IMG/VR virus record: IMGVR_UViG_3300034106_002741
Span: 1 to 41,569 of that record
From: a virus
Reading direction: 5' to 3' (one strand)
Length of the DNA stretch: 41,569 bases
In this document: piece after piece, positions 1 through 41,569 of the stretch
Numbering within the stretch: position 1 is the stretch's first letter
Layout: every line of letters starts with the position of its first letter
Program-made: the position numbers and the translations under genes
Notes under the pieces: generated by a model
What the model saw: only the letters and a program-made list of their open reading frames with translations
Databases searched by the model: none
Told to the model about the DNA's origin: nothing

Positions 1-3000
1 ACTACTCATTCCAACTTTAACATAATAGTAATCCAAATCAGTTGGATAAGTTACCAAGTTAGTATCAGATAAATTATGAGTTTTGTTTATTCTCCTTAAA
101 GAAACTCCATTTAATTCATATTTAAAGATTGGAAACTCAACATCATATGATCCGGAAATTGTGTCATCAATATTTCTGGCAATTCCAATTAAACTATTAG
201 TAGAAGTAACTACTCCAGTGTATCTAATAACCTCATTATCAATTAAAATATATCCAGGATTTACGGAGGAAACGGGAACATTTTCAAAACTCGTAAATAT
301 TCCAACAGAACTTACTGAAATGTTACTTGTAGAAGTTGAATCATATAGTGCCTTTAATGTTTCTGGTTTTTGGTCAGGTTGAATTCCGGAAAGTGTGACT
401 TTATCAGCTAAAGAGTACATTCCATGATTATTATGACTAACTTTGAAATGTAATCCATCAGTCAAATCAGTTATGGTATTTACTGTTGCATTGGAAAGAA
501 GGGAAGTTCCAGAAGAACCAACATAATATAAACTATCTACAGTATTTTGATTCAAAGTTCCTTGTACTCTATCTACTAATAGAGAATTAAAGGAAGAAAT
601 TATACCTACATTATTAGGAATAGTAAGAATTAAATTAGTACCAAGTCCATCTGTTTCGGAATAATTAATTTCTAATGAATCACCATAAGCATATCCAGTT
701 CCTCCAATAGAAACGGTTGCTGCAATAGCAACTCCATTTTGAACACTTAGATTTACCTTAGCACCAAAACCAGAACCGGTTATAGAAACTAGGTTTATAT
801 TGGAATAAGTTTTAAATGTAGATGTAAATGCTGTTCCAGCTGAAGTTATTACTAGTGTGCTTCCAATTCCTACAGAACCAACTATACTCTTTAAATTGGA
901 TCTAAAAGTTAAATTATTACTCTGTAATATTGGACTTCCAGGGGTTAAACCAGTAACCTCAGCAGAGGTCAAACTTTTTCCTAATCCAATTAAGGTTGAT
1001 TTGGAAATACAATCTAATGGGTTAGGTCTTAAAGTTACAATCTGTTTATTACCAATATCTAATTTTGGATTATAGAATCTAACCGTAGAAGATCCGGTAA
1101 CAAATTTTGCTCTATAAAGAGTAAGTTTCAAATCTTCTAATTGACTAGGATCCCATGTAGCTCCATTCTGAGACTTAAACAATGATCCCAATAAAGGTTG
1201 TTGCGATACAACTATTTTTTGTGACTCTGGTAAATTTAATGTTGTTACATCTTCCTCACCCATTCTAGAAATCCATACCGTATATTCATTTGATACTGAA
1301 AGTAATACCACACAATAATCATTTCCACTTTCAAGATAAACAGGAGATGGGAAAGTAAATGTTGTTGGAGTCCTACCATCTTCAGATATATTAACTTGAC
1401 TTGGATCTAAAACAACTTCACCAAAAGGAATAATTGTTGTTGTAGGCAAACCAGTTTGCATAGTTCTGATTTGCATAGTAATTGGCAAATTGTTAGTATC
1501 TTTGGTTTTAAAGAATAAATCACACTTTGTAATAAAAATTCCAGTTTCTTCGGGAACTTCAAAAGATTGTGCAATTGGGTCAACCCATCTCGTTTGAACT
1601 ACACTACGGTTTATAAAGGTAGTTCCTGCAGTGAGGGTTGTTTCTTGGGAAGTTAAAGTTCTTTCTTCAGTTCTACTAGTTCTTTCAACATTTGCATTTC
1701 TTGTTCTTAAAGTGACCTCTTCAGTATTGTTTATAGTTCCTGAAGATCTAAATTTAACATCAGCTATACTGTCTGTAGCACCAACAATTACCGTATTAGT
1801 TGGGCTAGTCGTAAGAGTAAAGGTTTTTGTTCCTGTTTCAAATGATGGAGCAGATTGCAATCTAGAATCTGGAATAAATAATGATCCAATTACCGTACCC
1901 GAAGTATCGGTGACTAATCTGACATCAGTTATTTTTGCAACTGCTTTAGAAACTTCACCTTTTAATTGCATATTTTGAACAATATGTCCATAAAATCCCG
2001 AAGCAGATTGTAATTCTAGAGAAGCCGTATCAATATTCAATATAGTTGAAGTTGTTGAATAGGATATGGGTATTAATTGAGTAGGTGAATATGGATTATC
2101 AGTATAAACTTGTTCAGGTTGATTGTATGGTCCATACTTATGATTAGCAGTTGCTAATCTAAATCTAATTGAAGTTGTTCCTACTGTACCAACAACTGTT
2201 TCTCCAACAGTGAAAGTACCACTTTCCATTTGAATTTCAATAAGTTTTGGAACAATATATTTGTTCATATCAACGTTATCAAAGAACGGATATACTCTTG
2301 TTTTTGGTTTTAATCTTTTTGCTATGAACTCAATATTTCTAGATCTCATTACATGAATAATATCTGTAGATACTACAGAAGTTCCTAAGTTAACAGAATC
2401 AATTCTTTCGCCAACCTTGTATTGAATACCTTGTCTAGACTGTTGTGTAGTAGTAAGGGTGGTAGTGTTTGCAAATGTTAAAAATTGATCCCTGAAAGTC
2501 GTTGTTTCTGTATTGCCGCTCCAACTTGAACCAAGGAAAGTGCTTCCTTGGAATATGGTATGTACGTTTTCTCTAGAAATTTCTCGTGTACCAGTCCAAG
2601 TAGTTTCCCAAGAATCCCAATCTATCGGAGATAGTCCAGTATTAGTATCAGCACCCAATTGTTTCAGTGTGGACTCATAATTTCCTTCTTGATCTATAAT
2701 TCTTTTCGATCCTCTGGTTTCAACCCAAGTATCAGTGGTTGGATTTAATTCTATAGATCCAATCCAGTTGACAACATTAAATGGATTTACATTTTCAACT
2801 CTAGTTGCAAAAGTATTTTTTAGAAATACTTCATCACTATATTTTAAACAAACGACATCACCAACTTTAACTGTATTTGGATTTCCTAAATCTTTTACAA
2901 ATCTTAGATCTGCATCTGGATTTGAAAGATTTGAGAGGCCCGCTACAGACTCGGAACCCAAAAGAAGATCTATTGAGGTTGCGTAATGTTGAGGTCTAAG

Positions 3001-6000
3001 TAATCCTTCTTTAGTATCAATACTACACTTGTGTTGGGGATCTCCCAAAGATCCGGAAGTTATTGATCTAAAATTATCTACAAGAAAACCACATTTAAAT
3101 CTATCTAATTGAGTTTGAGAATCTCTTAGAGTTAAGTTCTTGGTATCAGTTTCTAAAAGAGACAATGAAGTATAGTATTCAATATTTTTTATTCTATCTT
3201 CAAGTTTTGCAATATCTTGCATTCTATATCTCTTATGTGAAGACAACTTCACAGTGATATCTCCAATATTATAAACATATGGATTCATAGTAATTGTAGC
3301 TACTTCCATAGCATTTTCAATCGTACTTGGAGAAATTGGAGTCTGTGATGGCACTCCTTTCGTAACAAAGAACTCGCCATACCTATTAAGGTATAATTTA
3401 TCAACTCTACCAAGATAGTAAGAATACGATAAGAATAAGTCTCTATCTTTAGAAAAATTATATGGACTTGAATTTGTTGATGCTAAAAATTTCCTTGAAT
3501 CAAATTCAAATGGAGAAAATGGAGTTGTAGTGCTGTTATACGGACTAACTCTAGGTCTTAGATCTATAATATCGCTTGATCTATAATAAGAAATTCTTGG
3601 TAAATCTTGAGAATATCTTTCACGTTCATATGAACTAACAGTTACAAAATCTCCATCATCATTTGGATCTATGTAATAATAATTATATACTACTTTTAAT
3701 CTCTTTGTTGGTGGAGTTACACCAGACTTTCTTCTTAATGATGAATAATCAACGATCTCTAAGGTTTGACCGTTGTCGAAAATAAAATCTGATATGATAT
3801 TCCTATCACCTTCTATTAACGTACTTATTCTTGCACTAACATTTGATTCTTTAAATAGAATTTTTTCACCTTTAATAAAAGTATTTTCATTAATATATAC
3901 AAATTCTAATTGGTTTGTTCCATTAGTTGCAACAAACAGTGCCATCGCATTACTTGATTGTCCGTAGATTATTTCACCTTTAACTGCATTTAAAATATTT
4001 GCATTCAAATCAACCACTTCCAATCTTGGTAATTCGGCATCATTCAAGTCGGAAGATTCAAAAACACCAGCAACGTAAATTACATCAGGAACGTTTAATG
4101 ATATTCTAGAGTCCTGTACTCTTGTACCATAATATGGACTATAAGTTAAACCATCATTGAGAGTTGTACTGCCTATTCCAGATGAACGAGTACTAGAATT
4201 TCTGATATCTAAAACTTCACATCTATTATAAATTTTCTTTCTCGATTTTAGTCTTCTTTTTCTTAAGGTAACAGTTAGTGTAGCAGAACCATTTTTACTT
4301 AAATTAACTAATGTTAGGGTTCTTCCAGAAGTGATTGTGAATTGATTGGAAGTTAAACTTTCAATAGTACCATCAGAGAATACTAAAGAATAATCTTCTT
4401 CATCAAAGGGTTCTAAAGTAATGTTAGTATCAGTTTCTAAAGTTGCTGTCAGTCCATTGGATGTGACAGTTACCGAATATGACTTTCTATAAACTATTTC
4501 ACCATCAGAAACATCCACACTTGCAACATTTGGATTTTGCAATTCAGCAAAGAAAAACGATTCTTTCGAATTTAATAATGTAGAAACTCCTTTGAACAAA
4601 TTACTTGTAGTTGTTGTACTTGTTGGTAGTCCTCCACTATTGATACCAGAAACACTTGTAGTGGCTTCAACAGTTATAGATTTTGCAGAAGCATTTACTG
4701 AAGTGACCCTATTATAAGTTGGTACTATTTCCCCAGATTTTGTATAAACAAAAATATCTCCAGTATTAATTCCTACTCCAAAAGTCGAAGAAGAAGTTGT
4801 TACGGTACTTATTCCCCCAGAACCTGTAGAAATAGTAAAACTAGTTCCCTGTGGTGCAATAGGAATTCCCACCGATATTGCAGTGTCGGCAGTAAAAGCA
4901 GTTGTAGTTCCAACATATCCAACTATTTGTCTTATATCACCAAGATTATAATCTCGAACGCTAACTATTGTTCGAGAAACATCTTGACCATCAATTTTTA
5001 ATTGTTCACCGACAGTAAAATTACCAGAAACTTGGTACAATATTACTTGGTTACTATTTGTAACAGCTGAGGCTAAATATCCAGATGATGAACTATTTTT
5101 GCCCTCAACAAATGCTGGTTTAGAAAGAGTTATGGTAGTATTTAATGTCAAATACGTATAAGTCTGCAAATCATAGACTGAGGATTCAAAGACGGTAGAA
5201 GCATTAGAGTATGCAGCATTTTTTAATTTTAAATCATAAACTCTACCTACTCCTATTGGGATTCCAGAAGGAAGTCCTGGAGTTACAGTTCTATTTGAGT
5301 ATAAAGTTACTTGACTTGTTGTACCAAACCCAACAGGAATAGATCCATAAACATTGTTAAGTTCTACTTGGTTACCTAAACTAAAAGGAACAGTTATGTC
5401 CTTAACAGTTTCTGTAGTTCTTGGTTTTTCTATGTCTGCATTTACTGTTACGAGAGTTTCTACTTCATATCCCTTAACATATGCTTTTCCTGGTGAAATT
5501 TGCAATGTCAATAGGTCATCTGAAGGGGTTTTCCCCTGTTTTGTTAGTTGACCCAGATTATAAACACCATTATTTCCTATTTTGTCATTTAATGATTCCT
5601 TAGCAATAACTCTAAATGGAGTTACATAGTAATCTCCAGATTCATCAGTTGTTCTTCTTGCTAACTCATCGGTTATTAAGGAAGAAATATTTTCTTTTTT
5701 AAGAATTTTTTTAATATTTCCATTTTCAATTCTTAATAACTCAACAAAATTTTCATCATTAAAATCATTTAAAGATTTTTTTATTAAAGTTGATACAATT
5801 CTAAGTCTATCTGCTCCTGGAGCAGCAAAATTTGAAAATCCTCTAGCATTATCAAATAAATCAGAATTTGATTGGGATGGTACAGCTATATCTTCAAAAA
5901 TAGATAATCCAACCCTATACGATGGTAAATTTGAATATTGATCTAATATTACTGTTTGAGGAAATACATCTACAAAAAATCCTCGTATAAAATAAACACC

Positions 6001-6564
6001 TTCTTCTATTTTTACAGCAGATCCCTTAGCTGTTGAATTTGATATAATAGTAGTTGCAAATGATGACTCTAATCTGATAACACCTAGTCCATAATCAATG
6101 TTTTCTAAAACAATTAAATTCTCCCCATCAACAAAAGTACTACGTGTAAAATCGGTTTCACTGGAACTTTGGTATTTGATGTACAAAGTAAAAGTATCAT
6201 TTTCGGATTCTTCACTAGTAATATAATTTTCAATCTTAGCAAATACTCCACTTGATTCGCCTTTTATTTGTTTCCCAATCAAATATGGCAAATAAGTTAT
6301 TACTGGAATACTTAAGTGAGTTGGGTCAATTTGAACACAAGTATATTCTGAATCATATGCAATATTTCCGGGAATTACTACAGATCCTTCTTTAAAAAAG
6401 TGTTTACCAAATTTTTCAACCTGATTCTGTAGAATCGATTGTAGTGTTGTTAGTTCCCTTGCTTGAATTGGAGTTCCTGGCTTAAATAAAACTCTTTGAT
6501 AATTTTTTGTTGGATCAAAATCATCAAAATATGGAGATGTATTTAAATTAGTGTTTTGTGCCAT
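1..6564 (-). CDS. DUF4815-type phage structural (tail/baseplate) protein, 3' end outside window
   Basis: At least 2,188 codons are open from the ATG at 6564 to the window edge, so the C-terminus is missing. The N-terminal 200 residues have the hallmarks of the DUF4815 family of cyanophage structural proteins: SPYFDDFDPTKNYQRVLF near residue 10, ARELTTLQSILQNQ near 35 and EGVYFIRGFFVDV near 185. Much later, around residue 1760, is YTVWISRMGEED, in a Thr/Ser-rich beta-strand region. The gene starts five bases after the gp8 stop, so it is the next gene of the baseplate operon, where T4 has genes 9-12. A role as a baseplate-associated or adsorption protein is inferred from family and position. 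I checked the reading frame at both ends and in samples through the middle, not base by base. Confidence 0.88.
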   Translation of the reverse strand, partial: MAQNTNLNTSPYFDDFDPTKNYQRVLFKPGTPIQARELTTLQSILQNQVEKFGKHFFKEGSVVIPGNIAYDSEYTCVQIDPTHLSIPVITYLPYLIGKQIKGESSGVFAKIENYITSEESENDTFTLYIKYQSSSETDFTRSTFVDGENLIVLENIDYGLGVIRLESSFATTIISNSTAKGSAVKIEEGVYFIRGFFVDVFPQTVILDQYSNLPSYRVGLSIFEDIAVPSQSNSDLFDNARGFSNFAAPGADRLRIVSTLIKKSLNDFNDENFVELLRIENGNIKKILKKENISSLITDELARRTTDESGDYYVTPFRVIAKESLNDKIGNNGVYNLGQLTKQGKTPSDDLLTLQISPGKAYVKGYEVETLVTVNADIEKPRTTETVKDITVPFSLGNQVELNNVYGSIPVGFGTTSQVTLYSNRTVTPGLPSGIPIGVGRVYDLKLKNAAYSNASTVFESSVYDLQTYTYLTLNTTITLSKPAFVEGKNSSSSGYLASAVTNSNQVILYQVSGNFTVGEQLKIDGQDVSRTIVSVRDYNLGDIRQIVGYVGTTTAFTADTAISVGIPIAPQGTSFTISTGSGGISTVTTSSSTFGVGINTGDIFVYTKSGEIVPTYNRVTSVNASAKSITVEATTSVSGINSGGLPTSTTTTSNLFKGVSTLLNSKESFFFAELQNPNVASVDVSDGEIVYRKSYSVTVTSNGLTATLETDTNITLEPFDEEDYSLVFSDGTIESLTSNQFTITSGRTLTLVNLSKNGSATLTVTLRKRRLKSRKKIYNRCEVLDIRNSSTRSSGIGSTTLNDGLTYSPYYGTRVQDSRISLNVPDVIYVAGVFESSDLNDAELPRLEVVDLNANILNAVKGEIIYGQSSNAMALFVATNGTNQLEFVYINENTFIKGEKILFKESNVSARISTLIEGDRNIISDFIFDNGQTLEIVDYSSLRRKSGVTPPTKRLKVVYNYYYIDPNDDGDFVTVSSYERERYSQDLPRISYYRSSDIIDLRPRVSPYNSTTTPFSPFEFDSRKFLASTNSSPYNFSKDRDLFLSYSYYLGRVDKLYLNRYGEFFVTKGVPSQTPISPSTIENAMEVATITMNPYVYNIGDITVKLSSHKRYRMQDIAKLEDRIKNIEYYTSLSLLETDTKNLTLRDSQTQLDRFKCGFLVDNFRSITSGSLGDPQHKCSIDTKEGLLRPQHYATSIDLLLGSESVAGLSNLSNPDADLRFVKDLGNPNTVKVGDVVCLKYSDEVFLKNTFATRVENVNPFNVVNWIGSIELNPTTDTWVETRGSKRIIDQEGNYESTLKQLGADTNTGLSPIDWDSWETTWTGTREISRENVHTIFQGSTFLGSSWSGNTETTTFRDQFLTFANTTTLTTTQQSRQGIQYKVGERIDSVNLGTSVVSTDIIHVMRSRNIEFIAKRLKPKTRVYPFFDNVDMNKYIVPKLIEIQMESGTFTVGETVVGTVGTTSIRFRLATANHKYGPYNQPEQVYTDNPYSPTQLIPISYSTTSTILNIDTASLELQSASGFYGHIVQNMQLKGEVSKAVAKITDVRLVTDTSGTVIGSLFIPDSRLQSAPSFETGTKTFTLTTSPTNTVIVGATDSIADVKFRSSGTINNTEEVTLRTRNANVERTSRTEERTLTSQETTLTAGTTFINRSVVQTRWVDPIAQSFEVPEETGIFITKCDLFFKTKDTNNLPITMQIRTMQTGLPTTTIIPFGEVVLDPSQVNISEDGRTPTTFTFPSPVYLESGNDYCVVLLSVSNEYTVWISRMGEEDVTTLNLPESQKIVVSQQPLLGSLFKSQNGATWDPSQLEDLKLTLYRAKFVTGSSTVRFYNPKLDIGNKQIVTLRPNPLDCISKSTLIGLGKSLTSAEVTGLTPGSPILQSNNLTFRSNLKSIVGSVGIGSTLVITSAGTAFTSTFKTYSNINLVSITGSGFGAKVNLSVQNGVAIAATVSIGGTGYAYGDSLEINYSETDGLGTNLILTIPNNVGIISSFNSLLVDRVQGTLNQNTVDSLYYVGSSGTSLLSNATVNTITDLTDGLHFKVSHNNHGMYSLADKVTLSGIQPDQKPETLKALYDSTSTSNISVSSVGIFTSFENVPVSSVNPGYILIDNEVIRYTGVVTSTNSLIGIARNIDDTISGSYDVEFPIFKYELNGVSLRRINKTHNLSDTNLVTYPTDLDYYYVKVGMSS

Positions 6565-6569
6565 TTCTA

Positions 6570-8165
6570 TTAGAACTCCAGTACAATTTTAATGTCTTCT
6601 TTTTGGTTAGCTGATCTTGGAATTGGTTGTCTATTATCCAAATAGATAATATCACCGGACTTTTTATTATATTCAGCAGAAGAAATGCCAGCTACAAACT
6701 CTTGACCTAACTGATATATTCTATTATTTATTGTGGTACTTACACCACTAAAATTAGAATTAATTGATAATGTTGGACCAATGATAGATGAACAATTAAT
6801 TGTTAATCCATATCCAACATCTGGATTGGAAGTGAATGGAATAATTTTAAATCCTGTTTCACTCGAAGCTAAACCAGTAGGTTGATAATATTTTAATACC
6901 CCTGTTATTGGATCCCAAGATGATACGAATCCAATTGCAGTAGAACCTAATCCAACAGTTTGTTTAATTACAGAATCAACGGCATATGTTGTATTGGTGG
7001 TAACTCCAGATAATTTTAAAGCATTTAATCCACTAACCAAAGATGAATCTAATAATTGATTATTACTTCCAACTATTGTTGGATTTTTCAAAATTCCAAC
7101 TCTAGCAAAATCATTTCCTAAAATAATATCTGGATTACTTTCTAAAGTTTCATATCTGGAATATAATAATACTCTATATGCACCCAATTCCCGATAAATG
7201 TCGTATCCATGACCACCTTTTGGTGGAATAATAACATTAAAAGAAGATATGGATGTACTTCCTATTCCTGTATTACTTAATTGGCGCAGAGGGCCATCAA
7301 TTTCGGAACCAGGAGCTCCTGGATAGAATTGAATTGTTCCATAAGTATATCCTTTTCCGCCATCAGTAACAAAAACTTCAGAAACTTTTCCAAAAGAATC
7401 AATGGTTATTGTTGCTTTTCCACCAGAACCATCTCCCAAAATTGGAACATTTGAAAAAGATGTTGAAATTGGTTGATAATTTGAACCTCTATTGTTAATC
7501 AATATGACTTCAATTTTGCCGTCAATTGCGTTGTTTTTTGTAGATATTGATTCTCCGGTATTTCCCCAATTTTCAGGTACTGGAATAAATTCAATAGAAT
7601 CAAACTTAACGATTTCGGAAGGTTTAATAGTGTACAAATATTTCCAAATATAACCATCGCCACTAGCACCAGCTGCTCTAGGTTCTAGATCAATAAAGGT
7701 CGGTTGGTCAAAAGATGGTCTTCCTTTAGGATTTTCTGGGTCAGTTCCATTCTGTAAACAGATATAAACTCGCAAATCTTCATTTATTACATAATAATTT
7801 GCTTCATATAGACTGGTTTGAGATGTAACAGAAGTTACATTAAAGACATTATAATCATGTCTATACATTTCATAAGTATTTCCCGCAACCCAGGTAACTT
7901 TTCTAACAAGTCTTCTTACATCTTGACTTGCAATTTGTTTCAAAGATATAATGCTTTCCTTAACCTGAAACTCTTCCTTAAATCCATCTAAAGGAGATGG
8001 AGTATTTGAAACCCAAGTTGGAGATCCTCCAGCAGCTGGATTATTACTATTAGGAAGTCCTATAAAAGTATAATATTTGTTTGAAGTATCACCTACTCCA
8101 GAAACACTTTTTACAAAGTTATCTGCATTTAAAATTCTAAACTGATCTGATATTATAGCGGGCAT
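6570..8165 (-). CDS. 8: gp8-like baseplate wedge subunit
   Basis: 531 residues, starting MPAIISDQFRILNADNFVKS and ending IPRSANQKEDIKIVLEF; this start and this acidic tail resemble gp8 of T4-like cyanophages. In T4, gp8 is a dimeric component of the six baseplate wedges and binds gp7. The middle contains Gly-rich beta segments with GKGYTYGTIQFYPG, echoing repeats in the giant neighbouring protein. T4 gp8 is shorter (about 330 residues), so this is an enlarged version. The order gp25, gp6, giant protein, gp8 on one strand with almost no gaps supports the call. The identification rests on remembered family features and synteny. Confidence 0.82.
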   Translation of the reverse strand: MPAIISDQFRILNADNFVKSVSGVGDTSNKYYTFIGLPNSNNPAAGGSPTWVSNTPSPLDGFKEEFQVKESIISLKQIASQDVRRLVRKVTWVAGNTYEMYRHDYNVFNVTSVTSQTSLYEANYYVINEDLRVYICLQNGTDPENPKGRPSFDQPTFIDLEPRAAGASGDGYIWKYLYTIKPSEIVKFDSIEFIPVPENWGNTGESISTKNNAIDGKIEVILINNRGSNYQPISTSFSNVPILGDGSGGKATITIDSFGKVSEVFVTDGGKGYTYGTIQFYPGAPGSEIDGPLRQLSNTGIGSTSISSFNVIIPPKGGHGYDIYRELGAYRVLLYSRYETLESNPDIILGNDFARVGILKNPTIVGSNNQLLDSSLVSGLNALKLSGVTTNTTYAVDSVIKQTVGLGSTAIGFVSSWDPITGVLKYYQPTGLASSETGFKIIPFTSNPDVGYGLTINCSSIIGPTLSINSNFSGVSTTINNRIYQLGQEFVAGISSAEYNKKSGDIIYLDNRQPIPRSANQKEDIKIVLEF

Positions 8166-8183
8166 TTTAGAACATACTTTTTT

Positions 8184-8191
8184 TTATTTAG
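8184..8191 (-). promoter_or_regulatory. late-promoter-like octamer before gp8
   Basis: CTAAATAA on the minus strand, 19 bases before the gp8 ATG, inside the short gap after the giant gene. It resembles the TATAAATA late promoter of T4 and the CTAAATA-type motifs of T4-like cyanophages. AT-rich sequence makes chance matches common, so position is the main support. Confidence 0.45.
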
Positions 8192-8198
8192 TTACATT

Positions 8199-11100
8199 TT
8201 ACTTACTTATTACACTTCTGGTCCTTATAATTTTCGGAGAAGACGAAATTCCAGAAATTCCATTATCATTAAAAACTTCAAAAGTCTTTGGATTGCCTAA
8301 AATTCTATTTTGATAATCATAAATTTTAGCCCAACTATACTTACCATAATAATTGTTTGTTCCAACTCCAGTATTATTTGAACCTCTTGTATAAACTTTG
8401 ACGTAATTATCCACCATAGGAGCGAAATTACAAGTAACAGTAACAATACCAACTGATGGTGTAGTTATGTCTTCTACAATATAAACTCCATCTATAAAAG
8501 ATTTTGCTATTCCAATTTTAGAATTTGGATAGTTACTCATACCACCAAGAAGTGTAGTAATTCCCACCAAATCTCCACCAGTTTCAACATTACTATCAGT
8601 AATAACAAAGTAATCACCCTTAGATAACTGGGAATTTAAGATGCCAAAAATATTGAGAGATGAATAACCTACACCTAAAGTACTGTTATCATATTGTTCT
8701 GATTTTAATGTAAAAGAGATTTTTGGAGACGTTGTTCCAATTCCGGGAGTTCCAGAAATATATGTTGTGACCCCAATAATAACTCCATGATCGCCAGTGA
8801 CTTTAAAGGATTTAATTAATTCAGTATTATAACTATCTGGTTCTATTATCACAGGTGGAAGATTATTTAAATCATAACCAAATCCACCATTAATAATCTG
8901 TATTGAAGTAACAACTCCAGAAGTTACACTAGAAATAGCCTCAGCCCTGTTATAAATGGGTTCTGCATATATTGCAGTAGCTCCAGATCCTATGGCAACA
9001 TATCTTCCATCAGAACCAATATTATCGACAAATACTAAACTATTGATAAAATTGGGTTGCGATGTTGATCTGTAAATCCAATTACTCAAATCGAATGAAT
9101 AATATAAATCACCTAAAGCTGTAATAATTACATAAAAACCATAATTATAATAAATGTTTGTTATATTTACAATTCCAAGATTATTTGAAATGATTTCATA
9201 AGAAGTTCGATCTATTGATCTAATGACTACGCCATAATCTCCAACGGCAACGTATTTTCCATCAGCATAAATTACCTTATTTAAATTAGTAATTACTGGA
9301 GAACTTACAAATTCCCAAATACTACCGTCATTTGAAGTTCTAATTACTCCATCATCACCAACAGCAACAAAATATTCAGATCCAAAAGTCACACTATTCA
9401 AATCAGATAAAGTTTCGGAATATCTACTGACAAATGAATCCGTACCTACTCCCGTTCCTACAAATATTGATCCAGCTGCACCTACTGTAACCCAGGTATT
9501 TGTAATGTTAGAATATGCAATTTCACTAAATGTTCCAGTGTATCCACTACTTACTCTATTGACCGCGCCAAAACCAGGAATTGATACATCTTCTTGTAAA
9601 GGAATCTGTGTCCATGAAGATATAACATTTCCATAATCTGTGGCTTTTATTACTTGTCCAAGATTTCCTACAGAAAGTAAGAAATTGCTTGTTCCGACTC
9701 CAACTATTTCAAGTGAATTGAAATTAGAAGACAGACCAAATCCAACTGTAGAAACTTGCCAATTTATTCCGTCAAAACTAGTAGAATATACTGAGTTATT
9801 TCCAACAGAAATAAATTTATCTTTGTACTTAATGGATTTCAAATCATATGAAGTTGATAATCCAACAGAACCACTCCAATTAAAAATAGGATCTTTTTTG
9901 ATAATTAAAGACTCAGAAACAATTACTTTAGGTGATTGTGTATTAGCATATCCGACACCACCATCATTAATAGTAATTGATGAAATTGTAGATGATGTTG
10001 ATACTACACATTCACCTAGAGATTCCTGAATTGATCTATTTTCTAATACTAATGCATCTCTTATATCTTCAGGAAGAGAGTCTAAATCTGAGAATAGTGG
10101 ATATGCATTATCAACATATATCACAGTGTCTGTAGGTTGAATTTTCTTAATGATAGTTGCAGATGGTTTAACACTACTCTGTAGATTTGGTCTAGATTTG
10201 GAATATAAAGAACCATTAATAACAGTATCATTAAGTTGTTTTTTCCAAGTAAGAGGTCTAATTTTTGTTGGGTCGGTAATAATACCAACAGAATAATAGT
10301 TAAAAGTTTCAAATTGATCCGCAGCTGTAATTTTTTTAACGACCCTATCAAATTGAGAGATATCAAATAAATCTTCAGGATTCTCCTGTATTACTATAGT
10401 ATCTCCGGGTTTAATTGTCTTAGGTGGATCAATTAACTCAACGTCAATTGAAGAACCTCTATAATATAGGATAACACACTTGGATCCTGATTTTGGTGGT
10501 TCAGTAAATATTACTCTACTTCCAGAAAACTTATATGCTACATTAGGAACTTGTAAAATATCATTTATGTATATAAAAATGTTATTAGTTATATCCAAAT
10601 CAGTTCCATCGGGAACTCTCAATCCTAAAACTTGTTTTACACCATTTAGAGTAGTTGTGAGTGTAAATTTCTTTGTAAATCCATTGAAGAATTCTGAGAT
10701 GTCATCAAATTGTACAAATTGGCCAGGATAGAATCCATAGAAACTATCAGTCTCTACTTCATCAACTGTTAGTACAAAAGGTTGGAAACTTAATGATGGA
10801 TCGGTTACTATTCCAATAGGTGTAAGTTTGTCGCCAACTTTATATCCAATTCCAGATTCATCAAACTTATATGTTATTACACTTGATCCCATACCAACTT
10901 CAACTGTAAGTTTAGCCTTTTGGCCAACTCCAGAAGTTCCACCAGTATAACCCAAACTTAGATTACTATATCCAGTTGGAATTCCAATTACAACTTCTGG
11001 TCTTGAAGTAGTAGTATATCCAGATCCAGGGTTAATAATAGTAAATCCAGAGATTGTACCTGCAGCACTTACTGTAGCGACAACACTTGCGCCAAATCCA

Positions 11101-14100
11101 ATGGTAGACGCAATACTAACGACAGGAGGATTTCTATATCCTGATCCAGATCCAGTAACAATTACACTACTAATAGTACCAGCAGTAGAAACAATTACGG
11201 TAGCAGCTGCTCCAATTCTAGGAGCATATCCATAACTAGTTGATATTGATACTTTTGATATTTTTCCAGAATTTGGAGTTCCCGATAAGAATTTAATTAC
11301 GTTTGTTCCAACTCCATCTACTGTATAATCACTTGTTGGATTTTGGAATACATTGTTAATAGTTACTATAGGATTATTATTGATATTAGTGGAACTATTC
11401 ACATTGTTAAAAATAGTATTTGTAGTTTGACCGTCAGTTTTTAAAGTGAATTCTGTTGCTGCAATGCCAGTGAAAGATAGTGAAATATCATCAAACAGGA
11501 TATTTCTATCTTGTGTAATATTGGGATCAAACTTTCTACTAAAGACTCTACCACCAAATGTAGATCCAGTTTCTAATCCTACTGGTCCAATTTTTCCATT
11601 TGGAGATTGGTCAAAATATATTACATCTCCAACAATATTAAAATCACCCACTAATACTGTTCCACTAGCGCCTACAGTGTGTGCTGATGCAACTGTCCCG
11701 AAATAACCACGTACAACTTCTATTTGATTTGTAGAGGTTATTCCAATAGTTTTAATGGAAATATATTCACCATCAATATCAATAACATCACCAGTAGACA
11801 AAGATGAAATTCCTGAGGAGATACTTATTATTGTTGTTGAAGCTGAAGAAACACTAGAAGCAAAAGAAACATTTAGTGATTTTCTGGTTACTGCTTTTTG
11901 TATTATTCCATCTATAGTAATTATTACACTAGAATTTGGTTCTTTATACGAAAGTGAATGTGTTGCTGTACCTACACCAGTTAAATTTAAAAATACACTT
12001 GTAGATAATCCAGAAAGTTTAAATTCGTTATCATTCAATTTATATACAAAAACTGAAGTTGGTAAGGTTTTTGTGCCAAGTTCCAATGGACTAAATGATA
12101 GATCATCTTTCGATCCCGTTCCACCAATATAAGTTCCTGCTATGGAAATAACTGAATTGGTAGTATAACCAGACCCACCATTTAAAACTTTTACATATGT
12201 GATCGCACCAGTTGAATCCCTAGAAACATCAAAAGTTGCTCCACTCAAATCTGATGAAGGAACTGACAAATAACTTGTATTTGCTTCAGATTGTATCACT
12301 GTTGGACCGGTTTTTGAGATAATAAATGTTAGATCATTAGTTGGACTTGTTCCCGCAAAGTACGTTCCGGAAATAGAAACCTGTTCCCCAACATTATACC
12401 CATATCCACCATAAGTAGGAATAATAGAAGTAGATATAGCAACTCCTCCACCATTATAATTAATCAATACATTGAATAAGGCATTTGTTCCAAATCCAGT
12501 GGTATTAAATCCCAAAACTTGAGTATAATTTATAGTTCCAGTTGGACCTGTTGGAACTATTCCAGAAATACTTGTTGTAATTGCAACATTATATCCATTT
12601 TCTAAAATAGCAGTTCCATCATAATTAAAAATATTCAATAATGTATCAAGATTGCCATTAACATAAGAAGTAGTTGCAATTCCAATAGGACTACCACCAG
12701 AATATGAATATAACAACTCTTGACCAGACTGGAAATTATGATTAGCAATTATGAATTTATCATTAACTATATCAACGTTACTGCCAGAAAATTCATGTTT
12801 GAATAAAGAAGTTCCTTTGTTTTTTAATTTAAAAGTACTTAATCCAACCGTAGATCCACCCTTCGCTAAAGATGGATATATTATATTATTTGGAGCTCCT
12901 GTTGTCCCAATTCCAATTATAGTAGTTATTATTCCAACATAATTACCAATTGTAGTCCAAACATCGGCACAACAATTTTCACTATAGGTTAAACTACAAT
13001 CAACATCAGGTAAAATTGTAGTATTAGTGTATTGGGATGTGGATATGAAAGCTTTTTGAACTGTACCGCCACTAGCATAATTGTACGAAATAGTGGATGG
13101 TCCAGGATTTACTCTAAATCTAACCGAATCAATAACTTCTACTTGATAAACAAATTTTTGAGTCGTTAATGGTCCTGTAGTTGATGTTGAATTTGGGAAA
13201 GCTGTAGTGGTTATTCCGCTACCGGCATTAAAAGAGAATGATATATCTTTTAAAACAACATAATTCGTAGTAGTTGTTGATAATCCATGAGCAGTTGAAG
13301 TAATTATCGTGGTTATTCCACTTACATTGTTATAAATTGCTGTAGAAATGCTAACAGTATTTCCAAGTTGATATGATGTTTTAACTCCCACATTATTGAT
13401 AATATATTTGGAAAGATCTATGATGTACTTAAACGATTCTATAGTTTCTGTGGATATTCCAGAAACATAAGTAGTACTTAATCCACTCCAATAGTTTAAT
13501 CCTTCTTGAACAGATTTATTATTGGACTTATATTTAACATCATTAGATATTGCATCAACGACATTTCCAACACTACCATAAAATACAGTTTTACTCCAAC
13601 CAACATTTGTAGTAATGCCTGGATATTTAGTAGTAACGAATCCAACTACCTCTTCTTGAATAAATGTTTTGTTACCATCCAATAAATCGGATGCATCCGC
13701 AAAACGTCCGTCTAATTGTTGTTCAGATGTTCCATCAAATTGAGAGCTAATGTCATCTATTTCTACGACTTTGTTTGTTTTATTAATTATATAAGAAGTT
13801 AAATCAATACCTTCATCAAGAAAAACATTCTGAATAGATCCATCAGGTAATAACTCTTCCTCATAAACTCTTGCAAAATTTGTTTTAAGATTTATGGGTA
13901 CTGTCTGGTCAATATTAATAAATGTAAAGGAATCTGTTGCTGATAATCTTGGTTTCATGTCTGAAGATTTAGCAATTCCTAAATTAACTTCATTCAAAGT
14001 TGGTTTAGTTAAAATTTCTAAATCTGAAAATTCTTTAAATCCAGAAGGATGGACAATTGATCTTACAGACTCTCTCCACACATTATAAGGAATATTTCCT

Positions 14101-17100
14101 TTAATAGAATATGAAAACTTCTGATAGTAGAAATTATCAGAAATTTTTTGTAAAGAATCATTCAGAATACCAGAAGAAAAATCTATAGAAGATGTTTTAT
14201 CTCTAGAAACTCCTAAAGTAGCGTACAAATTAAATACATCAAAATATTCTACTGTACCATTAATTTTGGATATTTCTCCAAAAATTTTATCGCCAGTGTT
14301 TATTTCACCAGAAATATTTTTCAATCTCATTTGATTAAGTTTATTATCCCAACCATTCTCCATGACTGTACCGGAGAATGTTTCTGAGGTTACTTTTTCA
14401 TTTGAAATATAACTCACATCATCTTTTAGAACCATATTAAACTCAGGCATGTTATTTTTATTAATAACAATACCCAAATTGAATTCATCACTATATGTAC
14501 CAAAAGAGCCGGTAGAAATTCCCGACATACTATAAGTTACAGTATTATTACTGGTGCTTACGCCAACAACGTCAAAGAAAGAATAATTGTATGAAGATGA
14601 ATTAAAATTAGCTTGATCCGATGTGGAATCAGTCAATCTACAATTTTCAATAAAAATTTTATCTCCAATTTTAAATGGATATACATAATCAGTTCTTCCA
14701 AATCCAGAAGATATGAACGGATTAAATGTGGGATTATTTGTTAACTCTAATGTTACTAAATCACCCACTGCAGAAATTGCATCAATTTCATAACCATTTG
14801 AATTGTATATTGAAATAATATCCAATGGTGCTGATAATGAAGTAGAATTTTTTAGAATATCTACAGAAGTTACAGATCCTCCGGATATTTTAGCATTAAG
14901 TTCAATTCCACTAGTATCATTTTTTACTATTAGTTTTGGTGAACTATTATATCTTTGGCCTCCAGTAACAATTCCGATATAATCTATAGTTCTTATATCT
15001 TTTATTCCAATAACAGTTGGTACACTAAGAGATGGTGAAAGTGTTGGGTCTGTTGGATAATCAAATCCATCTTTGACTCTACTAAAAGTCTCAACTCTTC
15101 CTATATTTGGTGATATAAGTTTTAATACTGCATTTTTACCAGAAACACTTCGTACTCCTCTAATATTAGGTAATTTTTTGTATCCTCTACCTGGGAAATT
15201 AATTTTTAATTTGGATATTGGTCCTAACGCACTAGTAGATGTGGTTTTATATGAAAACTTAGTAGCACTTTGACTAATAATATTAGTTTCAACAAAAGTT
15301 AATTTTTTAGTATTAAAGAAAGAGAATGTTTTGTCAGAAGAAACTGATACTTTGAATTTACTATTCAGTTGGTGATTTATTATTGAAATTTTATTATAAG
15401 ACTTTACATCATCATCTGATGATATTTGTTTCTTAGTTTCATCAGATGATCCCTTAGGGAATAAATTATAATAAATTGGGAAAAACTGCGCTGAAAGGTC
15501 TAAAATAACTTTAGAATTGGCACTTCCAGGAACTCCTTGTCTACTTACAAAAAATCCCGTTCTTTCATTGATTTTTTGAATAAAATTGGAATCAAAGTAA
15601 AACTGCAGATCGAGATTATTTAAACTACTATCAGACAAATCAAATTCTATTTTTGTAGTTCTTACACACGAAATTTGTGGATTTACAAAATACAATTTGT
15701 GAGTAGTTCCAACACCTCCATCAGAAGAAAAATTAATGAACTTGGATTCATTTATATCACTTCTATACTGACACAATTTTATAAAATTAAAATCAGTTTT
15801 TAACACATAATAAACACCATAGTTAGTTAGTCCATTTATAGGAGAAGTAGCAATATAAACAACTTTATCACCGGTTTCTATATTACCGTTATATGAAGAA
15901 ATATCTATAGAACTTTCTGATACGGAAACATCAGTATCAGAAAAACCAATTTCTCGCATTAAAACTTTTCTATTTACTGGATCAAAAATAACTTTAACAA
16001 CTTCATTATATTCTGTGGTTAATTTAAGTGTTATAATATCATCATTACTTAAATTATGATTTGATTTGGTAGTTACCACTCCTAATATTTTTTCTACTGT
16101 TCCTGTAATTTTTGGATTTAGTGTAGTTAATGAATGAGCAGCTCCAATAACTCCATAAGCAAAAGACTGATCCCAAAACTCTAAGGAATTTAAATTAGTT
16201 CCAATTCCAATAGAACTAGTAAATCCGATTGTAGACAATCCAATATAATCTTTCCCAAGGTTTACTGCATAAACTACTTGATTATCAACCAATTTAATGG
16301 ATGTTGCAGAACCTACATTATTTACATATAGTGACGTTCCAGCAAAACCAGAATTATAAATCAATGGTTGACCAGTGTAAAACTTATGTGATGGTAAATA
16401 TATGCTTCTAGGAGGTATAAATTTGGTTTCAAAAGAAGTAGTTCCAAGTCCAACTACAGTGCGAGTTGATCCAGTTGAACCAACACCTACAGAGAATCTA
16501 GGATCAAAAAATGTTGTATAATTTTCAAAGGTTACATCCCTTACATCTCCAGTAGGAATTGTAAATTCTCTCGACAATAAAACTACATCGTCAATTCCTG
16601 CCGTATGGATACCCGTATTCTGAAGTCTGTTTACATAAAATCCAGATCTTTTAGGATCTATGTCAGTGATCAATAATACTTCTGTACCTATTCCAATAAA
16701 ATCATTGACTTTAAATCCATTAATATCCTTTAATGTTATGAAGGTAGATAGTCCAGTAACACCTTGAGTACCAATACTATCAAGTAGTTGGGAAGTTTTT
16801 TCTGCAACTTGTACATATTTTATTCCTTCAAAATTAGATGCTGTAATTGTTGATACTCCACTTATTAAAACTGGTTGACCATTTTCAATTCCATGTGGAG
16901 AATTTGTCCTTACAACAGTATTTGGATTTCTTATAAAAAATTCTACATTTGGAATTAAATCTTCAAATAAACTAAAAGACTCTATTTCCCTACCATCCAA
17001 TTCACTTACAACTATATTTGATTGTATTCCCTCTGTATCTACGGTATCTATATCTACTTGATCATTTATTTTAAAATTGTCACCGGGAGAAAATATAGAA

Positions 17101-20100
17101 ACGTCTTCTATTTTACCAGAATTTATTGAAGTTACATAAAACTCTTGTTTATATTCATCTGATACCTTGTCAATCAAATCATAATATGAACTGGATCTAC
17201 TTAAGTAATAAGGTCCAACATTTCTGGTTAAGTTTTTAGTGAAAATATCGAGGTCTTGGTTATAAGACGGTAAGAAGTTCTCAGTTAATGGTTTATTGTA
17301 AAAATATGGACCCACAACATAAGGATATCTAGGAATTGCTTCATTTGAAGCATTGACATCTATGGTGCAAAAATATGCGTAGGTTCCATTAGGATATTCT
17401 GGAGTGATGCAGAATCTTCCGTTGTGTTGGTCTAGATCTCCAGATCCATCATACTCATAATCATTAATAAAAAATCCACTCTCAAAGGACGGGGGTCGTA
17501 TTCCCGGTGTAAGATCTGGATTTAAGACGTAACCGGAATTCATTCTCCTTATGGATCCGCCACTAGTAGTATCATATGAATATGCACCATAAATTGGATT
17601 ACCATCATATGCATAACCTAAAATTGGAGAGTGGTTCAAACTTCCCGTATTTTCTTTATTAGAATCACTAAAATTATCTGATGATTGATATCTTAAATTT
17701 TTGGGAATATAAAAATTAAAGAATTGTAATTCTGAATTGGGATTTTTACTTGGATAAAGTACCCCATCATCTTCTTCAGAAATTACATTTTTACTTTTTA
17801 CAACTTGATTTATTTTCCATTCTTTTACATTAGCTAAAAACTTAGCATCTTGGCCCCTATTTTTTAGTATAAGTATGGTATTTGAAGACTTATATCCGAT
17901 ACCACCAAAAACAATATTAACATTGGATAGTTTACCATCCTCAACAATGGGTTCTATTTGTGCATATTTACCGTCACCATAAATTAAAATTTCCGAATTT
18001 TTTCTAAATCCTCTTCCTCTGTTAATAATTTGAACATCAACGATTGATCCATCAATAATGATGGGTTTTAAAATTGCTTCAGCAGTTATACTTGCAATTC
18101 CAACATTTGGTCTTCTATGATAATTGATAATATTAGTGCATCCATAGCCAATTCCACCATCTTCTAGATAAACATCTTCAATTGATCCCAATACAATAGG
18201 ATTCAATTCCGTATTAATTACTGTAGTAGATCCTATGGCTAATTTTGCTTCTACGTGTATTTCAATTGGAGGATATCCAATAGTATGAGTTCCAACTCCC
18301 AACGAATTAAATTTTACGAATTTATTTTTTGCATAATTTTCATCATTTAAAGTTGTACCAATTCCAGCTTCATAAAGTCTAAATTTATTGACATCAATAA
18401 CTTTGACATAGTAATGTATTGAAGTAGATACTCCACTTATTGGGGAACCTTGGTGAGAATATTTTACAATATCAAAATCGTTAAATCCGTGATTTTTTGC
18501 AAAAATATATGAATCAAATGTGTTAATTCCCGAAGTTCTATTGTCTCCAGAAAGTATCGATGGAACTCTTACTTTTCTATTGGAGTATCCTTGACCAGGC
18601 TCTTTAACATAAATTTTAGTAAAAGTATTTTTATTTTTTAACGTTGTTATAAAATGGAATCCAGATGAAACCCCAACGATATCAATTTCATTTACTTTTT
18701 GAAGTGCATTTGTTTTAGTATTAAAGAGTTTAATTTTATTATCTGTGAGAATGCCTACAAAATAAGTTGAATTATTTACAATTCCTGGTATATTACTATT
18801 TTTGTTGGAATCATATACAATTTCTTCGCCATCTTCAAAGGGAATTGTATTTAAAAATTGTATAGTATTATCGGCTGTACTGACATTTAAATCTGCCTTA
18901 AATCCTGCAGAAACTCTAGTTTTAACAAAATTAGAATCTAATATACAACCTATACCATTTCCACCAGTTATTGTAATCTTTGGTTTCTCTTGATATCCAT
19001 ATCCAGCATTTAATATTTTAACATCCCTAACTGTTCCAGAGATATTTAAATGTGCTTTTAATCCAGTTCCAACATCATCTTGTATATCCAAGGGGGGAAC
19101 ATCGATTACATCGTAATCTTTTCCTGAATTAGTAACGTTAATTGATATAATATCTCCATAATATATGTTTTCATCAAACAAATTGGGAGATAGTAATTCG
19201 ACGCCATTTATCAGTAGTCCAACTTCTCTATTAAAAGTTGTTCTTTCATTTAAATCATCAAAAGATTCTCTTGGTTTACTATTATCAAAGTAGAATTTTT
19301 TTAAAAGTTTTTGGTGTTTTAAGGTTTTATTTTGATATCCAAATTTATATAAAGAATCATTGACAACTGGGGAAACAGTTTGAATATATTTTTTTGAAAA
19401 AATGTCTGACTTACTATACGATAACTTTAATTTATTATCATCAATTTTTGTAACATAGTATAATCCAGTCAATATTCCAGAAGATGTTCCTGGTAAATAA
19501 TAAACTAGTTCTCCACTAAACAAATTGTGGTTAGAAACATTAAATGTGTCAGTTGCAGAAGTTCCTACTGTAGTTGATACTATTTTTTTATTGTCTGTGG
19601 AAAAAATAGTATAGTTTGGTAATCCAGAAGAAGTAACATAAAAATATTTTTCATCTGAATCAATATAGGTGTTTTGAACTCCCGCTGGAATATCTTCTAG
19701 ATTTGGAAAATAATTACTATAATGATTTGCTTTGTATATTTTCTTTCTTACAATTTTTGCATTTAAAGCATTAAATGATCCAGAATTTGTGACTTGAACC
19801 AAAACTCTATTACTATATTTTTTAATTAAATCTGAAGTTGAATACTCAACAGATATAATTTCAGCTTCTGTTTTATTGCCTAAACTGTCTATGAGTAAAA
19901 TAATTTCATTTTGATAAAAATAAATTTTATCAAACAAATTAATTCTAAATTTTGTAGAATCAATTTGTGATATATTTTTTATACTATGATTTGTTGGGAT
20001 GTTATAGATCCAGCTATTGAATTCATAACTGTCATATAAATCTCTACCAAATCCAGATAGGGAAATATTATCACCTACTCTCAAATTTGAAGTTTTTGAA

Positions 20101-21308
20101 AAATCAATATTATCAATTACATTGACTACCCTAAACTGTACTTTAGAAGTATTTCCTACTCCAACATAACTAAAAGCAAATTTTTCTTCAATCAAATCAA
20201 GACCAAAATCCAAAAATTTAGTTACATTAGTAACTCCAGTAAATTGATTGACATTTTTACCAGTATAATTAATTGTAATATAATCTGAATCTTTTGGTTT
20301 TACTAGAATAGTTCCAGAATTAGCAAATCCTACAGTTGAATCAACTAAGATAGTATTACTATTTGCTTGAACATCTTCCAGTATTCTAGTTTTACCCGAA
20401 ACTTGGAAATTACCGCTGAATGAAGTGCTATCAAGAGAAATTTCATAAAATTGTTTATCTCCTACAGGTCTGTACTCAACATTAAAAATTGAAGCACTTA
20501 CCGTACCAATTCCTGTTATATTTTGGAATAAGAAATTACCTTTAATATCTACTGGATTTGCACCAGAAATTTTTTCTACAAGTATATTTTTTGTAATGAA
20601 ATATGAGTTTGATGATGGAGAAATAGTATAGTCTTGTGGTTTTATAATTTCAATGTCTGCACCATACAAAATTTTAAACAATAACTTATATGATAAATCT
20701 GTTCCTTTAGACTTATATAAATCTTTAATTTTGTAAACTACGTTCTCAATAGAGATATCTTTGTAAAAATCTCTAGATTCGAATCCAGGTAAAAATTCAT
20801 ATTTAAAATTTTCAAAAAATTTAATTAAGAATAAATTACTTAAATTTTTAACTACACTATTATCAGAGTGTTCTGAAGCTTTAGTTGATGAAAATACTAA
20901 AAATTCTGGGTTATCTAGAGATTCAAGATTTTCAACTCCACTAAATCCACGAATACAATTTTGGAAAGAAGTTTCAGTTTTAGACAAATAAGTAATAATT
21001 TCATCATTAATTTTTAACAGTCCATATGAGTCTGGCCAACCTGCAGTAGACTCAACATTTATAGCATCATCAAAAGATAAAACATCAGCCGTTAGAGTAG
21101 TTTCTTCAGTTAACTCTACATTATTAAATGTTTTAGAATTTTTATATTTTACAATATTCGAAATAATATCAATCGATCCTGATTGATACTCTAACGAATG
21201 GTAATATTGTCTAAGAAAATCCGAGAAAAGAGGAGATTCTATAGACAAGAATTCTGGAATTTGTGTACCAATGATCGAGCTGATTTTTACTCTTTTGATT
21301 TCTGACAT
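8199..21308 (-). CDS. giant baseplate wedge protein in the gp7 position (4,369 aa)
   Basis: One uninterrupted frame of 4,369 codons between gp6 and gp8, exactly where T4 has gene 7 (about 1,030 residues). It starts one base after the gp6 stop. The N-terminus (MSEIKRVKISSIIGTQIPEF) looks like a conserved structural start. Most of the chain is beta-rich, with many repeats of the form GSGY-x-x-P-x-V-x-I or GYxNPPVVSIA. Two insert-like segments stand out. Residues about 1220-1340 match a YHYH domain: SPILGYAYDGNPIYGAYSYD, DLDQHNGRF, then NGTYAYFCTID. Residues about 3810-4115 repeat the pattern [FV]-V-A-V-G-x-x-G-x-I-x-x-S-x-D-G-x-x-W, as in BNR/Asp-box beta-propellers. Both suggest ligand or surface binding on the baseplate. 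The gp7 equivalence comes from synteny, not a detected alignment. Confidence 0.85.
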   Translation of the reverse strand: MSEIKRVKISSIIGTQIPEFLSIESPLFSDFLRQYYHSLEYQSGSIDIISNIVKYKNSKTFNNVELTEETTLTADVLSFDDAINVESTAGWPDSYGLLKINDEIITYLSKTETSFQNCIRGFSGVENLESLDNPEFLVFSSTKASEHSDNSVVKNLSNLFLIKFFENFKYEFLPGFESRDFYKDISIENVVYKIKDLYKSKGTDLSYKLLFKILYGADIEIIKPQDYTISPSSNSYFITKNILVEKISGANPVDIKGNFLFQNITGIGTVSASIFNVEYRPVGDKQFYEISLDSTSFSGNFQVSGKTRILEDVQANSNTILVDSTVGFANSGTILVKPKDSDYITINYTGKNVNQFTGVTNVTKFLDFGLDLIEEKFAFSYVGVGNTSKVQFRVVNVIDNIDFSKTSNLRVGDNISLSGFGRDLYDSYEFNSWIYNIPTNHSIKNISQIDSTKFRINLFDKIYFYQNEIILLIDSLGNKTEAEIISVEYSTSDLIKKYSNRVLVQVTNSGSFNALNAKIVRKKIYKANHYSNYFPNLEDIPAGVQNTYIDSDEKYFYVTSSGLPNYTIFSTDNKKIVSTTVGTSATDTFNVSNHNLFSGELVYYLPGTSSGILTGLYYVTKIDDNKLKLSYSKSDIFSKKYIQTVSPVVNDSLYKFGYQNKTLKHQKLLKKFYFDNSKPRESFDDLNERTTFNREVGLLINGVELLSPNLFDENIYYGDIISINVTNSGKDYDVIDVPPLDIQDDVGTGLKAHLNISGTVRDVKILNAGYGYQEKPKITITGGNGIGCILDSNFVKTRVSAGFKADLNVSTADNTIQFLNTIPFEDGEEIVYDSNKNSNIPGIVNNSTYFVGILTDNKIKLFNTKTNALQKVNEIDIVGVSSGFHFITTLKNKNTFTKIYVKEPGQGYSNRKVRVPSILSGDNRTSGINTFDSYIFAKNHGFNDFDIVKYSHQGSPISGVSTSIHYYVKVIDVNKFRLYEAGIGTTLNDENYAKNKFVKFNSLGVGTHTIGYPPIEIHVEAKLAIGSTTVINTELNPIVLGSIEDVYLEDGGIGYGCTNIINYHRRPNVGIASITAEAILKPIIIDGSIVDVQIINRGRGFRKNSEILIYGDGKYAQIEPIVEDGKLSNVNIVFGGIGYKSSNTILILKNRGQDAKFLANVKEWKINQVVKSKNVISEEDDGVLYPSKNPNSELQFFNFYIPKNLRYQSSDNFSDSNKENTGSLNHSPILGYAYDGNPIYGAYSYDTTSGGSIRRMNSGYVLNPDLTPGIRPPSFESGFFINDYEYDGSGDLDQHNGRFCITPEYPNGTYAYFCTIDVNASNEAIPRYPYVVGPYFYNKPLTENFLPSYNQDLDIFTKNLTRNVGPYYLSRSSSYYDLIDKVSDEYKQEFYVTSINSGKIEDVSIFSPGDNFKINDQVDIDTVDTEGIQSNIVVSELDGREIESFSLFEDLIPNVEFFIRNPNTVVRTNSPHGIENGQPVLISGVSTITASNFEGIKYVQVAEKTSQLLDSIGTQGVTGLSTFITLKDINGFKVNDFIGIGTEVLLITDIDPKRSGFYVNRLQNTGIHTAGIDDVVLLSREFTIPTGDVRDVTFENYTTFFDPRFSVGVGSTGSTRTVVGLGTTSFETKFIPPRSIYLPSHKFYTGQPLIYNSGFAGTSLYVNNVGSATSIKLVDNQVVYAVNLGKDYIGLSTIGFTSSIGIGTNLNSLEFWDQSFAYGVIGAAHSLTTLNPKITGTVEKILGVVTTKSNHNLSNDDIITLKLTTEYNEVVKVIFDPVNRKVLMREIGFSDTDVSVSESSIDISSYNGNIETGDKVVYIATSPINGLTNYGVYYVLKTDFNFIKLCQYRSDINESKFINFSSDGGVGTTHKLYFVNPQISCVRTTKIEFDLSDSSLNNLDLQFYFDSNFIQKINERTGFFVSRQGVPGSANSKVILDLSAQFFPIYYNLFPKGSSDETKKQISSDDDVKSYNKISIINHQLNSKFKVSVSSDKTFSFFNTKKLTFVETNIISQSATKFSYKTTSTSALGPISKLKINFPGRGYKKLPNIRGVRSVSGKNAVLKLISPNIGRVETFSRVKDGFDYPTDPTLSPSLSVPTVIGIKDIRTIDYIGIVTGGQRYNSSPKLIVKNDTSGIELNAKISGGSVTSVDILKNSTSLSAPLDIISIYNSNGYEIDAISAVGDLVTLELTNNPTFNPFISSGFGRTDYVYPFKIGDKIFIENCRLTDSTSDQANFNSSSYNYSFFDVVGVSTSNNTVTYSMSGISTGSFGTYSDEFNLGIVINKNNMPEFNMVLKDDVSYISNEKVTSETFSGTVMENGWDNKLNQMRLKNISGEINTGDKIFGEISKINGTVEYFDVFNLYATLGVSRDKTSSIDFSSGILNDSLQKISDNFYYQKFSYSIKGNIPYNVWRESVRSIVHPSGFKEFSDLEILTKPTLNEVNLGIAKSSDMKPRLSATDSFTFINIDQTVPINLKTNFARVYEEELLPDGSIQNVFLDEGIDLTSYIINKTNKVVEIDDISSQFDGTSEQQLDGRFADASDLLDGNKTFIQEEVVGFVTTKYPGITTNVGWSKTVFYGSVGNVVDAISNDVKYKSNNKSVQEGLNYWSGLSTTYVSGISTETIESFKYIIDLSKYIINNVGVKTSYQLGNTVSISTAIYNNVSGITTIITSTAHGLSTTTTNYVVLKDISFSFNAGSGITTTAFPNSTSTTGPLTTQKFVYQVEVIDSVRFRVNPGPSTISYNYASGGTVQKAFISTSQYTNTTILPDVDCSLTYSENCCADVWTTIGNYVGIITTIIGIGTTGAPNNIIYPSLAKGGSTVGLSTFKLKNKGTSLFKHEFSGSNVDIVNDKFIIANHNFQSGQELLYSYSGGSPIGIATTSYVNGNLDTLLNIFNYDGTAILENGYNVAITTSISGIVPTGPTGTINYTQVLGFNTTGFGTNALFNVLINYNGGGVAISTSIIPTYGGYGYNVGEQVSISGTYFAGTSPTNDLTFIISKTGPTVIQSEANTSYLSVPSSDLSGATFDVSRDSTGAITYVKVLNGGSGYTTNSVISIAGTYIGGTGSKDDLSFSPLELGTKTLPTSVFVYKLNDNEFKLSGLSTSVFLNLTGVGTATHSLSYKEPNSSVIITIDGIIQKAVTRKSLNVSFASSVSSASTTIISISSGISSLSTGDVIDIDGEYISIKTIGITSTNQIEVVRGYFGTVASAHTVGASGTVLVGDFNIVGDVIYFDQSPNGKIGPVGLETGSTFGGRVFSRKFDPNITQDRNILFDDISLSFTGIAATEFTLKTDGQTTNTIFNNVNSSTNINNNPIVTINNVFQNPTSDYTVDGVGTNVIKFLSGTPNSGKISKVSISTSYGYAPRIGAAATVIVSTAGTISSVIVTGSGSGYRNPPVVSIASTIGFGASVVATVSAAGTISGFTIINPGSGYTTTSRPEVVIGIPTGYSNLSLGYTGGTSGVGQKAKLTVEVGMGSSVITYKFDESGIGYKVGDKLTPIGIVTDPSLSFQPFVLTVDEVETDSFYGFYPGQFVQFDDISEFFNGFTKKFTLTTTLNGVKQVLGLRVPDGTDLDITNNIFIYINDILQVPNVAYKFSGSRVIFTEPPKSGSKCVILYYRGSSIDVELIDPPKTIKPGDTIVIQENPEDLFDISQFDRVVKKITAADQFETFNYYSVGIITDPTKIRPLTWKKQLNDTVINGSLYSKSRPNLQSSVKPSATIIKKIQPTDTVIYVDNAYPLFSDLDSLPEDIRDALVLENRSIQESLGECVVSTSSTISSITINDGGVGYANTQSPKVIVSESLIIKKDPIFNWSGSVGLSTSYDLKSIKYKDKFISVGNNSVYSTSFDGINWQVSTVGFGLSSNFNSLEIVGVGTSNFLLSVGNLGQVIKATDYGNVISSWTQIPLQEDVSIPGFGAVNRVSSGYTGTFSEIAYSNITNTWVTVGAAGSIFVGTGVGTDSFVSRYSETLSDLNSVTFGSEYFVAVGDDGVIRTSNDGSIWEFVSSPVITNLNKVIYADGKYVAVGDYGVVIRSIDRTSYEIISNNLGIVNITNIYYNYGFYVIITALGDLYYSFDLSNWIYRSTSQPNFINSLVFVDNIGSDGRYVAIGSGATAIYAEPIYNRAEAISSVTSGVVTSIQIINGGFGYDLNNLPPVIIEPDSYNTELIKSFKVTGDHGVIIGVTTYISGTPGIGTTSPKISFTLKSEQYDNSTLGVGYSSLNIFGILNSQLSKGDYFVITDSNVETGGDLVGITTLLGGMSNYPNSKIGIAKSFIDGVYIVEDITTPSVGIVTVTCNFAPMVDNYVKVYTRGSNNTGVGTNNYYGKYSWAKIYDYQNRILGNPKTFEVFNDNGISGISSSPKIIRTRSVISK

Positions 21309-21309
21309 T

Positions 21310-23184
21310 TTATCTCGTATACTTTCCGTTTAAATAACTTGATGTAACCACATATTGAGTAGCAGAAGAATTTTCACCAGAACTTACAACATCTTCTATA
21401 ATATTTACCATAGATTTTTGAACATCTAATTGTAAATATAAATCTTGAAGTCCTATAATATCATTTGATTCTGGGATAGCCTGAACTTCTATGAACCCAT
21501 TTGCCAATACGGATGACGTTATATTAACAACGTCTAAAAGAATTTCTCCTCTTTTATAATTTATTGTGCCTGCATTGTTTTTTATAACTACTGGAAGATT
21601 ATTTTCTAATTTAAAGAAAAATATGATTCCAGTAGTTTTATCCGTACTTGATGCAGCGTCTGCCATGTAAATCACATCTGATACACCATTAATAAAAAAT
21701 CCAGTGGACTTTACGGAATATCCCCCAGTTTTAATATGTATTTGATTTCCAAAACAAAGTTCATAAGTTGCAAAAGTATTTAATTCTGGATTTAAATCCC
21801 TCCTCATCTTAATTTTTGTTATGTTGGAAGTAATAGATTTGTCACAATCATCTATGAGACCAACAACTTTACTGTATTTAAATCTACCACCAAAACTATT
21901 AACATCCTTAGAGTTAGAATATGCAGTTAAAGTATCAACTACTTTTGTTTTAACTATTTCTGGATTACTTAGTCGATTGACATTATAATAAACCGAAGTA
22001 TCTAATTCAACATACAAATACGATAGATCAACTATCTCTGGTTTAATACCAGCAATTGAATATTTTTTGATTGTATTTAAAATATTCTGTTTGGTGATCT
22101 GTGATAAAAATGTTCCGTTTCTTGGTTTGATGGATATAAAAACTTTTCCATATTCTGGAGGATCCAATTCATCTCCACCATAAGAATTTACAGACTCTAC
22201 ATTTGGATAAATGTATGGAATGAGAGATTTATAGTCATTTGCAGTTACTGCTCTATATTGAGATGCATAAACTTTTGGAGCAAAATATTTAATAGAATCA
22301 ATTGGTTCTATATCATCACCATTTTCTGATTTAAATTGAGTTAAAACCAATGAAATACCAGTGGTTATATCAAGTAGATTATTATCTTTTAATCTACCAG
22401 AGAAAGTAAAGTTTGTTGCTCCATTGCCTAAAGATCCGTTTGTAACGATATAACTAATTTCTATTCTACTACCATTGGATGGTTTTTTACCTATAATATC
22501 ATCTCCAAATCTAATTTCATATTTTGAATCAGCTACTTCCTGAATTAGGAAAATTCTAGAATCTTTTCCAATATTCAATAATGTGTCATATTGATTGTAC
22601 GTTTCAGTTACTTGATTGGTAACTTTAACTCTAATTGTAGTTGTATCTACTCCAATGTTTGGAAGAATAAATCTTTGATTTGGTTGAGATTCATCTACTA
22701 TAAATGTACTTGTTAAGTATATGCCTTCGTAAATTTGTAAATTATCAAATAAAGCAATTCCATCAGTATCGACAGGAGTAATAATATCTTCAGGTATTGA
22801 AAAAATATAATTTCCGTTAGTTACAGCACCAAGAGCTACTTGTCCTGCCAGTAACTTTACACTTTTAGCGTTTGTTTGACTCATATCAACGCTAAAATTT
22901 ATTAAAGCTCTAGAAGATCTCTTAGATCTTGGTAAATAACCAATGTTTCTGGATAGTGAAACTACATTTTCTCTAAGAGTAGCACTATCCAGAAACATTT
23001 CATTAACTGCCATATTTGAATTATAGGCAGTTATGTAACTATTGTACGCTAATAGATCAATTAAAACCGAAAAATTAGAACCTTCAAAATCAAAATCAGT
23101 AAATTGACTGTTTACGCGCAAATAGTCTTTGATCTGAGTCCTAAGATCACCGAAATCTAAATTTGTAAACTGATTGAATGACAT
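21310..23184 (-). CDS. 6: gp6-like baseplate wedge subunit
   Basis: 624 residues, close to the 660 of T4 gp6. The start MSFNQFTNLDFGDLRTQIKD and the following FEGSNFSVLIDLLAYNSYIT, MFLDSATLRENVVSLSRNIGY and LPRSKRSSRALINF are typical of gp6/gpJ-like baseplate proteins. In T4, gp6 forms the inner ring joining neighbouring wedges around the hub. The ATG overlaps the gp25 stop in a TAATG arrangement, implying translational coupling, and the stop is one base from the start of the giant gene. No anomalies seen. Confidence 0.92.
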   Translation of the reverse strand: MSFNQFTNLDFGDLRTQIKDYLRVNSQFTDFDFEGSNFSVLIDLLAYNSYITAYNSNMAVNEMFLDSATLRENVVSLSRNIGYLPRSKRSSRALINFSVDMSQTNAKSVKLLAGQVALGAVTNGNYIFSIPEDIITPVDTDGIALFDNLQIYEGIYLTSTFIVDESQPNQRFILPNIGVDTTTIRVKVTNQVTETYNQYDTLLNIGKDSRIFLIQEVADSKYEIRFGDDIIGKKPSNGSRIEISYIVTNGSLGNGATNFTFSGRLKDNNLLDITTGISLVLTQFKSENGDDIEPIDSIKYFAPKVYASQYRAVTANDYKSLIPYIYPNVESVNSYGGDELDPPEYGKVFISIKPRNGTFLSQITKQNILNTIKKYSIAGIKPEIVDLSYLYVELDTSVYYNVNRLSNPEIVKTKVVDTLTAYSNSKDVNSFGGRFKYSKVVGLIDDCDKSITSNITKIKMRRDLNPELNTFATYELCFGNQIHIKTGGYSVKSTGFFINGVSDVIYMADAASSTDKTTGIIFFFKLENNLPVVIKNNAGTINYKRGEILLDVVNITSSVLANGFIEVQAIPESNDIIGLQDLYLQLDVQKSMVNIIEDVVSSGENSSATQYVVTSSYLNGKYTR

Positions 23185-23582
23185 TAGACTCTAGTTGGTT
23201 GTAGTATGAAATCTACAGTTTGAGTTGGAGAAGAGATACCAATAATGGTATAAGCTATTCTTACATTAACTTCATTAGAATCATCGGGATATGTAACCAA
23301 AACAGAGGATAAAGAAATTCTAGGTTCAAAGTTTTTTAACAAACTTGTTATACTTAACTCCATAGAATATGCCATCTCTGGAGTTTGCAACTCAAACATA
23401 GAATTTTCAACTTTAGACCCCAAAAGTGGGTTAAAAAATCTTTCACCTATTTTAGTTCTAACTAAGTTAATAACAGATTTCTTAACCGCATCATCATCAT
23501 TAATTGAAAGAATATCATTAGTCACAGGATTCCTTACAAAAGAAAGACTTATATCTTTAAATTTGCGAGAAAGCCTAATCAT
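23184..23582 (-). CDS. 25: gp25-like baseplate wedge protein (gp25/GPW family)
   Basis: 132 residues, the same length as T4 gp25. The hallmark segment is IGERFFNPLLGSKVENSMFE (residues 45-64), where the family has GERxxxPxxG. In T4, gp25 binds gp53 and gp6 in the wedge core and is thought to help trigger sheath contraction. It is the first gene of the baseplate operon here, preceded by a late-promoter-like AATAAATA. The ATG at 23582 has only a weak GAG close upstream as ribosome-binding site. The stop overlaps the gp6 start. Confidence 0.92.
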   Translation of the reverse strand: MIRLSRKFKDISLSFVRNPVTNDILSINDDDAVKKSVINLVRTKIGERFFNPLLGSKVENSMFELQTPEMAYSMELSITSLLKNFEPRISLSSVLVTYPDDSNEVNVRIAYTIIGISSPTQTVDFILQPTRV

Positions 23583-23597
23583 TACTCAAACTAAGGG

Positions 23598-23605
23598 TAT
23601 TTATT
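23598..23605 (-). promoter_or_regulatory. late-promoter-like octamer before gp25
   Basis: AATAAATA on the minus strand, 16 bases before the gp25 ATG, in the gap after the 78-aa gene. It fits the T4-type late promoter core and heads the gp25-gp6-giant-gp8 operon. Confidence 0.5.
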
Positions 23606-23622
23606 ATATGTATAAGACCTTT

Positions 23623-23859
23623 TTACCACTTTTTACCATATGTTGGTTCAGTGCCATACTCCCAATCATCGTAATCTTCGTCGTTACGAATTTTTTCATG
23701 AAGATCTGTTTGTTTTTTTAAATCATGATGAGGTGCGGAATCATGCATGACCTCTTGAATCACCCTTTGAGGACTTGCGTTGTAATCTGTAATCAATTTT
23801 GTGGTTCCCCACATTTGACGCATGTAATTTGAATCCCTGTCTACGGATAAGTTTGACAT
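23623..23859 (-). CDS. small acidic late protein, 78 aa, function unknown
   Basis: 78 residues, hydrophilic, with HDSAPHHDLKKQTDLHEKIR in the middle and a tail EPTYGKKW. Its position just before gp25 in the late cluster suggests a structural or assembly role; I cannot name a family. A strong AGGAG site lies 5 bases before the ATG, immediately after a 7-bp hairpin. The stop is about 40 bases from the gp25 start, with the gp25 late promoter in between. Confidence 0.85.
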   Translation of the reverse strand: MSNLSVDRDSNYMRQMWGTTKLITDYNASPQRVIQEVMHDSAPHHDLKKQTDLHEKIRNDEDYDDWEYGTEPTYGKKW

Positions 23860-23867
23860 TTTAGCTC

Positions 23868-23885
23868 CTGATTTGAAAAAATCAG
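23868..23885 (-). promoter_or_regulatory. stem-loop abutting the ribosome-binding site of the 78-aa gene
   Basis: Perfect inverted repeat CTGATTT-TTTC-AAATCAG in the coding sense. Its last two bases (AG) are also the first two of the AGGAG Shine-Dalgarno site, so the stem ends inside it. It could tune translation or block mRNA decay; it could also be part of a terminator for the gene upstream. Confidence 0.5.
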
Positions 23886-23894
23886 AACTTTTTA

Positions 23895-23910
23895 CGGGGT
23901 TGCTATCCCG
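23895..23910 (-). terminator. weak terminator-like hairpin
   Basis: CGGG-N8-CCCG, six bases past the stop of the 56-aa gene, followed by AAAAAG rather than a T run. The stem is only 4 bp and there is no U tract, so termination is uncertain. It may act together with the hairpin at 23868. Confidence 0.3.
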
Positions 23911-23915
23911 AAATG

Positions 23916-24086
23916 TCAGTTGTTATCAGTTAAATTTTTAATTTCATCTTCTACGGAAGATTGTTTAAGATGAGGCATATAATTTATTGCTATATCATAG
24001 AGTTGTTTCTCTACGTCGTAAAGATATTTTTCGGAAACACCATCACTCCCCTTTTTATGAGTATCTGGTCTGTTCTCGAAGTCCAT
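23916..24086 (-). CDS. small hydrophilic protein, 56 aa, function unknown
   Basis: Starts MDFENRPDTHKKGSDGVSEK and ends DEIKNLTDNN; probably helical (YLYDVEKQLYDIAINYMPHL). The ATG is one base after the TAA of the 155-aa gene, which argues for translational coupling and for reality despite the short length. No family recognised. Confidence 0.7.
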   Translation of the reverse strand: MDFENRPDTHKKGSDGVSEKYLYDVEKQLYDIAINYMPHLKQSSVEDEIKNLTDNN

Positions 24087-24087
24087 T

Positions 24088-24555
24088 TTATCCCCCCTCG
24101 GTAGTTTTTTCTATATATTCGTAATCGTCCCCAAGAATTTCTTTAAGATAATCCTCTGTCCAATAAGTATAATATTCAGTTTGAAGTAATTTTTTGCGAA
24201 TTTTGCTCAATTTTATCTTCGATTGACACAAAATTAAGTTATATTTCTCATTATTTGTCTTTATACCCCCTATAAATGTATCTCTTGAGGATAAGTCTGA
24301 GAAAAATTTGTAATATGGAAACTTTTCGTTATATGATTCTACCCATTTTTCAACATGATCTGGTCTCCAAAAGTCTTCAATAATAAAAATGATGACATCA
24401 TGACCTGGTTCAGGCACGATATCATCAATTGGAGTTTCTACAATTAAAGTTTTTGAAGCAGAAGCATATGGACAGACTGCAAATCCACCCAATTCTGGTC
24501 TGTTTTTAGATACTTCTTGTATCCATTTATGAATATATGCTTCTTTTTCGGTCAT
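24088..24555 (-). CDS. 155-aa protein of unknown function
   Basis: 155 residues. The N-terminal segment KNRPELGGFAVCPYA and HDVIIFIIEDFWRPD look like a small folded alpha/beta domain, followed by a basic stretch (KIKLSKIRKKLL) and an acidic tail. The GGFAVCPYA motif recalls the CPFA motif of DUF1415-type proteins, but that is a weak resemblance. It lies in the late small-gene cluster, starting just past the end of the frameshifted gene. Soluble; no membrane segment. Confidence 0.82.
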   Translation of the reverse strand: MTEKEAYIHKWIQEVSKNRPELGGFAVCPYASASKTLIVETPIDDIVPEPGHDVIIFIIEDFWRPDHVEKWVESYNEKFPYYKFFSDLSSRDTFIGGIKTNNEKYNLILCQSKIKLSKIRKKLLQTEYYTYWTEDYLKEILGDDYEYIEKTTEGG

Positions 24556-24556
24556 A

Positions 24557-24713
24557 TCAACCTGCGGCTAGTGGTGATGCAGGATTTGGCTTGGATGGAG
24601 CAACAGTTCTAGCGTTTGCAGCTACATTATAGTCAAATACATTTGAAGTTTCTGGAGTTGATTCTGGAGAATCTGCTGCAGTTGGTCCTGTCTTTGGTGT
24701 TGTTTCTGACATT
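24557..24713 (-). pseudogene. frame-split small late gene (about 51 aa if joined)
   Basis: From the ATG at 24713 (good AAGGA site, late promoter upstream) the frame reads MSETTPKTGPTAADSPES and then soon stops. After one base is skipped near 24658-24662, the next frame continues as TPETSNVFDYNVAANARTVA and on to a stop touching the next gene, ending PASPLAAG. The two parts share the same Thr/Pro/Ser-rich style, and the second has no start codon of its own. So one base is extra in the sequence as given, or a +1 frameshift joins the parts. A sequencing or assembly indel is the simplest explanation. Confidence 0.6.
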
Positions 24714-24736
24714 TGTCCTTGCAATTTAATTTAAAA

Positions 24737-24744
24737 TTATTTAG
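24737..24744 (-). promoter_or_regulatory. late-promoter-like octamer
   Basis: CTAAATAA on the minus strand, overlapping the stop codon of the 36-aa gene and 24 bases before the ATG of the frame-split gene. It has the same form as the octamers before gp8 and the glycosyltransferase gene. Confidence 0.45.
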
Positions 24745-24847
24745 ACTTTTTATTTTTATTTGCTTTAGCCTGAGTATGAATACCCTTATAACGTTTATCG
24801 GGTCTACAAAGATTTCCTTCTCGGATGGTTCTTTGTGTTTTACTCAT
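24737..24847 (-). CDS. very small basic protein, 36 aa
   Basis: MSKTQRTIREGNLCRPDKRY followed by a Lys/Asn-rich tail (AKANKNKKSK). Strongly basic, so it may bind nucleic acid. The start codon overlaps the stop of the preceding 50-aa gene (AATGA), and the stop carries the next late promoter. The overlap and consistent basic character support it; function unknown. Confidence 0.7.
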   Translation of the reverse strand: MSKTQRTIREGNLCRPDKRYKGIHTQAKANKNKKSK

Positions 24848-24996
24848 TTACCCTGGCCTCGATATGGTTTCCGAGCTTTATTACGGCTCGTTGCAGCATA
24901 TTTAGTGCCATTACCCATTCCTTGACGACTCTTTTTGGGAGCTCCAGGAATATAACCAATATTCTTATTCAATCCACCTTTTGCTTTTACTGCCAT
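24844..24996 (-). CDS. small basic Gly/Lys-rich protein, 50 aa
   Basis: Starts MAVKAKGGLNKNIGYIPGAP and ends RKPYRGQGK. Basic and Gly-rich with no membrane segment; a virion-associated or DNA-binding role is possible but not shown. A GAGG site precedes the ATG at a wide spacing. Its stop overlaps the next gene's start, giving a two-gene unit of basic peptides between the glycosyltransferase gene and the late cluster. Confidence 0.75.
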   Translation of the reverse strand: MAVKAKGGLNKNIGYIPGAPKKSRQGMGNGTKYAATSRNKARKPYRGQGK

Positions 24997-25025
24997 TTTC
25001 TTAATACCTCAGAATTGTTTTATTT

Positions 25026-25052
25026 GCGCGCCGAAATTGACTTCGAACGCGC
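25026..25052 (-). terminator. GC-rich hairpin after the glycosyltransferase gene
   Basis: GCGCG pairs with CGCGC and CGAA with TTCG, with small bulges, 7-33 bases past the stop at 25059. No T run follows, so it may be a 3'-end stabiliser rather than an intrinsic terminator. Confidence 0.4.
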
Positions 25053-25058
25053 CAGAAA

Positions 25059-25811
25059 TCAAATAATACGGGTTTTTTCATGACCCACGCGAATCTTTGG
25101 ATCACACCAGATCTCAAAGCCCGCTGCCTTAGCGTCAAGACAGAACGAAACGTCTTCACCACACATATCTTGGACTTCCCCAGAGTCAAATACTTGCATC
25201 TTAGGAGCGAACCAGGGGTACTCTAGAGACTCAAATACACCGTTCTTAATCAGAACCCACCCAAACCCAGTATAGTCAACCGTAAAGGGTTTACGGCGCT
25301 TCTGCATGGTCTCTCCGGTTTCATGATTCATGACTCCACCATTGTTCTTAAAGTCATCTTCTTCAAGCCAATGAGCAACAGAAGTCGTATGACCATCTTC
25401 AGTCATATACCAACCAGCTGCAATCTCTTTATCCATTGCAACAAGACGATAAAACTTCTCAGTATCAAAAACAATATCATTATCGATCCAAAGTTGATAA
25501 TCATACTTGAGTTTTCCATCCCAAGGAATCTGTTTTGGACCACGAAGAACATTTGCACCTAGTACTTTGCAACGTGCAAAGTTAACCATGGAAGAATAAT
25601 CCTGAGAAATTTGAATGGCTGCACCATTTTGAACAAGATCAAAACAGAGTTGGACAAAATTCTTCAAGAAAATATAAGACACTCCACGGCCAGGAAGACA
25701 AAATACGATACTTTTGCCGCGAATCATTTCTTTAGCAGCATCAATATCAAAATCTTCTTCATTCTTTTTTGGAGTTGGTGCTGTAGCTTTAATTGTAAAT
25801 CCTTTAGACAT
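25059..25811 (-). CDS. GT-A-fold glycosyltransferase-like protein
   Basis: 250 residues. The layout is that of a GT-A glycosyltransferase: a beta strand and loop KSIVFCLPGRGVSY (33-46), a helix with SSMVNFARCKVLG, then YQLWIDNDIVFD with a DxD-like IDND at 109-112 for metal and sugar-nucleotide binding, a YTGFGWVLIK strand (180-189) and a GEDVSFC segment (218-224) typical of the catalytic acidic site, ending WCDPKIRVGHEKT with a possible metal-binding His. A late-promoter-like octamer lies 64 bases upstream, so expression is probably late. It may glycosylate virion protein or surface polysaccharide; the substrate cannot be told. Confidence 0.75.
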   Translation of the reverse strand: MSKGFTIKATAPTPKKNEEDFDIDAAKEMIRGKSIVFCLPGRGVSYIFLKNFVQLCFDLVQNGAAIQISQDYSSMVNFARCKVLGANVLRGPKQIPWDGKLKYDYQLWIDNDIVFDTEKFYRLVAMDKEIAAGWYMTEDGHTTSVAHWLEEDDFKNNGGVMNHETGETMQKRRKPFTVDYTGFGWVLIKNGVFESLEYPWFAPKMQVFDSGEVQDMCGEDVSFCLDAKAAGFEIWCDPKIRVGHEKTRII

Positions 25812-25874
25812 AAAATTAGAATTGCAACGTTATCATTCTACCACTACAAATCAAATCATGCAATGGTTTCTGGT

Positions 25875-25882
25875 TTATTTAG
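25875..25882 (-). promoter_or_regulatory. late-promoter-like octamer before the glycosyltransferase gene
   Basis: CTAAATAA on the minus strand in the 80-base gap between the 56-aa gene and the glycosyltransferase gene. Same core as before gp8 and at 24737. Confidence 0.45.
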
Positions 25883-25891
25883 AAGAAAACT

Positions 25892-26062
25892 TTAAATGCA
25901 ATCTTCTTCGATTTTTGCCAACAAATCTTCAATTTCATTCTTAAGAGATGAATTAATTACTAGAACCTTATCGGTATCTAGACGATGTTGAAGACAATCA
26001 ATTAATAAATCTTTTTCTTGATAATCCAATTTGAGTTCCATATATTCTTCCATTATATCCAT
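25892..26062 (-). CDS. small acidic helical protein, 56 aa
   Basis: Starts MDIMEEYMELKLDYQEKDLL and ends IEEDCI. Regular spacing of Leu/Ile suggests a helix or short coiled coil. It sits between the acyltransferase and glycosyltransferase genes. An alternative start at the fourth codon (Met) is possible. No family recognised. Confidence 0.7.
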   Translation of the reverse strand: MDIMEEYMELKLDYQEKDLLIDCLQHRLDTDKVLVINSSLKNEIEDLLAKIEEDCI

Positions 26063-26088
26063 TTTCAAAAATTATATATGATTTTTAA

Positions 26089-26688
26089 TTATTCTCCAAC
26101 ATATCTAGCGATAGATCCCACATATGTACCTGGTTTTGTAATACTTTTTGTAACGTTACTGAATGCACCTATTGTCACGTTATTAGTAATACTTATATTA
26201 TTGATCATGGAAGATTTTAATCCAAACGTACAGTATTCTCCAATGATTGTTTTTCCTGCAATTATTGATCCTGCATGTACTATACAACCTTTACGCAAAT
26301 CAACATGATGTGAGATTAACGTATAACATTCGATCCAACAATGATTTTGAATACAAGAATGATATCCCATCGTACTAAACGAACCAACGAATACTCCCTT
26401 ACCTATTTTACAAGTATCAAAGACTAAACAGGAGTCATGAATGTAAGTGACACAATCAAGATCGAGACGATCAATCTCATCACAAATAGTTTTCCTTAGA
26501 TTCATATCCAAGGAAAACGCAACAAAATATTGATAATCTGATTTGTTTGGTAGATCTAAGAACACTTCTGGTTTGATGATTTCAATCTCATTCCGAGTGT
26601 CTAATCGAAACCATTGTATAGCACCATCAGTCAACGAAGACTCAGGATAACCAATCACTCGAATTGGTTTATCATTTTCAATAATCAT
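26089..26688 (-). CDS. left-handed beta-helix acyltransferase, NeuD/PglD-like
   Basis: 199 residues. The N-terminal half is a small domain that can hold a sugar nucleotide; from about residue 85 to the end there are hexapeptide repeats ([LIV]-G-x-x-x-x), for example CKIGKGVFVGSFSTMG, CIVHAGSIIAGKTIIGEYC and ITNNVTIGAFSNV. The SHHVDLRKGCIVH segment (126-138) carries the His residues used by NeuD/PglD O- or N-acetyltransferases. These enzymes acetylate sialic acid or amino-sugar nucleotides. Its start overlaps the stop of the upstream glycosyltransferase-like gene, so the two are probably cotranslated. The exact substrate is unknown. Confidence 0.8.
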   Translation of the reverse strand: MIIENDKPIRVIGYPESSLTDGAIQWFRLDTRNEIEIIKPEVFLDLPNKSDYQYFVAFSLDMNLRKTICDEIDRLDLDCVTYIHDSCLVFDTCKIGKGVFVGSFSTMGYHSCIQNHCWIECYTLISHHVDLRKGCIVHAGSIIAGKTIIGEYCTFGLKSSMINNISITNNVTIGAFSNVTKSITKPGTYVGSIARYVGE

Positions 26689-27812
26689 TTTTCATTCACA
26701 GAGACTCCAAAGTATTCTAATGCGTTTTTAATTTTATTATTATTAAAGTTTCTTTGATAAATTTTATCGTGTAATATTGTATCTAATTTTTCACAGTTAT
26801 CATCGAATCTAGACTTATTATCATACCATAACTCTTTGATATTTGTCGAGCCATCTAATAGATGTTCATTTCGATCAATCGCAGCAGCAAGTCTTTCAAA
26901 ATGATTCTCGATCTCATCATAACTATGATCAACAATATCTTCAAAGATATCAACATTAAAAAGTTTTTTCATCTCTTTTGCCATTCCAACTCCATTAATA
27001 TAAATTGGAAAGTTTTTTCCATAAATGGATTGCATTTCTTTTTCACTGAGTACTGGAGTTTTCTCAAAGAACATTGTTCCAGTGATGATTTCAACGCCGA
27101 TTTTTTCGTAAACTGGTAATAGATCTGTGTTGTAATTATTTGCAACTCTTAAATCATTATAATCCATTTTACGAACTTTGATCTTATTAAAATCTTTTTC
27201 CTTAAATTTAACAAAACCTTTTGCAAAACTACTTCTAAGATCATACGAAGGTATCTTTGTGATATTTCGATATTGATCATACTTTACCAATGTTGGTTTA
27301 TTCATATCAAAAGTAATCAGACCATTTCGATGATAGTCTTTCGATAACAAATAAGATACTGTTAGGACTCGATGTAACTTTGTACTTGAATTCAAAGTCA
27401 ACCAACGATTTGTCAAATCTTTCTTTTCACAATGCGTAAATTTTTCAGTAAAACTTGAAGGTATAATAACATCACAGTATAAATTTGGAATGTCACTTAA
27501 TTCGTTTTGAAGATTTAAATGATGATTGAAACTAATAAACTTTTGCTCCGGATGCCATGCACAAAACTGTCTAAATTCTTCTACTGCTGCATTATCATAC
27601 TCATCAATCATAAAGTCGATGGTATTTAAAATTACAATCGGATTTTTAAATTTAAGTCTATACAAATCATCAAAACTTGTTCCCTGACCATAGGGACAAA
27701 AAACTAATTGATAACACTCAATATCTTCATCAACTTCATGAGTATCGAAAAAACTTTCGAGAGCATCATTAAAAGGAATGCTTGGAACTGATGATAGTGT
27801 TTGAATTTCCAT
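26685..27812 (-). CDS. putative glycosyltransferase-like protein, 375 aa
   Basis: 375 residues. The C-terminal third has a pattern I associate with GT10/fucosyltransferase-like proteins in phages and cyanobacteria: FFEKTPVLSEKEMQSIYGKN (from about residue 247), then FPIYINGVGMAKEMKKL, then FEDIVDHSYDE. In the family this reads E-x-x-x-x-[ST]-E-K ... P-F ... G ... F-D-x-x-x-x-x-S-Y-D, and the EK and SYD residues are kept here. The N-terminal part is divergent. It sits between the oxygenase-like and acyltransferase genes, overlapping the latter by 4 bases. Donor and acceptor are unknown; the call is from pattern memory. Confidence 0.6.
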   Translation of the reverse strand: MEIQTLSSVPSIPFNDALESFFDTHEVDEDIECYQLVFCPYGQGTSFDDLYRLKFKNPIVILNTIDFMIDEYDNAAVEEFRQFCAWHPEQKFISFNHHLNLQNELSDIPNLYCDVIIPSSFTEKFTHCEKKDLTNRWLTLNSSTKLHRVLTVSYLLSKDYHRNGLITFDMNKPTLVKYDQYRNITKIPSYDLRSSFAKGFVKFKEKDFNKIKVRKMDYNDLRVANNYNTDLLPVYEKIGVEIITGTMFFEKTPVLSEKEMQSIYGKNFPIYINGVGMAKEMKKLFNVDIFEDIVDHSYDEIENHFERLAAAIDRNEHLLDGSTNIKELWYDNKSRFDDNCEKLDTILHDKIYQRNFNNNKIKNALEYFGVSVNEK

Positions 27813-27817
27813 GTTAG

Positions 27818-28393
27818 TTAAAAATATTTTTGGTAAACTTCTTCTTCATTTGATAATCTCATCGTCAGTAAAATTCTTGGTAATTTAGAATCCAAAATCT
27901 CCACTGAATGAAGTTGTTTGACATTCATTAATGTCGGAGTATCTAAGATATATCTATCCACTTCATGACAATCTTTGCGGTCGTAAGCGCGCCCAGAGAC
28001 GCCTGACTTATAAACATGAAATTGCGATGCGACGTTCTCATGGTTCTTTTCAAAGAAGACTGTCGCTGCACTCGACCCATTCAAAATTGGCCAGTTTAAT
28101 CGAGTCCTTCTCTCAAGTAAATTATCAGAATCTGTGTGTACCGGAACATCTTCAATACCGTCCACATAGATGTAAGACATTAACATCACATCACTTCCGA
28201 GTTCCCTCCGAATACACTCAAATAACTCAGGAATGTCTCTCTTAAACTTTTTAAGATTCTCATCGGACACAAAGTTAAAAAAAAGTTTTTCTTCAGATGC
28301 CTTTACGTCCTCAGTTACAAACTCTACCACATAAGAAACTATTTTATTCTGTATTTCTTCGAAAGAATCAATATTTAGTTTCTTATAAAACAT
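27818..28393 (-). CDS. 2OG-Fe(II)-oxygenase-like protein, 191 aa
   Basis: 191 residues. A possible iron-binding triad is visible: VPVHTDSD gives His86 and Asp88, KQLHSVEIL gives His162, and PRILLTMRL supplies an Arg (173 or 179) that could bind 2-oxoglutarate. The strand RLNWPIL before the core fits the double-stranded beta helix. It could hydroxylate a sugar, lipid or protein. First gene of the surface-modification cluster, with a CATAAATA octamer 20 bases upstream, and five bases from the next gene. A non-enzymatic cupin is the alternative. Confidence 0.55.
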   Translation of the reverse strand: MFYKKLNIDSFEEIQNKIVSYVVEFVTEDVKASEEKLFFNFVSDENLKKFKRDIPELFECIRRELGSDVMLMSYIYVDGIEDVPVHTDSDNLLERRTRLNWPILNGSSAATVFFEKNHENVASQFHVYKSGVSGRAYDRKDCHEVDRYILDTPTLMNVKQLHSVEILDSKLPRILLTMRLSNEEEVYQKYF

Positions 28394-28412
28394 TTCAATC
28401 GACCTAAAAAAC

Positions 28413-28420
28413 TATTTATG
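28413..28420 (-). promoter_or_regulatory. late-promoter-like octamer heading the modification cluster
   Basis: CATAAATA on the minus strand, 20 bases before the ATG at 28393. One base from the T4 late consensus TATAAATA. Its place in a real intergenic gap upstream of a four-gene run makes it the best of the late-promoter candidates. Confidence 0.55.
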
Positions 28421-28501
28421 GCCACCAAAAAAAATTTTGATTGTTTATGGCTTTTCGAGCGCTTTTTGGGGTCGTTATAGATTAGGGTAGTTTAGCGTTT
28501 T

Positions 28502-28627
28502 TCAAACGGGGGCCACCGCGCCCCGCGCTAACACAAACCGCACGCCACATAACTGCTCAAACTGGCATAAATCACGAGCAACCGCTGCTCCCAGATCTTC
28601 GTATTCGTGTCCCCTCCGATGACTCAT
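28502..28627 (-). CDS. doubtful small gene, 41 aa
   Basis: Reads MSHRRGHEYEDLGAAVARDL and continues to a GC-rich end ARGAVAPV. The composition is plausible for a protein, but its ATG lies in the loop of a strong hairpin, no ribosome-binding site is visible, and the codons are much richer in G+C than nearby genes. It may be a remnant of foreign or decayed sequence. A small GGGGC/GCCCC hairpin (28509-28524) overlaps its end. Confidence 0.22.
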   Translation of the reverse strand: MSHRRGHEYEDLGAAVARDLCQFEQLCGVRFVLARGAVAPV

Positions 28628-28645
28628 AAGCCTCAGAGGGGACAC
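28607..28645 (-). terminator. strong stem-loop after the 81-aa gene
   Basis: A 10-bp perfect stem, GTGTCCCCTC and GAGGGGACAC, with a 19-base loop that can pair further (TGA/TCA). It starts 14 bases past the stop at 28659. There is no clear T run. It closes the first small-gene module and separates it from the late modification cluster. Confidence 0.55.
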
Positions 28646-28658
28646 TAACTCTACCCCA

Positions 28659-28904
28659 TCAGCCGCTGGTCTTGAAGTATGCAGCGGCATTGCCCTCGAT
28701 CACAGCATTCTGTGCATGTGTGGCATGTCCGTTGTATGCTTGACCACGACGGTTAGTGTTAGTCCGAACCCCATTGGTGCGGCTCAGAATCAGCTCAGAC
28801 TTCCGAGCCTTACGGGTGGGGAGCACGGTGTACTTAACTTGCCCCAGGGTATCAGCAACCAGGAGATCCAGTTTGCTTGCCTTTGCGATGTCGATGTTGG
28901 TCAT
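28659..28904 (-). CDS. basic small protein, 81 aa, function unknown
   Basis: 81 residues, MTNIDIAKASKLDLLVADTL, then a basic stretch (LPTRKARKSELILSRTNGVR) and an Asn/Ala/His-rich tail. Basic and soluble, so nucleic-acid binding is possible. Second gene of the module headed by repeat element A, followed by a strong hairpin. No recognised family. Confidence 0.75.
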   Translation of the reverse strand: MTNIDIAKASKLDLLVADTLGQVKYTVLPTRKARKSELILSRTNGVRTNTNRRGQAYNGHATHAQNAVIEGNAAAYFKTSG

Positions 28905-28949
28905 GAGAATGTTAACGAATGTGTGTGTGGTGAGAATAGACGAATGAGG

Positions 28950-29228
28950 TCAGAGTTCAACCATCATCTCAAGCATCTCTGCTTCATTGATTGCTTCATC
29001 ATCCCAACGAACACCATCACCAGTGCTACCCAAATGACGACCAATCTGTCCATCCATCATACAACGAACAAACTTAGCCCAAGGGGTCTCGTTGTCACCA
29101 CAATACTCTACACAAGCCTTTGCAGTGTTATAGAGAAACTGATCATTTCCAATCCACAGAGCAGCATTCCAGGTCTCGTAGTTAGTCCAGCCGTTGTAGG
29201 TAGCTTGAGTGGTTTGGGTGTTGGTCAT
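28950..29228 (-). CDS. NGWTNYETWN-motif protein, 92 aa
   Basis: 92 residues from the ATG at 29228. YNGWTNYETWNAALWIGNDQ at residues 11-30 is the signature of a small family common in phages and plasmids (pattern Y-x-G-W/Y-x-N-x-E-T-W-N); its role is unknown. The frame extends 18 codons further up to 29282, but that part is repeat element A read as protein (including MLRG), so I start at the Met after the GAGAGGAA site. The acidic C-terminus ends EMMVEL. Confidence 0.85.
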   Translation of the reverse strand: MTNTQTTQATYNGWTNYETWNAALWIGNDQFLYNTAKACVEYCGDNETPWAKFVRCMMDGQIGRHLGSTGDGVRWDDEAINEAEMLEMMVEL

Positions 29229-29235
29229 GTGTGTT

Positions 29236-29306
29236 CCTCTCAACATGGCTAAGATACCAGGCCTGGCTCCCTTCGGCGTCATCTGTGGCCAGTTGTATGA
29301 CTGTCC
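29236..29306 (-). repeat. intergenic cassette, copy A
   Basis: Coding sense: GGACAGT-CATACA-ACTGG (decayed palindrome), ACGCC, 18 bp, TATCTT, AGCCATG, TTGAGAGGAA. It heads the module 28950-28659. The promoter-like and RBS parts are intact while the palindrome's second arm is degenerate. It borders the origin-like gap. Confidence 0.8.
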
Positions 29307-29368
29307 ATAATGTCTCAGGATCTCAGGAATCTATGGTAGGCTCATGATCCTCTGTGGCTTGAGCTTTA

Positions 29369-29394
29369 CTTAAGCTTTCTTAAGCGGCTTAAGC
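29369..29394. repeat. three phased CTTAAGC repeats
   Basis: CTTAAGC occurs at 29369-29375, 29379-29385 and 29388-29394, spaced 10 and 9 bases, about one helical turn. This is iteron-like. The core CTTAAG is itself a palindrome. Confidence 0.55.
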
Positions 29395-29466
29395 ACTCGA
29401 ACACTTATGAACCTCCACAGAGTTATTGTACACGAAAGCTCAGAGTGTGTCAAGTGCTCATAAGGC

Positions 29467-29508
29467 TGTGGAAAACTTATAGACTTTTTCCACAAGTGCT
29501 GTGGAAAA
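29467..29508. promoter_or_regulatory. cluster of three TTTTCCACA boxes
   Basis: Minus-strand boxes at 29467-29475 and 29500-29508 flank a plus-strand box at 29486-29494. Alternating orientation within 42 bases gives dyad symmetry. All three match the DnaA-box sequence reported for Synechococcus. Confidence 0.5.
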
Positions 29509-29631
29509 CTATAAAAAACTGTGAGAACTTATGTGTAGCAAACTGTGTGGGTTCTGAGATTTATGTGTGGGGTGTGTTGACATTTTAGCGGTCGTGTGAT
29601 AGCCTGCCCGCTTAGATCACAAGGTCTCAGA

Positions 29632-29646
29632 GGCTTTTTATAAGCC
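29632..29646. other. short AT-loop hairpin
   Basis: GGCTT-TTTAT-AAGCC, a perfect 5-bp stem within the origin-like gap. It could be a weak terminator on either strand or an unwinding structure. Confidence 0.3.
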
Positions 29647-29717
29647 ATCAGAGGCATTCAAAGGGTATTCAACTCAAAAGCTATCAAAAGAAAGCTTTAA
29701 CACAGCCATGTTTTTTT

Positions 29718-29736
29718 AGCCATTTTTTTAATGGCT
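29718..29736 (+). terminator. AT-loop hairpin followed by a T tract
   Basis: AGCCATT-TTTTT-AATGGCT followed by ATTTTT on the plus strand: the shape of an intrinsic terminator for plus-strand transcription, though no plus-strand gene precedes it. It lies next to two TTTTCCACA boxes, so it may instead be part of an unwinding element. Confidence 0.4.
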
Positions 29737-29738
29737 AT

Positions 29739-29759
29739 TTTTCCACAGCTTTTTCCACA
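29739..29759 (+). promoter_or_regulatory. two tandem TTTTCCACA boxes
   Basis: Plus-strand boxes at 29739-29747 and 29751-29759, 12 bases start to start. They complete the five-box set and lie beside the T-rich hairpin. Confidence 0.5.
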
Positions 29760-29857
29760 GGTTATCATAAACTTGTGAAAAACTCATTAACAACAACTCT
29801 TTGAGGACTAAAGCAATGTAACTCCATTCCTCTCTAGGTGTTGTCTTTGTAGAGCAA

Positions 29858-29974
29858 TCAGGGATCATAAGACTCAGCATCTACACTACCTTGAGAGGAA
29901 TCATCCCAGTCAATTACATTCCCTTCGTAGTTACTTTGTTCTTCCATTTCTTGATAGAAAGACTCCTCGTTCAT
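29858..29974 (-). CDS. very small acidic protein, 38 aa
   Basis: MNEESFYQEMEEQSNYEGNV, then a tail rich in Asp, Ser and Tyr. A GGAGGAAC site precedes the ATG, which overlaps the stop of the 61-aa gene as ATGA. Last gene of the module headed by element B. Very acidic; function unknown. Confidence 0.65.
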   Translation of the reverse strand: MNEESFYQEMEEQSNYEGNVIDWDDSSQGSVDAESYDP

Positions 29975-30156
29975 TTGTTCCTCCGAGTGTTGTATTCTCC
30001 GAGATTCTCTACATAAACCTCGTTGACTGATTCGCTATCCTTGAGTTCGAGAAGTTCACGCCAGTTCCATTCATTAGGACTTACACAGTTTGATGTATCA
30101 ACCGTAAAATCGAGCGTGACTCTGTAGCGCGTAACTTTGTTGTTGATGGTTTGCAT
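29971..30156 (-). CDS. small protein with EWNWRELLEL motif, 61 aa
   Basis: Starts MQTINNKVTRYRVTLDFTVD; the middle NEWNWRELLELKDSESVNEV resembles short cyanophage proteins with a beta-strand then W-x-W-x-E-L-L. Soluble. Its stop overlaps the next start (ATGA). Function unknown. Confidence 0.78.
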   Translation of the reverse strand: MQTINNKVTRYRVTLDFTVDTSNCVSPNEWNWRELLELKDSESVNEVYVENLGEYNTRRNK

Positions 30157-30196
30157 TGTGTGATGTCCTTTGAGTGTAACAAACTACGTGGCTATT

Positions 30197-30352
30197 TTAT
30201 ACGTTTTGATACCTAAAAGCAATAGGTTTGTCATACTTTTCTAACACTTGCTGTTTGAGTTCTTCCTGTAGAAAATGCACGATTTCATTGTAGCAATTTT
30301 GTTGTTGTTCAGGTGTTAGATTGTCCGCCCAATTTTGATTCATTTGTGACAT
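30197..30352 (-). CDS. small Gln-rich helical protein, 51 aa
   Basis: Starts MSQMNQNWADNLTPEQQQNC, followed by a helix containing LQEELKQQVLEKYDKP. An alternative ATG at 30343 would overlap the upstream stop by the ATGA arrangement used throughout this region and may be the true start. EELKQQ also appears in the 50-aa protein at 30797. No known family. Confidence 0.65.
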   Translation of the reverse strand: MSQMNQNWADNLTPEQQQNCYNEIVHFLQEELKQQVLEKYDKPIAFRYQNV

Positions 30353-30465
30353 TTTTCTTGGAAGTAATTTGCGTAACTTGGATTAGCACAACTGTCCCGA
30401 ATTGTAGCAAAAATGAGTAGACTTAGGGGGACGATTGCGATAGCAAATAGATGTCGCTTTTTCAT
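30340..30465 (-). CDS. small membrane-anchored or secreted peptide, 41 aa
   Basis: MKKRHLFAIAIVPLSLLIFA is a positive N-terminus followed by a hydrophobic segment (residues 6-21), then a polar tail with two Cys. This is a signal anchor or signal peptide, so it should reach the host inner membrane or periplasm. Starts in an ATGA overlap with the 60-aa gene. Function unknown; tiny phage membrane proteins often affect host envelope functions. Confidence 0.7.
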   Translation of the reverse strand: MKKRHLFAIAIVPLSLLIFATIRDSCANPSYANYFQEKCHK

Positions 30466-30644
30466 GAGTTGTTGATAAGATCTCGTTCAATCTGATGAAG
30501 CATTGTTTCAGTCCAGGCTAATGGGTTTGCGATACCTTCGTTGCTGTAGAGTTGAGTATAGCGTAGACCATAAAGATCAGGATTTAGAAACTGCAACTCA
30601 TGAAGAGTTTGAGCAATTCGGATGTTCAATCTTTGATTATTCAT
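30462..30644 (-). CDS. small protein, 60 aa
   Basis: MNNQRLNIRIAQTLHELQFL, then a Tyr-rich middle (DLYGLRYTQLYS) and a helical end. It overlaps the upstream gene by 8 bases and the next by ATGA. Soluble; no recognised family. Confidence 0.72.
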   Translation of the reverse strand: MNNQRLNIRIAQTLHELQFLNPDLYGLRYTQLYSNEGIANPLAWTETMLHQIERDLINNS

Positions 30645-30807
30645 GATGAAGAATGTCGATCATTCGTTGGTGAAACTTATCAGCATCAGTCACACATTCA
30701 TGCGACAGAGTAGCATCTTCAATGTCGTACTGTTTCATCTCCAGAGTGTGAATCACATCGCCCATGAGTTCAGTCAGAGCGAAAAGCTTTTCTGCGTCAG
30801 TCATCAT
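30637..30807 (-). CDS. small acidic helical protein, 56 aa
   Basis: MMTDAEKLFALTELMGDVIH, continuing as charged helix to DILHHE. An AAAGAGGTG site precedes the double-Met start, so either Met can serve. Overlaps both neighbours by 8-11 bases. Function unknown. Confidence 0.7.
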   Translation of the reverse strand: MMTDAEKLFALTELMGDVIHTLEMKQYDIEDATLSHECVTDADKFHQRMIDILHHE

Positions 30808-30949
30808 TTGGATTCACCTCTTTCAGAACTTGAGTGAACAATTCAATCGCAGCTTCGTTGCAGTTGTCTTTCTTCATTCGGTAAATGTAGAACTCCAATG
30901 CTTCAGTGATAGCTTGTTGTTTGAGTTCTTCCCAGGTCGGCTTTGTCAT
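30797..30949 (-). CDS. small helical protein, 50 aa
   Basis: MTKPTWEELKQQAITEALEF, then YIYRMKKDNCNEAAIELF: an amphipathic helical protein. It ends overlapping the 56-aa gene by 11 bases. Function unknown. Confidence 0.72.
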   Translation of the reverse strand: MTKPTWEELKQQAITEALEFYIYRMKKDNCNEAAIELFTQVLKEVNPNDD

Positions 30950-30953
30950 TGAT

Positions 30954-31169
30954 TTAACCTCCACCGTACACATAATCTACAATACCAGCAACATAAAGAT
31001 TCACACTTTCGATAACAGTGAACGTAGCATACTTGTCGAACTCTTCAGCATGATACTCGCTGAACTCTTTTACAAACAATTCGCGGCACATTTCTTTCGA
31101 TTCAGCAGCAATCACGACCATTCCAGAGGTATAGTCAGACAGAACGTTGTTGATGATGTAGAGATTCAT
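30954..31169 (-). CDS. 71-aa protein, function unknown
   Basis: MNLYIINNVLSDYTSGMVVI, an alternating strand-and-helix pattern with AESKEMCRELFVKEFSEYHA and a Gly-rich end (DYVYGGG). A good AAAGGAA site precedes the ATG. A small alpha/beta fold; I recognise no function. Second gene of the element-B module. Confidence 0.8.
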   Translation of the reverse strand: MNLYIINNVLSDYTSGMVVIAAESKEMCRELFVKEFSEYHAEEFDKYATFTVIESVNLYVAGIVDYVYGGG

Positions 31170-31189
31170 GGCTTTTCCTTTGGTGTTAA

Positions 31190-31372
31190 TTAAGCGGCGA
31201 GGAGAGATTGCATTTCAACAACCCGAACATCCATCTTAGAGTAATCATAACCCTGATTCTCTTCAAGGTCTACCAGATAAGCATTAGCCGTGGAGAAGCA
31301 ATCAAACAACCGCAGAGAAGCAAAATCCTCGCCTTCATAATCCCAACCACCGATCACAGCATAAACTCGCAT
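31190..31372 (-). CDS. small VYAVIGGWDYEGE protein, 60 aa
   Basis: From the ATG at 31372 the protein reads MRVYAVIGGWDYEGEDFASL and ends RVVEMQSLLAA; GGWDYEGE-type small proteins are common in cyanophages, function unknown. I chose this start because GGAGC sits 8 bases upstream; the earlier in-frame Met at 31396 is inside repeat copy B. First gene of the largest module (nine genes down to 29858). Confidence 0.8.
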   Translation of the reverse strand: MRVYAVIGGWDYEGEDFASLRLFDCFSTANAYLVDLEENQGYDYSKMDVRVVEMQSLLAA

Positions 31373-31390
31373 CGCGTTTGCTCCGTTGTT

Positions 31391-31460
31391 TTCCATATGG
31401 CTAAGATACCCGATCTGGCTGGGGTTCGGCGCAAATGGTGGACAGCCAGTGAACTGTCAC
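31391..31460 (-). repeat. intergenic cassette, copy B
   Basis: Coding sense: TGTGACAG-TTCACTGG-CTGTCCACC, GCGCC, 19 bp, TATCTT, AGCCAT, then a divergent leader (ATGGAAAACAACGGAGC) in place of TTGAGAGGAA. Heads the nine-gene module. Confidence 0.82.
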
Positions 31461-31473
31461 ATTGCTACTTGAA

Positions 31474-31492
31474 AGGGGGCACGTAGCCCCCT
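31474..31492 (-). terminator. hairpin terminator after the 52-aa gene
   Basis: AGGGGGC-TACGT-GCCCCCT followed by TTC in the coding sense: a perfect 7-bp GC-rich stem 12 bases after the stop at 31504, just before cassette copy B. It insulates module C from module B. Confidence 0.65.
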
Positions 31493-31503
31493 ACTGTTCT
31501 CAA

Positions 31504-31662
31504 TCAGAACTCAATCGGTTCGAGCGTTGCAATGCCCAGAGTCTGTGCAATCATCGGAGATTCAATGTAGCTGAATCCACCAGCGATAGAGTCAAGAACC
31601 TCAAGCATTTGAGTACCGTTCTGAGCAGTGCGAAGCATACCGATTGCGGTTTCTTTGGTCAT
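31504..31662 (-). CDS. small protein, 52 aa (paralogue-like pair, member 1)
   Basis: MTKETAIGMLRTAQNGTQML followed by EVLDSIAGGF. The pattern NG-x-x-[ML]-L-x-[VI]-L-D-x-I is shared with the 41-aa product at 31712, suggesting a tandem duplicate. Last gene of the element-C module, followed by a strong hairpin. Function unknown. Confidence 0.7.
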   Translation of the reverse strand: MTKETAIGMLRTAQNGTQMLEVLDSIAGGFSYIESPMIAQTLGIATLEPIEF

Positions 31663-31711
31663 GATAAAGAAGAAAAAGTGTGTGGGTAAAATGTAAAGAA
31701 AGAGGAGTTAA

Positions 31712-31837
31712 TCAGTCTTCGAGAAAGCACTCAACTTCGCCAGATTCAATGTCATCCAGAATCTGCAGAAGTTCGTTACCATTGGTAGCAAACTGATCCA
31801 GAACTGCGATAAAGAACTCTTTGCGGGTGGTGATCAT
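31712..31837 (-). CDS. small protein, 41 aa (paralogue-like pair, member 2)
   Basis: MITTRKEFFIAVLDQFATNG, then NELLQILDDIESGEVECFLE. Shares the NG-x-x-LL-x-ILD core with the 52-aa gene downstream. Start chosen at the first Met. Function unknown. Confidence 0.68.
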   Translation of the reverse strand: MITTRKEFFIAVLDQFATNGNELLQILDDIESGEVECFLED

Positions 31838-31891
31838 TTTAGGAAAAAAAGTGTGGTGATTTGAGTGTCTTTAGAGCGCATCTCATTCTCT

Positions 31892-31908
31892 ATTCGCAAA
31901 TGGCGAAT
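31892..31908 (-). terminator. small hairpin after the 69-aa gene
   Basis: ATTCGC-CATTT-GCGAAT, perfect 6-bp stem, two bases past the stop at 31910. No T run, so termination is doubtful. Confidence 0.35.
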
Positions 31909-31909
31909 G

Positions 31910-32119
31910 TTATTGAACTTGTTCCAGCAAACCGTTCAGGTATTCTTCATCATAAACCGTGGCAATTTCTTCCTTCAGTTCATCCTCACTCATGCCATCC
32001 AAATTGTCACAAATAGTGTCGATTGCAAACTGACACAAATCGCGGACATCCATGCCATCAACAATGTCGGTGGCGTAGACTTCAATCAGTTTGGAAAGTT
32101 GTTCTTTGGAAAGTGTCAT
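31910..32119 (-). CDS. acidic helical protein, 69 aa
   Basis: MTLSKEQLSKLIEVYATDIV, then GMDVRDLCQFAIDTICDNLD and a MSEDELKEEIATVYDEEYL end: a strongly acidic, helix-rich protein. The frame runs 12 codons further up, but I start at 32119, 4 bases past the TGA of the 56-aa gene. Function unknown; a helical regulator or inhibitor would fit its character. Confidence 0.75.
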   Translation of the reverse strand: MTLSKEQLSKLIEVYATDIVDGMDVRDLCQFAIDTICDNLDGMSEDELKEEIATVYDEEYLNGLLEQVQ

Positions 32120-32123
32120 GATC

Positions 32124-32294
32124 TCAAATAGTTGCAGGGGACAGGGAAACATCAACTCGCTTCAGATTCAATCCGCAGAGTTGCTCCATCACACGATCGT
32201 GAATCTTCGCACAAGCATTCTTTGCACGAGATTGTTCATACCAAATGGTACAACAGCCGTCGTTGGTTTCTACTTGGATTCGGATGGTTTGCAT
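32124..32294 (-). CDS. small Cys-containing protein, 56 aa
   Basis: MQTIRIQVETNDGCCTIWYE, a beta-type start with a CC pair, then a helix (RAKNACAKIHDRVMEQLC). Start overlaps the stop of the 46-aa gene by one base (TGATG). Function unknown. Confidence 0.72.
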   Translation of the reverse strand: MQTIRIQVETNDGCCTIWYEQSRAKNACAKIHDRVMEQLCGLNLKRVDVSLSPATI

Positions 32295-32434
32295 CACTTT
32301 GCGTTGCAGTAGTTAGGATCAACTTGACAGAACTGATCAGCCTGACGTTCTTGATAATCACTCACAGTTGCATGAGCAGCAAGACCGAAACGAAGACCAA
32401 GAGCAAGTGTAGCAATCAGGAAAGCGATTCGCAT
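32294..32434 (-). CDS. small secreted protein, 46 aa
   Basis: MRIAFLIATLALGLRFGLAA is a signal peptide with a plausible cleavage after AHA (residues 21-23), leaving a short mature peptide with two Cys (QFCQVDPNYC) that could form a disulfide in the periplasm. The frame extends upstream, but that part overlaps the 55-aa gene. Function unknown. Confidence 0.75.
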   Translation of the reverse strand: MRIAFLIATLALGLRFGLAAHATVSDYQERQADQFCQVDPNYCNAK

Positions 32435-32444
32435 GATAATTGTA

Positions 32445-32612
32445 TCAGTCGAGGTTGATAGGTTGGAAGTCTGCAGAGTAACGATCACCGAAAGCTGATG
32501 CAATGGTGACAGAATCAAAGACACCAAGTTGCTCACCGTTCTTAACAACAACCCACATTTGTTTGCGGGTTTCGATGTCAAAACAGGGAAGGAAGTTGGT
32601 TGCGTTGGTCAT
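32445..32612 (-). CDS. small protein, 55 aa
   Basis: From the Met at 32612: MTNATNFLPCFDIETRKQMW, then VVVKNGEQLGVFDSVTIASA: a small beta-rich fold. An upstream in-frame ATG in cassette copy C would add MLRGIA; I prefer the Met right after GAGAGGAATCGCA. Heads the six-gene module C. Confidence 0.76.
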   Translation of the reverse strand: MTNATNFLPCFDIETRKQMWVVVKNGEQLGVFDSVTIASAFGDRYSADFQPINLD

Positions 32613-32619
32613 TGCGATT

Positions 32620-32692
32620 CCTCTCAACATGGCTAGAATACATCATCTGAGGCCCCGTGGCGTGATCAGTGGACAGCCGCCCGATTGGGCCA
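32620..32692 (-). repeat. intergenic cassette, copy C
   Basis: Coding sense: GCCCAATCGGGC hairpin with GGCTGTCCACTGAT, ACGCC, 18 bp, TATTCT (variant of TATCTT), AGCCATG, TTGAGAGGAA. It directly follows the stop of the 100-aa gene. Confidence 0.82.
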
Positions 32693-32995
32693 TTAGTTGA
32701 TGATGATAGCGTCAAGATTCAGGTTGTTGACACACTGAACGCCACAGTAGTAAGCATCAAGCCAGTTGTCGAAAGTCTCAACAGTTCGAGTCACAGAATG
32801 GCGAGGATTGATCTCCTCACGAATAGAAACTGCGAACACATCGACAGATCCATCCTCAACATACTTTGCAGAGTGAGTGATGCTCACATTGCCATTCTCT
32901 TTGAAGCTGTAGACCGAACGAGTGTTCATGTGATGAGCATTCAGCTCACTTCCGAAGTAGACTTCGGCCTTCCAGCCTTGGCGGAACAGAGTCAT
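32693..32995 (-). CDS. 100-aa protein, function unknown
   Basis: From the Met at 32995: MTLFRQGWKAEVYFGSELNA, with SITHSAKYVEDGSVDVFAVS and a DNWLDAYYCGVQCVNNLNLD end. It looks like a small beta-sheet protein. The frame extends up through cassette copy D; an alternative start at 33016 lies inside the cassette. I prefer 32995 because genes after other copies start 24-29 bases past the GCCA core. Single-gene module. Confidence 0.72.
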   Translation of the reverse strand: MTLFRQGWKAEVYFGSELNAHHMNTRSVYSFKENGNVSITHSAKYVEDGSVDVFAVSIREEINPRHSVTRTVETFDNWLDAYYCGVQCVNNLNLDAIIIN

Positions 32996-33010
32996 TTGCG
33001 TTGCGTTGTT

Positions 33011-33080
33011 CTTCATGTGGCCAAGATACCAAGGATCAGCCCCCTTCGGCGGATTTGGTGGACAGCTGCTCAACTGTCAC
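33011..33080 (-). repeat. intergenic cassette, copy D
   Basis: Coding sense: TGTGACAGTTGAGCAGCTGTCC with the TGA stop of the upstream gene in its loop, CCACC, TCCGCC, 19 bp, TATCTT, GGCCACATG, then a divergent leader without GAGAGG. Confidence 0.82.
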
Positions 33081-33261
33081 ACTCCTCATAATTATAAGCA
33101 ACAATTCCAGTAGGAAGGACAAGCGTATCCCCGAGCAAAAACTCATCCAAAAAATAGTCTACAGTGAGCTCAAGTTGAGCAGCATACCACTCATACTCAA
33201 GATAAACTTCCACAGGCATTTCGTAGGAGTTAGTTTCAACAGTGTCGTGGGATTTAGCCAT
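33070..33261 (-). CDS. acidic small protein, 63 aa
   Basis: MAKSHDTVETNSYEMPVEVY, then LEYEWYAAQLELTVDYFLDE: acidic and aromatic. The stop TGA lies in the loop of cassette copy D. The frame is open 46 codons further up, but that overlaps the 53-aa gene, so I start at 33261, four bases past its TAA. Function unknown. Confidence 0.74.
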   Translation of the reverse strand: MAKSHDTVETNSYEMPVEVYLEYEWYAAQLELTVDYFLDEFLLGDTLVLPTGIVAYNYEECDS

Positions 33262-33265
33262 GATT

Positions 33266-33427
33266 TTACCAGTTAATGAGAGTAGCTGTGTTACCAAGTT
33301 TGTTTTGCTCATCAACGATTTCCATTGCGTGAGCATAAGTTTTGACAGTAACATAGCGAGCTTTACCTTTAGTCTCAGGGAACAAGCCAAGTCGGTCAAT
33401 GATGCGAACAGTGTTACCGTGTTTCAT
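33266..33427 (-). CDS. small basic protein, 53 aa
   Basis: MKHGNTVRIIDRLGLFPETK, then GKARYVTVKTYAHAMEIVDE: beta strands followed by a helix, mildly basic. It starts in an ATGA overlap with the 38-aa gene. Function unknown. Confidence 0.74.
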   Translation of the reverse strand: MKHGNTVRIIDRLGLFPETKGKARYVTVKTYAHAMEIVDEQNKLGNTATLINW

Positions 33428-33540
33428 TCTGCGGTCGATTGAATAAAGTTAGCGGCGGAATGAAGAATGTCTCCCGTAGTGTAGCGAACCTGAGGGAAGA
33501 TCAGGAACGCTACAATGAAGACCAAGCCAATTGTTTTCAT
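33424..33540 (-). CDS. small membrane or secreted peptide, 38 aa
   Basis: MKTIGLVFIVAFLIFPQVRY: a Lys followed by a 14-residue hydrophobic stretch, typical of a signal anchor. Its stop overlaps the next start. Likely in the inner membrane. Function unknown. Confidence 0.68.
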   Translation of the reverse strand: MKTIGLVFIVAFLIFPQVRYTTGDILHSAANFIQSTAE

Positions 33541-33578
33541 CTTGTCAGGTGGCTTGAATGTCAGCGACTTGGTAGTCA

Positions 33579-33896
33579 TCAGTTCAGGCGCATACCCGAG
33601 AAGAAGGGAATCACCGAACCGTCAGACATACGGAACTGCCAAACATGGTTCTTCTGGAAGACACATTCCCCACCGATTCCATGACCGCGAAGAAGAGCAT
33701 TCAGACGGCTTTTCGTGGTGTTGGATTGCCAACCACCATCAAACAGTTGCATCCAAGTGTCACCAACTTCAGCAATCTTGTTACCGTGCAGATAAACATA
33801 GCTCACACCGTCGATGTTAGCGACTTCGGTGTTTGCAGACTTCCAATCAACCTCACGGTCGATTGCGGTGTTCATTTGCTGTTCGATCTTACGCAT
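33579..33896 (-). CDS. DGVSYVYLHGN-motif protein, 105 aa
   Basis: 105 residues from 33896. NTEVANIDGVSYVYLHGNKI (22-41) and WQSNTTKSRLNALL (56-69) are features of a small family seen in phages and some bacteria, pattern N-T-x-V-x-x-x-D-G-V-S-x-V-Y-L-H-G-N and T-T-K-S-R-L-N-A; function unknown. The frame extends 47 codons up, but that stretch reads through cassette copy E. MNTAIDREVDWKSA at residue 8 is an alternative start. No strong RBS is seen at either. Confidence 0.8.
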   Translation of the reverse strand: MRKIEQQMNTAIDREVDWKSANTEVANIDGVSYVYLHGNKIAEVGDTWMQLFDGGWQSNTTKSRLNALLRGHGIGGECVFQKNHVWQFRMSDGSVIPFFSGMRLN

Positions 33897-33930
33897 GGTT
33901 TGAGTAGCGATTGTTTGGTGGGAGGTCTCA

Positions 33931-34007
33931 TCCCCTCCCGATGTGGCCAATATAGGGCCTAGAGGGGCCCCTAGGCGGGATTGGTGGACAGCCGCCCGAT
34001 TGTCACA
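33931..34007 (-). repeat. intergenic cassette, copy E
   Basis: Coding sense: TGTGACAATCGGGCGGCTGTCC, CCCGCC, 21 bp, TATTGG (decayed -10), CCACATCGGGAGGGG. It carries an extra near-palindrome around CCTAG-GGGCCC-CTAGG. With copy I it forms a subgroup sharing GACAAT and the following CTTG end. Confidence 0.72.
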
Positions 34008-34180
34008 AGGCGGCCAGGTTTGGTAGGATCCGACCAACCCCTAGGCAGTCGCAAGTTGGAAGCGGTGAGACTCATGGCCACCACTGAACCGAAAACCGGA
34101 AAAAGCGTTGATTCTGGCCGCAAGGTAGTCTAGGTCAGCCCATGCAGCCAGAATTGCATGAAATTAGTTGTTTGCTCGTA
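34008..34180. other. gene-free spacer beyond cassette copy E
   Basis: About 170 bases with no start-to-stop frame I accept. The first 20 bases resemble the sequence beyond copy I. A 36-codon open stretch in the coding sense (LAAWADLDYLAARINAF and on) lacks a start codon and could be a gene remnant. Confidence 0.4.
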
Positions 34181-34507
34181 TCAGAGGCAGCCGTACTCGT
34201 CGAGCACACCCCACTGAATCGTTCCTTTATACATTCCAACGTAACGATTGAATACACTCAGACCCACAATCTCATCGCCAAGATCATGGCGCATGTTAAT
34301 GTTGAAGTAGAAGTAATCGGAGATAGCTTCAGGAGTTGTGATCTTCATGGTCTGGAACTTTTCCCAGAGGATTGTAGCGATTGCGGCAGTCCAAGCCACA
34401 ATAGTTTCAACAATGTCCATATATTTGTTCAGTTGTTTTTTATAGTCAATGTCCTGCAGCTTCACAATCAGATCATCCGCAGGAGGAAAAGCTTTAGTCA
34501 GTTGCAT
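34181..34507 (-). CDS. 108-aa protein, function unknown
   Basis: MQLTKAFPPADDLIVKLQDI; a hydrophobic helix at about residues 36-48 (IVAWTAAIATILW), then an alpha/beta C-terminal half with ISDYFYFNINMRHDLGDEIV and a Gly/Trp end. The hydrophobic helix is too short for a clear membrane span. Last gene of the element-F module. Confidence 0.78.
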   Translation of the reverse strand: MQLTKAFPPADDLIVKLQDIDYKKQLNKYMDIVETIVAWTAAIATILWEKFQTMKITTPEAISDYFYFNINMRHDLGDEIVGLSVFNRYVGMYKGTIQWGVLDEYGCL

Positions 34508-34534
34508 TGTTTTGTGTGTTGTTGTGTGTTAGTT

Positions 34535-34729
34535 TCAGAGTCCAGCTGGTTCGATGCAGTAATACTCAAAGTCTCCAGATGTGCTCATTCCATGCACCCA
34601 TTGGCCACCATGTTGAATACAATTTTGATGGTCAACTTGAATGTGGTTGGCATAAAGAATTGCCACACCAATGATCAGCAAAAGTATCATCAAGAGTTGA
34701 AAGCCTGCGACCCATTCATCATTGGTCAT
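34535..34729 (-). CDS. small membrane protein, 64 aa
   Basis: Residues 8-27 (AGFQLLMILLLIIGVAILYA) are a clear transmembrane helix; the rest (HHQ/GGQWVHG-type, with Cys37 and Cys58) probably faces the periplasm, where the two Cys could pair. Starts 3 bases beyond the previous stop. Function unknown. Confidence 0.8.
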   Translation of the reverse strand: MTNDEWVAGFQLLMILLLIIGVAILYANHIQVDHQNCIQHGGQWVHGMSTSGDFEYYCIEPAGL

Positions 34730-34732
34730 GAC

Positions 34733-34930
34733 TCAAGCCTCCTGATAATCGTAAAGGTCAGCAGCTATACTTTCGAGACGTTGTAGAGTCGTTTGACTGA
34801 TCATGTGGCGTTTTATGTAACCATTTTTGGTGTAGAGTTGTTTTCTCCAATACTCACCAGCTTTAGGATCGTTATCATTGATATACTCAAAGCAGTCCGC
34901 AATGAGCAATTCAAGAGTGTCAGTGTTCAT
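34733..34930 (-). CDS. small acidic protein, 65 aa
   Basis: MNTDTLELLIADCFEYINDN, then DPKAGEYWRKQLYTKNGYIK and a helical end. Soluble alpha-helical. Second gene of the element-F module. No family recognised. Confidence 0.76.
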   Translation of the reverse strand: MNTDTLELLIADCFEYINDNDPKAGEYWRKQLYTKNGYIKRHMISQTTLQRLESIAADLYDYQEA

Positions 34931-34973
34931 TGTAGAAAAAACGGAGGTTTTAATGTAGAAAAAGTGGAGCTAA

Positions 34974-35141
34974 TCAGTCGGTGAACCCATAAAGATCCCA
35001 ACCAGGCTCTTCCTCTTCTTCTTCATTCCAATACTGATCATACTCCTCCTCGCTCATAGCGAAGACCTTAGCCATCTCCTCTCTGTCTTTATCGGAGATG
35101 TCAAAGATTTCAGCGGGAAGATCAGCGATTTCGTTGAACAT
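34974..35141 (-). CDS. very acidic small protein, 55 aa
   Basis: MFNEIADLPAEIFDISDKDR, a helical middle, a run of Glu (EEEEEE at about 40-45) and an end PGWDLYGFTD. Strong negative charge suggests a protein that mimics or competes for a DNA-binding surface, but this is a guess. It uses the GAGAGGAA site of cassette copy F. Confidence 0.74.
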   Translation of the reverse strand: MFNEIADLPAEIFDISDKDREEMAKVFAMSEEEYDQYWNEEEEEEPGWDLYGFTD

Positions 35142-35152
35142 TGGGTTGGATT

Positions 35153-35224
35153 CCTCTCAACATGGCCAAGATACAGGATCTGGCTGGGATCGGCGGGATC
35201 AGTGGACAGCCGCTCAACTGGCCT
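35153..35224 (-). repeat. intergenic cassette, copy F
   Basis: Coding sense: GGCCAGTTGAGCGGCTGTCC, ACTGATCCCGCC, 18 bp, TGTATCTT, GGCCATG, TTGAGAGGAA. An internal GATC-CCAGCCA-GATC pair could form a second hairpin. The stop of the 51-aa gene touches the left arm. Confidence 0.85.
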
Positions 35225-35378
35225 ACCAACCTCGATTTGATTGCTCAAACAGCTTACGATCTAGGGCCTCTTCATACTCATCCCCAGTCAGATAATCTTC
35301 CCAACATCCGCTGTCATCATAGCTGCGGTTCGAGTATTCCCAAGAGTAAGATTGGCCTTCGTAAAAGTGCAGAACCAT
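35223..35378 (-). CDS. small acidic protein, 51 aa
   Basis: MVLHFYEGQSYSWEYSNRSY, then DDSGCWEDYLTGDEYEEALD: acidic and aromatic. The start at 35378 lies 7 bases past the previous TGA. The stop (TAG) touches cassette F. Function unknown. Confidence 0.7.
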   Translation of the reverse strand: MVLHFYEGQSYSWEYSNRSYDDSGCWEDYLTGDEYEEALDRKLFEQSNRGW

Positions 35379-35385
35379 GATCGTT

Positions 35386-35586
35386 TCAGAGAGTTTGGAA
35401 AGGTTGAGCTTCTTTGATGTCGCTATCATAATACTTTCTCATGATAGAGTTAATCACAGGATACCATGGCTCATTGCCACTCGGATACCCACACTCTTCA
35501 GCTTGACGGAGAAACTTAAGGATGCAAGTTTCCTCGTCTTGAGTGAACTGAACTCGGTTCAATGTGTAGCCGGTAGTTTCAGTCAT
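35386..35586 (-). CDS. 66-aa protein, function unknown
   Basis: MTETTGYTLNRVQFTQDEET, then CILKFLRQAEECGYPSGNEP, YPVINSIMRKYYDSD: alternating strand and helix. Its start overlaps the last base of the 58-aa gene's stop. No recognised family. Confidence 0.76.
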   Translation of the reverse strand: MTETTGYTLNRVQFTQDEETCILKFLRQAEECGYPSGNEPWYPVINSIMRKYYDSDIKEAQPFQTL

Positions 35587-35762
35587 CAGAAACGAATGAT
35601 AGGATGCTCTAAATCAAGAGTATCACATTCTTGAGTGGAATACACTATCTCCACACTTTCTTGATAATACTCTTGATAATCGCTGTCATAGATGCAAACA
35701 TCTTGATTCAGCTGATCTTCATTCAGTTGTTGTAACAGTTGCAGAAGTTCTTTGTATTTCAT
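35586..35762 (-). CDS. acidic small protein, 58 aa
   Basis: From the ATG at 35762: MKYKELLQLLQQLNEDQLNQ, then an acidic segment (DVCIYDSDYQEYYQE) and end HPIIRF. A TTG two codons earlier is a possible start. The Leu-rich N-terminus may form a coiled coil. Function unknown. Confidence 0.74.
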   Translation of the reverse strand: MKYKELLQLLQQLNEDQLNQDVCIYDSDYQEYYQESVEIVYSTQECDTLDLEHPIIRF

Positions 35763-35764
35763 AA

Positions 35765-36043
35765 TCAAACCAGTTGAAGTTGGGGTGCAGGTTGAACACT
35801 AAAAGTACCAAGTCGATCGCAAGAGATGCTCACTGCGTTTGCAGGTGCTCCCAGTTCATCAACAACATCCCACCAATCTTCTCCCTCTTCGATAACAACA
35901 TAACCGAAACAACCAGCGATGGGCATAGATTGAATACCCCAACGCTCAGCTGAACGTTGCGTGTCCCACCAAGTACGCTCATTCCAGAACATGTTAGGTT
36001 CATCATTGCGAGGGCCAAAAGTGATGCAGATAAAGTTGCTCAT
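35765..36043 (-). CDS. 92-aa protein, function unknown
   Basis: MSNFICITFGPRNDEPNMFW, then NERTWWDTQRSAERWGIQSM and VVIEEGEDWWDVVDELGAPA. Trp-rich alpha/beta. The frame extends up through cassette copy G (including an in-frame MLRQTTA); I start at 36043. First gene of the G module. Confidence 0.78.
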   Translation of the reverse strand: MSNFICITFGPRNDEPNMFWNERTWWDTQRSAERWGIQSMPIAGCFGYVVIEEGEDWWDVVDELGAPANAVSISCDRLGTFSVQPAPQLQLV

Positions 36044-36054
36044 TGCGGTTGTTT

Positions 36055-36125
36055 GTCTCAACATGGCTAAGATACAGGATCTGGCTGGGTTTGGCGGGAT
36101 GAGTGGACAGCCCACCAACTGGCAC
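36055..36125 (-). repeat. intergenic cassette, copy G
   Basis: Coding sense: TGTGCCAGTTGGTGGGCTGTCC, ACTCATCCCGCC, 18 bp, TGTATCTT, AGCCATG, TTGAGA then CAAAC (RBS weakened). Confidence 0.82.
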
Positions 36126-36129
36126 ATTG

Positions 36130-36345
36130 CTATACCATTTTCAAACCATAATCTTTAAGCATAATGTCACGAACATGCTCACGATCAAAGCTGTCACCAT
36201 AAAACTCAGCTCCAGAGTTGATGTACTTCTGTGTAGCTTCCATCACCATGTCTAGTGTAGCTCCGATCTTGTAGATACCATTCTCACCATAAAAGCTGAG
36301 AACATAATTGTAGAAGTCAGCCATCAAAGTAGGATCGTACATCAT
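36130..36345 (-). CDS. 71-aa protein, function unknown
   Basis: MMYDPTLMADFYNYVLSFYG, then ENGIYKIGATLDMVMEATQK and DSFDREHVRDIMLKDYGLKM. Alpha-rich, acidic and soluble. Either of the first two Met codons may start it. Last gene of the H module, its TAG next to cassette G. Confidence 0.77.
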   Translation of the reverse strand: MMYDPTLMADFYNYVLSFYGENGIYKIGATLDMVMEATQKYINSGAEFYGDSFDREHVRDIMLKDYGLKMV

Positions 36346-36551
36346 CAGATCACACCTTCAGCAATTTCATTCATAATTGCACGAGCATACTTCATGAACC
36401 GATAAGCTGTAACTTCATCATAAGTGACACCATCAAGCACATCTGAGCCCATGTAAGTGTCAATGATTAGGTTACATGCGTCGTAGAGAGCAGCAGTGTG
36501 TTCAGCTTTTGAGTGAAATTGCATGGCGTTGTAAGTAGGCATTGTCATCAT
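36345..36551 (-). CDS. 68-aa protein, function unknown
   Basis: From the ATG at 36551: MMTMPTYNAMQFHSKAEHTA, then LYDACNLIIDTYMGSDVLDG and YDEVTAYRFMKYARAIMNEI. Helix-rich. The start overlaps the previous stop as TGATG; Met codons at 36548 and 36542 are alternatives. No recognised family. Confidence 0.74.
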   Translation of the reverse strand: MMTMPTYNAMQFHSKAEHTAALYDACNLIIDTYMGSDVLDGVTYDEVTAYRFMKYARAIMNEIAEGVI

Positions 36552-36874
36552 CAAACTCCTAGCAGTTCGCGTTGTTCAGGGGTGAGAGATTCGATCAGCT
36601 CTTTGCGTTTTTGTGCTTTGATTTCCTCTAGTAGCTTTTCTTCCAACATTCCATCAAGAACATCCATCATAGCATCAAAACTGTATGCTCCTTTATTCCA
36701 ATCACTTTCAGCTTTTTGAGTGATGACTACTTTTTCATCAAAGCCTTCTTGACAAAACATTTCATAGATACGAACTACATAATCGCCATCTTTGTCCTCA
36801 CGAACCACAACATTCAGTTGGAGTTTATCTGCTTTGGCGAAAAGTTTGAGAAGTTCAGTTGCTTTGATAGTCAT
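36551..36874 (-). CDS. 107-aa protein with charged C-terminal helix
   Basis: MTIKATELLKLFAKADKLQL, a beta portion (LNVVVREDKDGDYVVRIYEM), and from about residue 60 a long charged helix (MLEEKLLEEIKAQKRKELIE) that could be a coiled coil. Soluble. Function unknown. Confidence 0.8.
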   Translation of the reverse strand: MTIKATELLKLFAKADKLQLNVVVREDKDGDYVVRIYEMFCQEGFDEKVVITQKAESDWNKGAYSFDAMMDVLDGMLEEKLLEEIKAQKRKELIESLTPEQRELLGV

Positions 36875-36876
36875 GA

Positions 36877-37107
36877 TCAGAAGTGTGCCTCAGAGTAGTC
36901 AAGTTGTGCAGAGTATTCTGCAATTTTGTTGTAGCACTTCTCACGAGTTTGCTCATCAGCACCATGCATGAATGAGAAACAATACTTTATCCGTTGCTCA
37001 GGATGTGAGAGCACACGAGCAATCTCAGCTTGACGCTTTTGGTATGCAGCATTGTAAGCAAACATCTCGCGGTCTTCAATGCTCATTGTGTGATACTTGC
37101 GTTGCAT
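36877..37107 (-). CDS. 76-aa protein, function unknown
   Basis: From 37107: MQRKYHTMSIEDREMFAYNA, then AYQKRQAEIARVLSHPEQRI and an acidic end. The ATG at 37116 directly abuts the GAGAG of cassette H, too close for a ribosome-binding site, so I prefer the Met three codons later. Helix-rich. Function unknown. Confidence 0.76.
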   Translation of the reverse strand: MQRKYHTMSIEDREMFAYNAAYQKRQAEIARVLSHPEQRIKYCFSFMHGADEQTREKCYNKIAEYSAQLDYSEAHF

Positions 37108-37116
37108 GTGATTCAT

Positions 37117-37188
37117 CTCTCAACATAGCCAAGATACCACCGCCAAGGCCCCCTCGGCGGATTTAGTGGACAGTCCATCAACTGGCAC
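37117..37188 (-). repeat. intergenic cassette, copy H
   Basis: Coding sense: TGTGCCAGTTGATGGACTGTCC, ACTAAATCCGCC, 19 bp, TATCTT, GGCTATG, TTGAGAGATG. The GAGGGGGCC after CCGCC is shared with copies D and J. Confidence 0.83.
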
Positions 37189-37191
37189 ACA

Positions 37192-37344
37192 CTATCGGTT
37201 TAGGTTGGAAAGCTGTCGTTTAATCTCTACTTCCAACGGGATCAGATGCGACACCATAAAGTGCTCATACTCATTGTCTTTTAGGAGTTCGGTGATGTTA
37301 TCAATCTGCATCAATGCGAGAATGAACTTAGTTTTCTCATCCAT
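37192..37344 (-). CDS. small helical protein, 50 aa
   Basis: MDEKTKFILALMQIDNITEL, then KDNEYEHFMVSHLIPLEVEI: a helix-rich small protein. Its start overlaps the stop of the zinc-ribbon gene by 8 bases. Function unknown. Confidence 0.72.
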   Translation of the reverse strand: MDEKTKFILALMQIDNITELLKDNEYEHFMVSHLIPLEVEIKRQLSNLNR

Positions 37345-37543
37345 AGCTTCGGTCAAATCGGTGTTTGCAATCAGGACACATAAAGTATGCAGTTCGGTCT
37401 AAATCACGATCATAACATGCAATCACCCGACTGTAAAAGTACGGGGGAGAATAGTTCTCCCATCGTTCTTCGGGAATCAATGAATCAACCCAGTTTGCAT
37501 TACATTCTGGACAATTCTCTAGTTTGGTTACATCTGGTTTCAT
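37337..37543 (-). CDS. zinc-ribbon-like protein, 68 aa
   Basis: From the Met at 37543, CPEC (residues 11-14) and CPDC (56-59) are two Cys pairs separated by about 42 residues, as in a zinc-ribbon/knuckle domain. Between them is a Tyr-rich segment (NYSPPYFYSRVIACYDRDLD). A nucleic-acid or RNA-polymerase-binding role is common for phage zinc ribbons but is not shown here. The frame is open 12 codons further up, overlapping the previous gene. Confidence 0.76.
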   Translation of the reverse strand: MKPDVTKLENCPECNANWVDSLIPEERWENYSPPYFYSRVIACYDRDLDRTAYFMCPDCKHRFDRSYG

Positions 37544-37547
37544 TATT

Positions 37548-37760
37548 TCAGTTAATGATGGTATCAACATTAGGATCAAATGTCACCTCAGTGATGACAT
37601 CAAACTCATCAGTCATTTTAACATAATTCCAGAGACCTTCATCTTCACCTTCCTGATACAAATGAATGAAACCTTCTGCATCCTGTTTCACATAACAACC
37701 ATCATAATCCTCACCATCGAACACATAACCAGATGCAATCAGTGCGTCAACGAAAGTCAT
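37548..37760 (-). CDS. acidic protein, 70 aa
   Basis: MTFVDALIASGYVFDGEDYD, then GCYVKQDAEGFIHLYQEGED and an end DPNVDTIIN. Very acidic and beta-rich. Starts after the GAGAGAAA of cassette copy I. First gene of module I. Function unknown. Confidence 0.78.
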   Translation of the reverse strand: MTFVDALIASGYVFDGEDYDGCYVKQDAEGFIHLYQEGEDEGLWNYVKMTDEFDVITEVTFDPNVDTIIN

Positions 37761-37775
37761 GGGAGTTGTGTGTTT

Positions 37776-37847
37776 CTCTCAACATAGCTAAGATACATCG
37801 TATCAGCGACCAGTGGGGAGATTAGTGGACAGTCTGCGGATTGTCAC
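37776..37847 (-). repeat. intergenic cassette, copy I
   Basis: Coding sense: TGTGACAATCCGCAGACTGTCC, ACTAATCTCCCC, 19 bp, TGTATCTT, AGCTATG, TTGAGAGAAA. Shares GACAAT and the flanking CTTG with copy E; both copies border gene-free spacers rather than a gene end. Confidence 0.82.
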
Positions 37848-38030
37848 AAGGGGGCTGGGTTTTGGATAGATCACAGCGGCTCCCAGTGAGTCCCGATTCT
37901 GTCTCAGTGAGATCCCTGTTGTGGCAAGGGGTTTGAGTTTGAGCAAACTTTGATTTTCTTGCAATTTTACCCCAGTAGGGGATTGGTTCATCCATTGCAA
38001 TCAGAATCATCAAAAAATGAATTGTTGTAA
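37848..38030. other. gene-free spacer beyond cassette copy I
   Basis: About 180 bases. It holds direct repeats CAGTGAG-TCCC and CAGTGAGATCCC, a CCCC-TACT-GGGG hairpin (37970-37981) followed by TAAAATTGC in the coding sense that may be a weak terminator for the RlpA gene, and a GTTTG/CAAAC pair. Two overlapping open stretches look unlike proteins. Confidence 0.45.
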
Positions 38031-38336
38031 CTAACCGATCACACGATAACAGACAACTGCATTGCCTCTAGATGGTGGAGCAATCTTCCTGAAAGCTCCA
38101 TACGAGAGATCAATGTCTGCGTGGCTATATGGCCCACGATCATTGACTCTTACAATCACCTGTTTCATGTTATCTTGATTGGTGATTCTCAGTTTCGTGC
38201 CGAAAGGCAAATAAGGGTGAGCTGCAGTAAGATTATGAGCATCAAACCGAGCCCCGTTAGCCGTGATTTTTCCATGAAAGCCGTCACCTATTCCATAGTA
38301 TGTAGCAATGCCACACATCAAACTAGCTAGGATCAT
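38031..38336 (-). CDS. RlpA-like double-psi beta-barrel protein
   Basis: 101 residues from 38336. ITANGARFDAHNLTAAHPYL, PFGTKLRITN, VIVRVNDRGPY and DIDLSYGAF are the core of the RlpA/DPBB fold. The residues matching the catalytic His and Asp of lytic-transglycosylase RlpA are present (His40 in TAAHPYLPFG, Asp66 in NDRGP), so it may cut peptidoglycan glycan strands. No SPOR domain. The export signal is short (MILASLMCGIATYYG); a TTG start at 38378 would add a more hydrophobic leader. Two tiny membrane proteins lie just upstream, suggesting an envelope-acting unit. Ordinary RlpA proteins are larger. Confidence 0.8.
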   Translation of the reverse strand: MILASLMCGIATYYGIGDGFHGKITANGARFDAHNLTAAHPYLPFGTKLRITNQDNMKQVIVRVNDRGPYSHADIDLSYGAFRKIAPPSRGNAVVCYRVIG

Positions 38337-38421
38337 CGTCTCTTGGATTGATAGCGAAAAGACAATAACTGACCGCAAATGATACAGCAGTTACGGTCAG
38401 GTAGATGACAAGATAAGTCAT
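38323..38421 (-). CDS. tiny membrane peptide, 32 aa
   Basis: MTYLVIYLTVTAVSFAVSYC, one hydrophobic span (residues 3-23) and a polar, acidic end (AINPRDDDPS). It overlaps the RlpA start by 14 bases and its own start overlaps the previous stop (TGATG). A single-span membrane peptide that could anchor or recruit the RlpA-like enzyme. Confidence 0.62.
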   Translation of the reverse strand: MTYLVIYLTVTAVSFAVSYCLFAINPRDDDPS

Positions 38422-38558
38422 CAATCTTTCTTTTGCATCTCTTCAATGTCTTTCAACATTTCATCCAGACGCTTAGCACTTCGGGCATTCAGAATAATGT
38501 CAGTGACACAATAGCCAAAGGCGAACCATGCGGCGACAATAGTGAGAATAGAAAACAT
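38421..38558 (-). CDS. small membrane protein with charged helix, 45 aa
   Basis: MFSILTIVAAWFAFGYCVTD gives a transmembrane span, then IILNARSAKRLDEMLKDIEE and MQKKD, a charged helix. This layout is seen in Rz-like spanins and small membrane adaptors, but it is too short to name. First of the two membrane proteins before the RlpA-like gene. Confidence 0.7.
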   Translation of the reverse strand: MFSILTIVAAWFAFGYCVTDIILNARSAKRLDEMLKDIEEMQKKD

Positions 38559-38560
38559 AA

Positions 38561-38731
38561 TTAACCTCCTACAGATTGAATAGTAATAACATCTAAAGTT
38601 TCCTGAGTTAGATTAACTTCCTCAGGTTCATCTGTCTCACCCAAGTAAGCACTGAGAAGATCATAGATCAAACTCATTTGCTCATTGGTGAACAGGTATT
38701 GTTGATCTGGGTGAAGAATGGAAACATTCAT
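38561..38731 (-). CDS. acidic small protein, 56 aa
   Basis: MNVSILHPDQQYLFTNEQMS, then LIYDLLSAYLGETDEPEEVN and an end IQSVGG. Acidic and soluble. Starts in an ATGA overlap with the 66-aa gene. Function unknown. Confidence 0.74.
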   Translation of the reverse strand: MNVSILHPDQQYLFTNEQMSLIYDLLSAYLGETDEPEEVNLTQETLDVITIQSVGG

Positions 38732-38928
38732 TTCAGTTCTTGAAGCACAGCAACAAAGCTTTCAAGGCAATCTTTGGGGATGTGAAAAGATTGTCCTGTT
38801 TTAGTTTCTTCCATTCCATGAGTTTCATAGGCAGAAACTTCAATACATCCTTCACCATCATCACTAAACTGGTAGAACCAACCATCTTCATGGTGAATAC
38901 GAATCTCGCGGGTGATTTGGTAAGTCAT
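38728..38928 (-). CDS. 66-aa protein, function unknown
   Basis: MTYQITREIRIHHEDGWFYQ, then FSDDGEGCIEVSAYETHGME and an end ESFVAVLQELK: a beta-rich fold with a C-terminal helix. Its start overlaps the last base of the 78-aa gene's stop. No recognised family. Confidence 0.78.
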   Translation of the reverse strand: MTYQITREIRIHHEDGWFYQFSDDGEGCIEVSAYETHGMEETKTGQSFHIPKDCLESFVAVLQELK

Positions 38929-39164
38929 CAGTGAGTGTTGAGAATGTGGACAAAATCAAGGGAAAATACACACCAACCAGTGTAATCTGACACCTCTTCA
39001 ACTAGAACATCAGCAATGGCTTCATCATCATCGTCATCATCAACTTTCACCTCAAAGACATTACCAACAACAGAATCTACAACCTCTTGTTGTTGTTCTG
39101 CGGTGAAGTCTAAATCATCAAAATCAAAAGAAACTTCGGTGACTTGGAGAGTAAGAGTTTTCAT
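38928..39164 (-). CDS. very acidic protein, 78 aa
   Basis: MKTLTLQVTEVSFDFDDLDF, then VGNVFEVKVDDDDDDEAIAD and SDYTGWCVFSLDFVHIL. Beta-rich and very acidic with an Asp run in a loop. It could be a DNA mimic or inhibitor, but nothing here shows it. Second gene of module J. Confidence 0.78.
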   Translation of the reverse strand: MKTLTLQVTEVSFDFDDLDFTAEQQQEVVDSVVGNVFEVKVDDDDDDEAIADVLVEEVSDYTGWCVFSLDFVHILNTH

Positions 39165-39166
39165 GA

Positions 39167-39331
39167 TCAGTAGTTAGAAACAGTTCTGAAGATGATGCCA
39201 GTTTCGTTATAACGAAGAGTCACATCACAATAATACTCTTCGGACAAATTGTATGCGAGATCGTATGCACGATCCATGTCGGTGGTAGTGTTCTCCCACG
39301 GTGCCGCAGGGCAGATAACGTCGATTCGCAT
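39167..39331 (-). CDS. small protein, 54 aa
   Basis: From 39331: MRIDVICPAAPWENTTTDMD, then RAYDLAYNLSEEYYCDVTLR: a strand, a helix, a strand; a small alpha/beta protein. The in-frame extension above it crosses cassette J (including MLRGITP). Uses the GAGAGGAA site. Function unknown. Confidence 0.76.
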   Translation of the reverse strand: MRIDVICPAAPWENTTTDMDRAYDLAYNLSEEYYCDVTLRYNETGIIFRTVSNY

Positions 39332-39341
39332 CGGTGTGATT

Positions 39342-39414
39342 CCTCTCAACATGGCCAAGATACCAAGGATGAGCCCCCAGTGGCGGGTTTGGTGGACAGT
39401 CCGCAGACTGTCAC
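39342..39414 (-). repeat. intergenic cassette, copy J (best-preserved)
   Basis: Coding sense: TGTGACAGT-CTGCGG-ACTGTCC (perfect palindrome arms), ACCAAACCCGCC, 19 bp, TATCTT, GGCCATG, TTGAGAGGAA. The upstream gene's TGA stop is the first TGA of the palindrome. Confidence 0.88.
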
Positions 39415-40055
39415 AGTTTAAGTTGACTGCAATAGTATGCTCCTTCTTCCATACCAAAATCACCTTTAACAAATGAATTAAAACCTATGACAATTCTCGT
39501 ATCATCATCATTACTTTTTTCGACACTATGTAGAACATGAGATGGAAAGATTACCATTGTCCCAGACTTAACAGAAATAGCCCAGTTTGAACTGTTGTAA
39601 TAGTTCCAAGTTCCATCATAATCATAAGTAAAATCAAACTTTTCAAGATAACCTTGTTTGCCGTGAAGAATAAGATTACCCATGTTCTCATTAGCATTCA
39701 CATAATAAACTCCACTGAAAATACAATTTTGGTGATCATGTTGATGATGATGTTGTCCCTTATTTTTTGTAGTAATCCAAGAGTTTGTAATGTAAAAGTC
39801 TTGTTTAATGTGCAGATAGTTTTTTGTAAACGTGTCTAGATGATGTTGACATAGTTGGTGAACACTTCTTAACGCCAAGTTTTTCAGAACGTGGACATCA
39901 GTTGTTAAACTAACATCAGTTTTTTCATGTAGTGATTTTATTGCACTATCAATACATCCTTGTTCTACATCACTTAATGTATAATTAACATCTTCAACAT
40001 AATAAATTGGAGTTGAATATAGTGGTAAAACTATTGTTGGCGAAGACTTAATCAT
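39411..40055 (-). CDS. 2OG-Fe(II) oxygenase, PF13759-like
   Basis: 214 residues. SWITTKNKGQHHHQHDHQNC (92-111) then IFSGVYYVNANENMGNL is the signature of this oxygenase family, with His and Asp ligands in the QHHHQHDH cluster (102-108), a distal His at 176 (HVLHSVEKS) and an Arg at 187 for 2-oxoglutarate. Such proteins are common in cyanophages; the substrate is unknown. Base composition is more AT-rich than nearby small genes, and a late-promoter-like AGTAAATA stands upstream, so it looks like a separately controlled gene inserted into the small-gene region. Confidence 0.8.
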   Translation of the reverse strand: MIKSSPTIVLPLYSTPIYYVEDVNYTLSDVEQGCIDSAIKSLHEKTDVSLTTDVHVLKNLALRSVHQLCQHHLDTFTKNYLHIKQDFYITNSWITTKNKGQHHHQHDHQNCIFSGVYYVNANENMGNLILHGKQGYLEKFDFTYDYDGTWNYYNSSNWAISVKSGTMVIFPSHVLHSVEKSNDDDTRIVIGFNSFVKGDFGMEEGAYYCSQLKL

Positions 40056-40076
40056 GTTATGTTTTCAATACTCTTA

Positions 40077-40289
40077 TTATTTACTACCTCGTGCGGCACC
40101 TAAGATAGCCTGCACAAGGAAGATGATAGCGAAACATTGCCAAAATGTAAGTTGAACTGCGAACCATGATAGAATCAGTCCAAGTAACCAAGCTTCAAAG
40201 CAAAGAAAGGCAAATGAAACTGCAATAATTCCAACAACGGCTCCTAGAAGCCATGCAAGAGACTTGTCACTAAATCGGTTGTAGCTCAT
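40077..40289 (-). CDS. small multi-span membrane protein, 70 aa
   Basis: From 40289: MSYNRFSDKSLAWLLGAVVG, then IIAVSFAFLCFEAWLLGLIL and SWFAVQLTFWQCFAIIFLVQ: two to three hydrophobic spans rich in Trp and Phe. A GAGG site precedes it by 9 bases; an ATG two codons up is less well placed. Inner-membrane protein, function unknown. Confidence 0.8.
   Translation of the reverse strand: MSYNRFSDKSLAWLLGAVVGIIAVSFAFLCFEAWLLGLILSWFAVQLTFWQCFAIIFLVQAILGAARGSK
40078..40085 (-). promoter_or_regulatory. late-promoter-like octamer before the oxygenase gene
   Basis: AGTAAATA on the minus strand, 23 bases before the ATG at 40055, overlapping the end of the membrane-protein gene. No repeat cassette precedes this gene, so this is the only promoter-like signal visible for it. 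Confidence 0.35.
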
Positions 40290-40552
40290 CACCATGTACC
40301 TCGTTGAATGTGAATCTTCTTGATTTCAGTATAAACGAATTGTTTCAGTTTGTCATCATCAGTGTGATCAAATGCGTACCAAAGTCGATTCAAATACTCA
40401 TCTTGTTTCATACACTTTACAACTTCTGCGTTAGTAACACCCAGATCATTTAGAGATGATCCAGCTTTACTTTTAGGACGACCAAAGTTGCCAGTGATAT
40501 TACCTTGAGTCCGCAATTTGGGACGGATCTTAGACAAATTAGAATAGGTCAT
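40289..40552 (-). CDS. 87-aa basic protein, function unknown
   Basis: MTYSNLSKIRPKLRTQGNIT, a basic N-terminus, then FGRPKSKAGSSLNDLG, then an acidic helical segment with Lys-rich end. The basic front could bind nucleic acid. It overlaps both neighbours by one base. No recognised family. Confidence 0.78.
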   Translation of the reverse strand: MTYSNLSKIRPKLRTQGNITGNFGRPKSKAGSSLNDLGVTNAEVVKCMKQDEYLNRLWYAFDHTDDDKLKQFVYTEIKKIHIQRGTW

Positions 40553-40803
40553 CAGAGAACCTTCATTTGGCGAAGTTCTTCATCAATACAGTCAAAGATT
40601 TCCGTATAGATGTGATCATATTGGTCTAGACTTTCAATCACTTTATATGCAACAGCTTCGGTTACATCAATCTCACCATCAGGATCAGGATAATCCATCA
40701 CATCCTCTTTTGTGTAGATCCATGCAGCGACAGGTGCATTTTCACCCTGTTGTCGAATAAGATTCTCTACAGCTTTGCGGAGTTCAGAAAGAGTGCGAGT
40801 CAA
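40552..40803 (-). CDS. acidic 83-aa protein with TTG start
   Basis: It begins with TTG at 40803 preceded by a strong GGAGG at ideal distance; no ATG occurs until residue 36. The protein reads MTRTLSELRKAVENLIRQQG, then YTKEDVMDYPDPDGEIDVTE, ending FDCIDEELRQMKVL. Helix-rich and acidic. The previous gene's TGA is in the same frame two codons before the start. Function unknown. Confidence 0.78.
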   Translation of the reverse strand: MTRTLSELRKAVENLIRQQGENAPVAAWIYTKEDVMDYPDPDGEIDVTEAVAYKVIESLDQYDHIYTEIFDCIDEELRQMKVL

Positions 40804-40806
40804 GAT

Positions 40807-41040
40807 TCAACCTCCGAACAGTTCATCAAACAGATCACCCATCTCACGCATTTCATTCTGACGATCAATCTGATTACGCATCTCAACATAATACTGTTGT
40901 TCCATCTTAAGTTTCATCAACTGGTCACCAATCTCATGGAGTTTGTTGTTAATTTCAATGCGATCCATCCCGTTCACCGTAGTAACAGTGATTGGCATAC
41001 CTTGCGACATCGTAGTGCGTTCGGAGATTGTGTGAGTCAT
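40807..41040 (-). CDS. 77-aa helical protein
   Basis: From 41040: MTHTISERTTMSQGMPITVT, then a helix MDRIEINNKLHEIGDQLMKL, ending MGDLFDELFGG. Strong coiled-coil character from about residue 25. The frame extends into cassette K (MLRGFP); I start after it. First gene of module K. Function unknown. Confidence 0.78.
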   Translation of the reverse strand: MTHTISERTTMSQGMPITVTTVNGMDRIEINNKLHEIGDQLMKLKMEQQYYVEMRNQIDRQNEMREMGDLFDELFGG

Positions 41041-41047
41041 GGGGAAA

Positions 41048-41119
41048 CCTCTCAACATGGCTAGAATACATTGCCTGGCGTCCTCTGGCGAGTCACTAGG
41101 CCGGTTCCGAAACTGTCAC
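41048..41119 (-). repeat. intergenic cassette, copy K
   Basis: Coding sense: TGTGACAGTTTCGG then AACCGG (right arm decayed), CTCGCC, 18 bp, TATTCT, AGCCATG, TTGAGAGG. It lies just past the end of the partial gene at the window edge. Confidence 0.8.
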
Positions 41120-41123
41120 AGTA

Positions 41124-41569
41124 TCACTTTACCCATTCCTTTTTCATGGTGAAGTTTGCATAGCTGAACTGACGACGATTTACCAGTTTGAAAGTACCAA
41201 ATTGATTGGTCATCACATAACCTTCATGATCACATTCATCATCACCAAGATAACAAGATACTTCCTCAACAGAAGTGATACCTTCCATCATAAGCTCTTT
41301 GATCTCAATGATGAGTTTGTAGAGAATCATCAGGTTGTTATCCATACCAGACTCTGCAATGTCGCGTTGTTCGCGGATGCACTTGTTCACAGCTACTTTG
41401 AGTTCTTGTCCTTCTTTTTGCGAAGGGAACTTAACAAAATTAATAGCCACACTTGCAAGACCAAGAAGGAGATCAATTCTACGACGACGGGAGGTAAAGT
41501 GTGCATCAGTTTTCAGGAACTTAACATTAGGAGATTGCAGTTCCTCATCAACACCGAACGATGCAACTG
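41124..41569 (-). CDS. partial protein entering from the window edge, function unknown
   Basis: The frame is open from the right window edge to the stop at 41124, 147 full codons plus the stop, so the start is outside the window. The C-terminal part includes FLKTDAHFTSRRRRIDLLLG, a helical middle (LMILYKLIIEIKELMMEGIT), DDECDHEGYV and an end NFTMKKEWVK. A GTG at 41450 could be an internal start but the upstream part looks coding. No family recognised. Confidence 0.72.
   Translation of the reverse strand, partial: VASFGVDEELQSPNVKFLKTDAHFTSRRRRIDLLLGLASVAINFVKFPSQKEGQELKVAVNKCIREQRDIAESGMDNNLMILYKLIIEIKELMMEGITSVEEVSCYLGDDECDHEGYVMTNQFGTFKLVNRRQFSYANFTMKKEWVK

Follow-up and report, generated by a model that had tools for sequence, protein, structure and literature searches.

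Cassettes of the small-gene region

The window analysed here is the whole 41,569-nucleotide stretch of viral DNA (IMG/VR record IMGVR_UViG_3300034106_002741), in which a short cassette recurs through a region of small genes. The initial annotation had counted eleven such cassettes, all in the coding direction, and both a pattern search and a profile of the palindrome (the dyad) bore this out: all 11 lie on the minus strand, which is the coding strand here, where they had been placed. The palindrome pattern, with up to three mismatches allowed, gave 7 matches in the window against 0.02 expected. The dyad profile found exactly 11 sites on the coding strand, with scores from 24.5 to 34.2; over the whole window, the single match beyond these sites and their opposite-strand readings scored 12.1, at a chance level of 0.85 matches expected above 11. 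The copy density is 11 in 12 kb, with none elsewhere in the window by the profile scan. The cassettes had also been said to head runs of one to nine genes, and the list of open reading frames, with predicted starts, is compatible with this (one to about nine).

The elements of each cassette follow the order dyad, CCGCC-like box, -10, RGCCATG, Shine-Dalgarno sequence (SD) and ATG. The dyad consensus is TGTGMCAGTY-N4-RRCTGKCCAC, followed by a weak -35, the -10, RGCCATGTTGAGAGGAA and the start codon. Order and spacing agree with the first description, but the consensus itself needed revision. The palindrome, previously given an "N6" centre, is better described as 10-bp half-sites flanking 4 nt; TATCTT is the -10 in 8 of the 11 copies, with TATTCT in two (32620 and 41048) and TATATT in one (33931); and TTGAGAGGAA is exact in just four of the 11. 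A distance of 28-31 nt separates the dyad from the -10 downstream of it, which is often preceded by TG, and the weak -35 is CCGCCA or similar with a spacer of 17-18 bp. The stop codon of the upstream gene adjoins or falls within the dyad in most window copies, and the downstream part is degenerate in copies 31391, 33011 and 33931.

In cassette 1, the dyad (ATGGACAGTC-ATAC-AACTGGCCAC) occupies 29285-29308 (profile score 24.5) and precedes TATCTT (29251-29256), the leader and SD AGCCATGTTGAGAGGAAC, and a start codon at 29228. Cassette 2 has its dyad at 31438-31461 (score 32.5), TATCTT at 31403-31408 and a degenerate leader, with the start at 31372 or at an in-frame ATG at 31396. The dyad of cassette 3 (32669-32692; score 26.2) is followed by TATTCT (32635-32640), a leader with SD and a start at 32612, and that of cassette 4 (33058-33081; score 31.4) by TATCTT (33023-33028), a degenerate leader and a start at 32995. 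Cassette 5 has its dyad at 33984-34007 (score 29.6) and TATATT at 33949-33954, with a strong hairpin (-12.8 kcal/mol) lacking a T-run in the -35/-10 spacer and a start tentatively at 33896. Cassette 6 comprises a dyad at 35202-35225 (score 30.1), TATCTT at 35168-35173, a leader with SD and a start at 35141; cassette 7, a dyad at 36103-36126 (score 33.2), TATCTT at 36069-36074, the leader TTGAGACAAAC and a start at 36043. The spacer hairpin is also strong (-15.8 kcal/mol), again lacking a T-run, in cassette 8 (dyad 37166-37189, score 32.3; TATCTT 37131-37136; start 37116). Cassette 9 consists of a dyad at 37825-37848 (score 29.8), TATCTT at 37790-37795, a leader and a start at 37760. The dyad of cassette 10 (39392-39415; score 34.2) contains the upstream gene's stop codon and is followed by TATCTT (39357-39362), the leader and SD GGCCATGTTGAGAGGAA, and a start at 39331. 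Finally, cassette 11 has its dyad at 41097-41120 (score 25.0), TATTCT at 41063-41068, a leader with SD and a start at 41040.

Occurrence in other phages

The cassette is not confined to this genome. A scan of cyanophage genomes matched many related contigs and isolates, and a related stretch of 14.7 kb carries up to nine copies. The core TATMTTRGCCATGTTGAGA is conserved over about 20 bp; among 84,980 prokaryote species genomes it was absent except for five non-cyanobacterial, chance-level matches. A host origin of the core was rejected, since no cyanobacterial genome matched. When the full core was searched in 12 named cyanophages, only chance matches were obtained, and the dyad was consequently searched alone. 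It recurs in related marine and freshwater viruses, and without the window's core it is present in most T4-like cyanophages tested, with reversed-pattern controls near zero. The dyad-bearing isolates are Syn9, S-PM2, P-SSM2, S-CRM01, S-RSM4, S-RIM32, S-WAM2 and DSL-LC02. P-TIM40 and Syn19 gave no strong match to the full pattern; a relaxed pattern found two degenerate dyads in P-TIM40, with a -10 and a gene start. The dyad was not above chance in T4 (no match), RB49 (one chance-like match) or Ma-LMM01, nor in the cyanopodoviruses P-SSP7 and Syn5.

Of 57 dyads in nine isolates that lack the core of the window (palindromes counted on both strands), 28 have a TAYNNT box 27-32 nt downstream, compared with 2.6 per equal window elsewhere. 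The same dyad precedes ordinary TATAAT or TATACT -10 boxes in other phages, and in Syn9 it stands (at 43113, 44774, 47204 and 49078) upstream of gp55, gp61, gp68 and gp75, which head four small-gene operons.

Nature of the dyad and of the promoter

The cassette is real, but it had been partly misread: its palindrome had been taken for a stem-loop that terminates transcription, and the arms do not behave as paired RNA. In 173 registered copies, no covariation between the arms was found, and pairing was no better than chance at any of the 10 positions. The mean number of pairable positions was 6.43 for real dyads and 6.43 for arm-swapped ones, and the mean minimum free energy was -6.05 and -6.11, respectively. 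Sense and antisense dyads fold equally stably, no T-run follows the dyad, and the G+C-rich stem under pairing selection that marks a Rho-independent terminator was not seen in it. The absence of covariation, of strand asymmetry and of any gain over arm swapping argues against the dyad as an RNA hairpin, a reading that we rejected. On the other hand, the gap is 4 nt in 169 of 196 copies, and A/C degeneracy is alike in both half-sites and varies independently, as is expected of a homodimer site. Like half-sites, like degeneracy, fixed spacing and no base-pair covariation are the features of an operator for a dimeric protein. Because the arms do not covary, pair equally well when swapped and lack a T-run, the dyad is best read, as far as sequence comparison can tell, as such a DNA operator and not as a terminator.

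Dyad strength and -35 strength were anticorrelated (Spearman -0.32, p 4e-6, n 196), a modest correlation that rests partly on about 20 dyad-less copies. These mostly carry TTGACC, TTGACT or TTGCCC at 17 bp from the -10; this suggests that an activator stands in for the -35. Some S-CRM01 copies combine a perfect dyad with TTGACT or TTGACC. Downstream, the true ATG lies 18-25 nt past GCCATG in most copies, in frame with it in 114 cases and out of frame in 107. Since the frame is not kept, the ATG of GCCATG is not the start codon, and a leaderless or upstream start at this site is ruled out.

The earlier reading of the cassette as promoter and ribosome-binding site fits this anatomy. We favor, with a probability of roughly 0.6, the view that it amounts to a full sigma70-type phage promoter, equipped with a ribosome-binding site of its own and controlled from upstream by an operator for a dimeric activator. 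Host RNA polymerase with the primary sigma factor would recognize the -10 (TATCTT, TATATT or TATTCT), and a dimeric protein bound to the dyad would bring in the polymerase and so make up for the poor -35; the dyad is centered some 41 nt before the -10, at roughly -53 relative to the presumed start. The transcript would begin within GCCATG or close to it, and TTGAGAGGAA in its short leader would serve as the Shine-Dalgarno sequence of the first gene. Eleven copies would allow a single regulator to turn on many small operons at once, probably in the early phase of infection.

We infer activation and not repression, although a dyad upstream of a promoter might serve a repressor too. Control by a repressor or silencer, of host or phage origin, that would close these promoters at one point or another is unlikely. 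An inverted repeat at a fixed place suits either sign of control, and the pairing of a strong dyad with a weak -35 could be tuning; however, the position of the dyad ahead of the -35, with no overlap with the -35, the -10 or the start, is unusual for a simple repressor, and the core promoters of dyad-less copies are better, not worse. Moreover, in several relatives a terminator hairpin fills the -35 position, which implies that something must replace the -35.

Adjacent terminators and known phage elements

An intrinsic terminator, a hairpin distinct from the dyad and downstream of it, lies between the dyad and the -10 in P-SSM2, S-CRM01, S-PM2, S-RIM32 and P-TIM40. In these relatives, dyad, terminator and -10 together form what is, judged from its sequence, a unit like the PeSL (early promoter plus stem-loop) of T4-type phages. 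The initial annotation had proposed a cyanophage counterpart of PeSLs, which holds for some relatives but not for the window copies, as a hairpin with a T-run was found anywhere between dyad and -10 in 0 of 11. It is rather improbable that the cassette is itself of this type, in which an early promoter would be joined to a palindrome that folds as RNA, terminates the transcript from upstream and shields the following operon. The dyad adjoins the upstream stop codon, a hairpin is possible in many copies, and the S-CRM01 annotation marks one dyad (125862-125891) as a Rho-independent terminator; against this stand the pairing results above and the separate position of the true terminators. A study of the S-PM2 ORFanage (PMC4503421) reported stem-loops behind S-PM2p038 and p055. 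The stem-loop at 11369-11391 coincides with the terminator hairpin that follows the dyad at 11347-11370 and precedes TATAAT, whereas the p055 stem-loop matches no dyad found here; the same study did not describe the dyad or its promoter and judged PeSL density to be low. The dyad operator and the adjacent terminator hairpin, easily confused in annotation, can now be told apart.

The PeSLs of the T4-type coliphages RB49 and phi1 (Arbiol et al. 2010; Comeau et al. 2014) likewise populate a hyperplastic small-gene region as numerous short promoter cassettes, and in relatives of the window phage the likeness extends to a terminator hairpin fused with a promoter. RB49 early promoters also have hairpins in the -35/-10 spacer. 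However, PeSLs have a strong TTGACA -35 and no dyad, whereas the window copies have an operator and a -10 with a weak -35 and no T-run terminator, and they show no sequence relation to the RB49 cassettes.

T4-like cyanophages rank among the most abundant viruses of the ocean, and little is known of how they take over host transcription in the absence of motA or asiA. T4 middle promoters, with a MotA box and an extended -10, are sigma70 promoters in which an activator site lying upstream does the work of the -35. The T4 MotA box is asymmetric and centered near -30, whereas the window dyad is 24 bp long and centered near -53. The 2016 work of Doron et al. is reported to describe a new element, conserved across T4-like cyanophages, that governs early genes (Syn9, P-TIM40). 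It is probably the dyad element seen here, an identity that we infer; both phages bear the dyad, with degenerate copies in P-TIM40. Beyond that element, we observed a 20-bp core, 11 copies in 12 kb, the lack of covariation and the -35 trade-off. A statement in PMC5780444, citing Doron 2016 and Thompson 2016, holds that motA and asiA are absent from marine T4-like cyanophages. No description of the dyad was found in the literature searched, which did not include the PeSL papers or Doron 2016. More tentatively, T4-like cyanophages may share a class of dyad-dependent promoters in which a dimeric activator, either brought in by the phage or supplied as a conserved protein of the host, takes the place of the -35 and frees the spacer for an intrinsic terminator; an element of ~65 bp would then end one operon and start the next, and one protein would control dozens of early operons. 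An operator conserved in most isolates tested offers a route to its binding protein and to promoter prediction in any cyanophage genome.

The whole small-gene region is rearranged between relatives. The cassette had been thought to be spreading by recombination, and a mobile or recombinogenic repeat that mainly shuffles gene modules, with promoter function secondary, would suit many similar copies in such a region. In similar pairs, the cassette stays with the downstream gene in 60% and with the upstream gene in 30%. At 75-85% identity, upstream neighbors were kept at 29% of cassette junctions, 39% of other gapped junctions and 43% of tight ones; anchored on the upstream gene, however, cassette junctions were better kept (54% vs 46% and 37%). 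These comparisons used a nucleotide-based test, an ORF-family adjacency test being noisy. At matched divergence, breaks in gene order were about equally frequent at cassette junctions and at others, with no clear excess that would make the former a shuffling hot spot; the region shuffles as a whole, and no recombinase or target duplication was seen. The comparison gives no clear sign of the proposed spread, and a main role in shuffling appears quite improbable.

A promoter for a phage-encoded RNA polymerase or sigma factor would explain the long, phage-specific core but is highly improbable, as the window has T4-like tail genes and no polymerase match among the proteins scanned, the same dyad occurs elsewhere with ordinary -10 boxes, and copies lacking the dyad have TTGACY at 17 bp. 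A promoter for a virion RNA polymerase was likewise rejected: the 4369-aa protein matches a YHYH domain only, and its neighbors are T4-like baseplate proteins.

Cassettes of the small-gene block and their core

All 11 cassettes that the initial annotation placed in the coding direction were present; the coding strand here is the minus strand. The dyad at the cassette head was turned into a position profile, trained mostly on related contigs and also on some window copies. This profile matched the coding strand of the window at exactly these 11 sites with scores of at least 24.5, and otherwise gave one chance-level match. In each copy the −10 box starts 28–29 nt after the dyad end and reads TATCTT (eight copies), TATTCT (two) or TATATT (one); it is followed by the leader RGCCATGTTGAGAGGAA or a variant. 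The gene usually starts 28–36 nt past the first base of the −10 box (two window copies lie outside this range), and in most copies the stop codon of the preceding gene abuts or overlaps the dyad.

The window is a 41,569-bp virus record from IMG/VR, and its source is a T4-like cyanomyovirus. The A+T-rich left part codes for baseplate wedge proteins, with gp6-like domains among them, and for a YHYH protein of 4369 aa. The latter is a single ORF with a YHYH domain (8199–21308, minus strand) that adjoins the T4-like baseplate genes and would make a very large tail fibre or adhesin. The small-gene block occupies 28–41.5 kb at 39–47% G+C. The tail-gene part (1–28000) has only about 31% G+C (37% at 24–26 kb), and the sharp rise at the cassette block (28001–41569) suggests a different origin of, or selection for, the block. 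A T4-like late promoter lookalike, GGCCATAAATAG after a T-run, lies at 28417–28429 (minus strand), where the small-gene block borders on the late genes.

The scan of cyanophage genomes proposed in the initial annotation found copies beyond the window. Searches of viral contigs with TATCTTRGCCATGTTGAGAG and TATATTRGCCATGTTGAGAG returned 60 and 107 stretches, respectively, and copies with up to three mismatches occurred in the named isolates S-8S53 (5 copies), S-PRM1 (3), S-T4 (4) and S-CAM9 (4). The 293 distinct copies gave the conserved core G-TATMTT-RGCCATGTTGAGA-GG, in which the columns are biased by the search pattern used to collect the copies. The core does not come from a host: 84,980 prokaryote species genomes yielded only five scattered non-cyanobacterial matches, about the chance level. 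The ATG of GCCATG was rejected as a start codon, since the real start lies 18–25 nt further on in most copies and the frame is not conserved (114 in, 107 out).

The dyad as a putative operator

The palindrome had been proposed to act as a stem-loop terminator, and the comparison of its arms did not bear this out. The arms of 196 deduplicated copies were registered with independent profiles blind to pairing, and 173 good copies were kept. Among these, Watson-Crick pairs were as frequent as in shuffled copies at each of the ten positions; at position 4, left A/C and right T/G combine freely (49, 40, 37, 28). Swapping right arms between copies changed neither pairability (6.43 vs 6.43 of 10) nor folding energy (−6.05 real vs −6.11 kcal/mol swapped), folding was the same for the sense and antisense strands, and no T-run follows the dyad. 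Together, these results argue against an RNA stem. Both half-sites share the consensus TGTGMCAGTY with the same A/C degeneracy, and the gap between them is constant at 4 nt in 169 of the 196 copies, so that the dyad has the look of a site for a symmetric dimer. One GenBank Rho-independent terminator label in S-CRM01 (NC_015569; 125862–125891) is a dyad itself and probably a misread operator.

Dyad strength was negatively correlated with −35 quality (Spearman −0.32, p = 4e-6, 196 copies, the related ones not being independent). The typical −35 box of dyad copies is CCGCCA-like, and about 20 dyad-less copies mostly have TTGACC, TTGACT or TTGCCC 17 bp from the −10 box. In some relatives a hairpin takes the −35 position (see below), and a promoter that has no −35 box but an operator at a fixed position around −53 points to an activator. 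Bound to the dyad, a dimeric protein would recruit the host sigma70 polymerase; if the promoters are early, the putative activator would have to be a host protein or arrive with the virion. The dyad-less copies form a second class with the same promoter core (L194:6380, L251:2632, L264:6375, L262:5063, L049:3796, L171:8100 and others, by locus and position). They also show an upstream box like TGATAAG...CTGATCR; in many, the −35 box sits in the loop of a terminator hairpin whose T-run extends to the −10 box.

Distribution of the dyad among phages

Of 16 named T4-like cyanophages, 14 had the dyad when it was searched alone (up to three mismatches), among them Syn9, S-PM2, P-SSM2, S-RSM4, S-CRM01, DSL-LC02, S-RIM32 and S-WAM2; some single matches to the dyad may be chance. 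The reversed control pattern was nearly silent. It was not found in T4, Ma-LMM01, P-SSP7 or Syn5, and RB49 gave one chance-like match. The core of the window was absent from most dyad-carrying named phages searched. In nine coreless phages, a TAYNNT box lies 27–32 nt downstream in 28 of 57 dyads (Syn9, DSL-LC02 and S-WAM2, for example), ten times the rate elsewhere. Thus, the dyad and its distance to the −10 box are more widespread than the core. The Syn9 dyads lie upstream of gp55, gp61, gp68 and gp75, and the two copies in P-TIM40 are degenerate yet complete.

The variant TGTGCAAATTCTNCARCTGTCCAC, or a near-identical one, occurs in S-PM2 (L322; 94828–94851, inside a dam gene just before gp62), S-RSM4 (L328; 53097), S-RIM32 (L351; 138676) and S-WAM2 (L358; 132835), with an opposite-strand TATAAT 28 nt downstream in three of the four. 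These dyads may either serve as promoters of replication genes or be conserved as part of a coding sequence.

Doron et al. (2016, ISME J) reportedly described a novel regulatory element that is conserved in T4-like cyanophages and controls early genes in Syn9 and P-TIM40. The dyad promoters probably belong to this class. The window adds the dense array of cassettes in one block, the clade-specific 20-bp core, the sequence evidence pointing to a DNA operator rather than a stem-loop, the trade-off between dyad and −35 box, and the nested-terminator anatomy in relatives.

Terminators and mobility

In P-SSM2, S-CRM01, S-PM2, S-RIM32 and P-TIM40, the −35 position is filled by a G+C-rich hairpin, and the T-run after it reaches up to the −10 box. 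The GenBank Rho-independent terminator at 137087–137103 of S-CRM01 is such a hairpin between dyad and −10 box, and the S-PM2 stem-loop at 11369–11391, noted previously (PMC4503421), is another at the −35 position. A hairpin plus T-run between dyad and −10 box was absent from all 11 window copies. In two of them, 33931 and 37117, the spacer holds a strong hairpin but no T-run. Such hairpins are also present in the early promoters of RB49, in which PeSLs were defined (e.g. TTGACAGGGGATCGGTGATCCCCTATACT), so a weak terminator role may apply to these two copies. The proposed parallel with PeSLs therefore holds in part: the nested terminators suggest partly PeSL-like working in relatives, whereas the window copies lack two defining features and, as anticipated, have no sequence in common with those of RB49. 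A terminator-like hairpin, GGGGGC-TACGT-GCCCCC then TTT (31472–31491, minus strand), lies just upstream of the dyad of cassette 31391, where termination may be the task of this separate element.

Spread by recombination, with copies moving between gene boundaries, had also been proposed. At 176 loci with 423 cassettes, we compared the DNA on either side of every gene junction. At 75–85% identity, 29% of cassette junctions kept the upstream neighbour, compared with 39% of gapped and 43% of tight ones; with the upstream gene as anchor, the values were 54%, 46% and 37%. The small-gene block is rearranged as a whole, and cassettes do not clearly stand out as break points. In 60% of similar pairs the cassette stays with the following gene, vs 30% with the preceding gene, and this travelling with the downstream gene is promoter-like behaviour.
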